NCBI GenBank assembly: GCA_034620365.1
Contig: JAQGEQ010000133.1
Location: 181,290-245,289 of the forward strand
From: Pegea sp. RAD2-039
Taxonomy: Eukaryota; Chordata; Thaliacea; Salpida; Salpidae
Reading direction: 5' to 3'
DNA length: 64,000 nt
Under the pieces are notes generated by a model. That model was not told the origin of the DNA and ran no database searches. It saw only the letters and a list, made by a program, of their open reading frames with translations. The position numbers were made by a program, and so were the translations under genes. Position 1 is the first letter of the stretch; every line of letters begins with the position of its first letter. Positions 1 to 64,000 of this stretch are shown here, piece after piece.

Positions 1-96
1 AAATTTGTTGATCTTCGAACAAAAAGTCAATTTTTGATTATTCCAATTAATTTTTATTAAAACTAAAATCCATAAAAAAACAGAACATCAAAAGTC

Positions 97-345
97 TTAC
101 AAATAAAATACTTTACTAACAATTAATTTCAATACTTTGTTTAAATCTTTTTCTGCTCTGTTATATAAACAAGTTTCTTCAAAATATTTTTGCTTTACTA
201 AAAGATTCAACATTTTAGAGGTTGTATCAAACAAGTAGTTTATTGAAGATTTTAAAGCTATTTCAAAATATTTAAACATACTAAAAAGTTACTACAAACA
301 ACTTGCTTCTTAAGACAAATGTAAATAAACTGTTTATAAATGTTT
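97..345 (-). repeat. Dispersed module T, copy 1
   Basis: The same sequence occurs at 21525-21775 (IR-1 partner) and at 37010-37235, and more decayed around 32130-32220. A 60-codon open frame on the minus strand lies inside it, but the copies do not keep that frame open, so I read it as non-coding. Confidence 0.75.
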
Positions 346-599
346 ATAAATAATTTGAAATTTCAGTTAAAAGTTTTTGGACTCCAAGTTAAATTTTAAG
401 CAGACACTGATTATTGTTAATGTAAACAACGTGAGTTTTTGATTATTTTTTACTTTGTCGCAGTCTAGAGTTCAGTTGGAATCAACTTCAGACGAATTCT
501 TTCTTAAATTTCTTAAAGATTTTCGAAAACTTTCCAAAATTAATTAATTTCTTTATTTTTTCATAAAATTAATACAAACAGATTCAAACGAACAATAAT

Positions 600-880
600 C
601 TAAAAGTTGTAACAATATTTATGCAAATCTAATAAAAGTATTAGATACGCAAAACTTAATCAATTTAGAAATTGAATAAAAACCTTTCTGAGACTTAAGT
701 ATTTATATTTATTTAAGACAAAGTTTAATTTTTCTTGCTTAGTCACCAAGCAAGACATTCATATATTTAATAGAAATAGAAAAACATTTAACTATTTAAA
801 AAAACTCTTTCATTATATAATAATTCTATTCCTTTTACTCACTACAAAATATATTTTAAAATTATTATATAAGTTTTTAC
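600..880 (+). repeat. Module inverted relative to 38100-38345
   Basis: The clearest shared stretches are the AGTCACCAAGCAAGAC string near 740 and the AATAATTCTATTCCTTTTA string near 820, both found reverse-complemented near 38265 and 38180. Confidence 0.65.
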
Positions 881-1057
881 AGTTGTTGCATCTTTCAACC
901 ATTTATAATTTCTATATTCAATGTAATCTTCAAAAAAACTACAAAAAGCTTTATATAATTAAATTAAAAAATTAAACAGAATTACTTTAGTTAACATCGT
1001 AATCATCTTTTGAATATCATTTTAAATAATAAAAGTATACTTAACTTTTGATGAAGC

Positions 1058-1161
1058 TACAAACTTAAGTTCCTATGCAGCTTATATATAACATTTACAT
1101 ATCCTTTTTCACCGAATCCAGTATTTATAAATGCAATATTTGGAAGATGCACTTTTGCATC
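1058..1161 (-). repeat. Palindrome-TATA-core cassette, type H1
   Basis: Palindrome GATGCA-CTTT-TGCATC is at 1146-1161. A TATATATA stretch is at about 1083-1090. The core is a variant, CTACAAAC on the plus strand at about 1057-1064. The gap between palindrome and core is about 82 nt. Confidence 0.65.
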
Positions 1162-3029
1162 TGTTTATCAACTAAGTATTTTTCATAAGTAAGAAATACA
1201 GTGATTGTATTTTCTTTAAAATAAAATTTAATTAAATCTCATCATCAGATAATATAAATTTAATTTCACCATTAAATATCATAAAGTTTGTTAAAGTTGT
1301 AAATTAATACTGAGGAATACAAAAGTTCCTAGTTCAGTGTAAACGATTAATCGTAATTAAATAATTCGTAATAAAGCAAAAATATAAACACAAATTTAAC
1401 AAATATAAATCGTATATATAATATTCGAGCAAATGTTTACTAAAATAAATTTTAACTCTTAAAGAATATATTTTTCAAAAGTTAAAACCAAATGTAATTT
1501 GATAATATAAATAGTGTATGCAGGTTAAATTAAATCTTTCAAAATAATTAAAAACCCATTAATTATAACTTTTTGCTTCTATCGTTTGCATTCTCTAGCA
1601 ATTAAAATATCTTGGCTAATAACAAATATCTAATACTTTAGTAGCCGCTGATGAAATTAATTTAATGGTTTGTATGATTTTTAGATTATTTTGATGATCA
1701 AATAAAAATACTCCGTGAGTCTTAAAAAAGTTTCATTTTTAAAAACAAAAAGTCACATGGTTTAGATTTAATTTTTGATCGTCAGTACGATTGATCATTT
1801 TAATTTTAATCATCGAAGTAGAATAAATCAAATTCTAAATTAAATAAAACTTGGTAAGAAAAATTGAACTAATTTTGTTTGTATTATAATAAACTTATAA
1901 GAACTTTTCGTATCAACTTTAAAATCAAACTTTCTATTTGAAAAATATTTGTCAACAAAATGCTTATCAAGAAAATTATAAAATTAGTTTCATTTGAACT
2001 TGATCCCATAAACTTCAGATTGCAACAACGTTTATAAGATATGAAAAGTAAAATAAAGCTCATTCTGTCGTAAAGGATTGCAAAGTTTTCAAGTTTTGAG
2101 CTACAGTACTTTACAACGAAACTTTAAATAATAAATAAGATTAATAACTTGAGTAATTATTCATCACAAAAAATGTTTGTAAACAAGTTATTGGTAATAT
2201 GACAGATTTTTTAGTAATTAAAAGCTTTTCATTCAGCAAAACTAATATTTTGCTTTATAATATCATTTAATCGAAATCATTAAATATCAGCTTGGCAATT
2301 CTGTTTTTAATCCAGTTGATAGTTTATTGCATTTGACAAATATCAAAAAGTTTACAAATTTTCTATCATGAGCTGAAATATCAAAGAATATTATTTTGTT
2401 TCTAAAATTTCATATTTTTGCCGTTGATATATCAAATTACAAAAAGTAAAAATAACTTTTATGAATGGAATTATGTAAATTACGAAACTTTTTTAAATTA
2501 ATAAAAAATAATTAAACTACTTAAAATTAATATCTAAAATTATTAGATAATATTTTTTGTAAGTTGAAAATACTGCCAAAAAAATATTAAGATTATAATA
2601 CAATTGTGTATTTTTCACATGTTTTATTTTTATAAGTAACCGTCTAGCGCACAAGTAGCGGAAAAGGAAATAGTTGAATTGTTTTTTGTAGATTTATCTT
2701 TTAGTCTTGATTTATTTACATTATCTAAAATAATAAAGTTTTTAAAATAGTCAGACTGACCAACGTACTCTTAATTTCCATTTTATCAAATACTATTTAT
2801 ACTATAAATATTTGTAAATATGCAGTGTTAATTAGAATCTAATATTATTTAACAATAAGTAAAAACAGGAAAATAAATTATTGAGAGATATAAAGGAACA
2901 AAATAAATGTTTTGACTGAAGCTCAGTTTAATGATAATTAGTATTAAATTAAACTAATAATATCAATAAAGAAACAATATCATCAATAACCTTATTGATT
3001 GATTAAAGCAATCAAAAAATTTACCGACA

Positions 3030-3147
3030 CCACAAACATAAGATTGAATGAAGATATTATATACCTGTATAGATTACGAGAAAAGATTGTTTTAGTATCA
3101 AATAATTGATATGTAGTATCTGAATTTGGACGATGCAATTTTGCATC
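3030..3147 (-). repeat. Palindrome-TATA-core cassette, type H1
   Basis: Palindrome GATGCA-ATTT-TGCATC is at 3132-3147, with both stem halves perfect and a loop different from the common CTTT/AAAG. TATATAAT lies at about 3054-3065 on the minus strand. The core GTTTGTGG (minus strand) is at 3030-3037. The gap is 94-95 nt. Confidence 0.7.
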
Positions 3148-3999
3148 TTGATGTCAAATAAATCTTTCCATGGAAAAAATAAGGTTTTGTGTTCTTTTGA
3201 GATTTCTTGAAATTTATAAGCTGCTTGTACAAGTGTAATTTGATTTTTCTTAATCTTTATTTTATTCATTTAACACAACACTTTTTTAAAAATGAGTTTT
3301 TTGTATAAAACTCATCAATACCACAAACCAAAGTTTTTTTTTCAATTCTTGAAGAAACATCAAGATTTTGCGTTTTCAGAAAAAAAATAAATTGTATTAA
3401 TATGAAGTGATCAACAGGTTTTAACAATTTGGATAATTTACTAAATTTACAATTATCACTTGAAGGCTTTACACATTAAAACTAACGATAACTAAGATAT
3501 TGTAATAATATTTATACAAATCATAATAAAAGTATAGAGTTATAAATGAGCTGTACCAACTCCTATGTTTGTAGTTTCATCAAAGATTACTCATACTTTA
3601 TTCAATTGATATTGTAATTAAAAATATAATTATTATAAAGATTATAATTTTTGCTTTAATTAAATATCTAACTATTCACATAATAATTATTTTGATTTCT
3701 TTATTTTAAAACAAAAAAGAATTTTTATCATTAATTTAAGAAGACCTAATTAAATTAACAAGATATTAATTAACAGTTATAAGATGAAATAGCTTTATTA
3801 CATCAAATTCTGAAGTAGTTAAAGTTTATCTTAAGAAAAAATAAATTTCTAACTTTTGTTTAATGATATACATTTTAACTAATAAACCATTTTTTAGGAT
3901 TAAAAGTAAAAGTGATTTAAAAATCATAGATAATGTATACAGTTTAAAACAAATTTAATTTCTGTTGTTTGATTCATTATAAAAATGCAAAAATTATAA

Positions 4000-4320
4000 T
4001 TAGTTGTTTTGACTGTTTGCGCCATCTAGCGGATAGATTGAGTTTGCTACAATAATAAATATCTGAAACTTAAATAATCTTTTTAGTCAATTGCCTTAAA
4101 CTAACTTGAGGATTAAAAATAGACCTGTTTTTTAGGAAACAATCTTCAAAAAGTGGGTTAATCACCAGAATGTTTCATAATCTGAAGTTAAGAAAAAGTA
4201 TTTGAGTAAATATTTTACTTACAAGTTGTTTACAGTAGATTTAAAAGATATTTTGCAAGGCTAACAATTAGGATAAATCAAATATAAAAAACTTACTTTT
4301 AGGACTGGTGTAATTTTAAT
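4000..4320 (-). repeat. Module with CTCF-like motif, copy 1
   Basis: The same sequence lies at 28440-28780 in the same orientation and at about 20020-20310 reversed (the IR-1 partner). It is the host sequence of the CTCF-like motif at 4019-4032. Confidence 0.75.
4019..4032 (-). promoter_or_regulatory. CTCF-like core motif
   Basis: The minus strand reads CCGCTAGATGGCGC. Against the known CTCF core CCASYAGRKGGCRS this differs only at position 3 (G for A). It stands out as GC-rich in AT-rich flanks. The mirror copy in the other IR-1 arm is at 20287-20300, so the two sites point towards each other's arms. Binding is inference. Confidence 0.5.
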
Positions 4321-4720
4321 TACGTAATTTTATTTTAACTTTTTTTTATAATTTATGAATTCTGTATAAAAATGGATATTTATAATTTTAGTCAATTGTG
4401 TCAAATGCATAATAGTATGAAAATAATGTCTCATAAAAGATTATCTAAGCTTGTATTTAGATAATACCAGATAAAAAAAAAATCAAAATTTAATACTTAA
4501 TATTTAAAAATCAAAATAAACTTTCTGCATGGTTTTCTTTTTTTCAATTCTAAAATATAAATAGAAATATTAACTTTTATAAAAATTTAATTGTATCTTT
4601 TCAACATTTAACTATTTGAAAAAAAAAACTTAATCGAAATTGTTTATTGTTGATATAGATTTATATTGAAATAAATATTTTTCTATAAATTTTAGTTTTT
4701 ATATCTTATATTTGATTTAA
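4228..4720 (+). repeat. Dispersed module shared with 44510-45120
   Basis: This matches 44510-45120 in direct orientation and 19620-20090 inverted (IR-1 partner). A recognisable anchor is TTTACAGTAGATxTAAAAGATAT near 4235, also near 28690 and 44525. Confidence 0.7.
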
Positions 4721-5780
4721 GAAATTTTTGTTTTAAAATATTATTCGATATCAGTAGTTAGGGAATTTGATTATTTTAAAATCTTTTATTTCTAGTTACT
4801 ATTTAAATAATGATAACAAAATCACAATCTGATAAATCTCTATTTTTTGTTGAACCTGAAATCTCCTTAAGAAGTTTTTTTTTTACTTTTATGCATCTCC
4901 TATATCTACTTCAAAGTGATGTAGGAACTTCAAAAAGATTTCTAGTTTTAAAGTTTAGTTTATATATTGAAAATAATTTGTTTAAATATATTTCGGTTTT
5001 AATGTTAAAATCAACTTAAATAAAATACTTATTTAACAAATTGATTTAAAAAAAAATGATTTTTTAAAACATTTAATTGAGAATAAATAATGTTCTAATC
5101 AAATTTGTAAAAATAATTTTATTAGAATGTTTCGATTACTTAAAATAGTTTTGTAATTCATATTACTTCGTATATTCATTAGTATACTGCATATTACATT
5201 AAGTTTAACTTTCTGCAAATGAATTGTCAACTTTAGAAATTTAGAATTTTTACAATCAAGAAACGAAATAATATTTTTGATTTTTCATCTGATGAAAAAA
5301 TATTTGTAACTTTCTTGTTATTAGTCAGCTGTGTTTAGCTTTCCAGAGGATAAAAAATAGAATTGTAGAAATGATATTTAATGGTTTAATGATATAAAAA
5401 ATATGGATATTTGTTAATGTTTTTTGTTTTTTTATTATGAATTCTAAATTGAAATACAAATTAATTAATTTCTAGGAAACTTAAAATCCTTAAATATAAT
5501 CGAGATTTTTCTACTTTTCATTTCTTATAAGTTTAATGTAATCTAGTGTTTGTAGAATTAAGTTTACAAGCGTTTTTTTTTTGTTATTTTAAGTATAAAC
5601 CTTTTGTTTACAAATATTCACTTTTTATCAAGTTACAATAAAAGATTCAATTTGAAAACATTCTGTAACAATATTTACAATATGTTTATAACATCGAAAT
5701 ACATTTTTCACCTAAATTATTTTTATCTTATCTTTTGCATAACCGGAAGTTCAAGTTAATGAACTTAGTTATTAATTGAT
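4721..5780. repeat. IR-1 arm sequence without further landmarks
   Basis: This pairs with about 18570-19600. The open frame at 4810-5019 is not preserved in the partner arm, so I see no gene. Confidence 0.6.
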
Positions 5781-5787
5781 TTTTTTC

Positions 5788-5899
5788 GTTGAAAAGTATT
5801 TCAACTCCAAAATGGTTCATTCAAGCTCTATGAATATTAGCGTAAAACTTTTATTTTAATATCCTTATTTACTTCTTTGTCGTAATCTACAGTTTGTGG
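5788..5899 (+). repeat. Palindrome-TATA-core cassette, type H2
   Basis: Palindrome GTTGAAA-AGTA-TTTCAAC is at 5788-5805 and the core GTTTGTGG at 5892-5899, with an 86-87 nt gap. The TATA-like stretch is weak (TTATTTA near 5866). The mirror copy at 18440-18550 has the same arrangement. Confidence 0.65.
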
Positions 5900-6004
5900 C
5901 TTTAATTTAAAACAAAAAATTATTTTAGTTTTAATTATAACTTATTGTTGACAAAAATAAATTAAAATTTTAAGAGTCAAAAGAAACTGTAAAATTTCCT
6001 TCAA

Positions 6005-6530
6005 TTTCATTCAAAAGAATAATTTACGATTGTAACAAGATATAAAAAAAGTGTTTAAAAATTTGTATTACGTCAGTTTTAAAATTACTTTTAATTTGAT
6101 GTTAAAAAAGAAATAGGATTTTTAGCTTTTGATAAAGATGTTGATAAATTAAATATTATAACGATGTGAGATTTTGGTTCCAAATTTATGAATAATAAAA
6201 GACTAACAAATAAAATCAATTTTATATTCAGAAAACCTCTGTTTGTATTTTGACATATAGATTTTTCAATCTACTAAATATTTCTGTGTTTTGAATTTTA
6301 TACACTATGCTCTTATGATTTCAATTAAAGTTTTTTTCATATTTTACATTAAAACACAACTATATCAGTTTGTTAAAGTTTTATTTAGTATCTTTTATTT
6401 GTAATTAGTCTTTATAGTTTACAGTTAGAATAGTGAGATATTCTACATTTTTCTAAAAAGTTTACAATAAAAATTTTTACTTTTTGATAACTTTGTAGAA
6501 TATTATAAAATAATTCAAATCGGTTCTCCA
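6005..6530 (+). repeat. Dispersed module G, copy 1
   Basis: This module has three copies: here, 25150-25690 (direct) and 17815-18315 (inverted, IR-1 partner). The shared anchor AAATAGGATTTTT-ATCTT...GATAAAGATGTTGATAAA appears near 6110, 25260 and 18195. Confidence 0.75.
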
Positions 6531-6889
6531 TTAATTTATTCTTCAAATTTTTATTTTATTTTTGTAATGCAAACACTAATTTTTGTAAATATTTTTATAC
6601 AGAGCTAAATCGTTAAAAATGAAATGTCAAATTAACTAATTACTTCAAATAACATCAGAATTTATATAAGATTTTGTTTCAATAATAAGCATACTTTCTA
6701 ATGTTAGCTGCAAATTTTCTTTATTCAATTAACACGAATATCTTTAGTAACACTTTTTCGATTGGCATTGTCTGATATTTTAAATTAACTTATAACAACT
6801 TGCTTTATTAAAAGCAAAAGAATTTACCATGTTTTAGTATTACATGCAGTAATTTTGTACACCGATTATAATGTACTTTTTTAAAAAAA

Positions 6890-6965
6890 TGTTAAACTCG
6901 TTTAGATTTCTAGCACCACAAGCAACAGACTTAAACCATTTTTACATATTTCAATTTTATTCCCA
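6890..6965 (-). repeat. Module D with TTTGTGG-like core
   Basis: The anchor TTTAGATTTCTAGCACCACA recurs near 16600 (inverted), 30795, 59632 and 60010. The CACCACAA part is the reverse complement of the TTTGTGG core of the cassettes, but I see no H1, H2 or H3 palindrome beside it. Confidence 0.6.
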
Positions 6966-8689
6966 AAAAATCCTGCTATCGTATGATTCATAGTAAATAT
7001 AATTTATAAACTTTCAATAGCAGTTTACAAATTTGTAAAAAAAATTGATGATTGGTTGAACAACTGTTGTGTAATCGAATTGTTATTTCATATAGATAAT
7101 ATAGAAATAATATACAAGGATCTAACCAATTTTTAAAGCTAATCATTTAAAAATTTCTTTTATCTAATCATTTTGATTTAGGGTCCTTTTTTTATGAGTT
7201 ATAATTATGATTGAAATTGTATATGAAACTAATAACAATTACTCAACAAAAAAATACTGATATCAAGCTTACATTGTTTTCAATAAAAATCAATAACACA
7301 GATTTCTAACATAAGTTATATAGTCTTTTTTCGTATTTAAAAAATCTTAATTTGAGTACAGAGGCCTTATAACTGACATCCTTATGATTTGAGTAAGTTA
7401 TACAGCTGTTGAAACAAATTTTTAGAAAAAAACGTGTTCATAGTTATTTTAAAAATATTTTCATATTTTTAGATTTTTACAGTAAGTTTTTTTCAGTAGA
7501 TCACAAGCAATTTCTTTAGACCAAAAAAACTAGAAAAACTAAATCAAACTTTATTTATTTAAGAGTTTAATATCATTGAGGAATTTTGTAATTACCACTT
7601 ACAGCAACCTTCATTGGCTAAATAACATAAATTGTTTTGTTGATTACAATATTACTTTCACTTTATTTTGATTAATAATTACAGAAACAAAGTATATGGT
7701 ATTATTAACGTTTAAGTAGTAATTTATTATTTATAAATATTAAATTTGCTTCTTAACTCTCTATTTTAGCTAAAACTCTGATTAGAAATACTTATTTTAC
7801 TCAAAGAAAATTTTTGATTCGTAATTATCAAACACAATTATATTAATAGGTTTAAAACAATACAGATTTTGTATGTCAACTTTTATAAAGAATGAAAACT
7901 TGAGATATTCAACTTACTTAATAAATGAAGTTTTATTTATCTGTAATTTAACTCCAAATTTATAATCAGCTAAAAACCTAAATGCTGATTGAAATATTCT
8001 TTACTTTTCATTTCTTATCAGTTTGTTGCAATCTAGAGTTTTTGAATCAACTTTAGGAGAATATTGTTTATAATTTTATTGAACAAACTTTTGTTGAAAA
8101 ATAATTTTCATTTTTTCAAATTTTAAATAAATTGTGTATACAAAAATAACTCATCAAAAAGAAATAAAAATACAAAATTAGTTTTAAAATTTAATTTTTT
8201 TATCAATCTGAAATATAAAAAAAAACAATAATTTCACTAGCGAGAAAATCTGTTGCTTTACAAATACAAGAAAAAGTAAATAGCTAGTTTGTTATGGTAA
8301 TGAAGGTATTCTATTTATGCTATTATTGAACATAGCTAAAGTACTTATTTTCCCCTCTTCCATGTCAATTCAAAAAGTTTTTATCAGATTTATTGTTGAT
8401 TAAAAAATTTAATTTATTACAAAAAAATCAATATTAAAAATACTAATTATATTGACAAAGTAAAATAGTAGATAATTTGATAGTTTTTTAATACATAAAA
8501 ATGTATGTTAAAAAGTTTTAAGTTACTTTACAGTGAAAATAAAAAAATAATTTCCTATAAAAATTCATTTTTTTATTGATACGAAAAGTTACAAGTTAAA
8601 CTAGTTTTGTTTTCAATCTAAACTTTATTATTCATAAATTAAACAAAGTTTAAAAGTAAGCTTTAAAATTCAAGTTTTCAAATATCACT

Positions 8690-8770
8690 TACAAAAACAT
8701 AGCCTGAAGCAATGCAAGGATTTCAAAATTATTTATATTCAGAGACGTCTAGCGTCAACTTTTTCAAATA
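8690..8770 (+). repeat. Short module shared with 48335-48410
   Basis: Both copies carry AGCCTGAAG followed about 40 bases later by GACGTCTAGCGT or GACGTCTGGCGT, a decayed form of the GC-rich motif. Confidence 0.55.
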
Positions 8771-11190
8771 TAAAAACAAAAACTTATTTGTTGTTATGAT
8801 TTTTTATAAAAAAACAATTTTACTTACACAAAACAAACAATTTTGCTTAAATTTAATACACTGTATAAAGTAAACTTTAATATTTTCTTAAAACTACTTA
8901 ATTTAGAAAATAAATAATGAATGTTTTGGAGAAGATGATTCAATATTGTTATTTTTAATGACAGTAAAATAATAAAAAAATATGTTGTCATTCAAGGGTA
9001 ACATTGTTTGCAACATAAAAACATAAATTATATAACAAACTTATTTTGACATCGGCTATATGTTGATAATGATAAACTTTAACTCAAAAAACGTCTTGAA
9101 TTCAGTCACTACATAACTTGCAGCATCAAAAGATCACCTTAACGATTAGATTTTCGATTGATGACGTTGTTGAAAATATTACAATGATACTTATTTTAAT
9201 AAACTTTTATAATATCCACACATATTATTTGTCTTTATTTTTTACCAAAAAATAATAATTAAATACTACAACCATATTTTAAACAGTTCCTTCGAAAACA
9301 GTTTTAGTTTTGTGGGCTAACAAAATTACCCACTAATAAAAGTTACAAAAAATACCTACTTATATTGTTAAAAAATCCTAAATTATCCTTTTGACAAAAA
9401 TATATGTTTTCAGCAGTTATGCAAATAACTTAGTGCATAATGCAGTTTAGTTTTAAACCTTCCAAGAATTCCTTAAAAGTAAAATTATTACAAATACATT
9501 TTATATATTGCTAATTAAATGAGTTTTAGTAAAACTGATGTACAAACTAAAAAAGAATGTACTTGAATCTTAATGTGACTAAGCAACATTCTTTGTCTAG
9601 TAAATAAAAAGGTATTACTATTACAATCTCCAAAAGTATAAATACAAAACAGTTGTGGATACATCTTGTGAATGAAGAATTAAAAAATAAAATAAATTTT
9701 TTAACTTCTGTTAATATTAAGCTTTTTCATGAGTCGCTTAATAATTTAAAAGGGTGAATTTAAAAGTTATAAATAAAAAATTTTAAAAATAAGAATTTTA
9801 TAACTCATTATTGCTAGTTTTTACTAAAATTATTTTTTGACTATTTTGGTACCCACTAAATTCATCATTAATTTATAAAAAGAAAAGAAAATTTAAGCAA
9901 TTTTCTCAAAGATAAATGAATAAAATAATTTTTGGTAGCATTATCATAAAAATTTGTAAATTAAATCAATATCCCGTTTATTAGAACAAGTTCTTAAAAA
10001 TTTCAAACTTTTGATATTGACAAACTTTTGATGTCAAATTACAATTCACGCCAAGTAATTTTATCAAATGGAACTTTTAAGCAGATTTAAATTCAAAAGT
10101 TTGATGTTATTTTTTAATTGTAATTATTGGATTAATCTATCAACAATGGTGGATATCAAAAATAACAAGAGTTAACTTTGTCTAATCATGAACTAAGAAC
10201 ATATCTTGTTATAAAAATATCTTTTCATCTAAAATTTGTCCGGAGAAAAATTAGTTTTAAAGTTTTTATTTTTCTTTAAAAGTTTGATTTATTTAAAAAA
10301 TTAGGACAATATATTATTTTGTTTGTCAACATATTAATGGATAATTTATTTCCTACTTTTCAGTACATTTTAATTTAAAAATTTTTAATTATTCCAAACT
10401 AAAACTATTGCAAATACTTTTTAAGTAAACCCAGTAAGAACCCTTACAGTAAGTACGAGATTGAATACAACTGAAATGAATACTAAAAAATAATGTTTTC
10501 TAAGCTGAAAGTCACTGAGTAACAGTATTTCTTTAACAGATCTAAAGGTTTCATTATAACTTAAAAAAAATAAAATACAATAAGTATAGTGACATCTTGT
10601 GGTTGAAAAATAAATAGTAAAATTGATTTCATATATAAAAATATTTTTCAATTTAAGTTTGACAAATAAAAACTCCAATAAAAGTGAGAAAAATTGAAAA
10701 TAATAAGTTAAAGTTTTACAACAAAAATACAAGATAAAAATTATTTGAAAAAATTGTTTTTTAAAGTTTTGTGTTCTTCTAAACTTAGTTTGTTATTGTA
10801 AAAACAGTTGAATGAAATTAGTTTCTAAAATTTGTTTAAATAAACTGAAAAGTAAAATTGAAAAAGAGAATAAAAAGTTATTTTCAAATTTTCAAAACTT
10901 TCTTATTAAAATTATTTATGGTATTTTACACAGAAAGTATTTTTATAGTTTTTGAAACTTTAAAAGTAAAATCTAAAAAGTAGCAGTAAGTACAAAATAA
11001 ATTAGTTTGAAGATCAATTATTCGACAATCTTTCATTTCTAAGATATTCCTTAAAAACAAAACAAATTTCAAACAATCTTTTCAAATGCAAATTTAATAG
11101 TTTTCCACAAGATCTCACTGCAAAGTGGAACACGATCTTTGACAAGGATGTATAAGCCGGAAGTTGATAAGTTCAAAAAAATATCTGGTG
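8771..11190. other. AT-rich spacer, nothing recognised
   Basis: I see no gene, RNA or clear repeat partner within the window. The minus-strand open frame at 10421-10732 (103 codons) is hydrophobic with AT-driven codons and matches no family I recognise. Confidence 0.5.
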
Positions 11191-11201
11191 TCGATTGAAG
11201 G

Positions 11202-11225
11202 TGACGTCATCAGCGTATGACGTCA
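11202..11225. promoter_or_regulatory. Two full CRE palindromes
   Basis: TGACGTCA occurs at 11202-11209 and again at 11218-11225, 16 bp start to start, in an island (about 11100-11340) less AT-rich than its surroundings. TGACGTCA is the established CREB/ATF site. No gene start is evident nearby, so function is inference. Confidence 0.5.
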
Positions 11226-11340
11226 TTAGTGACTGATTTGTTTATTTTTAATTTGAAAGAAGATGAGGATAAGATGCAGATGTTAATGGTAAGATGTTGA
11301 TCTTATTGATGTTGATCTTAAAGATCAACGATGATTAATG

Positions 11341-12480
11341 ATGAGTGCTTATAAACTTAATCATTAAAAAAATAGATTTATTCTTTTAAATAATCAATAG
11401 ATAATATATTTAATAGTATTCAATAAGATAGCCAACTCAAAAAAAGTTTTTAATTTACTTTTTCTACTTTTTCGTTTTAATTCAACAAAAGTAGAACAAT
11501 TTTATCTGCTAATAAAAAGTATTTGTTAAAAATTAGAATATTATTTTCATCTTAGAATTTTATTAACAGTTAATTTTATTGAAAACTTAGATTTATCCAA
11601 AGCTAGAAATTTGAATGTGAAATATTTTGAAATAAATTTTTTTTCGGAAAACTATTAAAAGAAAAAAACAAAACATGAAAAAAATTTGGATAATTTTCCA
11701 AATTATTTTTTGTTTTTATGAAATTTCAATATTTATAAAATGTTAATTTAAGTTTGCTAGTAAAATCTACTATTTTTATTCCTGATTAATTTTATTTCTT
11801 TTGTTTATTTCTACTTTTTCATAATATTACCATTCTTGAAAAAAATTTGAAAATATTTTTTGTAAAACAACATTACTGATACTTAATATGCATGAAAAAA
11901 ATATTGTAATTAATAACGTTTGCTATTTAATATTTAAAATTTGAAACAGAAGGTTAGTTTTATCTTAATTTGATTTTTGTTTTTGTTCGTTTTTTTGAAC
12001 TTCAAAATCTAGAAGATTTCTAAAATTGTTCTTTTTGAAAGAAAATTGTTCTTATTGTTCTTTTTACTTAAAGTTGAAACACTAGAATGTCTTTAAAATA
12101 GTTAAAATAAAAGTCTTTTATTTTATAAAATCTTTTTTCGAAAAAATTTCATTTTCTTTAAAAAAAATCAAAAAAACTGTATTTTAACTCTTATGACGAT
12201 GGATAAAGTTAATTATCAGATTTAGAATAGGACTGAGAATAACATTTTAACAAAAATATTTTCAATTAACTCATTTATTGATGCTTTCTTTAGATTTAGT
12301 GAAACTACAGACTTACCAATTTTTACAGTTTATTTGAAATCAAATTTAATTATTGCGTGGAAACATTTCACCAATTTTATATCCATAATCTGAAAGTTGC
12401 TTTGGTGTTAATATACAAGTTTTTGTATTTGCAAAAGATGATAAACATTAAATTTTATTATTTATCATTTTAATTAGATC
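11341..12480. other. AT-rich spacer, nothing recognised
   Basis: No coding, RNA or repeat signal could be supported here. Confidence 0.5.
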
Positions 12481-12484
12481 AATA

Positions 12485-12900
12485 GTTCAGTGAACTTCTT
12501 TTAGTTATAAGATTAAAAAAATAAAACTTTTTGATTGTCTCTATAATTATTGGCTTTTTAGTTCTAAAACTGTTATTTGATTTTTAAACACTGCGGAGAT
12601 TTGTACGAGTTTTTGACAAAACTAATATAAGATTTAACACTTTTTAGTTTGGGATAATCATTATAAAAGCAATGCATAGAGAAAGAGTTTTTTATGTTTT
12701 TTTATACTACACAAAAATAATTTGAATCCTGATTTAGTGCTTTTCTCCTTACGGTGATAAATCAGTGTTTAACCCACAAATACTAGAATAAAAATACTTT
12801 TTATTAAGCAATTTTTAGCGCTAAATCTAATTGTCTTGCAAACCAATTTTTTTGAAAAATTTAATTTGAAGTCGACTAAGTGTCGATGTAACCTTTACTA
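12485..12900 (-). repeat. Module inverted relative to 41290-41730
   Basis: A long stretch around 12735-12830 (TTTCTCCTTACGGTGATAAA and flanks) is found reverse-complemented at 41390-41475. It contains the H3 cassette at 12774-12886. Confidence 0.75.
12774..12886 (-). repeat. Palindrome-TATA-core cassette, type H3
   Basis: Palindrome TCGAC-TAAGT-GTCGA is at 12872-12886. The core, ATTTGTGG on the minus strand, is at 12774-12781. The gap is about 90 nt. The TATA-like stretch is weak (AATAAAAAG). Confidence 0.6.
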
Positions 12901-12945
12901 ATAATAAATATTAATAATTATTAATATTATTAATATTAAAGTATT
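12898..12945. repeat. TAA/TTA low-complexity tract
   Basis: This is a run of TAATAA, AATATT and TTAATA units with internal dyad symmetry. Confidence 0.8.
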
Positions 12946-13329
12946 TTTAATCATGGTAGTCTGTAATTCGTAAATTAACTAATCCTAGATTCTGTTTCGT
13001 TTTTTAATAATCTTTTACTTTAGTAATTTGAAAGTGTAATTCTATCAAGCCAAAACTTCATTATTATCCACAGCAAAATTAATTGATTTAATCAATTAAA
13101 TGTATCTGTGAGTAAAACATCGTTCTTAATATATTTTACTTATTATTGTGATTACCGAAAATATTAACCTTTATTTTTATCTACATTTAATTAGTGAAGC
13201 TATATTTTAAAAACTCCTATCATTCTAACTGTATAACAATAAAATTAAGCAAGTTGTTTAATATTGTAAAATATGTTAAATAAATTTGAGATTTTTAAAC
13301 TTTTACTGAAAGTTTTTCTACGTGTCTTG

Positions 13330-13402
13330 GTAAAAGGTTGTTTTATTATAGTTAAACCATTTAATCATTTTTTCAAAGATTTTGTAAAAATTCAAGTCGT
13401 AT
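13330..13402 (+). repeat. Short module shared with 46070-46140
   Basis: About 70 bp are nearly identical, including AAAAGGTTGTTTTATTATAG. In the second copy this module directly precedes the decayed zinc-finger copy at 46155. Confidence 0.75.
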
Positions 13403-13729
13403 TTTGTTTTGCTGATGCTGAGTAAGTTTATAACCTTTTGGGTATATTTTTCTACTTAAATTTGTTTACAATTGTTGTGCTTTTCACATCATCACCTAGT
13501 CTTTGAATTTAATTAGAGAGAAACGTCGCTACGTCAAATGAACTTCATCATAATCAAACTTGCTTCTAAACTAGTTTCCTGTTTTCTAAGTGCAAACATA
13601 AGAAGCAAATATTAAACCAAATTAATAGTAACATTGTATTTAAATAACTATATCAAGTTTTTCTACTTTTGTTCAAAATTGTTGAGTTTTGCGTTTGATT
13701 TTTTATGAAAAAACAATATTTGATAATTA

Positions 13730-13839
13730 GATGCAAAAGTGCACTTTTCAAAAAAAATTACGAAAAATTGGGCTCGGGAAAAAAAGTATCATTATTCTAA
13801 AGGGTTATATATTATCTGCGTACAATCTTATGTTTGTGG
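13730..13839 (+). repeat. Palindrome-TATA-core cassette, type H1
   Basis: A decayed palindrome (GATGCA-AAAG-TGCACT) is at 13730-13745. TATATATTA is near 13806-13814. The core GTTTGTGG is at 13832-13839. The gap is about 86 nt. It faces the H2 cassette at 14205-14315. Confidence 0.65.
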
Positions 13840-14204
13840 TATCGTTAAGTTTTTGGTGTAATTTAATCAATTGAAAATGTTATTGAAAATATTATTGTTC
13901 TAATAATCTTGACTCAGTTTAAAATGAAGTATCAGTAACATAAATACTTTGATTTTTGTAGATTTGACATAACTAAAACTTTTTCATGGGAGTACTTAAT
14001 AATATCAAGATCAGAAAGACATTGAATCATAGTTCTAAAATAGTACCTTTATAGTCAACCCAACTTCAAAATTAAATATTTAAACTAAATAGACTAATAG
14101 ATATTACCAAATAATAAATATTATCTTTTACTTTTTTTTTGTCAAAAAAGAGTTTAACATAAAAAATACGGAATAAAAATTAACCAATTCGTTTAAACTT
14201 GAGC

Positions 14205-14315
14205 CCACAAACTCTAGATTGTAACCAAGTTGTTATAACCGAAATTTTCTTGGAATTCTTAGATCATTGTGCATATTGAATCTATGACATAATTTGAAGT
14301 TGAAACACTTTCAAC
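14205..14315 (-). repeat. Palindrome-TATA-core cassette, type H2
   Basis: Palindrome GTTGAAA-CAC-TTTCAAC is at 14299-14315, with a three-base loop. The core (minus strand) is at 14205-14212. TTATAAC lies about 22 nt upstream of the core. The gap is 86 nt. Confidence 0.7.
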
Positions 14316-14606
14316 GAAAATCGATTAAGTAAATAACAAGACTACCTTGATTTTAATTCTTTGCAAGTGGCAACATAAAAATGATTTATGTTGAATATTT
14401 ATTATTTTGGCGGAATCGTGAAACTGATAATTTGAAAGAATGTTTACAAGTAGTAAAAAAGTTTTAGCGAAATTAGTATTTTTAATATAGAAGTTTTAAA
14501 TATGTTGTTCAATCCGGATAATTAGAAACTTTCTTCTTTGGATAGTTTAGTAGGAATAAGTTTTAAAAAATAACTTTACAAAACAATAATTCAAAACTTT
14601 CATTTT

Positions 14607-14620
14607 CCGCTAGTGGGCGC
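14607..14620 (+). promoter_or_regulatory. CTCF-like core motif
   Basis: The sequence is CCGCTAGTGGGCGC, differing from the CTCF core at positions 3 and 8. It sits in the IR-1 spacer near the start of the right arm. Confidence 0.4.
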
Positions 14621-16944
14621 TAGATGAGATCTTTTATTAAACAGTTAACCAAATAATTAAATGGTTGATTCATTTGTTATAATTTTTATATATATCTATA
14701 ATAGTTTTATGTCAAAACAATCTTTATTAAATCTTAAAATAGTTTTATTGTCCCGATGTTTAATGATTTCGATTGAATGATATTAAAAAGTAATAAAGAA
14801 ATAGAAATGTTGCTGCTTAAATTATTTCATCTGAAATATACGTAGAAATACTAATTTTGTAAAATAAAAGTTTTTATATTTGAAAACATTCTGTTATATT
14901 ATAATTCTGTTATTTATTGCAATTTTCGAGGATTGCTTTTAAGAGTAATTTAGTAACAAAAAGTTTTTTTTTGTGAGTTAAGTTCCATTTCTGGTCTTTT
15001 TAAAAAAGGAGATGTTTGTATGAAAACGCCTTTTCTAACTAAAGCATATACAACTTATTGAAAACAAGACAAACAGATTACTACAAGTAAAATAATTCAA
15101 TTTTTCAAACAAAAGGATAACTTTAAATTTTCTGAAAACTTGTAGAGAATTTCTGATTAACTTTATCAAATAAAAAGTTGATAAATATTGTTGACGTCGA
15201 AAAAGGTGTTCAACTATTGAGAAACATTAAGAACCTCTTTTGCAAAGAGAAACTTTTTGTTTTAAAAATTTTTTGTTTTTACTTAGATTTCAGACTAAAA
15301 AAACAATTAAATTTTAAAGCAAATTTTTTATTTTTTATTTCTTTTTTATTAGTTATTTTTGTATACATATTTTATTAAAAAAAATGAAACTTATTTGTCA
15401 ACAAAAGTTTTTTCAAAAAAATTATAAGAAAATATTCTCCTAAACTTGATTCAAAAACTGTAAATTGCAACAAACTGATAAGAAATGAAAAGTAAAGAAT
15501 ATTTCAATTAGTATTTAAGGTTTTTAGCTGATTATAGATTTAATGTTAAGTTTCCTATAAACAAAACTTCATTTATTAAGTAAATTGAATATCTTGAGTT
15601 TTCATTCTTTAAAAAAGTTGACATACAAAATCTGTATTGTTGTGAACCTATTAATATAATTGCATTTGATAATTACGAATAAAAACTTTTCTTTGAGTAA
15701 AATAAGTATTTCTAATCATAATTCTAGTTAAAGTAGAAAACTAAGCAGCAAATATAATATTTATAAATAATAAACTACTAATTACAAGTATATAATACTA
15801 TATAATTTGTTTCTGCAATTATTAATCGTAATAAAGTTGAAGCAATCTTTTAATCAACAAATAGAATTATGTTATTTAGCCAATGAAGGTTGCTGTAAAT
15901 GTTAATTACATATTTGCTCAATGATATTAAACTTTCAAATAAAAAAAGTTTGATTTAATTTTTACTACTTCTTTTGGTTTAGACTTATTGCTTGTGATCT
16001 ACTGAAAAAAAAAACTTACTGTAAAAATAAAAAAGTATGAAGATATTTTTAAAACAACTATGAACACGTTTTTTCTTAAAATTTGTTTCAACAGTTGTAT
16101 AACTTATTCAAATCATAATGATGTCACTTATGAGGCCTCTATACTCAACTTAAGATTTTGTGAATTCAAAAAAAGACAATTTAACTTATTTTAAAAATAT
16201 GAGTTTTTGTTTTTCATTAAAAACAAAGTAAGCTAGATATCTGTTTTTTATGTTGAGTAATTTTTCTTAGTTTCATATAAAATTTCAATAATAATTTTAA
16301 CTCCTAAAAGAATAAGTAAGGGCCCTAAAATAAAATGTTTAGATAAAAGAAATGTTTTAATAATTAGCTTAACAATTTGGTTATTAATAAGCTCCTTGTA
16401 TATAACTTTTTAATTATATTTTATAAATGAAATAACAATTCGATTAACAACAATTGTTCATCTAATCATCAATTTTCTTTTGAAATTTGTCAACTGCTAT
16501 TTGCAGTTTCTAAACAATAAGTATTTTAGCACGAGTCTTGATACAGGATTTTTTTAAAGAATAAAATCGAAATATGTAAACATGGTATAAGTCTGTCGTT
16601 TGTGGTGCTTGAAATCTAAACAAGTTTAACATTTTTTAAGAAAGTACAATGTAATCGGTGTACAAAATTATTGCATGTAATACCAAAACATGTTAACTTC
16701 TTTTACTTTTAATAAAGCAAATTCTTTTAATTTAATCTGAAATATCAGACAATGCCAATTGAAAAACTGTTACTAAATATATTCGTGTTACTTAAACAAA
16801 GAAAATTTTCTGCTAACATTAGAAATTATGTTTATTATGGAAACTAAACTATAAATTGAATCTGATGTTATTTGAAATAATTAGTTAATTTGAAATTTCA
16901 TCTTTAACGATTTAACTCTGTATAAAAAATAATTACAAAAAAAG

Positions 16945-17740
16945 TTTAACCAATTATTCTTTAACTATAAAAATGAAAAAAAAATAATATTTTGCTTTGT
17001 TGCAAAAAACATCCACCAATGTACAAATTGTACATTTTGTTAAAGTGGTTCAATAAAATGCTAATTAATTCTCAAAGATTTGTTGTTGTAACTAAAATAC
17101 GATAACCGTTAGGTGGCGCAAAGAGTAAAAAGATGTAATTATAATTTTTTGATTAGAAAATAGATAATATACATGTTTTAGTAAATATCTAAACTATTCA
17201 CAATAATAAAGTTACTTAAACTTTTAAAGTTACTTACTTACAAGCAACTTAGAATTTGTAGATATGAATTCAAAAATTTCACCAAAAAGTGAAAACAGTT
17301 TTGTACATGCAACAAAATAAATATTTGTATTAAACAATATACCACATTAAAGTATAAAACAAATTATTTATTTCAGAAAACTTATCAAAGCTGTTGTCTT
17401 GGAGACATGAAATGCATTAATATTTTGAAATTTAAAAATTAGTAACTGGTGCCATCGACATTTAGTCGATTCCAAAATATCTTCTTTCAAAAGTTGAAAT
17501 TTTAATTCATCTACTTTTGTAAAATTGTTTAATAAAATGTAATTTAAGACAATTAATTTGTAAAATAATTTTTTCTAAAACTTTTTACAAAATTATGAAC
17601 ATAAAAGTTTTAATAAAAACGTTTAATAACTATCCCTTAAAATATTTGATGTTATAAAACTGTACAAACAATTATGAGACTCATCAAAGGCCAAACTGTA
17701 TTTTTGTATAATCTGAAAATTAGCAAAACGATCTGATTAT
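16945..17740 (+). repeat. Family C repeat, copy 1 (extra segment in right arm)
   Basis: This segment is absent from the left IR-1 arm between about 6590 and 6600, so it looks like a roughly 0.8-kb insertion. Other copies are 26400-27050 (inverted) and 35220-36010 (direct). It contains a CTCF-like site (17106-17119) and an H3 palindrome, ATCGAC-ATTTA-GTCGAT, at 17454-17470. Confidence 0.75.
17106..17119 (+). promoter_or_regulatory. CTCF-like core motif
   Basis: The sequence is CCGTTAGGTGGCGC, with differences at core positions 3 and 4. The equivalent site is decayed in the other family C copies (35442-35455 and 26806-26819). Confidence 0.4.
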
Positions 17741-17814
17741 TATAAATAATTAGTATTTTTAATACAAAAATAATTATTAAAAATTGAAGAATAAATTAAT
17801 GCAGAACAGATCTG

Positions 17815-18315
17815 AATTATTTTTTAATATCCTACAAAGTTATCCAAAAGTTGAGATTTTTATTGTACACTTTTAAGAAAAATGTAGAACATTGCTTAAC
17901 TGTAAACTATAAAGTCTAACTTTACAAAATAAAAGATATTAAAGAAAACTTCAACAAACGGATATAGTTGTGTTTTAATGTAAAACAACGTTAACAACTT
18001 AAGTAAAATCATAAGAACATAGTGTATAAAGTTCGAAACACAGAAATGTTTAGTAGATTGAAAAATCTGTGTGTCAAAATACAGAGGATTTCTAAATAAA
18101 CAATTTAGCACTAGATTTTATAGTTAGTCTTTTATGTTTCATAATTTTTGAATCAGAAACTCACATCTCTCCAATATTTGATTTATCAACATCTTTATCA
18201 AAAGCTAAAAAACCCTATTTCGTGTTTAACATCAAATTAAAAGTAATTTTAAAATTAACGTAATACAAATTTTTATAAACATTTAATATTATCCAGTTAC
18301 AATCATATAATATTC
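17815..18315 (-). repeat. Dispersed module G, inverted copy
   Basis: This is the reverse complement of 6005-6530 and 25150-25690. The minus-strand open frame at 17896-18111 falls inside it and is not conserved between copies. Confidence 0.7.
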
Positions 18316-18439
18316 TTTTGAATTAAATTAAAAGTAACTTTACAATTTCTTATAACTTTTAAAAATTTACTTTAAATGTATTTTTATCAACAATAAGTTA
18401 TAATTAAAGCTAAAATAAATTTTTCGTTTTAAACTGATG

Positions 18440-18550
18440 CCACAAACTGTAGATTACGACAAAGAAATAAATAAGGAAATATTAAAAAAAATTTAGTGTT
18501 TGCATAGCTCCATCTGGATGAACTATTTTTGAGTTGAAATACTTTTCAAC
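18440..18550 (-). repeat. Palindrome-TATA-core cassette, type H2
   Basis: Palindrome GTTGAAA-TACT-TTTCAAC is at 18533-18550, core (minus strand) at 18440-18447, gap 85-86 nt. It is the IR-1 mirror of 5788-5899. Confidence 0.65.
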
Positions 18551-20286
18551 AAAAATAATCGATTAGTAAATAAGTTCAGTAATTTAAGCCTCCGGTTTAT
18601 GCAAATGATAAGATAAAAATAAATTAGGTGAAAAATTTATTCCGATGTTTTAAACATATTGTAAATATTGTTACATAATGCTTACAAAATGAAAATTTTT
18701 TAACACTTGGTAAAAAGTGAATTATTTGTCAACAAAAGGTTTTTACTTAAAATAACAAAAAAATAATGCTTTTAAATTTAATCCTACAAACACTAAATTG
18801 CATTAAACTTATGAGAAATGAAAAGTAGAAAAATCTCGGTTATATTTAAAAATTTTAAGTTTCCTAGAAATTAAATGTTTTGAATTTCTATTTAGAATTC
18901 AGAATAAGAAAACAAAAAACATTAACAAATATCCATATTTTTTATATCATGAAATCATTAAATATCATTTCGACAATTCTATTTTTAATCCTCTGGAAAG
19001 CTAAACACAGCTGACTAATATCAAGAAAGTTACAAATATTCTTTCATCAGATAAACAATCAAAAATATTGTTTCGTTTCTCGATTGTAAAAATTCTAAAT
19101 TTTTAAAGTTGACAATTCAATTTGCAAAAAGTTAAAATTAATGTAATATGAAATATACTAATGAATATACGAAGTAATATGAATTACTAAACTATTTTAA
19201 GTAATCAAGACATACTAATAAAATTATTTTTAAAAATTTGATTAAAACATTATTTATTCTCAATTAAATGTTTTAAAAATCAATCTGTTAAATAAGTATT
19301 TTATTTAAGTTGATTTAAACATTAAAACCGAAATATATTTAAACAAATTATTTTCAATATATAAACCAGACTTTAAGACTAGAATTCTTTTTGAAGTTCA
19401 TACAGCACTTTGAAGTAGATATGGAGATACATAAAAGTAAAAAAACTTTTTATGGAGATTTCAGGTGCAGCAGCAAAAGGAGATCTATTAGATTGTGATT
19501 CTCTTATCATAATTTAAATAGTAACTAGAAAAAAAAATTTTAAAGTGATCATAATCCCTAACTACTAATATCGAATAATATTTTAAAACAAAAATTTCTT
19601 GAAACAAATATAAGATATAAAAACTAAAATTTCTTGAAAAATATTTATTTCAATATACATCTATATCAACAATAAACAATTTCGATTAAGTTTTTTTTTT
19701 CAAATAGTTAAATGTTGAAAAGATACAATTAAATTTTTATAAAAGTTAATATTTCTATTTATATTTTAGAATTGAAAAAAAAGAAAACCATGCAAAAAGT
19801 TTATTTTGGTTTTTAAATATTATGTATTAAATTTTGTATTTTTTTTTATCTGGTTTTATATAAATACCAGCTTAGAAAATCTTTTATGAGACATTATTTA
19901 CATACTATTATGCATTTGAGACAATTGACTAAAATTATAAATATCCATTTTTATACAGAATTTATAAATTATAAAAAAAAGTTAAAATAAAATTACATAA
20001 TTAAAATTACACCAGTCCTAAAAGTAAGTTTTTTATATTAGATTAACCCTAATTGTTCGCCTTGCGAAATATCTTTTAAATCTACTGTAAACAAGTCGTA
20101 AGAAAAATATTTACTCAAATACTTTTTCTTAACTTCAGATTATGAAACATTCTGGTGATCAACCCACTTTTTAAAGATTATTTACTTAAAAGCAGGTCTA
20201 GTTTTAATGCTCAAGTTAGTTTAAAGCAATTGACTAAATAGATTATTTAAGTTTCAGCTTCAGTTATTTTAGCAAAATTGTTCTAT

Positions 20287-20300
20287 CCGCTAGATGGCGC
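20287..20300 (+). promoter_or_regulatory. CTCF-like core motif
   Basis: CCGCTAGATGGCGC is identical in all 14 bases to the mirror copy at 4019-4032, although the flanking arms have diverged. Confidence 0.5.
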
Positions 20301-20929
20301 AAACAGTCGAAATTAGAAAAACAAAAAAAAGCAAAACAAAAATTACAATTTTTAGATTTTCTTAATGAATCAACCATTGAAAATTCAATTTATTCTAAAC
20401 TGTATACATTATCTATGTTTTTTAAATTACTTTTACTTTTAATTCTAAAAAAATATGGTTTATTAGTTAAAATGTATATCATTAAACAAAAGTTAGAAAT
20501 TTCTTTTTTCTTCAGATAAACTTTAACAACTTCAGAATTTGATGTAATAAAGCTATTTCATCTTATAACTATTAATTAATATCTTGTTAATTTAATTGAA
20601 TCCTCTTAATTTAATGAAAAAATCATTTTTGTTTCAAAATAAAGAAATAAAGATAATTATTTTGTGAATAGTTAGATATTCAATTAAAGCAAAAATTATA
20701 ATCATTGAACTTTTATTTTCAATTGAATAAAGCATGAGTAATCTTTGATGAAACTACAAACAAAGGAGTTGGTACAGCTCATTTATAACTGTATACTTTT
20801 ATTATGATGTGTATAAATTTTATTACAATATCTTAGTTATCGTTAGTTTTAATGTGTAAAGTCGTCAAGTGATAATTGTAAATTTAGAAAATTATCCAAA
20901 TTGTTAAAACCTGTTCATCACATAGTAAA

Positions 20930-21500
20930 AAATCTGTCATATTACCAATAACATGTTTACCGACATATTTTGTGATGAATAATAACTCAAGTTATTAAAC
21001 TTATTTGCTACTTAAAGTTTCGTTGTAAAGTACTTTAGCTCAAAACTTGAAAACTTTGCAATCCTTTACGAAAGATTGAGTTTTATTTTACTTTTCACTT
21101 ATAATAAACGTTGTTGCAATCTGAAGTGTATGGGATCAAGTTCAAATGAAATTAATTTTATAATTTTCTTGATAAGCAATTGGTTGAAAAATATTGTTCA
21201 AATTGAAAATTTGATTTTAAAGGTGATAAGAAAATTTTTTTATAAGTTTACTATTATACAAATAAAATTAGTTTAATTTTTTTGATCAAATTTTATTTCA
21301 TTCAGATTTAAATTTATTCTACTTCGATGATTAAAATTAAAAATAATCAGTCGTACTGACGATCAAAAATTAAATCAAAAGCCATGTGACTTTTTGTTTT
21401 TAAAAATAAGACTTTTATAAGACTCACAGATTATTTTCGTTTGATCTTCAAATTAACTTAAAAGTCATACAAACCTTTAAAGTAATTTAATCAGCTGCTA
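20930..21500 (+). repeat. Composite repeat E, internal fragment
   Basis: This corresponds to 34000-34590 of the fuller copy and is the IR-1 partner of about 1640-2210. The end portions present in the left arm are missing here. Confidence 0.7.
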
Positions 21501-21524
21501 CTAAAGTATTAGATATTTGTTAAA

Positions 21525-21775
21525 CATTTATAAACAGTTTATTTACATTAGTCTTAAAAGGCAAGTTTTTTGTAGTAACTTTTTTGTATGTTTAAATATT
21601 TTAAAATAGCTTTAAACTCTTCAATTAACACACTTGTTTGATACAACCTTTTAAATGTTGAAATCTTGTAGTAAAGCAAAAATATTTTGAAGAAACTTGT
21701 TTATATAACAGAGCAGAAAAAAATTTTGCATCAAAGTATTTAAATTAATTGTTTGTAAAGTATTTTATTTGTAAG
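21525..21775 (+). repeat. Dispersed module T, copy 2
   Basis: This is the inverted partner of 97-345 and a direct copy of 37010-37235. Confidence 0.75.
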
Positions 21776-22480
21776 ACTTTTCATGTTCTGTTCTCTTAAG
21801 GATTCTAGTTTTAATAAAAAATAATTGGAATAATCAAAAATCGACTTTTTGTCCGAAGATCGACAAATTTGGATACTGAAAAGCCTGATTTAGCCGTTTT
21901 TAATTTGTATTTTATCAAATTATCTAACTACGATTTTCTCTGTATTTATCTGCAAATAAACTGCAGATGAAACAAGAGAAGAAACAGTTTTCAGTAATCC
22001 TGAACTAAAATTAATTTATTAAGTTACTATAGTATTTCTATATTATATTATTATACCTTAATTATTTTTATTTCACTAATTTCAAAGTTATTAAAACGTT
22101 TATTTAAATCATTACAAAAAAGTTTATCAACAACAAATTAATTCTAAAATTGTAAAAACAAATTCGTTTAAGCTTGACCCCACAAACTTAGGATTACGAC
22201 AAAGTGATAAATAAGGATATAAAAAAAACTTTAAACTAAAAATAAATGAATTTTTAAAACCTAATTGTTGAAATATTGTTCAACGAAAATTCTCTTACTA
22301 AAGAAGTTGAAGAACTTCAGTTTCTATTATGTAGAAAAAACGACAAAAAAATAATTTCATTTATTTTTGTAAAGATATATCTGATAATCTGACAAGACGT
22401 TCAAAAAGTTAACTTTCAGTTAATCAAAGAAAATTATTTATGGCATCACTAATATCTGCTTCATATTGAGTTTTATTTGA
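21600..22480. repeat. IR-2 left arm
   Basis: 21870-22060 is the reverse complement of about 31790-31990, and 22140-22480 is the reverse complement of 30260-30650. The pair sums differ by about 1.1 kb, so the right arm carries an extra segment (about 30650-31780). Confidence 0.7.
22180..22284 (-). repeat. Palindrome-TATA-core cassette, type H2
   Basis: Six-base stem GTTGAA...TTCAAC is at 22267-22284 (loop ATATTG), core (minus strand) at 22180-22187, gap about 80 nt. Its IR-2 partner is the cassette at 30478-30588. Confidence 0.6.
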
Positions 22481-24149
22481 AATTTCATTTCTTATTATTA
22501 AAAAAATTAACTTTAAATCTTAGAATTATTTCTAATTTGTAAGTACTTTAAATAAAAACTTATATTAATGAATAATATATTATAATAAAAATCTAAAAGT
22601 AACACTAAAAGAAATAACTTCAGTAATTTTAATTTTTATGATTGAACAAATCAGTTGTTTTGCTAATTTTACTTTATATTTTCCATCTGTTTATCAAAAA
22701 GGTATTTTTCAAAATAAGAATAAATAAGATTTTGCTTTTCTTGAGATTGTTTGATGATTTACAATTCTACTTTTTAATATTAATTTTCATTTTTTTTTAT
22801 TTACTTTTTTTTTTATTCAATAAAAATTTTTTACTCCAAAAATATTAGTTTAAATTAGAAAAAAAAAATCATAATTGTTCGTAATTCAATGTTTCAATTA
22901 TATTTGTATCACTAAAACTCTAACTTGTAGAATCTTCCTAATTTTAATTAAATATTAAAATTAATAATAAATAATAATAATAATAAATAATTATGGAAAA
23001 AGCTAAATTATAACAACGCTAATATACCAAACAGCGGTCTATTCATATTTCTAAGTAGATTTTTTTAAATCCATTTTATTTTTGATAGATTTGTATAAAT
23101 ATTTAATAATAGTTAATAAATATTAAATATATCAAGTTTTAGATCAAGTTGTAATGTCGTAAAAAAGAATAGTATCTGAATGATAGGCCCAAAGTTCCAA
23201 AACAAGAAATTTTTCTTTATAAATATATATAAGCTTCCCAATCGGTTAGTATTCACAATTTAAAAATAAAATATTCAAATGGTTTTTGACTTAATTTCTA
23301 AAAGTCTTCATTTATCAGCGCCACAAATTTTTTTTGAATAATCAAATCAAATATTAATTTACAAAGATTCAATTCAAACTTGAAAAAAATGAGATTACTT
23401 ACAAACAAATATTTTTATCTAAAAGTACAAAAAATATCTCGTTTAAACTTGACCCCACAAACTCTAGATTAAAACAAAATTATAAATGCTGACAAATTTG
23501 GCAAAATCTTATATTTTAATGTTCTCATGGTAGCTATTTTTGGAGTTGAAAACTTTTTCAATGAAATTTTATTTAAAAGTAAATTTATTTACGAGTAAAT
23601 TTAGTTTTTATTTTGTAAAAAACTGAAGTAAAAACAATTGATGTCAGAATTTTGTTTTCTTGTTTCTAAACATGTTACTAATAATGTGACAAAAATTTTA
23701 CAAATAGAAAACTTTCCTTTCAGCAAAAAGAGTATTTGCAATTAAACTTCAACTGAAAATGAATTTAACGTAAAAAAATCGTTATTTTTATTTATTTTTG
23801 ATATCACTAAAATCAAATAAGTTAAACATCATTTCAAAAAACCTACTTTCAATGCTGTAAATACTTTAATGCAGTAGATAATTATTTGGAAACTTTTCAA
23901 TTTCTAACCCATTTAATTTTTTAGTCTCCCAAGTAATATTAATTAACCAAAACATTAAACATAAACTAAATTATTACAAATTTTACAAATCTTTTAGTAA
24001 ATCATTTAAGGACTAATAGTTGGTTTGATATTTGGTATTGTAGTAAATGTATAATTTTCATAATTATAAGTTATAAACTAGATATTCTTTATTCACATTC
24101 TAATTACGATTAATAAATATGTCAATATCCTTGCAAAAAAAACAGAACT
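22481..24149. other. AT-rich region with scattered repeat traces
   Basis: I recognise only a (TAA)n microsatellite at 22970-22993 and a decayed H2-type cassette (core CCACAAAC on the plus strand at 23455-23462, imperfect palindrome near 23543). The open frame at 22642-22848 is hydrophobic, begins at a non-ATG codon and is not credible. Confidence 0.5.
22970..22993. repeat. (TAA)n microsatellite
   Basis: This is an imperfect run of TAA units. Confidence 0.85.
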
Positions 24150-24460
24150 TGTTTTTTGAATTGTATCTAACAACTTCTAAATTTTTTTAGCGAGTTTAAT
24201 TTATAATATAATTTGTAGACTGTTGATAATTGTTGATGTCAATAAGCACTTGGTTATCAAATTGATGGCTAAGCTCAACAATATCTTATTTGACTAAACA
24301 ACTAACTGTTTTATATTTTTCAATTTTTCAAATTCATTTTAAATTTATGTACAAAGTAGTTCAGTTTTAATTTTTTCTATTTTAGTCATTTTATTTCTTT
24401 TCGGGATTAGTTCCAACAGTTTGACGCTTTGAAAGCTTTTCAAAAGTTTAACATCGTTTT
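24150..24460 (+). repeat. Module inverted relative to 61010-61290
   Basis: The shared stretch around 24215-24290 includes TGTTGATGTCAATA, TTGGTTATCAAATTGATGG and GCTCAAC, all found reverse-complemented near 61150-61240. Confidence 0.65.
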
Positions 24461-24859
24461 GTTTTTATATTTGAAAGCCTACTCTAATTGAATATTTTCA
24501 GAGATTTATAGTTTTCATTAATATGCAATAATAGTTAAACATTATAAAAGTAAATATCAGTTTGAATATTTTATATAAATCAAGTTCTATTAAATTGTTT
24601 GATATTATTTTTTAAATAAGTTAGTAGTCTCTGTTTGTTTTAAATATCCAATGAAAAACGTAACGGTTTGTTTTAATTAATTAAGAAACAAAGTAGTCAT
24701 TTAACTGCTTGTTTTTATTATAAAAATTGAAATATAAAAGATTTTTTGAAAACTTTTAGAATATATATTTTTAAATCCTTAATATAGCAAATTTTCAAAT
24801 TTTTTAACCATTTAAAAATGATTTATTTCTCTTTTAAACAATACTTTTTTTTGTAATAA
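24461..24859. other. AT-rich region, nothing recognised
   Basis: No gene, RNA or repeat partner was identified. Confidence 0.5.
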
Positions 24860-25100
24860 AATTTATACAAAGTTGACATTATATGTTGATTTGCAAAAAT
24901 TAAATAGGTGACTGTCTCTCTTAGTGATTAAGCAGAAAAATAATATTGAAAAATTTTTCAATTTCTTAACATTGAAAATAAAGCTGATAGCTTGTAATGT
25001 ATTCTATTGAAATTATATTTTGTATTTTGTTTTCCCCAATTTGCTTAGACTTCTATTAGTATTATTAAAAGTTTTAAATTGTAACTTACTTCGAATAAAG
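24860..25100 (+). repeat. Module shared with 37490-37730
   Basis: Direct copies share TTTAATGTATTCTATTAAA-type and TATTATTAAAAGTTT-type blocks in the same order. Confidence 0.6.
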
Positions 25101-25149
25101 ATCAATTTTAAATAAAATTTAAAAAGTCTATAGATATTGTAAAAATACC

Positions 25150-25690
25150 TTTATTTTCATTCAAAAGAATATTATATAATTATAACTAGATAATATAAAA
25201 AGTTTATAAAAGTTTGTATTAGGTTAATTTTAAAATTACTTTTAATTTCATGTTAAACAAGAAATAGGATTTTTTATCTTATGATAAAGATGTTGATAAA
25301 CTAAATATTATAGCGAGGTGAGTTTTTGGTTGAAAAACTATGAAAAATAAAAGACTAACAAATAAAATCTAATGCTCAATTGTTTATTCAGTAAACCTCT
25401 GTTTGTATTTTGACATACAGAATTTTCAATCTACTAAATATTTCTGTGATTTGAACTTTATACACTATGTTCTTATGATTTTACTTAAGTTTTTTACGTT
25501 GTTTGACATTAAAACACAACTATATCAGATTGTTGGAGTTTTCTTTAGTATATTTTTTTTGTAAAGTTAGACTTTATAGTTTACAGTTAAGCGATGTTCT
25601 ACATTTTTCTAAAAAGTTTATAATAAAAATTTTTACTTTTTGATAACTTTGTAGGATATTATAAAATAATTCATATCTATTCTGCATAAT
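25150..25690 (+). repeat. Dispersed module G, copy 2
   Basis: This is a direct copy of 6005-6530 and is inverted relative to 17815-18315. Confidence 0.75.
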
Positions 25691-25784
25691 AAAAAAGTTC
25701 TTGTTAAACATCAATAGTATGATTCTCTGAAGACATTAAATCAATTTTTGTTAAAATCTCATTTTATCTTTTTAGCTTTTATTT

Positions 25785-25798
25785 CCGCTAGAGTGCGC
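25785..25798 (+). promoter_or_regulatory. CTCF-like motif, decayed
   Basis: The sequence is CCGCTAGAGTGCGC, with core mismatches at positions 3 and 10. Confidence 0.3.
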
Positions 25799-26487
25799 TA
25801 TCAAATATAAAAATAAAACGATGTTTCTTTTCAAAACTTCAAACTGTTTGACTTATTTGTGAATGTTTACCTAACAAGTATTTTTCATTAGAGGAAATAA
25901 GGTTTTGCGTTTTCTTGAGATTGCTTGATGTTTACAAATTCCTTGTAAAGGTAAATCTTCCCACTTAATTTGATGTTAATCTTTAATCATCATTTCAAAT
26001 ATTTAATACAAATTTGTTGCATGCAAAATATTTTTTTTGTTGAAATCCATCTCATATTCTTGTCACAAAAATAGTAAACTTTTAAAAATTCTTAGATTTT
26101 TAATGATAATCAGATTTAGAATTGAACGAAGAAATAAATAACAACAATAATATTATCAATTAATTGAAGTATTCATGATATTTAGTAAAACTGCAAACAT
26201 AGCTGTTTTTACAACTTATTTATATAGCAAAATATTTATATGATCGAATATATGAATTATAGAAATTAGCAACATATAAAAAACGCTTACATACAAAAAA
26301 TCATGGTATTCATTTTTCTAAATAATGTTGCAAAATGGTTTTATCCTCACACTTTATATACAATATGAGATATGATGTTTATATTTAAAGTAGTTAAAAC
26401 AATTATTGTTTGAAATTACATTTTATTAAAAAATTTTACAAAAGTAGATGAATTAAAATTTTAAATTTTGAAAAAAGGTAATTTGGA

Positions 26488-26504
26488 ATCGACTAAATGT
26501 CGAT
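26488..26504 (+). repeat. H3 palindrome
   Basis: ATCGAC-TAAAT-GTCGAT has both stem halves perfect. It is the family C counterpart of 17454-17470; the copy at 35765-35781 has one stem mismatch. Confidence 0.6.
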
Positions 26505-27080
26505 GACACCAGTCACTAATCTTTAAATTTCTAAAAATTAATGTATTTCACGTCTACGAGACAACAGATTCGATATGTTTTCTAAAATAAATAATTTGTT
26601 TCTTACTTTGGTATGGTATGTTATTTAACAAAATTATTTATTTTATTGCATGTACAAAAACTGTTTTTACTTTTTAGTGACATTTTTGAATTCATATACC
26701 CAAAACCAAAGTTGCATCAAAATAAGTAAGCTTTGATAGTTACCAAAAAATCTTTATAATCAATTACCTATTCCAAAAATTATAATTCTCTCTTTTTGGT
26801 TGTTTTCGCTACCTAGCAGTTATCGTATTTTGGTTACAACAACAAACATCTGAAACTTAATTAGTATTTTATTGAACCACTTTAATGAATTGCACAAATT
26901 GTAGATTGGTTCATGTTTTGTGCAACAAAGCAAATTATTGTTTTTTTTATTTTTATCGTTAAAAAAGAATTGTTTAAATTTTTTTAGTAAACATTTTATC
27001 AACTCTTTTAAAAATATATTTGTTATTCTTTTCTTGTATTTCATTTTAAATGATTAAATTATACATAATGTTCGATGAAG

Positions 27081-27193
27081 CCACAAACTTAAGGTCTTAG
27101 GCAGTTTATATATAACATTTACAAATCCTTTTTCACTGAAATACCAAATCCAGTATTTATAAATGCAATATTTGGAAGATGCACTTTTGCATC
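27081..27193 (-). repeat. Palindrome-TATA-core cassette, type H1
   Basis: Palindrome GATGCA-CTTT-TGCATC is at 27178-27193, TATATATA at about 27105-27112, and the core (minus strand) at 27081-27088. The gap is 89-90 nt. Confidence 0.7.
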
Positions 27194-28439
27194 TGTTTAT
27201 CAACTAAGTATTTTTCATAAGTAAGAACCACAGAGATTGTATTTTCTTTAAAATAAAAATTTAGTTAAATCTCATCATCAAATAATCTACATTTATTTTC
27301 ACCATTAAATATCTTGAAGTTTGTTAAAATAGCAAATTAACTCTGAGGAATACAAAAGTTCCTAGTTCAGTGTAAACGATTAATCGTAATTAAATAAATC
27401 GTAATAAAGCAACTATAAACACCAATTTAACAATTATAAATTGTATATATAATAATCGAGCAAATATTTACTAAAATAAATTGTAACTGTTAATGAATAT
27501 AGTTTTCAAAAGTTAAAACCAAATGTAATTTTGATAATATGAATAGCGAAAACAAGTTAAATTAAATTTTTAAAATAGTTAAAAACCCATTAATTATAAC
27601 TTTTTGCTTTTATCGTTTGCATTATCTAGCAAATAGAATATTTTGGGTAATAACAATTATCTAATATTTTAATAGTCTCTGAAATTATTTTGAAAATTAA
27701 ACGAAGTTAATTAAAAATCTTATTATTAAAAAAAGTCGTATAGTGCTCCCATTTTAAAAACAAAAAGTCACATAGTTTTTGATTTAATTTCTTATCGTCA
27801 GTACGATTGATCATTTTTAATTTTAGTCATCGAAGTAGAAATAGATTTAAATCTAAATTAAATAAAACTTGATAAGAAAAATTAAACTAATTTGGTTTGT
27901 AAAATAGTAAACTTATAATAAATTTTCTTATCAACTTGAAAATCAAATTTTCTATTATAACAATGTTAGTCAACAAAATGCTTATCAATAAAATTAAAAA
28001 AATAATTTCATTTGAACTTGATCCCATACACTTCAGATTGCAACAACGTATATAAGAAATGAAAAGTAAAATAAAATAAAGCTCAATCTTTCGTAAGGGA
28101 TTGCAAATTTTTAAATTTGGAGTTAAAGTACTTTACAACAAAACTTTAAATGATAAATAAGTTTAATAACTTGAGTTATTATTCATCACAAAATATGTTT
28201 GTAAACATGTTATTGGTAATATCACAGATTTTTTACTGATTGAAAAATTTTCATTCAACAAATCACAAACATAGATTTTATTATCATTTAATCGAAATCA
28301 TGAAATATCACCTCGGCAATTCTGATTATTTTCTATCATTAGATGAAATATCAGAAATTACTGTTTTGCTTCTACAGTTTTAAAAGTTCTAATTTCATAT
28401 AGTTTAGAATAAATTTAGTTTTTATTGTTTGATTCTTTA

Positions 28440-28780
28440 CAATAATGCAAAAATTATAACTTTTTGTTTTCACTCTTTGCGCCATCTAGCGGATAGATTA
28501 AGTTTGCTACAATAATAAATATCTGAAACTTAAATATTCTTTTTAGTCGATTGCTTTAAACTATCTTGAGGATTAAAAATAGACCTATTTCTTAGTAAAT
28601 AATCTTCAAAAAGTAGGTTAATCACCAGAATGATTCATTAACTGAAATTAAGAAAAAGTTTTTAAGTAAATATTTTACATACGAGTTGTTTACAGTAGAT
28701 GTAAAATATATTTCGCAACGCTAACAATTAGGATAAATCTAATATAAAAAACTTACTCTCAGAACTGGTGTAATTTTATT
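28440..28780 (-). repeat. Module with CTCF-like motif, copy 2
   Basis: This is a direct copy of 4000-4320, joined abruptly to the IR-3 arm at about 28400-28440. Confidence 0.75.
28479..28492 (-). promoter_or_regulatory. CTCF-like core motif
   Basis: The minus strand reads CCGCTAGATGGCGC, the third exact copy of this 14-mer in the window. Confidence 0.5.
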
Positions 28781-30140
28781 GAAAATTGATAATTCAAAAT
28801 TCAAAATTGATTGAAAATTAGGTAGTTTGGCGGATGATAAATATATGAATATTTTGCTGATGATGAAGAAATTATTAAAAGGCTTTAAACTTCAAATATT
28901 TTATAATTAATTAATTGACGATTATTTTTTAAATTTAATTTTCAACTTGAAATGAAGAATAAAATTCTTTTTAAATTCATCAATAATTAGCAACTAATGT
29001 TTTAAAAAATAATAGAAAATTAAAAAATAACTTTTTTTATTTTGATGAAAACTTTCGGATCTTGATGAAAGTGTGCTTTTGATTGACAAGAAAATTTATC
29101 GTTGAATATATATTATTAAATTGCAAATTTTTCACACCAAAAATGTTTAATGATAAACTATTGTCTGTTTGAATCTGTATATGACATTCATAATTGCAAA
29201 TAGTTATAACAAGTCATCACCAAAAAATTAAATTATTTGCTTTTTATAACAAAAAAGACTTTCAAACATCTTATCAAAGAAATCCATAGTATTATCTGGT
29301 AAATATAAACTTTATAAATAAAATCATATTTAAGTTTTTACAGAAGTAAGATAGATTAATTAAATAAATATTTAGTTGATATAAATGAAATAACAAAATC
29401 AAGCAAAAATATTATTTATAAATTGTAGATTTTATGTCATTGAGAAGTTTTGATAATTTGAGAGAAACTTATTCCATCGTATAAACATTTAAATTAAACA
29501 TAAAAATATAAATATAAATCATTATTTTTATAATTACAATGTAATAGTTTTTTATATTACTTCTTTTTTAATTCCATTGAAAAATTTCAATTTTTGTTGA
29601 AATGAAAAAAACAGAATTTCCAATTAACTTATACTGTGAAGTAAATTGAACCAATAATAACATTAGAAAAATGGTATTTTCAACAACAATAACAATAAAG
29701 TAAAGTATAGTTAATATTTGAAGAATTTGCTACTTTAGGTGATTTTATTGCTTTTTTATAACCATAGATAGTTATGATCTGGAAAATATTTCACCAATTT
29801 CTGGTCCATAATATGAAAGATGTACTGTTATATCTAATTAATTTCAAGTTTTTATATTACAAAAAGACAAAAATTTTCAGATTTCCACAAAATAGGTGGA
29901 TCGTTTAGATTTTAAAATATATATTATTAAAATTAATCTTTAAAAATTTATCAACTTCTTGTTATTATAATCTATTATTATTATTTTTTTATTATCTTTG
30001 AAATAATTTTGTTTATTATTTTCTTTTCTTGTTTATGTTTATATTTTATAATTTTTCTTATCAACTTAAAAATCCATTTTTTATATTTCAGCATTATCTG
30101 TCAACAAGAAGTTTATTATTGAAACTAGAAAAATTTAACC
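28781..30140. other. AT-rich region, nothing recognised
   Basis: No gene, RNA or clear repeat partner was found, apart from short AATTGA-rich repetition near 28775-28815. Confidence 0.5.
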
Positions 30141-30259
30141 GTTTGAACTTGATCCCACAAACGCTAGATTTCAGAAAAGTTTATAAATAATAAAAAGTAC
30201 ACTAAAACTAGAAGCTTAAACGTGTTAATATAATTTTGAAATTTTTATTACAGATAAAA

Positions 30260-32220
30260 CTGAATATGAAACAGATATTAGTGATGCCATAAATAATTAT
30301 CTTTGATTAACTGAAGGTTAACCTTTAATAAGGTTAATTGATAAGGTTAAAATTTTTTGAAAATTTTGTAACATTATCAGTTATATCTGTACAAAAATGT
30401 AAGGAAGTTGTTTTTATGTCATTTTTTCTGCATAATAGAAACTCAAATTAATTAACCTCTTTACTAAATGAATTTTCGTTGAACAATGTTTCAACTCCAA
30501 ATTAGGTTTTTAACAACCGTTGATTTTTCGAGAAAAGTTTTTGTGATTTTTCATTGTTTATCACTTTGTCGTAATCTAAAGTTTGTGGGGTCAAGTTTAA
30601 ACAAATTTATTTTTACAATTTTAATATAAATTTGTTGTTGATAAACAATGTATTTTTGTAAAAGTTTAAATAAAACATTTTGTATCAAAAATTTGTTTAC
30701 TCATTAAATAACTTACAAGTTAAAAACTTTTTAAACAAACTTCTCTTCCATTTTAAATTAATTATTTATCTTTTAGTTAGTTTAAAATTTTCTATCTCGT
30801 TTACATTTCTAGGACAACAACCAACAGACTGTATCGTTTTTGCTTAATTCTGTTTTTGTTTAAATGAAAACTAATTTACAATTAAAGGACAATCAATCCA
30901 AATTTGTAAAATATTACACTTGAAACCTTTGTTAGTTTAAACTAACTTCTTTATAAATATTTGTAATTTTCTTTTAGTTGTAAACTTCAGTAAAACAAGT
31001 TTTAAGAAATTTTATTCTAGGGTATAAAAGAAATTGTTGAAAAATTCTTTCTTAATGTTAGTCAGCAATCAAATACTATAAAAGCTTTCTTAAACATTTT
31101 ATAAATCAATTTTTGTTTACAGACTTCTTTATTTATATTAGCTTAGTCGCTTTGTATTTTGATTCTAATGAAAATATTATATTTTCATTTAAAATAAAAA
31201 AATTAAAAATTGCTATTTCAGATTTAGAATAACATCATAACAACAATTTTTTCAATAACAATATCAGTAAAGTATACATAATGTTTGAACAAATTGCAAA
31301 AAAAAACACAAGTTTTAAAAGTTTTTTTTATGGTGGAGATTTGTGAAAAAAAAATTAATGGTTTGTTTAAATTTAAGTTGGTTACAATCTTAATAAAATA
31401 TCAGATCTTAATTTTGGTAAAACGTTGATCTAACAACTTTTGTAAAGAGATAAAATTTAAATTTCATTTGGAATTTACTATAAAAACTAATGCAGCTTCA
31501 TTATTTAGCATTTTAGATTGATATTGAATCTTTATTTGAATTAAAAGTTGTAAAGTTTTTATTGACAGAAACTTTTTAAAGCAAAGTCAATTGAAATTGA
31601 ATTATAATTTTAAATGTTGCTTTTTTAAAAAGTAGTGTCCAGTACCCAAAAATACTTTTGAATAGTTGTATTTTAATTTTATATTGTAGTGTTAAACTTA
31701 ATTACTTTTACCTATACTATCATCTCATTTTAGAGTGACAATTGTTTTTTTACGTTAAAATTAGAGAAATAAAACTATTAAGCTATAGTAATATATTATA
31801 GAAAGAATGTTGTAAATTAGTAAATAAAATTTAGTGCTGGATTACTAAAAACTGTTTCTTCAATTGTTTTATCTACAGTTTAATTGCAGATAAATACAGA
31901 GAAAAAGCATATTTAGTAAGATAATTTAACAAAATATAAACTAAAAGTGGCTGAATCAGGATTTTCACTATCTAAATAAGACGATTTTCTAAAGATTTTT
32001 TTATATTCCAATTAATTTTTTTTTAATTATAAAAACTAAACATCAAATTAATTTACAAACAATAAAATTAAATACTCTTTTGCATAAGCTATTACTATAT
32101 TTGTATATATATTTAATTTTTCATAATAAAATTTTTTTAAATTGTAAAATGTGCTTCAAATTTCTTAGACTCAAAATTTGAAAGAAGTTGTATCAAACAA
32201 GTTTATAAAGATGTTTTATA
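30260..32220. repeat. IR-2 right arm
   Basis: This is the inverted partner of 21600-22480. It includes the H2 cassette at 30478-30588 and a module D core near 30795-30850. About 1.1 kb in the middle (30650-31780) has no counterpart in the left arm. Confidence 0.65.
30478..30588 (+). repeat. Palindrome-TATA-core cassette, type H2
   Basis: Six stem pairs GTTGAA/TTCAAC are kept at 30478-30495 with one inner mismatch. The core GTTTGTGG is at 30581-30588. The gap is about 85 nt. The TATA-like stretch is weak. Confidence 0.6.
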
Positions 32221-32374
32221 GTAGAAATACTTATTTTACTGAAAATAAAGTTTTATATTAGAAAACATTCTGTCACATTTTCAGTATCATCTTTCTAATA
32301 ATGGAATAAACTTTTAACCTAAATTTTTTTTTCTATAATTTTTTGCAGAGAAATTATTTATTAAATGAATTTTT

Positions 32375-32498
32375 GTTGAAAAGTATTTCAACTCCAAAAT
32401 TGTATCAAGTATCTACCTATTATTGAAATTATATGAGGTCTGGTCATGTAAAGGTAATTTTCATTTCATATAACTTCATTACAACCTAGAGTTTGTGG
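32375..32498 (+). repeat. Palindrome-TATA-core cassette, type H2
   Basis: Palindrome GTTGAAA-AGTA-TTTCAAC is at 32375-32392, ATATAAC at about 32469, and the core GTTTGTGG at 32491-32498. The gap is 98-99 nt, the longest of the set. Confidence 0.65.
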
Positions 32499-33220
32499 GA
32501 TCAAGTTTAAACAAACTACCCAGCTTTGACAAAATATTTTTTTCTTCGTATAAAAATAATCTTTTTGTTGACAAGGAATGTTCAAATAATAATTTTGACA
32601 TTAAAACTGAAACTTAACTTACTAAAAAATATAGAAGTAACCAATTTGTTATACGAACGAAATTAGTCTAAGATTGTAACTAGTTAAGAAATTTAACTTT
32701 CTGAAGCTTTATTTAAGTCAAATATAAATCTATTTCTACATTGATGCTTCAATAGAAACTTAGTGGTCGTGCTGACAAGTAAAAATTAAAAGAAAATCAA
32801 GTCAGAAGCCATGTTAGTTTTTTGTTCTTAAACTGCTTATAACAATTATAGACTAAATAATCTTTGTTTACGATTGACCAATTTCAAAACAAGTTCGAAT
32901 CCTGGTTACAGCATATTTTTTTTATTTTAAGTTTATCTTTTCTCCTTACTTTTCCATTGTATCTTCTACTACAGTCTGTATATTTAAAATATTTAAAAGA
33001 AATTAGAAAGAAAACTACTAATAGCAAACAGATTTTAACAATTTTAAGAAATTTATAGAAAAAATTCAATCTTGATATTCTTATGAAAAATAATCTTCGT
33101 TTGTGGTAACGATAGATTTTGTGTAGAAAAACTGTTGTTCTTAAAAAAATGTTGACTTAAATGAATAAATCAATGATTAAAAAGTAAAAGAAAAATGTAA
33201 CATAAAAAATTTGAAAATCA

Positions 33221-33340
33221 GATGCAAATGTGCATCTTCCAAAATAAATCAATAAAAAGACTCTTATTTCATCAGTCAATCCGGCTTTCCCTGCAACCTT
33301 TACGGTTATATATTATCTTCATTCAATCATATGTTTGTGG
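33221..33340 (+). repeat. Palindrome-TATA-core cassette, type H1
   Basis: Palindrome GATGCA-AATG-TGCATC is at 33221-33236, TATATATTA near 33307-33315, and the core GTTTGTGG at 33333-33340. The gap is 96-97 nt. About 20 nt past the core lies another dyad, CGATTG-n7-CAATCG. Confidence 0.7.
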
Positions 33341-33626
33341 TATCGGTAAATTTTTCGATTGCTTTAATCAATCGATAAAGTTATTGTTGATATTATTGTT
33401 ATAAAGATACTATTAGTTCAAATTAAATTTAAGTATCATTAAACTTAGCTTCTATCAAAAACAGTTTTTTTTTCTTGGTTTAACTCCATTATTAAGTACT
33501 TTATAAATTAAAAAATATTAGTACATTGGTTACTGTGACTATTAAAAATCTTTATTGTTTTAAATAATGTAAACAAATCAGGAAAAAAGATAAACCTACA
33601 AAAAAACAAATGAACTGTTTACTTTT

Positions 33627-33640
33627 CCGCTACTTGGCGC
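33627..33640 (+). promoter_or_regulatory. CTCF-like motif, ACTT variant
   Basis: The sequence is CCGCTACTTGGCGC, with core mismatches at positions 3, 7 and 8. The same variant occurs at 58382-58395 and, with one more change, at 63366-63379, 60855-60868 and 61343-61356. Confidence 0.35.
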
Positions 33641-35065
33641 TAGACGGTTTGTTATCTAAAAAAACTATAAAAAATACAACATTTATTATAATTATATTAT
33701 TTTTTGTTATTATTTTCAGTTTAAAGAAAATATTATATAACATATTTAGACATTTTTGTTTTTTAGGAGTCTGGAAAAGGTTAGTAACTCATGTAGTTTC
33801 CATTCTTTAAAATTAATTTTAATTTTTGTAAATTGATATATCAATGGCAAAAAATTACAATTTTTAAAACAGTAGAATCAAAATAAAATTATTTGATATT
33901 TCATCCAATGATAGAAAAAACAGAATTGCCGAGCTGATATTTAATGATTTCGATTAAATGATAATAAAAAGCAAAATACTAGTTTTGTTGAATGAAAAGT
34001 TTTCAATTAGTAAAAAATCTGTCGTATTACCAATAACATGTTTACAAACATATTTTGTGATGAATAATAACTCAAGTTATTAAACTTATTTATTATTTAA
34101 AGTTTCGTTGTAAAGTACTTTAGCTCAAAACTTGAAAACTTTGCCATCCTTTTTGAAAGATTGAGTTTTTTTTTACTTCTCATTTCTTATAAACGTTGTT
34201 GCAATCTGAAGTGTATAGGATCAAGTTCAAATGAAACTAATTTTATAATTTTCTTGCTAAGCAATTTGTTGACAAATATTGTTCAAATAGAAAATTTGAT
34301 TTAAAGTTGATAAGAAAATTTATTATAACTTTACTATTATACAAATAAAATAAGTTTAATTTTTCTTATCTAGTTGTATTTAATTAAGATTTAAAGTCAT
34401 TCCTACTTTGATGATTAAAATTAAAAACCATCAGTCGTGCTGATGATGAAAAATCAAATCAAAAGCCATGTGACTTTTTTTTTAATTGAGAGTACTATAA
34501 GACTCAGAGATTATATTCGTTTGATCTTCAAAATGAATTACAATTTTAAAAATCATACAAATCATTAAAGTAATTTATACAGAGAATATCAAAGTATTAG
34601 ATATTTATTATCAGCCAAAATATTCTATTTTCTAGAGAACGTAAACGATAGAAGCAAAACGTCAAAATTAATGGGTTTTTAACTAATTTTAAAGATTTAA
34701 TTTAGCCTGTCTACGCTATTCATATTATCAAAGTTACATTTGGATTTTAACTGTTGAAAAATATATTCTTTAACTGTTAAAATTGATCTTAGTATTAGCT
34801 TGAATTTTATATATACAATTTATATTTGTTAAATTTGTGTTTATAGTTGGTGTATTACGATTTAATTAATTACGATTAAATCGTTTACAGTGAACTAGGA
34901 ACTTTTGTATTCCTCAGAGCTATTTTACAACTTTAACAAACTTAATAATATTTAATGGTGAAATTAAATGTAGATTATTAGATGATGAGATTTAACTAAA
35001 TTCTAATTTAAAGAAAATACAATCTCTGTAATTCTTACTTATGAAAAATACTTAGTTGATAAACA

Positions 35066-35179
35066 GATGCAAAAGTACATCTTCCAAATAATGCATTTAT
35101 AAATACTGGATTTGGTATTTCAGTAAAAAATGATTTTTTAAATGTTATATATAAGCCACATAATAACTTATGTTTGTGG
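35066..35179 (+). repeat. Palindrome-TATA-core cassette, type H1
   Basis: The palindrome GATGCA-AAAG-TACATC (one stem mismatch) is at 35066-35081, TATATA at about 35146-35152, and the core GTTTGTGG at 35172-35179. The gap is about 90 nt. Confidence 0.65.
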
Positions 35180-35219
35180 TTTCATCGAAAATTAGGTATA
35201 CTTTAATCTTTTAAAATGA

Positions 35220-36010
35220 AATTCAAAAAAATATTTACATAAATATTTTTAAAAACGTTGAAAAAATATTTTTAAAAAAATGTTTAATCAATTATTTTTT
35301 AACAGTAAAAAATGGAAAAATATTAATTTACTTTGTTGCAAAAAACATCCACCCGTCTACAAATTGTACAATTCATTAAAGTGGCTCAATAAAATACTAA
35401 TTTAGTTCCAAATATTTGTTGTTGTAACCAAAATACGCTAACTGCTAGGTGACGCAAGGAGTAAAAAGAAAAAATTATTAGTTTTGATAAGGAAATTGAT
35501 AATAAAGATTTTTTGTTGACTATCTAAGCTTATTATTATTTACTTATTTTGAGGCACTTTTGATTTTATGGATATGAATTCAAAAATGTCACCAAAAACT
35601 GAAAACCGCTTTTGTACATGCATCAAAATAAATAATTATATTAAAGAACATACCATATCAAATTACGAAACAAATTATTCATTTCAGAAAATATATCAAA
35701 GTTGTTGTCTCGGTGATGTGAAATGCATTAATCTTTAGATATTTAAATATTAGTAAAAGGTGTCATCGACATTTAGTCAATTTCAAATTACCTTCTTTCA
35801 AAAGTTAAAATTTTATTTTATTACTTTGTAAAAATTTGTTTAATAAAATGTATTTCAAAACAATTTATTTTTTTAAATACTATAAATTTAAATTCGTAAA
35901 AAGTACGAACAAAACAGTTATAGAAACGTTCTTTTTTAAAGTATTACCAAACTTTCCTTTAAAATATTTGATGTTATGAATTTGTACAAACAATTATGAC
36001 GTCAGCTATG
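35220..36010 (+). repeat. Family C repeat, copy 3
   Basis: This is a direct copy of 16945-17740 and is inverted relative to 26400-27050. It carries a decayed CTCF-like site at 35442-35455 and an H3 palindrome with one stem mismatch at 35765-35781. Confidence 0.75.
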
Positions 36011-36189
36011 AAGTCTTTTTTTCAATAAAAATGTTTAAATGCAAAAAAATTCAGAATCTTTTGTAAAAAACCTCAGTCAAAATTTGCAAATAAAATTATT
36101 CTAACACAATATAACAGTTATTTAAAAGTTTATTTTTAGTTTTTTATCACTTTCATAACTGGTTATAAACTGGTTATAAACTATAAAAA

Positions 36190-36480
36190 TTCTAATTAGA
36201 AGACTAAAATTAAAAATGATCAATCGTACTGACGATGAAAAAATATATCAAAGGCCACGTGACTTTTTGTTTTAAAAATTGAGAGTACTATAAGACTCAC
36301 ATATCATTTTCGTTTGATCTTCAAAATAATTTGCAAATCATACAAACCATTAAAGTAATTTATCCAGAGACTATTAATGTTCAAGATATTCTATTTGCTA
36401 GAGAACGCAAACGATAAAAGCAAAAGTTGAAATTAATGTTTTTATGAATTAATGTCATAATTTTATGAAAGAATACAGAA
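36190..36480 (+). repeat. Partial composite E fragment
   Basis: This is a direct copy of 34400-34690, including the GTGACTTTTTGTTTT and GAGAGTACTATAAGACTCA blocks. Confidence 0.7.
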
Positions 36481-36539
36481 ATTAAATAATTGTGAAAAGT
36501 TTTTAAAAACCTTATAACAAATTTTAGAAATAATTTGTC

Positions 36540-36680
36540 TGAAATTCATACCAACTGAACTCTAGATTGCGACAAAGTAATAAATATTGAAAAACTCAAG
36601 AATGCCTTATTTAACAATAATCAGTGGCTACTTAAAATTCAACTTGGAGTCCAAATACTTTTAAACGAAAATTCAGTTAG
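36540..36680 (-). repeat. Decayed H2-type cassette
   Basis: This is the reverse complement of about 360-500. Both the core (near 36548) and the palindrome (near 36650) are degraded. Confidence 0.45.
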
Positions 36681-36714
36681 TAAATTATTTGAATAACTTG
36701 AATTTCCATTTTTT

Positions 36715-36757
36715 ACAAAAATTATATATATATATCTAGAAATTATATATATATAAG
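36715..36757. repeat. (AT)n microsatellite with internal dyad
   Basis: Two TATATATATA runs flank ATCTAGAAAT. A shorter version occurs at about 38341-38352. Confidence 0.8.
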
Positions 36758-37060
36758 CATAAATAAATCAATATATTTTTTTTATTAATTGAATTGTTTA
36801 AAAAACTATTATCACTACGTATTTTGCAAGATGCAGTCTTACATCTATCTATCAAACAATTACTTATAATACTAAGAAATCTAAAATTTTTACAGTTATT
36901 TTAATTATTAGCTTGAATTTTAAACTTCTGTTTTTTCAAGCAACTTTTTAAGTTCATTTTATTTTGTTTATTTTTTACAAACAATATAAGAAAAGTCAAA
37001 TTGTTTATAAACATTTATAAACAGTTTATTTACATTAGTCTAAAAAAATAACTTTTTTGT
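36758..37060 (+). repeat. Direct repeat, copy 1 (with 38352-38645)
   Basis: About 300 bp are shared, including H1-like palindromes GATGCA-GTCT-TACATC (36830-36845) and GATGCC-CTCT-TGCATC (38427-38442). No TTTGTGG core follows in either copy. Confidence 0.75.
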
Positions 37061-37235
37061 ATTAACGTTTTCATATATTTTAAAATTTTTAAATGGTTTT
37101 AAAATCTTCAATAAACGACTTGTTTGATACAACCTCTAAAATGTTGAATCTTTTAGTAAAGCACAAATATTTTGAAGAAACTTGTTTATATAACAGAGCA
37201 GAAAAAGATTTTGCATCAAAGTATTCAAATTAATA
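37010..37235 (+). repeat. Dispersed module T, copy 3
   Basis: This is a direct copy of 21525-21775. It overlaps the end of the 36758-37060 repeat at the TTTATAAACAGTTTATTTAC anchor. Confidence 0.75.
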
Positions 37236-38099
37236 TATACAAGCCATATATAAACATGATCTAGTACATATTTCACCAATTACAGATTCACAATTCTAAA
37301 GATGTGTTTATACAATTATTAGACCAAATTGTTTTTTTTACAAAAAAATAAAAAACTTGAGATTTTCAAAAAACTTTTTGAATATTTTTGAAATCTTTTT
37401 AAGCACTCTTTAAAATGTTTTCAATTTTTTAAAAGTTATTTTATTTTTTTAAAACAACATTTTTCTCTTGTTTGATAATATTTATACGATTTCAATATTA
37501 TGAAATAATTTGCAAATATTAAATAAGTTATTTTCTTGCTAAATGATTACGCAAGAATAAGTTTTTAATTTTTATTTATTTTCCCAAGATTGAACTAAAC
37601 GCTTACAACTTTTAATGTATTCTATTAAACTATTAACGAAATTTTGTTTTTGTCTTCTTCACTTTTATTAGATTTTTATAATTATTATTAAAAGTTTGAA
37701 TTTGCAGTAAGTTTTAATACATAACATCGTAAAAGAAACTTTCTAGATAATCTAAAAAAAATCTATAAACTAAAATGACTGTTAGTTTCTCTTTTTGTTT
37801 TTAAAATCAAATATAAAATAAACAGTTAAAAAAAAGTTAAAATAAATAATTAAATTTCATAAATTATTTTTAATAGAAGATAAATTTTTTTACTTCACTG
37901 TTTTCGAGATGATTTAAAAACTTTTGATAACGATCAATCTAAGAAAATACTAAATAACTTTTTTTAAAAGCTCTCATTCTCTGTAAAGATTTAATCTCAT
38001 TTGAATTTATTATCAAGCATAATAACAAAAAGAATGTGAAACTTTTAAAATGATTTCAAAGTATCATACAGCTTGCAATACTGGTAAACAGAGAAAATG
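37236..38099. other. AT-rich region
   Basis: Only 37490-37730 has a partner in the window (24860-25100). Nothing else is recognised. Confidence 0.5.
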
Positions 38100-38345
38100 A
38101 AAGAAATTAAAAGAACATTTTTTTGAATAAGGTATACATACAATAGCATACATACAAGAATACATGTAGTGATTAAAAGGAATAGAATTATTATCTAATG
38201 AAAAAAATTTTTAAAATGGTTTATTATTTTTCTATTTTTATTAAATAGATAATTGTCTTGCTTGGTGACTATGCAAGAAAAATTTAAACTTTGTTTTAAC
38301 TAAATACAATTACTTAAGTCTCAAAAGTTTTTACGAAAATTATAT
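38100..38345 (-). repeat. Module inverted relative to 600-880
   Basis: The GTCTTGCTTGGTGACT string near 38262 is the reverse complement of the one near 740. Confidence 0.65.
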
Positions 38346-38351
38346 ATATAG

Positions 38352-38645
38352 AAGCATATATCAATCAGTATATTTTACCTATTAATAGAATTGTAGATAA
38401 ACCTACTATTACTAAGTACTTTGCAAGATGCCCTCTTGCATCTACTTATTAAACAATTATCTATAATAGTAAGAAATATAAAATTTTTACAGTTCTTTTA
38501 ATTTGTAGCTTGAATTTTTAACTTCTGTTTTTTTAAACAACTTATTTTGGTTCATTTTATTTTGTTTATGTTTTACAAATAATATAAGAAAAGTCAATAT
38601 ATTTGTAAACATTTATAAACAGTTTATTTACAGTAGTCTTAAAAG
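38352..38645 (+). repeat. Direct repeat, copy 2 (with 36758-37060)
   Basis: This has the same order of blocks as the first copy; in place of module T it runs into different sequence at about 38645. Confidence 0.75.
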
Positions 38646-38749
38646 GTAATTTTTTTACTCATTACACCAATATAATAATATTTCAATTTAAATTACTTTT
38701 ATGTTTCTATCTGCAGAGAACTGAATCTCGGGTTGCTAATTGAATTTTC

Positions 38750-38830
38750 GTTGAAAATTATTTCAACTCTAAAGTTAACCCTTCAATTATTTTCTAACGC
38801 CTTGTTATTGTCTAGAGCATAAAAGATCAA
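38750..38830 (+). repeat. H2 cassette with short spacing
   Basis: Palindrome GTTGAAA-ATTA-TTTCAAC is perfect at 38750-38767, but the core is degraded (near 38815) and only about 48 nt away. It is the one clear exception to the 75-99 nt rule. Confidence 0.5.
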
Positions 38831-39183
38831 GTTCTAACGAAATAATTTTCGTAGTTTTTATATTGAGCTCTATGTCAACAAAAAATAAATAACAGATAAT
38901 ATTTTTTACTTTTATTGCTTATTAGCATATTTACTTTTAACTATCAATGTTGAAATTGTGTTGACTATAAACCTATTGCTTTATAACCATGATTAAATAT
39001 ATTAAACATTATTATTTTATTAAGTAAATAGACGAAATTTTTTAATTTATTTTCAGAACTAAGAAAACCAAAGTAATTATCTTACTGTTACTTGATATTC
39101 AGTTGAACCGATAATATTATTATAACAATAATATTTTCAATAACATGATTAGTCGATTAAGGCGCATGAAAAATCTAACAATA

Positions 39184-39300
39184 ACACAAACGTAAGATTG
39201 AATATAGTTAATATATAACCGTAAAGATTTCGATAAAACAAGATCCGTACGATCTGGTACGCAGTAATGCTAATAATTTTAGAAGATGCACCTTTGCATC
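39184..39300 (-). repeat. Palindrome-TATA-core cassette, type H1
   Basis: Palindrome GATGCA-CCTT-TGCATC is at 39285-39300, ATATATAACC at 39211-39220, and the core variant GTTTGTGT (minus strand) at 39184-39191. The gap is 93-94 nt. Confidence 0.65.
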
Positions 39301-39850
39301 TAATTAAAAAAGGCTTATATTATGGTAAAAATATAAAGTTTTATCGATTTGGCGAGATCGCTTGATGTTTACAAATTTCTTCTACAAATTCAAAATTAAA
39401 TTTTCTTTTAAATGTTGATTAACGTTTTCAGTAATTTAATAAAAAAATTTGGAGCATATAGCAGTTTTTCATAATTATTAATGATTTTTAAGAAACGATA
39501 GAAACTCATTACTTTTTCTTTAATTTAATGTTACACCCTTTTTTGAAAAAGAAAAGTACATGATAATAGTTAATATTTTTTATCATCTATTAGTTTATTT
39601 AGTTTAAACATTTAACGTTGAAGTTGGATTGACTATAAAGGTAATATTTTACCTCAATGATTCAATATCTTCTAATCTTGATTTTAATAAGTAACTCCAT
39701 GAAAAAGTTTTAATCTTTTTCAAAACTACAAAAAGCAAGGTAATTATTTTACTGATAATTGTTTTTAAATTGAGTCAATATTATCTTAATAACAATAATA
39801 TTTTCAATACCATTATCAATTGATTAAAGCACCCGTAAAACTTAAGGATA

Positions 39851-39948
39851 GCACAAACTTAAGATTGTATGCAGATTAATTATAACCCTTTAAATATTCC
39901 GTAGCCCAATTTTTCCTAATATAAATTAGCAGGATGCACTTTTGCATC
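39851..39948 (-). repeat. Palindrome-TATA-core cassette, type H1
   Basis: Palindrome GATGCA-CTTT-TGCATC is at 39933-39948, a weak AATTATAACC lies near 39876, and the core variant GTTTGTGC (minus strand) is at 39851-39858. The gap is 74-75 nt. Confidence 0.6.
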
Positions 39949-39959
39949 TAACAATCAAT

Positions 39960-41289
39960 ACAGATTTTATCAAAAACGATACAAAAAACCTATGATAATA
40001 AGTAGAAGTTGTATAACCTTGTAGATAACGATAAAGCAAGAATTCATCTCTGAAATATTTTCTGATAACAAATATATGTGATTTACAAGATGCATATTTC
40101 AATCTTATGATCAGTTAAATATCTTGGGTTATAATTTGCTTGAAGTTATAATTTGGAGTTGAAATACTTTTTCCAAAAATACAATTAGTGTATACTTTAT
40201 ATAAAGTGAATTTCTACTATTTACAGATAATAGGATAAAAATAATTAAGGTCAAAAGTTTATTTCATTTTTGTAAACATGTCACTGATAATGTAAAAAAA
40301 ATCTGAAAAAGTTTTCTAGTTTTCAAATAATTACATAAAATTTTTAAGGGTATCACTAAAAACTGTTTCATATGCAGTTTCATCTTTTTTTAGTTTTAGT
40401 AAAATGTTGATCTTTCTATTAGACAACAAAATTTTAATAATCATTTTTGATGTTAATTGTTCTATTAGTAGCAATTTATAAACGTTTAGGTGTTTATGTT
40501 TTAAATCTTCAAACTTAAAAGATCTTCAACTACAATCATAATACTAATAGTTTATAATTTACAGATTAAAATGAGCTTTTTTTAAAGAAAAAAAAATAAA
40601 CATTAAATACTATTTTTCAAGAAAACCACCTTTAAATATAAATTGGATGATGTTTTTCATTTTTTTAAATAGTTTTATATATTTTGTACAGGATGATAAA
40701 TTTTAGTAAAAATTATATCATACTAGCAATAATGATCATTTTAACCTAAAATAGCTTAATTAAATTTGTTTTTCTAATGTAGATTAAAAAAGGAGTAAAA
40801 ATTAAAAAATCTTGATTTGTTGTTGTTAAAATTATTTTGTAAATTAAAATAATATTTTTACAATATTTTTCATTGTTAAAAACTAATAAGAAAATTTTTA
40901 GATTAATATTCACGAAATAAAGATTTCCAATTTATATTTATTCTTAGCAAAGTAATTTTGACAAATTTGAAAATTAAACTTCTAAATTCACTTTGCTCAT
41001 CTTCTTATTCTAGTTTGTTTTATAAAATTTGATTTGATTTAAAATTGATATTATTCTACTTTTAGAGTAGTTCTATTCTTTCTAAAACAATTCTGAATTT
41101 GATTTTTTTCTGTCATTCACAGATACAATTAATTAATGAAATCAAAGACTGTTGTTGTGAATAATAATAAAGTTTTAGCTTAATAAAATTACACTTCCAA
41201 ATAACTAAAGTTAAAGATTATTAATAAATGAATCAGATTCTAGCGAAAGTTAATCTACGATTTATAAACTTCATGCTTTTAAATACATC
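39960..41289. other. AT-rich region with decayed repeat traces
   Basis: A decayed H1 palindrome is at 40089-40104 and an H2 half-palindrome at about 40142. I see no gene or RNA. Confidence 0.45.
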
Positions 41290-41730
41290 CATATTTGTAA
41301 AGGTTATATCGACAAGTAGTCGACTTCAAATTATGTTCTTTAGAATATTATGATTATAAGAAAATTAGAATTACTGTTGAAAAAATTGCTTAATAAAAAG
41401 TATTTTTGTTCTAGTGTTTGTGGGTTAAACACTGATTTATCACCGTAAGGAGAAAAGCACTGAACCAGGATTTAAACTTACTTTGTTTAGGTTAAAAAAA
41501 CATAAAAAACTATTTCTCTATGTATTGTATTTCTAAAGATTATCCTAATCTAAAAAGTTTCAAATTTTATATTAGTTTTGTCAAAAACTCGTAGAAATCT
41601 CCACAGTGTTTAAAAATCAAACAACACTTATAGAACTTATAAGCTGGTAAATATAAAAATAATCAAAAAGTTAGTTTTTGTAATCTTATAACTCAATAAA
41701 ATTCACTGAACTATTGATCTAATTAAAATA
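41290..41730 (+). repeat. Module inverted relative to 12485-12900
   Basis: This is the reverse complement of 12485-12900 and contains the H3 cassette at 41309-41423. Confidence 0.75.
41309..41423 (+). repeat. Palindrome-TATA-core cassette, type H3
   Basis: Palindrome TCGAC-AAGTA-GTCGA is at 41309-41323 and the core GTTTGTGG at 41416-41423, with a gap of about 92 nt. The loop differs from the partner at 12872-12886 while the stem is unchanged. Confidence 0.6.
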
Positions 41731-43870
41731 AAAAATACTAAGAATAAATTTATCAAAGATACAGTAGTAGTTAGTTAATTTATTATTTATTAATGGTAGT
41801 TCTACTAAAAATATTCTTTCAGAAAAAAGATACTCGGAATTAAAAACTTAAAGTTTGTTCAAAAACAAAGTTTCTTAAAATAAAATTTGCATTTCGATAA
41901 TTTTATAACAATTATTACTTGAGGTAAACGTTAATAGATCTTTGTTGAAATGTTCTACTTGAGTCCACACCAAATTTGACTTTTCGAAAGTTGTTTCAAA
42001 TTATTCTTTCTATCTTAATATATTTTTTATTTTATCTAAATGACATATTTTTTTCTCTACTTGTTTTGACTTTGGAGTTATTACGAAGATTCAACTTTTA
42101 ATAAAAATTAGTGAAATGCTTTTGGAGTTCTAACAGCAGTTTTTCGCTATTTAATAGAGATATGCAAGCATCTTATTAATCAGCTTCTGAAGTTTTTGTG
42201 ATAATATTCAACTATTTTGTAAGCACAATAAACTACTTTATATAATTTATTAGAAGTTAATTAGATTACATCAAATCTTGTTTAAAGTTTACCAGATTAT
42301 GTGAATTAGAACAACATAATAAGTCTTGAAAAAATTTTACTTGAAATGTAGCTAATTTATATGTAATTAAATCAATCAACCAAATGGAAATCTACAAAAG
42401 TGACTTTTATCCAATCAGCATGGGTCTTTTAATATACTTTTTTAGCGAAAAAAGGTTGTGAAAGAATGCTGTGAAAGGAATTTTTATTTCAGTTCAACAG
42501 TAGTTTTAAAATTTTAGTAAAACTTGGATTAACTCCAACTGATGATTCAGTTAAATACTATTGTTGAAATAGTAATCAGATATGAAAGCTGAAGTAAAAA
42601 TCATCAGCTTTGTGAAAAATCTTTGAAAAATACTAAGACTAAACAAAGTATATTTAAAAGTAAAAGTAAAATTGTTTGGTAACATAACAAACTATTCAGA
42701 AAAAAACTAACTGAAATAATACAGATTATCTTTCACGAACTGCAAAGCTTACTTTAATTTCAATATTAATTTTTTAATTTTCATTTAATTAATACTTAAT
42801 AACCTCAACTGTCTAACAGCTATTTAGCAGCTAGACAACTTTTTTTAAACACAAAGCAGAGAACTATAATTTTCAATTTTAGGTCAAGTATCTATTATTG
42901 CTTACTTTTATTTTATTTATAATACTTATTTTTATTATTTTAACTTTCTATTGTCAGTTCATGGCTTCAACCCTGAACATCCAAATAACATCCTTATTAA
43001 AAATCCAAACCTAGATTGATGACGTCATTAAAAGCGAATTTTGAAGAATTTGAAATGGTTAAATCATATTTATGATTTAATGAGTGGTGGTAAGTTTCTT
43101 TACCATTTATTAATAAAAGTTTTTACTAAAAATATACTTGCTTAAAAAAAATAAACTCAGAAAAAAAAACTTTAATTTTGTTTCAACAACAGATTTTCTT
43201 TATATATAATTTATATTTTAATAAATTTCCCTAATTTTTAAACAACTAATATTTGGAGAAGAAAAACTTTAAAAATTATTAGATTTTATTAAATTGTACC
43301 AATTACTGCACACCAAATTGGATTTTTTACAAGAATACAAAAAGAATTTATTATTGTACAAAAAAATAGTTCAACATTGCAGCTGGTTCATAAACAAATT
43401 AAAAATGCTAAAGACTTTAAGTTATTTCTACATTGATGCATAAGTTTGAAGTAGATTAGTCGTGATAGTAGATGAAGATTTTGATAATATCAATTAAGAT
43501 CAGATAACACACGAGCATAATTTTATCGAATAACAAAAAACTGTTATTAGATCTTTAGAAGAGTAACACTAAATTTTATTAAAAGCTGAATGCGTTTGAA
43601 TGCAAAAATATTTGAAATAAAAACCAGAGAAAATGTCATTTAATTAATAAAGTTATATATCGAAGAAAACAAATTCTACTTACTAAATGTTTAATCTAGT
43701 TAAAAACCAATCTAATGTGAGCTGAAGGAATTACAAAGTGTTTAACATTTAAATTCTTAGATAATTTCTCGAGATAAATCAAATAAAGTTTACAATTTTC
43801 TAGTTCGTTTTTTAAAAATACAATTTTTAAAAATATTTTAGATAAAAACTCTTATTAACCTGTTACAACA
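41731..43870. other. Mostly unrecognised AT-rich region
   Basis: The only departure is a more balanced island at 42963-43080, which includes a TGACGTCA palindrome at 43020-43027. No gene can be supported. Confidence 0.45.
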
Positions 43871-44000
43871 AACTTATGTGATTGGTGATTTTCTCCTTAA
43901 GGTAGAAGTTTAATTTTCTACCTGCAAACTTTACATTTAAAATATTTTTTATTTATTTTTTAATTAATAATTTCATTAAAAGGTTTTAGCTAGTTTGAAA

Positions 44001-44015
44001 TCGACTTCATGTCGC
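44001..44015 (+). repeat. H3 palindrome, partly decayed
   Basis: TCGAC-TTCAT-GTCGC keeps four stem pairs. The core expected about 90 nt to the left is reduced to CCTGCAAAC near 43921. Confidence 0.4.
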
Positions 44016-44019
44016 TGAC

Positions 44020-44220
44020 TTGTTACTGCATCTAATGAGCTTCCTTAGAATAAAAGTTGTTTTTAAAGAAGTAGTTTTAGTATTAAAATTAGTATATAAA
44101 ATTTAGAATGAATTTTAATGTTTGTTTTAATTTACCAAATCCAAAATTTATAATTTTCCTGTTTTTATTTTATACACTCTCTAGCAGTTTAAATATCTTT
44201 TTAAAATAACAAACATAAAC
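44020..44220 (+). repeat. Direct repeat with 58945-59110
   Basis: Long near-identical stretches start at ACTGCATCTAATGAGC and end at ACACTCTCTAGCAGTT, the latter possibly a decayed CTCF-like motif. Confidence 0.8.
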
Positions 44221-44509
44221 TTTTTGTTAAATAACTTTCTATTAAATTATAATATTCAAAATCTTAAAAGTCAAAAAACAATTTTGTATCATCAAATTTT
44301 GTGAAAAAATTTTATATTTATAAACAAACCTATACAGAAGGTTGTAGATATTTTGGAAAAAGTTACCTTTTGGGATAAGGTATTGGCATCAAGAAAGGAT
44401 AAAAGTCATGAATTACAATGATAGAAACAAGGTTATCTGTTCAGTTATATATACTAATTTCATTAAAATATTCATGATTTACTAATAGTTTCACAATTTT
44501 AAAGAAGTT

Positions 44510-45120
44510 TTATCATACGATTTGTTTACAGTAGATGTAAAAGATATTTCGCAACACTAACAATTAAGATAAAGTAATTAAAAAATAGTTACGTCTTAGG
44601 ACAAGTATAAAAATGTTTATAAATTTTTACAAATATTTTAGAACTCTATGTTTTATTTGTATAACATAAACAAAATATAATAAATTAAAAAAGCTGTTAC
44701 ATAATTAAATTTACGTAATTTTATTTTAACTGTTTTATTTTGCAACTGTAAAAAATATTGCTTTTCTATGTTTCATCTAATTTAAGAATATTTCTAAAAT
44801 TGTTCATTTGTGTTAAATGCATAATAGTATAATACTAATATCTCATAATAGATTATCTAAGCTGGTATTTAGATATTAGCAGCTATAAGAAAATACAAAA
44901 TTTGCTGCTTAATGTTTAAAAATCTGGATAAATTTTCTACTTGTTCTATTCAATTCTAGAATTTAAGTAGAAATATTAATTTTGATAAAAATCTATCTGT
45001 ATCTTTACAGCAAATAACCGTTTACAAGAACCTTTGAAATAAATTTAATCGAAATTGTTTATTGTTGATATAGATGTATAATGAAATAAATATTTTTCTA
45101 TAAATTTTAGTTTTAATAAG
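44510..45120 (+). repeat. Copy of module 4228-4720
   Basis: The blocks lie in the same order and orientation as 4228-4720. It ends abruptly at about 45120, where the more GC-rich island begins. Confidence 0.7.
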
Positions 45121-45138
45121 AAATTTCATTTTGACGCT

Positions 45139-45400
45139 TTTGAGAATTCATTAGATGCTTCTGTGAACTGATATCTTGGGCTTAATGGATGGTATTCACA
45201 GTTGTATGCAGAGAAAATGTTAAATACATTAGGGGAACCAATGGTTTTTTGCCACTTCCGTTATTTGAATATTCTTGACAAATCTCAAATCCCATGGTGG
45301 ACCTCGAACTTTGTATTTAATATCAGTCTGATTTCAGTTTTTCGCTACTTTTAGCAGACGCTTATTTTCTGAGCGATCATCTTCAAATATATCATATGCT
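45139..45400. other. Coding-like compositional island
   Basis: This stretch is visibly less AT-rich than its flanks. On the plus strand a 60-codon frame is open from about 45172 to 45352, in frame after a TGA. On the minus strand two protein-like stretches read from about 45330 to 45140 but need a one-base frameshift and contain stops. I cannot match either to a family. The most economical reading is a relic of a coding exon, on an undetermined strand. Confidence 0.25.
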
Positions 45401-45723
45401 AATCTATTGAACAATATTGTACAACTTTTACTACAATAACAAATATCTAAAAACTGAAATAACATTATTGTAAATTACATAAATGATTTGTATAGTTTGT
45501 AGAATAGTTTATATTTACTGTTAGTATTAATTGTTTAATTTGGTGAAATAAGTATCTCTGAAAATATCAAGACTTTTCGATAAACTGAAAGTTGAATCTT
45601 GATATAGTTAGTAATATAAATTCCTTAAACTTGCTGTTTTAACTTCAACTGAATAGTTTTTCAAATTAAACATTTTCCGAAACTGAATGGGTTGACTATG
45701 AAGCAAAACTTATTTTATAACTA

Positions 45724-45838
45724 GATGCAAAAGTGCATCTTCCAAATAAATCATTAGGAGAATGAATGCAGGTATGAAAAACGTTTTATTGAAATCTATA
45801 CTGTTATATAACTTGTTCAAACAATCTTATGTTTGTGG
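45724..45838 (+). repeat. Palindrome-TATA-core cassette, type H1
   Basis: Palindrome GATGCA-AAAG-TGCATC is at 45724-45739, TTATATAAC at about 45804-45812, and the core GTTTGTGG at 45831-45838. The gap is 91-92 nt. Confidence 0.7.
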
Positions 45839-46154
45839 TATCGTTAAACTTTGCGTGTGCTTTAATTAATTAATATTGTTATAAGACGTCAACAATAATA
45901 ATCAACTTTTTTGTATTTTTCATAAAATTATTTCAGATATTCTCTATAAGCTATCAGAAGATTTCCAATAATGCCCTTTGTTTGAATAATTGAATTATTT
46001 TAATTGCTGTTAGGACATATAAATAAGATTACTAAATTTTGTAATGAGAAAAAATTGTGAAATACATGAAAAGGTTGTTTTATTATAGTTAAACCATTTA
46101 ATCATTTTTCAAATATTTTGTAAAAATTCAAGTCGTATTAAATTATCGTCGTAT

Positions 46155-46734
46155 CAATTAACTGTTTGCAAATTAAAAGTTTAAAAATTAAGAGATAAAA
46201 GCTTTCAAGTATATAGTCAATAACACAAAAGAGTTACTATAGCCATAAATAACCGTTTAAATAAACATAAACGTTTTTTGCTGAAATTACGAGAAAAAAT
46301 CAGAAATACTTAAAACAAACGAAACTTTAAAATGTTGTTAGAAAAATAATAAAAGTAAAACAAGAAATACTAAAAACTAGGATGAGATAAAATTGATCTG
46401 TATATGATCTTTTTTCTGATTACTTTGAATCTAACTAATGTAACTTGTTTGGTGGTATGGAAGACTTGCATGAAGGCGAAATTGCTTTCCACAAACAATT
46501 CATTAAACTTGTTTCTCACCAGTTTGAGTTCTTTTATGTTGTGAAAGAAGGTCATTTCGACTAAACTTCTTTCCACAAACAAAGCATATATATGGTTTCT
46601 CACCATTATAAGTTATTTCATGTTTTGTGAGATCTGAATTTTGACGAAACTTCTTTCCACAAACAATACATTCAAATGGTTTCTCACCAGTATGAGTTCT
46701 TTTACATTTTAAAAGGTTTGAATTTTGACTAAAC
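46155..46734 (-). pseudogene. Decayed, truncated copy of the zinc-finger locus
   Basis: This is a partial duplicate of 54460-55117, covering the 3' untranslated part and the last fingers of the minus-strand gene. The finger-coding frame is still open from the break at 46734 to a stop at about 46503. Compared with the intact gene, finger 6 is missing (a deletion of one 84-bp finger), a HTGEKP linker has become YNGEKP, and the end reads TGEKQV. The copy ends at 46734 in the middle of a finger, where E/Q/R coiled-coil sequence begins. It lacks the acidic N-terminal part and any start codon, so I regard it as non-functional unless spliced into a chimeric transcript. The left edge abuts a repeat also found at 13330-13402. 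Confidence 0.8.
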
Positions 46735-47381
46735 GTTGTAGACAAGAAGAAAGACGTCGTCAACAAGAAGAAAATAGACTTTGTAAGCAGGAACAGCAAG
46801 AAAGACTTCAACGAGAAAGAGAAGAACAGGATAGAATAAAGCGTCTAGCTAAATATCAGCGAATGCAACAAGCGTCAGCAAATTACCACCTAAGAGCAAT
46901 GATGCTTTGTCAACAAGAACAAGAAAATCGTCGATTACAAGAAGAAAAACGCCTTCAACAAGAAGAAAAACGTCGCCAACAGGAAGAAAATCGTTGTAAA
47001 CAAGAAGAAAGACGTCGTCAACAAGAAGAAAATAGACTTCGTAAGCAGGAACAGCAAGAAAGACTTCAACGAGAAAGAGAAGAACAGGAGAGTATAAAGC
47101 GTCTGACTGAATCTCATCTTATGCAACAAACGGCAGCATACAAACTAAAAACAGAAATGATACTTCGTCATCAAGAACAAAAATATCGTCGATTACAAGA
47201 AGAAAAACGTCGTCAACAAGAAGAAAAGCGTATTCAGTGTGATCAAGAAAAAATACGTCAACAGGAAGAAGAAAGCCAGGTAGTTCGTCAGCATAACGAC
47301 CAACAGATCTGCAATTGTTTGAAAATTCACCGAAAGATGAAGGGTTCCAAAAATTTCATTTCTGTGCTAACTCTTATCTAA
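46735..47381 (+). CDS. E/Q/R-rich coiled-coil fragment, 5'-truncated
   Basis: An open frame of about 215 codons encodes a highly charged protein, nearly all E, Q, R and K, with QQEE, RRQQEE and RLQRERE heptad-like runs typical of a long single alpha-helix or coiled coil. Two tandem units of 258 bp (86 residues) lie at about 46734-46991 and 46992-47249. There is no ATG start: an in-frame stop lies at 46719-46721, inside the adjoining zinc-finger copy, so the true 5' part has been lost. A CAG/GTAGTT splice-donor-like site follows at about 47277-47281, and the reading beyond it (to the stop at 47379-47381) loses the coiled-coil character, so the real exon may end there. Best reading: a relic exon of a larger repeat-containing coiled-coil gene. 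Function is unknown. Confidence 0.5.
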
Positions 47382-47383
47382 AG

Positions 47384-47720
47384 TAATTTGGAATACTAAG
47401 CTTATATATAGAGCAATCCTAATCTTTTGTTTGTGGTGCTCAACAAAAACTAATTTTTCTAGAGATAGTGGAAAATATTTTATACTTTTTTTAGCTGTAA
47501 TGAAAGGTTAATATTCTTGAATGAAAAAAGGTTTATTAGAGTAATGAGACAAAAGATTTAAGTTTAAAAAAATTGATTACATTAGTTAGACTTGGTATAA
47601 AATTGCTTATCTTAGTTTATTAACAGCTTTTAGATGTTTATATTTATAAATTTTAATTTTAGATCTTAAAATTATCTATTTGAATATTATTTAAAAATCT
47701 TTTACTTTTTAGTGATTAAA
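47384..47720. repeat. Dispersed module shared with 49075-49450
   Basis: Both contain AATACTAAGC, a TATA-rich stretch and a TTTGTGG-like core (GTTTGTGG at 47429-47436; TTTTTTGTCC in the second). TATATATA lies about 22 nt before the core in this copy. No H1, H2 or H3 palindrome is recognised upstream; the coiled-coil exon occupies that position. Confidence 0.6.
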
Positions 47721-48552
47721 ATTATATTTTTTTTACTCGCTGTAACATATTCAATTGAGTCATTTTACTGTATAAACATCTTTCTTATTTAAGTCACAAT
47801 ATATTTATAATTAAAAATAACTTTAAAAATTACGAAATTCTGATTACATAAATCATTTAGTGGTTTTGCATTCTAATGCAAAACTGGGTTAAACGACTAA
47901 GATCATTAAGACGAAAACCAAATGTCTTTTCGACTACCAATTTTCATAGAAACAATAAACAAAATGAAGAAGCGAAATTTTCAATTTTAGAAAAAGTTTG
48001 AATCAACTCAAGTTTATTCTCCTTGAAACATCCTGGTTTGAAACAATAAACAAATAGTTTTAAAGATTGATGATTGAAAACGTTTTCTATTTAGACCGCA
48101 GAGTTAGTTTTTAAAATGAGCTGAAACCGATTAAGACATTTTTTACGTTGTTATATTTCAGGCAAAGATTTTATTAGTTAATTTGAGAAATTGTACTAAT
48201 AAATCAGAACAAAATATCAACATAGTGATGATGTAGAAACTGGTATAGAATTATTAGTTGTGTAAACATCCTACAGATTTAATTTTAAAACTTTCTTCTT
48301 GAAATTGGTGAATTTAATCAGTTGGTAGAAGACATAGCCTGAAGTAAATCAATGATTTGAAAGTTTTTTAGCAACAGTGACGTCTGGCGTTAGATTTTTC
48401 AAGATTTCTTAATTTTAAAGTATTCAAATAATATTCAAAAGCTTTTCTATTCTTCAGAAAATCGTTAAAAACTTTTTGTAAATAATTTTTATTAATAGCT
48501 GACTACAAGCTTTTAAAGATACTTGCTTTTAATACCTGATATGTTATATATA
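47721..48552. other. AT-rich region
   Basis: Only 48335-48410 has a recognised partner (8690-8770). Nothing else can be supported. Confidence 0.5.
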
Positions 48553-48720
48553 TAAAAATGCGAAGGAGGGTGCCTATAGAGAGCACATCTTGCTAACACA
48601 AATTCTCACGAGTTTTTTTGGTTTTTCTCAGGAGTTTATAAAATTATCTCCTTCTGGGGTCGAACCCGGTACTTCCTAGCTAGAAGGTAGGTGTAGTAAC
48701 CGCTTCGACACTAAGCAGGA
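48553..48720 (-). mobile_element. tRNA-derived SINE
   Basis: On the minus strand the first 72 bases look tRNA-like: an A-box-like TAGTGTCGAAGCGG, a four-pair D-stem GTGT/ACAC, and a perfect B box GGTTCGACCCC. The 5' and 3' ends (TCCTGCT, AGAAGGA) would pair with one mismatch, but the T arm is too short for a working tRNA. A roughly 90-base tRNA-unrelated body follows, ending in an AT-repeat tail (ATATATATA near 48545-48555). This is the standard layout of a Pol III-transcribed SINE. No target-site duplication was recognised. Confidence 0.65.
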
Positions 48721-48725
48721 AAAAA
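48720..48725 (-). terminator. Pol III terminator of tRNA-Gly
   Basis: A TTTTTT run on the minus strand starts 4-5 bases past the tRNA 3' end and abuts the SINE start. Confidence 0.7.
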
Positions 48726-48729
48726 TGAT

Positions 48730-48800
48730 TGCATTAGCCGGGAATCAAACCCGAGCCTCCCGCGTGGCAGGCGAGAATTCTACCACTGAACCACCAATGC
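48730..48800 (-). tRNA. tRNA-Gly(GCC), possibly decaying
   Basis: This 71-base cloverleaf starts GCATTGGTGGTTCAGTGG and has anticodon GCC in the loop of a GC-rich anticodon stem. The acceptor stem has seven pairs (one G-U) and the discriminator base is A. It follows the well-known animal tRNA-Gly(GCC) sequence closely. Three C-to-T changes are visible: one gives a G-U pair in the acceptor stem, one gives a G-U pair at the base of the T stem, and one turns the T-loop TTCGATT into TTTGATT. The last removes the near-invariant C56 and weakens the B box. A T6 terminator follows. It may be a transcribed gene or a recent pseudogene. Confidence 0.9.
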
Positions 48801-48875
48801 TTGTTACCAGAATCTTAAAATCTAATTTTAAACAAATTAAAAGAAGATTTTAAACCTTGACAAATATCTTTCACT

Positions 48876-48893
48876 CCATTGAACCACCAATGC
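48876..48893 (-). pseudogene. tRNA-Gly 5' fragment
   Basis: Eighteen bases repeat the first 18 bases of the neighbouring tRNA-Gly with one mismatch, 93 bp away in the same orientation. They look like a trace of a partial local duplication. Confidence 0.7.
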
Positions 48894-49074
48894 TGATTCA
48901 ATTTTCTAAGACTCAAAAAAGAAATGACTTAACTAAACCTTACAATCATAATTAGTGCTAGTACTATAGAAATTAATTCTTTTAATTCAAAGTTTCTTTG
49001 ATCGTTCTAACTCAGTCCTGAAAAAGCTGAAAAATTACTATATTTTAAATTACACCGTTACATGAACGGTTCCA

Positions 49075-49450
49075 AATAATCGATTGAATTTATTGTTAGT
49101 GTCTTTAGTGGTAACATTTCTTAAATACTAAGCCTATTTATAAAGTAGTCTTAATCTATAGTTTTTTGTCCTCAAAAAATAATGTTTCAGCGATAAGATA
49201 AAAATATTTAAAAGTAGCTTGGGTGAATTAAAATGTTGTTATTATTGAATGAAAAAATCTATTTTACAGTAAATAGCAAAAGGATTTGATTTTCAAAATT
49301 TGATTATATTTATTACACTTGTTATCTAATCTTTTAATATTAGTTTATAAATAGTTTGAAAAGGTCAATTTTAGATTTAGTATTTAGGTTTGTAAAGATT
49401 AAAATTAGTTACTTAGTTGATTATTTTACAATCTTTAATTTTTAAATTAT
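49075..49450. repeat. Dispersed module, second copy
   Basis: This is a diverged direct copy of 47384-47720. Confidence 0.55.
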
Positions 49451-50368
49451 TTTAAATCACTTCAATTAGAATTAAATCTCAAAATATTTTTTTTTCTATT
49501 TTTAAATACCTTATTAAATTAAAAATAATCTATTATATACAAATAAATTTGATGATAAAAATCATTTCAGATAAACAAAAGTATTTTTAGTTTAGTATTT
49601 TAGTTTAACGACGATAATTGTTTTTTAATTGAGTAATATTAACAAGTAAATAAACAAATAAATAAATAACAACTTAATAATCAAGAAATCCTATCGCTAG
49701 AGAGCAGTAAAGCATCAAATTCAATATAATTCGTAATTTTCTTTTGATTTACTCCTATTATAAAGTTTAGTTTGTGGGTATGAGTAGCATAGAATTATAA
49801 CAAAAGTTTTAATATTTTGTTACTTGTATATGTAGAGCTATTAATACCTTATTTTTGAAAATTAAAACCTGTCTCTAGGTAAAGATAAGTTGATACATAT
49901 ATATATATATAGTTATCTTATCTTTTAGCTTATAAACAGTTTTCAAAGGTCATTTTAGATTTAGAATTTAGTATCAATTTAGAAGAGAATATGTTTACAA
50001 AGTGTAACAAAAATACGTATCTTTTTAAAAAGGCTACACATTAAAACTTGATACAAACCAAACATTACCTATTGTTGCGTAAATATTTCTAACAAGTTCA
50101 TTTAAATTATTTTTTTTGTATATTAAAACTTATTATAAAATTAACATTAAATTTTAATTCTTGAAATACAAAATAATCGAAAAATGTTTGTAGAATGAAA
50201 GATTTGACTGGAGGAAAATAGAGATTTAATTCCAAATTAACAACTAGTTAGAGATTATTAATTTTTTTAGCAATTTTAATATTTTATTTTAAAATTAATG
50301 CAAAGAACAATCACATTATTTCTCTACTAAATAATAAATAAAACATTTATTAAAATAAAATACAGAAA
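49451..50368. other. AT-rich region
   Basis: It contains a short (AT)n run at 49897-49911, an AAAT-rich stretch at 49650-49672 and a decayed CTCF-like TCGCTAGAGAGCAG at 49694-49707. No gene is seen. Confidence 0.5.
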
Positions 50369-51140
50369 TGGTACAAACAGACTTTAGGAGGTGCAAACAG
50401 GGTTTAAGAAATACAAACAGAGTATAGGAATCGCAAAATGGGTTTAATTGGTACAAACAGGGTTTAGGAGGTACAAACAGGGTTTAGGGAATACAAACAG
50501 AGTATAGGAATCGCAAACAAGGTTTAATTGGTACAAACAGAGTTTAGGAAGTCCAAACATGGTATAGGAGGTGCAAATAGGGTTTAGGAGGTGCAAACAT
50601 GGTATAGGAGGTGCAAACATGGTTTAGGAGGTGCAAACAGGGTTTACGAGGTGCAACCAGAGTTTAGGAGGTGCAAAGAGGGTTTAAGAGGTGCAAACAG
50701 GGTTTAGGAGGTGCAAACAGGGTTTAGAAGGTGCAACCAGAGTTTAGGAGGTGCAAAGAGGGTTTAGGAGGTGTAAACAGGGTATAGGAGGTGCAAACAG
50801 GGTTTAGGAGGTGCAAACATGGTTTAGGAGGTGCAAACAGGGTTTAGGAAGTGCAAACATGGTATAGGAGGTGCAAACATGGTTTAGGAGGTGCAAACAG
50901 AGTTTAGGAGGTGCAAACAGGGTTTAGGAGGTGCAAACAGGGTTTAGGAGGTGCAAACAGGGTTTATGAGGTGCAAACAGGGTTTAGGAGGTGCAAACAG
51001 GGTATAGGAGGTGCAAATAGGGTTTAGGAGGTGCAAACATGGTTTAGGAGGTCGAAAAAGGGTTCAGGAAGTCTAAACAGGGTTTAGAAGGTACAAACAG
51101 GGTTTAGGAGGTACAAACAGGGTTTAGGAGATACAAACAG

Positions 51141-51460
51141 AGTTTAGAAGGTACAAACGGGGTTTAGGAGGTACAAACAGGGTATAGGAGGTACAAACAT
51201 GGATTAGGAGGTGCAAACAGGGTTTAAGAGGTACAAACAGGGATTAGAAAGTAGAAACAGGGTTTAGCAGGCACAAACAAAGTTTAGGAGGCAGAATCAA
51301 AGTTTAGGAAGTACAAACAGGGTTTAAGGGGTATAAAAAGGATTTAAGAGGTACAAGCAGGGTTTAGGAAGTACAAAGAGGGTTTAGGACGTACAAAGAG
51401 GGTTTAGGAGCTACAAACAAGGTTTAGGAGGTACAAACTGGGTTTAGGAGGTATAAACAG
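51141..51460 (+). repeat. Higher-order block in minisatellite, copy 1
   Basis: A run of about 14-16 distinctive variant units, marked by GGATTAGAAAGTAGAAACAG at 51241, recurs at 52039-52370 and 52579-52872. Copies 2 and 3 are exactly 540 bp (27 units) apart. Confidence 0.85.
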
Positions 51461-52038
51461 GGTATGATTGTACAAACAGGGTTTAGAAGGTACAAACAGC
51501 GTTTGGGAGGTCCAAACAGGGTTTAAGAGGTACAAGCAGGGTTTAGAGTATAAACAGGGTTTAGGAGGGACAGACGGGGTATAAGAGGTACAAATAAGGT
51601 TTAGAAGGTACAAACAGCGTTTAGGAGGTCCAAACAGGGTTTTGGAGGTGCAAACAGAATTTAGGAGGTCCAAACAGGGTTTACGAGGTGCAAACAGAGC
51701 TTAGGAGGTGCAAACAGGCTTTAGAAGGTCCAAACAGGGTTTACGAGGTGCAAACAGGGTTTAGGAGGTGCAAACAGGGTTTAGGAGGTGCAAACAGGGT
51801 TTAGGAGATACAAACAGTGTTTACGAAGTACAAACAGGGTTTAAGAGGTATAAATAAGGTTTAGAAGGTACAAACAGCGTTTAGGAGGTACAAACAGGGT
51901 TTTGGAAGTGCAAACAGAGTTTAGGCGGTCCAAACAGGGTTTACGAGGAGCAAACAGAGTTTAGGATGTCCAAACAGGGTTTTGGATCTGCAAACAGAGT
52001 TTAGGAGGTCCAAACAGGGTTTAGGAGGTACAAACAGG

Positions 52039-52370
52039 GTTTAGGAGGTACAAACGGGGTTTAGGAGGTGCAAACATGGTATAGGAGGTACAAACATGGA
52101 TTAGGAGGTGCAAACAGGGTTTAAGAGGTACAAACAGGGATTAGATAGTAGAAACAGGGTTTAGCAGGCACAAACAAAGTTTAGGAGGCAGAAACAAAGT
52201 TTAGGAAGTACAAACAGGGTTTAAGGGGTATAAAAAGGATTTAAGAGGTACAAGCAGGGTTTAGGAAGTACAAAGAGGGTTTAGGAAGTACAAACAGGGT
52301 TTAGGACGTACAAAGAGGGTTTAGGAGGTACAAACAAGGTTTAGGAGGTACAAACTGGGTTTAGGAGGTA
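52039..52370 (+). repeat. Higher-order block in minisatellite, copy 2
   Basis: The marker unit GGATTAGATAGTAGAAACAG is at 52139. Relative to copies 1 and 3 it has one or two extra units near 52280. Confidence 0.85.
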
Positions 52371-52578
52371 CAAGCAGGGTTTAGGAGCTATAAACAGGGC
52401 TTAGGAGGTACAAACAGAGTTTAGGAGGTGCAAACAGGGTTTAGGAGGTGCAAACAAGGTTTAGGAGGTGCAAAAAGGGTTTAGGAGGTGCAAAGAGGGT
52501 TTAAGAGGTACAAACAGGGTTTAATTGGTACAAACAGGGCTTAAGAGGTACAAACAGGGTTTAAGAGGTACAAACAGG

Positions 52579-52872
52579 GTTTAGGAGGTACAAACGGGGT
52601 TTAGGAGGTGCAAACAGGGTATAGGACGTACAAACATGGATTAGGAGGTGCAAACAAGGTTTAAGAGGTACAAACAGGGATTAGATAGTAGAAACAGGGT
52701 TTAGCAGGCACAAACAAAGTTTAGGAGGCAGAAACAAAGTTTAGGAAGTACAAACAGGGTTTAAGGGGTATAAAAAGGATTTAAGAGGTACAAGCAGGGT
52801 TTAGGAAGTACAAAGAGGGTTTAGGACGTACAAAGAGGGTTTAGGAGGTACAAACAAGGTTTAAGAAGTACA
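52579..52872 (+). repeat. Higher-order block in minisatellite, copy 3
   Basis: The marker unit, identical to copy 2, is at 52679. The array ends right after this block. Confidence 0.85.
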
Positions 52873-53544
52873 CAGAACTATCGAGTTTAATATAATTATT
52901 ATAACTGGTTTATATTTAAACAAAAGTATCTATAAGAACTTACAGCTTAGTGATTATGTTTATAAATTGGAAGAAAGTTTTAAAGAAAATAGTTTTTTCA
53001 AAGTAAAGAAAATATGTCGTTTGAAGAGTGTTTTCTCGTTCCCAGTATTAACCTCAAATCTCTATAAATGCTTCAAAAGTCAAAACATTTTCTATTCTAC
53101 TTAAAAACATCCGAAAACTATATCGATCTTAATTAGCCTAACTTAATAGGCTAGATTATTAAAATTGTGAAAAAAAATTGTTTTTATAACTGAATTAATC
53201 AACTTTAAAATAAAATTTCAGTAAAATTAAGAAAGGAAGTTAGTGATAATATTAGTGAATGTTAACCTTTTACAAATTATATATTCTTTTCGTTTTAAGA
53301 TTTTGAAAAATTTTCTTATATAGTTGACTAAAGAAAAATTTTAAATTGTTGTTTTTTTTTTAATAATATTTAATCTTAATTGTTTGGAAAAAATAAACAT
53401 AGATTTTTTTTCCTGAAATAAATTTTACCTTAAAAACAATATTATATATTTACAAAAAAATCAACACAATAACCAAACATACAAATTATTTATTTCGTTT
53501 ACAGCAAAATGTATAACAAAAATTTTATACAAGAAATTAAACCT

Positions 53545-53558
53545 CCGCTAGTTGGCAG
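53545..53558 (+). promoter_or_regulatory. CTCF-like core motif
   Basis: The sequence is CCGCTAGTTGGCAG, with core mismatches at positions 3 and 8 only. It lies between the minisatellite and the zinc-finger gene. Confidence 0.4.
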
Positions 53559-54298
53559 TAAACTAGCAATCTATAGTGAAATCTAATTTAAGTTATAAGT
53601 TAAACCACAATTCATTATGTTTATGGTGCTTATAATGAAATCTGAAACAAATTTTTATTAAACGATTTGTTAAAAAATATCGAATAATTTTTCAATTTTT
53701 AAAAAAAACTTTTCATTTTCTCATAATAAGACTCAAATAAGATGTTATCATCGCGTTTACATGCTGTATAATACCAGTATCTATTTAGGTTTATTTATTT
53801 AAACACATTTATTTAACTATAGTGTGATTAAAAATACTGTTCTTTTATTTTATTTGAAAGTTTATTTTTCCAAACAGTATGAAATTATTTTAAATTTTCT
53901 TATTCTCACAATTGAGATCTTTAGAGGTTAAGCTGTATCACATAAATTTCATAATTTTTTTTGATGATATTCCTTGTGCTTCCACAACTACCAAATATTG
54001 TTCGTTTGCTTCTTGGTTTCAATGTTAGTTACCTTATTAAAAGGTTACATATGAACTCTTATATTTTATGCATTCTAGTTCAAAATCAAGCAACTCAAAA
54101 TATTATGAGATATAAATGATTAATAAATTATCAATTAATTAAACCTAAGATCTTTTCTCGACTTCTTCACTAAGTAAAAATTTGTTACATTTCTTAAAAT
54201 TGTGATAGAAAATACAAGTTTAGTAATTTTGTTTTAAAATGATGTTTATTGCTCTCACTTACATCAAAATACTCGCTTATTTGCTTTTTTCAATTTTA

Positions 54299-54304
54299 AT
54301 TTAT
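54299..54304 (-). promoter_or_regulatory. Candidate polyadenylation signal
   Basis: AATAAA on the minus strand lies about 500 bases past the zinc-finger stop codon. Another lies near 54245. The duplicated copy at 46155 stops short of this site, matching 54460. Confidence 0.4.
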
Positions 54305-54800
54305 TATAAGCAAAACTTGCAGAATTCCTTTTCTTAAACAGAATAACATTGCTTCATTGTAATATTTAACACTCACATTTATCTAAATTCTGCACTGTAT
54401 GTTCATTAGTTAATCAAATTTTGTTTATCTATTAAAAAGATTGAAAATTGATTTACACCAATTAACTGTTTGCAAATTAAAAGTTAAAAAATTAAGAGAT
54501 AAAAGCTTTCAAGTATATAGTCAATAACACAAAAGAGTTACTATAACCATAAATAACCGTTTAAATAAACAAACGTTTTTTGCTGAAATTACAAGAAAAA
54601 ATCAGAAATACTTAAGACTACGAAACTGTAAAATGTTGTTAGAAAATTAATAGAAAAAAAACATGAAATACTAAAAACTAGGATGAGTCAAAATTGATCC
54701 TTATCTGATCTTTTTTTTGATTACTTTGAATCTAAATAATGTAAGTTGTTTGATGGTATGAAAGAATTGCATGATGGCGAAATTGCTATCCACATACAAT

Positions 54801-55700
54801 TCATTTAGTTGGTTTTTCACCAGTATGAGTTCTTTTATGTTGTGAAAGAAGGTCATTTCGACTAAACTTTTTTCCACAAACAATACATTCAAATGGTTTC
54901 TCACCAGTATGAGTTCTTTTATGTGATAAGAGGTTTGAATTCCGACTAAACTTTTTTCCACAAACAATACATTCATATGGTTTCTCTCCAGTATGAATTC
55001 TTTTGTGTTTTGTGAGATCTGAATTTTGTCTAAACTTTTTTCCACAAACAATGCATTCATATGGTTTCTCACCAGTATGTGTTCTTTCATGTGATAAGAG
55101 GTTTGAATTTTGACTAAACTTTTTTCCACAAACAATACATTCATATGGTTTCTCACGAGTATGAGTTCTTTCGTGTGATAAGAGGTTTGAATTCCGACTA
55201 AACTTTTTTTCACAAACAATACATTCAAATGGTTTCTCACCAGTATGAGTTCTTTCATGTTTTGTGAGATCTGAATTTTGTCTAAATTTTTTTCCACAAA
55301 CAATGCATTCATATGGTTTCTCACCTGTATGAATTCTTTCGTGATTGATAAACTGAGATCTGCAACTAAAGCGTCTGCAACAAATCAAACATTCATATTT
55401 GTCCTTGCCATTTGGAATTTTCTTAAACAAAAATTTATTTTCTTCTTTTCCACTATTTTCTGCTGAAGCACTAATTTTGGTAGAAACGCTTTTCTTAGTT
55501 GTTGTATTTTCTATTTCATTGTTTGAACTGACTTCATCAAAGTTAATTCCGTGCCAGCTATCAAATTCACTAACACATTCATTATCATTTTTCTTGTTAG
55601 GTGTTTCACCTCTGATGTTACTTTCGTTTGGTAACAACTTTCGCATGCAATCAGATTCTTTGTCGTCCATTAAATTCAGTTTCAATTTGTTGAGCTGCAT
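54801..55700 (-). CDS. Seven-finger C2H2 zinc-finger protein
   Basis: The 299-codon frame encodes an N-terminal region of about 100 residues rich in D, E, N, S and K, then seven C2H2 fingers with exact 28-residue spacing (first Cys 104, last finger 272-292), joined by TGEKP linkers; the linker between fingers 3 and 4 is TREKP. Fingers 2 and 5 share helix QNSDLTK, fingers 3 and 6 share RNSNLLS, finger 4 has QNSNLLS, finger 7 RNDLLSQ, and finger 1 is atypical. No KRAB, BTB, SCAN or ZAD domain is seen. Known role of the family: sequence-specific DNA binding in the nucleus, usually transcriptional control. The start is uncertain: ATGCAG at 55700 could instead be a splice acceptor following TTTTGTTTAC, with the next Met at residue 11. 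If so, this is the last exon of a longer gene. No upstream exon was identified. Confidence 0.88.
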
Positions 55701-57360
55701 GTAAACAAAACGTTTTAGTTTTTAGTTTAACAAAAAGTTAAAAAAAATAATATATTATATACAAATCAATTCGACTGTAATCTGAATTAACTTTTTGTTG
55801 ATTTCTATGCAAAATAAAATTATAGTTTATTTAAAAAAAGAATTAAAATTGAATCAAAAACAATTATTCACAGTTTCTTAAAAAATAAATATATATTTTA
55901 CAAGAAAATATCTTAAGTAAATTTTAAAGTGGTTTATTGCCATATTCAATACTGCAACAAAAATTTAATGAAAGTAAACAATTCAAATTAGCCTGACAAA
56001 AGCTTTCTAATTGGCAATATTTCACAAAAAGTCTTTAGCATTCAACGTTATCTTTAGATTTTTCTATTTAACGTTTTTTAACATCTCTTAACGCTGATTT
56101 TTCTGCTCTTTTCTTCGAATTTTGATGATTTGAAATAAATGTTTACCTGAAAAATATATTATATATAAGCAGATATATAAATAAAAAAATAAGCAAATAC
56201 ACTTTTATAATTACTAAGCAGTGTTTTTAAATTGATCAGTTGAAGTTTGGTGTTTAACTTTTTTTGGAAAGAAAATTTAAATTCATTTTTAGATCGTTCT
56301 ACCAGAAACCATTTTTCAGGAATATAAATCATAATTTTGGGAAAATAAGTTTTTTTTTTAACTTGGCTTTAAAAATCAAAATATTTTTTTTCTTCCAAAA
56401 AATATTATTTATCTTAGATTGACTGCAGCAAATATACATAAAGCTGTAAGGTACTACTGTCAGCAAAAAATAATCTGGAAAACAAAGAGACAAATTTGAT
56501 AAACGAAAATAAATCTAATTCACAATTTTAAGTGGAATATATCTAGAGAAACTTAATTAATTACCAGAAATATATTTTATAAATTTGCATAAAGTGATAC
56601 AAACTATTGATTCCAAATTATTTCCAAACCAAATTTTCAAATTAGTTTTTATGTTAATATTGTTTATCTGTATGACTATGTCAATAGTAAACTGCTTAAC
56701 ATAATCGTTTGATTGCAATTCTTGTTACAAAACTGAAGTTTCTTGCGTTTACCATGAAGATACACAAACAACATTTTCTAACATTTTCTATTCTATACTT
56801 TAAAGTATAAGTTCTCAATTTTTGTAGACTTTATCTTATTTCTTCAGTATAAAGTTTGACATTTATGAGCCCACTAAAGTAGTGTGTAGCGAGAACAAGT
56901 TATTTTGAAAACTTTTTAATATGTTTAAATTGTTTGAAACGGATATACTCACGTCTTAAATAATAAATCGTTTTTAATTACAAATGTAAAATACTGATTT
57001 AGTGATTGTACTTGATTTTTATAGTATTAAAGATGCTTATAATTAGTTTGACCTTTTAATTTCAAATTTTTTTAAAAGCAGAAATAATATCAATAGTTTT
57101 GTTTTAGTAAAAATTATATCAATATAAAATTGTTTATATTTAATAATTGGTAAAGTAATTTTGTGTGAAAATAAGGTTGTTAGTAGTATCTTTTATTTAT
57201 TTTTATTTTAGAATTATAACAGATGCGTTGTAAATACAATTTCTGCAATACTTTTTTAAGAGATATATTTATTTATAACTAATTCTATTTCTCTATAATA
57301 TAAAATTTATTTATGCGAATAAATTTCATATAAAACCAATAAATTGTAAGGTTGTTTTTT
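55701..57360. other. Region upstream of the zinc-finger exon
   Basis: No further exon could be supported. A TTTTTCAG sequence on the minus strand near 56150 could be a splice acceptor before an A-rich stretch, but it has no useful reading frame. Confidence 0.4.
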
Positions 57361-57364
57361 AGTT

Positions 57365-57378
57365 TCGCTAACTAGCGC
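57365..57378 (-). promoter_or_regulatory. CTCF-like motif, decayed
   Basis: The minus strand reads GCGCTAGTTAGCGA. The motif is also nearly self-complementary. Confidence 0.25.
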
Positions 57379-58373
57379 TTAAAGTATTTTTAAAATTTGA
57401 AATTTTCTGCAATTTACAAAAATTTCATAATAAAATTTCTAAGAACAATTTTCATGTAATAACTTTCTTTGCAATATTTTGTTTAAAATCTAAAAAGCAA
57501 TTATACATTTTTTATTTAAAAATAATAAGCAATCAAAGATAAAGGTTTTATAAAGAAGTTTATGAATACCAAGTGTCAATAATATAATTGCAAACTTATT
57601 TATTTGAATATTGAATGAAAAGATTCAAGTAAAAAAATAGTATTTCTTTTGAAACTTGTTTTCTAAAATAGTAAACCACTACACATTAATAGTTAATTAA
57701 ATTGTAATATTCATTATTTAAACTTGTACTTGCTAAGAAATAACTACATGTATAAAATAGCAATAGTATTTCACAGTGATTCACTAATTTCAGAATGAAA
57801 GTATTAGGATGAGATCTGTACCTAAGATGTTTAAAGAATTAAAAGTTATTTAATAAATATTACATCATCAGTATCTTTGATATTTGCACTGATTAGTAAT
57901 TTCTTTCTGATAAACAATTTAAGCTGATCAAAATTAGCGGATAATGTTTTTCACTGAACTAAAAAACCTTTAAAAATGAATAATTTGTTTTCAGATTAGT
58001 TTCTTAACTATGTGAATAGTTTGAAAAAAAATTATACAACCTTCTAAGCAAGTCTATAAGACCAAAAGAGTCCTTAAGTAAACATAAACAATATGTTAGA
58101 AAAAATAATTAAACAACTTGTCAAGTCATTTTTCAATAAATTCTCAATAAATGGAATTTATTAAGATTATTAATTACAAAATTATTTTAGATTCAGATTT
58201 ATGTTATTTTAATCAAGATATTTTAACTGCTACAGAGTGTATAAAATAAAATCAAATATATTTAAATGTATTATTTAATATCTTCTGTAAACTGAAAGGG
58301 ATACCAAAAAAATAAATAATAATAATAAAAAAAAATAAATGATGTATTTTTGTAAGTGTTTTTTTGATAACAA
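57379..58373. other. AT-rich region, nothing recognised
   Basis: An AATAAT-rich stretch is at about 58312-58335. No gene or repeat partner was identified. Confidence 0.5.
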
Positions 58374-58690
58374 ACCGTCTAGCGCCAAGTAGCGGAAAAG
58401 GAAACAGTTTATTTGGTTTTTGTAGGTTTATCTTTTAGTCTTGATTTGTTTACACTATTTTGCACTATCTAGAAAATAAAGATTTTAAAATGTCACAATA
58501 ACCCACGTACTATTAATTTTTAATTTTTTAAAATACTTAATTATTGAGTTGAACCAAGAAATAAAATAACTGTTTTTGATAGAAGCTCAGTTTATTGATA
58601 CTGAAATTTAAATTTAACTAATAACATCTTTATAACAATAATATCAACAATAACTTTATCGATTGATTAAAGCCATCGAAAAAAGAAGCC
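58374..58690 (-). repeat. Composite E end fragment
   Basis: This is the reverse complement of 33360-33650. It includes the CTCF-like site (58382-58395) and the ATTGATTAAAGC block next to where the core should be, but is cut off before the core. Confidence 0.7.
58382..58395 (-). promoter_or_regulatory. CTCF-like motif, ACTT variant
   Basis: The minus strand reads CCGCTACTTGGCGC, identical to 33627-33640. Confidence 0.35.
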
Positions 58691-58944
58691 CTTTAAATGA
58701 TATTATTATGATTTATAAAATTTATAGGACTTTAGAAATCAAGTTAGAGGAAATCTTTTTATATTTATTTTTAATATATTTCATGTTTTTATTATTTTAC
58801 AGTAATTTCTTAAGCATATAACAAGCAGTTAATTAAAACCATGAAAAGTAAAAAAATAAACAAATTAAACTTTTTTTCATTAAAAGTTTATGTCATTAAG
58901 CTAACACATAACTATCACTTACAGCAATCTTCTTATATAACTGC

Positions 58945-59110
58945 ATCTAATGAGCTACCTTAGAATGAAAGTTGTTTTTAAAGAAGTAGTTTTAGTATTA
59001 AAATTAGTATATAAAATTTAGAATGAATTTTAATGTTTGTTTTCATTTACCAAATCCAAAATGGATAAATTTCTGATTTTATTTTATACACTCTCTAGCA
59101 GTTAAAATAT
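58945..59110 (+). repeat. Direct repeat with 44020-44220
   Basis: This is nearly identical to 44036-44190, among the least diverged dispersed pairs in the window. Confidence 0.8.
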
Positions 59111-59624
59111 CTTGATTAGAATAACATAAATCTGAATCTAAAACAATTTTTTAATAAATAATCTTAATAAATTCCATTTTTTGGATGTTGCTGCAGGTTT
59201 TTTGAAAAAAAGCAAGATAACTGTTTTTTTAGTGTATTTTTTAAAGGATAATTGATTACATTTGTTTTGTAAATATTTTTTAAACTGAGTTAAACAGTTC
59301 ACAATAGAGTTTCATTGTAACAAATTATTTCAAATACCACATAAAACTTTATATAAATTATAGTGACCATAATAAACTAAGATTTCATGATTTTTTAATT
59401 TTTATTTTATAAGAAATCAAATTAGCTTTCTTACTATTTAAATAAATTTATAAAATTTCCTAAAACTAATATTTCTAAATTATATATCTCCTTAAAAGTT
59501 TGCATTTTAAACCAAATTAAGACAATCTGCTTTATCAAAAGCAACAAAAAAGTTAAAAACCTTTGGCGATTACTTGAAGTTGTTTTATACACTAATTACA
59601 TTTTACTTAATAAAAAAACAGCTT

Positions 59625-60075
59625 TAATTTGTTTAGATTTCTAGCACCACAAACAACAGACTTTAACTATTTTTATATATTCCGATTTTTCCCTTCCAGA
59701 AACGTTTATTTAGTATAGACGGACAATCAATTTAATTTTGAAACCGCTAAGTAGTGGTTGATTAATTTATAAACGAATTAATAATTTGTTGAATACTTGT
59801 ATTTAAGTGCATTTTTATTTAGAATATTTAATTTAAAAGAATAATATAGAAAAAGCTAAATAACTACCAAATTTTAACCTAATTTTTGTAAACTCTGTAG
59901 TGATCTAAACAAATAATTTTTTTGCTTTTACTTATTTTATAATTAACTAATTATTATTTAATAATTTTGTAGACCGATTTCATTGTACTTTCTTACAAAA
60001 TGTTAAACTCGTTTAGATTTCTAGCACCATAAACAACAGACTTTAAACATTTTTAAATATTCCGATTTTAATTTT
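59625..60075 (-). repeat. Two tandem module D copies
   Basis: The TTTAGATTTCTAGCACCA anchor occurs at about 59632 and again at about 60012, both in the same orientation as 6900, with about 60 bp of matching sequence after each. Confidence 0.7.
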
Positions 60076-60254
60076 TAGTAACATCCTGTTAACAAGTACC
60101 TTCATAATTTAAATAATTTAGAAACGAATGACCAATTTCAAAACAAATATAATTTGTAAAAAAAAATACTCATTAAAAATGCGAAACCGTATTTTTAGTT
60201 TTTGAATAGCCAAAAATACTTAATTAAGAAAATAAGGAATAATAAACCCAAAAA

Positions 60255-60660
60255 TATCTAAAGGAAATTACAAAGAAAACTACTAATAGAAAACAGATTT
60301 TAACGATTTTAAGCAATTTATATAAAACGTTCAATCTTGATATTCTTATGAAAAATAATCTTCGTTTGTGGTAACGATAGATATTGTGTAGAAAAACTGT
60401 TGTTCTTAAAAAAATGTTGACTAAAACGAATAAATCAATGATTAAAAAGTAAAAGAAAATGTAACTAAAAAACATTTGATAATTAGATGCAAAAGTGCAT
60501 CTTCCAAAATAAAACAATAATACCTTTCTATTTATACCGTAACATTTCGGTTATATATTATCTTCAATCAATCTTACGTTTGTGTATCGGTAAATTTTTG
60601 ATGGCTTCATTCAATCAACAATGTTATTGAAAATATCATTTTTAACTGAACTTCTATCTT
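60255..60660 (+). repeat. Composite E fragment
   Basis: This matches 32985-33400 in direct orientation. It is followed at 60790-60870 by a diverged copy of the segment with the CTCF-like motif. Confidence 0.75.
60486..60585 (+). repeat. Palindrome-TATA-core cassette, type H1
   Basis: Palindrome GATGCA-AAAG-TGCATC is at 60486-60501, TATATATTA at about 60552, and the core variant GTTTGTGT at 60578-60585. The gap is about 76 nt. Confidence 0.65.
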
Positions 60661-60900
60661 AACGGTTATTTTATTTCTTTATTCTTCTCAATAAATTATT
60701 TTTTTGTTTTTATTTATTGTTTTATAATATTAAGTTTTAATTAAAACTGAAAGTTAAACAATTTTATAGTGTAAATAGTATTTCATAAAATAGAAACTAA
60801 TGGTACATTGGTCAGTGTGATTCTTTAAAAAACTTTATTCTTTTAACTTTTTAGCTGCCAAGTAGCAGTTGAATGATTTAAAAACAAAATAGTTATCATT

Positions 60901-60950
60901 ATATTATTATAAATTATTATTATTATTATAAATTATTTAAATATATAAAT
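60901..60950. repeat. (TTA)n microsatellite
   Basis: This is an imperfect run of TTATTA units. Confidence 0.75.
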
Positions 60951-61009
60951 GATTTGTTGAACAATTGTTGATAATCGAATCAAAATTTTCATTTGTAAAA
61001 TCTTATTTA

Positions 61010-61290
61010 AAAATAATATACAAACAGTTTACTAATAACTAGAGAAAAGTTTTAATAGCGTCAAATTGTTTGAACTAATCCTAAAATGAAAATAATGAAC
61101 TGAAATTAGTTAGAAATTTAACTCACAGAGAGTTTAACAAAACTAATTGAGCCTAATTGCTGAGCCTAACCATCAATTTGGTAATCAACTGCATATTGAC
61201 ATCAGCAATTATTAGCAGTCTACAAATGGTAATCTCAACAAAACCCTCGAATAAAAATTAAAAAAAGTTGCTAAATACAATTAAAAATTT
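61010..61290 (-). repeat. Module inverted relative to 24150-24460
   Basis: This is the reverse complement of 24150-24460. Confidence 0.65.
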
Positions 61291-61342
61291 TAAAAAAGTT
61301 TTTATTGCTAATTTTAGTATTTTTTAAAAATAAACCTCTTTT

Positions 61343-61356
61343 GCGCCAAGTAGCGT
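61343..61356 (-). promoter_or_regulatory. CTCF-like motif, ACTT variant
   Basis: The minus strand reads ACGCTACTTGGCGC. Confidence 0.25.
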
Positions 61357-61639
61357 AAAATAAAAATTTTGAATAACTATTTTTCTAAATTCATTTCTGC
61401 TAGAATATAGAGAATAGAAAGTTTTATAATTATCCAGACTGAAAAATATGTTTAAAATGTCTGTTTTAAAATTACTAATTTTGCTACAACATTTTGTTTC
61501 ATAAAAATTTGTAAACATTCGGTCATTTTATCAGTTACATATTTTTACGTCAAAAAGTGAATGTTAAACATAAATTACTTTTATGTTGCTAATTGTAGCT
61601 AATTGAAACTCAAGGGAGTCTTAGTATTTATTAATCGAT

Positions 61640-62050
61640 TTTCGTTAAAAGTAATTCAAATCCAAACAAATAATAACAGGTTGTTTACACTACAATAATT
61701 ACTACAATTTATTATAAATTGGTTACAATTTAGAGTTAGTGGGATCAATTTTAAACTAATAAATTTTGGTAAATTTTATATTGTTACAATTTTATACTAA
61801 TTTTGTTTGTACCAATAATAAAGTTACAATAAAAATTGTTTTTCAGCTTTAAGTTAAAATTTCTGTGTAAACATTATTTGTCAACAAATAGTTTTTTATT
61901 AAAATTAGAAAAAATATCGTATTTTAGCTTGATCCCACAAACTCTAGATTGAAACAACGTTTATAACTAATGAAAAGTATATCTTTCAAACATTTCTTCG
62001 TGAAAGAAAATTGTTCCCATAATTTTGAGTTGAAATACTTTTCAACGAAA
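61640..62050. repeat. Small fold-back element of two facing H2 cassettes
   Basis: A left half (imperfect palindrome near 61645, core GTTAGTGG at 61735-61742) mirrors a right half (core at 61935-61942, palindrome at 62029-62046), with pair sums near 123675. The cores face the centre. It is the cleanest stand-alone example of a symmetrical element built from these cassettes. Confidence 0.65.
61935..62046 (-). repeat. Palindrome-TATA-core cassette, type H2
   Basis: Palindrome GTTGAAA-TACT-TTTCAAC is at 62029-62046, TTATAAA lies about 20 nt before the core, and the core (minus strand) is at 61935-61942. The gap is about 86 nt. Confidence 0.7.
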
Positions 62051-62959
62051 CTTCATTCAGTGAATTAGTAGAAAATTTTAAGTTCTTATTTTCTGAAAAA
62101 TTGACAAGACACTTGATTAGTTTAAAGTTATTTCCTTTTAATATCGTTTAATCAAAATCATTATATTTCTTTAACAAGCTTCATTTATCAAAAAGTTTAA
62201 TATCTTCAGTATTCATTCTTTACAATAAGATTTGACTTATAAGATGGTATCGTGAGATAACACATATATTGATATAAAAACATCTTCTAATCAAAATGTT
62301 AAGGAAATTAAAAGTCAATAAGGAACTAATTTTATATTTTTGACTTAATTAGAAGAATATTTTGATTATTTTTAACCGACACGCAGATTTTAGATCTATT
62401 TATTATTATAGAGAGATTTAAGAGTTGTTGAAATTATGACTCGCATTTTCAATTTTTCATTTTTGATTCAAAAAAAAGATTTATGATGAAATAGTCTTTA
62501 AAACTTCAAATTAAGATTATAGTTGTTTCTTACTGATCATGAAGAATTTAAAACATATTGTTTGTATAAAAATTGTTTAGATAGCATAAAATACTCAATG
62601 AAGAAACTAAGGAATTTAATATATGATGAATCTTAAAATATTTAAAAGAAATTAAAAAGAAAATTACTAACAGCAAACAGAATTTAGAAACCTTCGAGCA
62701 ATTTAGAGAAAACGCTCAATCCTGATATTCTTATGAAAAACAAAACTACTTTGTTACATCGATAGATTTTGGGCATAACAAAAAAACAGTTGTTTGTAAA
62801 AAAATTTTGACATAAGAACTATGTAAGAAAAATACATAAGAAATAAAGATTAAAAGAAAATTTAAGTTATACTTTTTTACAAGGAATTTGTAAACATCAA
62901 ACAATCTCAAAAAACGCTAAATCCTATTTTTACCTTGGAAAAAACTTACTTGATAACCA

Positions 62960-63077
62960 GTTGCAAAAGTGCATCTTCCAAATTAGTGTTTTAAAGTCAA
63001 ATTACGAGATAAAACGATTTCATTTCTCCGTTAGCTTTATGGTTATTTATTATTTTCATTCAATCTTATGTTTGTGG
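62960..63077 (+). repeat. Palindrome-TATA-core cassette, type H1
   Basis: The palindrome is GTTGCA-AAAG-TGCATC (one stem mismatch) at 62960-62975. The TATA-like stretch is weak (TTATTTATTATT). The core GTTTGTGG is at 63070-63077. The gap is 94-95 nt. Confidence 0.6.
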
Positions 63078-63365
63078 TGTCGGTAAATTTTTCGATGGCT
63101 TTAATCAATCGATAAAGTTATTGTTGATATTATTTTTATAAAGATACTATTAGTTCAAATTAAATTTAAATATCATTAAACTTAGCTTCTATCAAAAACA
63201 GTTATTTTATTTCTAGGTTTAACTCAATAATTAAGTATTTTATAAATTCAAAATTAATAGTACATTGGTTACTGTGACTATTTAAAATCTTTATTGTTTT
63301 AGATAATGTAAACAAATCAGGAAAAAAAGATAAACCTACAAAAAACAAGTCGACTGTTTCCTTTT

Positions 63366-63379
63366 CCGTTACTTGGCGC
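63366..63379 (+). promoter_or_regulatory. CTCF-like motif, ACTT variant
   Basis: CCGTTACTTGGCGC lies at the position in copy 3 of composite E that corresponds to 33627-33640. Confidence 0.3.
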
Positions 63380-64000
63380 TAGACGATTTGTTTTTAAAAA
63401 AATCACTTACAAAAATACATCATTTAATATATTTATAATATTTTTTGGGTATTACTTTAATTGTAAAGGAAATATTATATAACATATTTAGACATTTTTG
63501 TTTTTTTAGGAATCTGGAAAAGGTTAGTAAGTTATATAGTTTCCATTCATAAAAGTTAATTTTACCTTCTGTAAATTAATATATAAACGGCAAAAAATTA
63601 CAATTTTTAAAACTTTAGAAACAAAATAAAATTATTTGATATTTCATCTCATGATAAAAAATTTGTAAACTTTTTGATATTTGTCAAATGCAATAAACTA
63701 TGGACAAAAGAGGAATTGCCGAGCTGATATAAATGATTTCGAATAAATAATAACAAAAAGCAAAATACTAGTTTTTTTGAATGAAAAGTTTTCAATTAGT
63801 AAAAAATCTGTCATAATACCAACAACATGTTTACAAACATATTTTGTGATGAATAATAACTCAAGTTATTAAACTTATTTATTATTTATAGTTTCATTGT
63901 AAAGTACTTTAAGTCCAAATTTGAAAACTTTGCAATCCTTTACGAAAGATTGAGTTTATTCTACTTTTTATTTCTTATAAACGTTGTTGCAATCTGAAGT

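Follow-up and report, generated by a model that had tools for sequence, protein, structure and literature searches.

Palindrome-bearing cassettes of a salp genome as probable tiny snRNA-type genes with a variable 5' segment

The short cassettes that recur through a 64-kb stretch of Pegea sp. RAD2-039 DNA (hereafter the window; Table 1) are probably tiny snRNA-type genes, each joining a PSE/TATA promoter to a predicted 43–68-nt Sm-class RNA with a variable 5' segment and a 3' hairpin. They have their promoter in common with the U1–U6 genes, hold the TATA box in register and, in most families, place an Sm-like site against the hairpin; from these features we infer the transcription, polymerase, Sm binding and nuclear location of the predicted RNAs. 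A SNAPc-like factor would recognize the PSE together with a TATA box near the U2/U5 position, Pol II would initiate some 56 nt beyond the first nucleotide of the PSE, and the 43–68-nt product, in which a 16–41-nt 5' segment is followed by an Sm site and then a 3' hairpin, as in U7 snRNA, would be assembled into a U7-like Sm-ring particle. The 5' segment would be free to differ and may base-pair with other RNAs, in the manner of U7 and the engineered U7-Sm-OPT RNAs.

Table 1. Cassettes in the window; coordinates run from PSE to hairpin, and the parts of one exemplar H2 cassette are given first.
Feature	Positions	Strand	Basis or remark
Exemplar PSE (CCACAAAC...)	27081..27096	+	same element as upstream of U1–U6
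Exemplar TATA box, +29 from PSE (U2/U5 position)	27109..27115	+	
Exemplar predicted RNA 5' segment	27137..27167	+	start set by U2 offset of 57 nt
Exemplar Sm-site-like ATATTTGGA	27168..27176	+	
Exemplar H2 hairpin AGATGCA-CTTT-TGCATCT, predicted RNA 3' end	27177..27194	+	
H2, PSE with 2 mismatches	1057..1162	+	H2 model + scan
H2	3030..3148	+	H2 model + scan
H2	13729..13839	-	H2 model + scan
H2	33220..33340	-	H2 model + scan
H2, 5' segment same as 27081	35065..35179	-	scan
H2	39184..39301	+	H2 model + scan
H2, Sm-like site and PSE altered	39851..39949	+	H2 model + scan
H2	45723..45838	-	H2 model + scan
H2	60485..60585	-	H2 model + scan
H2	62959..63077	-	H2 model + scan
H1	5788..5899	-	H1 model + scan
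H1	14205..14315	+	H1 model
H1	18440..18550	+	H1 model + scan
H1, Sm-like site lost	22180..22284	+	H1 model + scan
H1	23455..23562	+	H1 model + scan
H1	30478..30588	-	H1 model + scan
H1	32375..32498	-	H1 model + scan
H1	61935..62046	+	H1 model + scan
H1, decayed PSE CCATACAC	21022..21133	-	H1 model + scan
H1, decayed PSE	28024..28139	+	H1 model + scan
H1, decayed PSE	34107..34218	-	H1 model + scan
H3, stem partly decayed	6916..7025	+	scan
H3	16492..16605	-	scan
H3, stem AACCGC/GTGGTT vs AACTGC/GCAGTT in 16605	59647..59759	+	
H3, decayed copy	60027		
H4	12774..12887	+	scan
H4	41308..41423	-	scan
H6, Sm-like site AAATTTTTGGA, imperfect hairpin	47329..47436	-	scan
H6, hairpin ACCGTT-CATGT-AACGGT as in two contig C36 copies, PSE 2 mismatches	49054..49168	-	scan

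The window contains 32 copies of the motif GTTTGTGG, the reverse complement of CCACAAAC, which is the PSE core of the host genome's snRNA promoters; dinucleotide shuffles predict 0.88. Eight of these occurrences (46489–46664 and 54874–55301) lie inside zinc-finger-like 84-bp repeats unrelated to the cassettes, and of these two blocks Pfam confirmed C2H2 fingers only in that at 54874–55301. On the side given by a sequence-only reading of the window, a stem of at least 6 bp lies 65–130 nt from 16 of the 24 remaining occurrences, compared with 29% of 2000 random segments, and a strong stem (score at least 10) accompanies 12 of the 24, compared with 6%. That reading had proposed a fixed spacing of 75–99 nt (median about 88) from GTTTGTGG to unrelated palindromes that share one slot, and both points were borne out: PSE–palindrome spacing in the window is 73–98 nt (median 86) over 27 rows of a loose scan, and the unlisted families H4 and H6 join H1, H2 and H3. 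Of 29 rows printed, 6487 (spurious) and 13856 (a duplicate of 13839) were discarded, and 14205 and 59647 were added separately; the same scan returned three to six matches in each of five Markov sequences, and the loosest window rows are individually not significant. The sequence-only reading's count of 11 H1 cassettes stands (three with a decayed CCACAAAC), whereas we find 11 rather than seven for H2 and three, plus a decayed copy, rather than two for H3. The spacing exception that it noted at 38750 is an H1 hairpin without a recognizable PSE at the usual distance. The arrangement is real but had been read in the wrong direction: the transcription unit is encoded on the other strand, and GTTTGTGG marks its promoter side. 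Genome-wide, the wrong-way pattern (GTTTGTGG then TATA) shows little excess (76 matches against 42 reversed).

The host PSE, CCACAAACnnnARAYTT or a close variant, lies 54–63 nt upstream of U1–U6 genes, at 57–63 nt for U6 (10 distinct promoters), 56–57 for U2 (13) and 55–56 for U5 (7), and was also found at 54–57 nt upstream of fetched U1 (n = 4), U3 (n = 4), U4 (n = 1) and U5 (n = 1) genes. The exact CCACAAAC core is missing from five of the 10 distinct U6 promoters (variants TAACAAAC and CTACAAAC), one of the 13 U2 promoters and all seven U5 promoters (variant CCACAAAT). A TATA-like match starts 29 nt from the PSE start in 11 of 13 U2 and 7 of 7 U5 promoters, and at 33 or 34, never at 29, in all 10 U6 promoters. 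Among 19 cassettes, this start falls at 27–31 in 16 and at exactly 29 in 11; three have no TATA-pattern match, and two others also match at 34 in long TA runs. By their sequence, the cassettes use the same PSE as the organism's spliceosomal snRNA genes, as expected of snRNA-type promoters, and mostly carry the TATA/PSE register of one polymerase class, U2/U5-like and not U6-like. Several PSEs have decayed in window copies. The U6 of this genome looks animal-like, and a search for COX1 gave no match.

An earlier suggestion that the spacing reflects a functional constraint, with a promoter among the guesses, is supported. The identity between the complement of GTTTGTGG and the element upstream of U1–U6 tells against transposon or MITE ends, or a protein–DNA complex, as the source of these interspersed, multi-copy, palindromic elements, as does copy similarity that continues for hundreds of bases outside the cassette, making such an origin extremely improbable. 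The palindrome, once proposed to pair with GTTTGTGG as a site of DNA binding or as the end of a transposon, is better explained by the evidence as the 3' hairpin of an RNA.

Consistent with an Sm-class RNA, a putative Sm site, ATTT(TT)GGA, often stands directly 5' of the hairpin. Such a motif directly precedes the best stem at 28 of 49 PSE sites (15 of 24 in the window, 13 of 25 fetched), compared with 78 of 3000 random AT-rich sequences (2.6%) and 53 of 3000 main-contig segments (1.8%); the 25 fetched sites are 40 less 10 Rfam RNAs, one U1-like sequence, one site without a PSE and three identical copies. In many H1 and H2 copies the Sm-like site contains just three U residues, and several copies carry an altered site. 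Minimum-energy folds of six predicted RNAs, counted after L082 and L094 had been dropped for misplaced intervals, left it unpaired in two and partly or wholly paired in four, and folding energy was unusual in one of the six (z −3.4). The Sm-plus-hairpin module of H2 diverges less than its flanks (0.020 against 0.077; lower in 12 of 13 independent duplicate pairs). In H1, where many of the 11 pairs have a decayed PSE, the module is not slower (0.097 against 0.081; lower in five). A T–A stem pair is swapped for C–G between two H3 copies, and in neither H1 nor H2 did RNAalifold detect a double-sided compensatory change. A covariation test that dealt stem arms among families was set aside as circular because the stems had been chosen for pairing.

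Across the genome, the PSE-plus-TATA pattern with a U2-type gap occurs 882 times (some sites counted twice) against once in the reversed control, and the same layout was seen with about a dozen different hairpins; the candidate genes number in the hundreds. Among the matches listed, H1 (230) and H2 (229) hairpins occupy 12 contigs and a single further place, and other hairpin families lie on ordinary contigs. By inspection, 19 of 40 fetched PSE sites have the Sm-plus-hairpin layout (nine from the C72 array), the rest being 10 Rfam U1/U3/U4/U5 RNAs, one U1-like sequence, nine other or unclear sites and one taken from the wrong side. Within the 64-kb window, to which covariance models were applied, the H1 model (trained on eight window cassettes) gave 14 further matches at E < 1e-4, mostly decayed copies, and the H2 model recovered its 11 cassettes and four weak matches at E < 0.002.

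Variability is concentrated between the predicted start and the Sm-like site. The 5' segments (16–41 nt) differ strongly between families, and in the C72/C94 array they are nearly unalignable between copies otherwise about 90% identical: identity is 92% in the promoter, 89% in the Sm-plus-hairpin module, 90% downstream and 58% in the body, against 53% when shuffled (15 pairs of six distinct copies; body range 0.47–0.88). The bodies of the pair 18440/5899 show 12 differences in 32 positions (flank 0.137) and those of 61935/L049 nine in 33 (flank 0.103). End-to-end alignment of all cassettes through recent descent, which the sequence-only reading had named as evidence against itself, is found within sub-families, where copies sit in larger, often inverted, segmental duplications and similarity extends hundreds of bases past the cassette ends, but not between them, where alignment holds in promoter, Sm-like site and hairpin and is lost in the middle. 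Segmental duplication might simply have multiplied a small number of old Sm-class RNA genes, or just one, most copies now being dead or redundant and the 5' segment drifting, an account that the inverted and direct duplications, the decayed PSEs and a mean H2 body rate equal to that of the flanks would suit. We consider it unlikely, since the Sm-plus-hairpin module is kept in H2 and the C72/C94, 18440/5899 and 61935/L049 bodies are far more diverged than the surrounding DNA, so that drift alone is insufficient. General acceleration of the 5' segment is unsupported as an H2 average and mixed across 24 independent pairs: H2 bodies diverge at 0.087 against 0.077 in flanks and are faster in 6 of 13 pairs (H1, 7 of 11), and just two of the 24 pairs have a body more diverged than all of their flank windows. 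Most of the 27081 sub-family keeps its body unchanged, a 32-nt stretch being identical in 22 of 34 genomic matches.

Of known RNAs, U7 is near 60 nt long and combines a 5' pairing segment, an Sm site and a 3' hairpin; the cassette RNAs are predicted to share this length class and part order with U7 and U7-Sm-OPT, and ATTTTTGGA(G), present in several cassettes, closely resembles the Sm-OPT sequence. U7 itself is conserved and carries a histone-pairing motif, whereas the cassettes have about a dozen hairpin families, hundreds of candidate genes and differing 5' segments. Rfam U7 gave no gathering match in the window and none at E ≤ 3 in 12 fetched cassettes, and the portions of the literature searched contained no natural case like engineered U7-Sm-OPT sets. 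SmY RNAs (RF01844) likewise place an Sm site next to a 3' stem-loop in a multi-gene family but, according to the part of PMC11229312 consulted, number twelve genes in C. elegans and conserve their first stem-loop, whereas the cassette 5' part is variable. Spliced-leader RNA genes or SmY-like trans-splicing helpers would account for the promoter, Sm-like site and 3' hairpin, and the single RF01844 match among 12 fetched cassettes, weak at 20.8 bits (cut-off 39, E 0.2), overlaps a predicted RNA (L083). The lack of a conserved first stem-loop and of a fixed GT donor (by eye, 6 of 13 bodies in the C72/C94 comparison have no GT) makes either identity very improbable; of leader exons searched in the genome, that of bdelloid rotifers was not found and nematode SL1 gave only two matches, each with three mismatches. 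The rotifer Brachionus plicatilis is reported to have no such leader (PMC1925144).

Herpesvirus saimiri HSURs likewise belong to the Sm class and pair with other RNAs (PMC6763288 and PMC13158664, in the parts consulted), but are viral, few and recruit host microRNAs. Dictyostelium Class I RNAs, as described in extracts of PMC7919456, resemble the cassettes in size (42–65 nt), large gene number, an snRNA-type element about 60 nt upstream and a variable middle; theirs, however, have a stem joining the 5' and 3' ends and an 11-nt motif instead of a 3' hairpin and Sm-like site. No end-joining stem was present in six folded cassette RNAs.

The 21U-RNA genes of C. elegans are clustered and arbitrary in RNA sequence, and are not known to have an Sm site or conserved 3' hairpin. 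Their promoter factor and motif are related to the snRNA PSE (PMC7884074, in the part consulted), and the cassettes resemble them in PSE-related promoter, clustering and varied RNA sequence. The cassettes could form Piwi-type small-RNA clusters, in which 21–30-nt RNAs are cut from the 5' ends of short PSE-driven precursors, as with nematode 21U-RNAs, while the hairpin serves just to terminate transcription; the AT-rich clusters with their hundreds of PSE-driven units that differ in 5' sequence, the likeness of the nematode piRNA core motif to the PSE (PMC7884074, same part) and predicted complementarities beginning at guide nucleotide 2 (below) all speak for this. We nonetheless judge it quite unlikely, given that a conserved Sm-like site and 3' hairpin are not known to belong to the 21U gene model, that the SL1 search yielded so little and that 22 identical copies preserve one body as a unit.

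Returning to Sm-class RNAs, these are normally few and conserved. Conjecturally, the variable segment of the predicted cassette RNAs may be a guide, and the genome may encode an antisense system of U7-like Sm particles, numbering in the hundreds, that use hypervariable 5' guides to pair with mRNAs or other RNAs, the guide being replaced between a fixed promoter and Sm/hairpin module. This is a tentative proposal that we think could well be wrong; if it is true, therapeutic U7-Sm-OPT RNAs would have a counterpart in nature and guide-RNA arsenals could rest on snRNP instead of Argonaute chemistry. The cassettes supply directly testable predicted guides and targets. Both guides tested on 22-mers have one near-complement outside their own family, antisense to an apparent coding exon, in a Chk2-like kinase gene in one case and a PP2A-B56-like gene in the other; contig C43 carries both genes. 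The two predicted guide–exon duplexes, of 21 and 22 base pairs at about −37 kcal/mol and each starting from the second nucleotide of the guide as written, are suggestive of guide function. The 32-nt segment of the commonest sub-family (27081 type) has no near-complement outside the array contigs. Extrapolation of the energy tail, itself unreliable, put the genome-wide expectation at 49.7 and 0.36, a poorer outcome for L091 than Markov estimates gave. When 35 guides were screened for duplexes with U1–U6, U3, the two target genes and a zinc-finger stretch, the two target sites ranked top, followed by L113 at −32.7 (a variant of L109, same gene) and then 18440 against U1 at −28.0.

The sequence-only reading had described a palindrome upstream of a core, GTTTGTGG, and this layout is present around most occurrences outside the zinc-finger-like repeats, which hold 8 of the 32 copies observed in the window (0.88 expected), with core-to-palindrome gaps of 73-98 nt. 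The reverse complement, CCACAAAC, starts the element CCACAAACnnnARAYTT, which sits upstream of U1, U2, U3, U4, U5 and U6 in the same genome, 54-57 nt before the RNA start for U1-U5 and 57-63 nt for U6. TATA starts at 29 in U2 (11 of 13) and U5 (7/7) promoters, at 33/34 in U6 (10/10) and at 27-31 in 16 of 19 cassettes. Because the same element precedes U1-U6 and the TATA spacing matches, we read the core as the PSE of an snRNA-type promoter, from which transcription would run towards the palindrome, on the strand opposite to that read before. The PSE core is not invariant among the U-snRNA promoters, being TAACAAAC or CTACAAAC in 5 of 10 distinct U6 promoters, CCGCAAAC in 1 of 13 for U2 and CCACAAAT in all seven distinct U5 promoters compared. 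If the U2/U5 TATA register is a guide, Pol II would transcribe the cassettes; Pol III is disfavoured because the bodies (variable 5' segments) contain T runs, by inspection. A second PSE-like CCACAAAC lies 210-290 nt downstream of some cassettes of hairpin family H2 (window 33106-, 60371- and 3321+), with no recognisable Sm-like site and hairpin at these three places. Just after the U2 genes (L024-L039) lies a palindrome, CACTCCCCATTGGGGAGTG, which may be a U2 3'-end signal, since a diverged copy at L032, CACCTCCCATTGGGGGGTG, retains its pairing.

Applying the U2 start offset to the 73-98 nt gaps predicts RNAs of about 43-68 nt. Of 19 cassettes, 17 had the intended hairpin picked and give 50-68 nt (at loci L091 and L079 the automatic picker took another). 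The hairpin is preceded by an Sm-like site, ATTTGGA, ATTTTGGA, ATTTTTGGA or a variant, at 28 of 49 PSE sites versus 78/3000 AT-rich and 53/3000 main-contig random segments, a control independent of our hairpin choice; among the 21 sites that fail are fragments, RNAs of other kinds and some true cassettes whose Sm-like site is altered or shifted. Folding predictions for six RNAs leave the site unpaired in two and pair all or part of it in the other four. Different stems occupy the same place in different families (table). Most likely, these cassettes represent a large class of mini-RNA genes that are driven by an snRNA-type promoter and whose products, probably of the Sm class, vary in their 5' segment. 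Neither the window cassettes nor the fetched mini type matched Rfam at its cut-offs, and no such class was found in the literature covered, chiefly open-licence papers.

Features of the window and hairpin stems by family, contig or locus
Feature	Window position	Stem or basis
C2H2 zinc-finger repeats in AT-rich array contig	46477-46734	84-bp repeat only
C2H2 zinc-finger repeats in AT-rich array contig	54701-55700	Pfam zf-C2H2
tRNA-Gly (gcc)	48730-48800	
H1 stem		GTTGAA/TTCAAC
H2 stem		AGATGCA/TGCATCT
H3 stems		AACTGC/GCAGTT and AACCGC/GTGGTT
H4 stem		GTCGAC/GTCGAT
C36 stem		ACCGTT/AACGGT
C72 stem		ACCGTC/GGCGGT
C12 stem		ACTTGC/GCAAGT
L094 stem		GACTGAA/TTCAGTC
L099 stem		GTCGTC/GGCGAC
L103 stem		AACTGAC/GTCAGTT

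Genome-wide, the PSE+TATA pattern gave 882 matches, some sites counted twice through the variable gap, versus 1 in the reversed control. H2 hairpins with up to 3 mismatches numbered 229 (control 0) and H1 hairpins 230 (control 21). Among about 100 best places listed for each (fewest mismatches first), all H2 places fell on 12 contigs (C64, C98, C104, C109, C136, C261, C267, C273, C274, C275, C286 and C287), as did H1 with one exception on C38. GC, measured in 30 loci that sample eight of the 12 contigs, was 0.21-0.27; in 29 of the 30 (four of them in the window) the motif has a PSE-like match on its upstream side, at a distance of 78-106 nt. Inspection assigned 19 of forty PSE sites on other contigs to the mini type, and 10 of the forty were known Rfam RNAs; the sites were hand-picked from the matches listed rather than randomly sampled, and nine came from one array (C72). 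PSE+TATA matches also recur at about 1.3 kb spacing along C12:503954-511877, where three fetched were mini-RNA cassettes, and paired H2 hairpins lie 62 bases apart at C136:5042/5104, C136:31163/31225 and C109:27957/28019. At C6:2112854-2113174 (L094), a long, microRNA-precursor-like inverted repeat around GTAATTGACAACCC...GGGTTGTCAATTAC lies downstream of the mini-RNA hairpin.

Between window sub-families, body identity was close to shuffled (H1 0.54 vs 0.55; H2 0.54 vs 0.51), against 0.76 for the promoter and 0.83-0.85 for Sm site plus hairpin. Copies within one sub-family are parts of larger duplications, and across 24 independent duplicate pairs the body rate is mixed: mean body versus flank divergence was 0.087 vs 0.077 in 13 H2 pairs (body faster in 6) and 0.131 vs 0.081 in 11 H1 pairs (faster in 7), with the body above every flank window in two of the 24 (18440/5899 and 61935/L049). 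The body of the H2 sub-family of cassette 27081 is mostly frozen, with 0-2 differences in four pairs and 3/25 and 6/31 in two others; a 32-nt segment of it has 34 genomic matches, 22 of them identical. At least 27 of the 34 lie at the expected offset from one of the H2 hairpins listed, the other 7 being on the same contigs. Body variability is clearest in the C72/C94 array, where six distinct copies share 92% identity in the promoter, 89% in the hairpin and 90% downstream versus 58% in the body (shuffled 53%), and divergence sets in no more than about 10 bases from the predicted RNA start.

Genome-wide complement searches covered three bodies, and their reversed controls gave no matches. That of 27081 (32 nt) matched nothing outside array contigs; L091 (22 nt) matched four own copies and C43:673088 with 3 mismatches; L109 (22 nt) matched C43:87242 with 3 mismatches and six places on C72/C94, of which the five that were fetched proved to be cassettes. 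Both C43 matches are antisense to apparent coding exons, one in a protein-kinase ORF (Pfam Pkinase 1.6e-48) with a Chk2-like FHA domain by our own reading rather than Pfam's, the other in a short open stretch whose ends resemble splice sites and which adjoins a B56 exon (1.5e-13) but is itself unmatched in Pfam. Duplex energies were -37.0 and -37.3 kcal/mol, versus bests of -22.9 and -28.7 among 15,974 background windows. Any 3-mismatch match was expected by chance 0.21 and 0.45 times (Markov model of main-contig DNA) or 0.47 and 2.9 times (coding composition); for pairing as good as that observed, in any window, expectations were 0.02 and 0.06, and under looser pairing 0.12 and 0.46, both sets of criteria having been fixed after the matches were seen. 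As guide evidence, these antisense matches are suggestive only.

The window is the terminal part of C267 (245,289 bases) in a 105.7-Mb genome of 387 contigs, with a GC of 21-23% except at 44-56 kb. Inverted repeat arms, 75-94% complementary, run in series (3.4-8 kb vs 15.5-21 kb, and 26-30 kb vs 33-36 kb), one series having its mirror axis near 12 kb, and we interpret them as inverted segmental duplications. At 50370-52872, a stretch with strong GC skew, a 20-bp unit, GGTACAAACAGGGTTTAGGA, is repeated about 125 times as a satellite.
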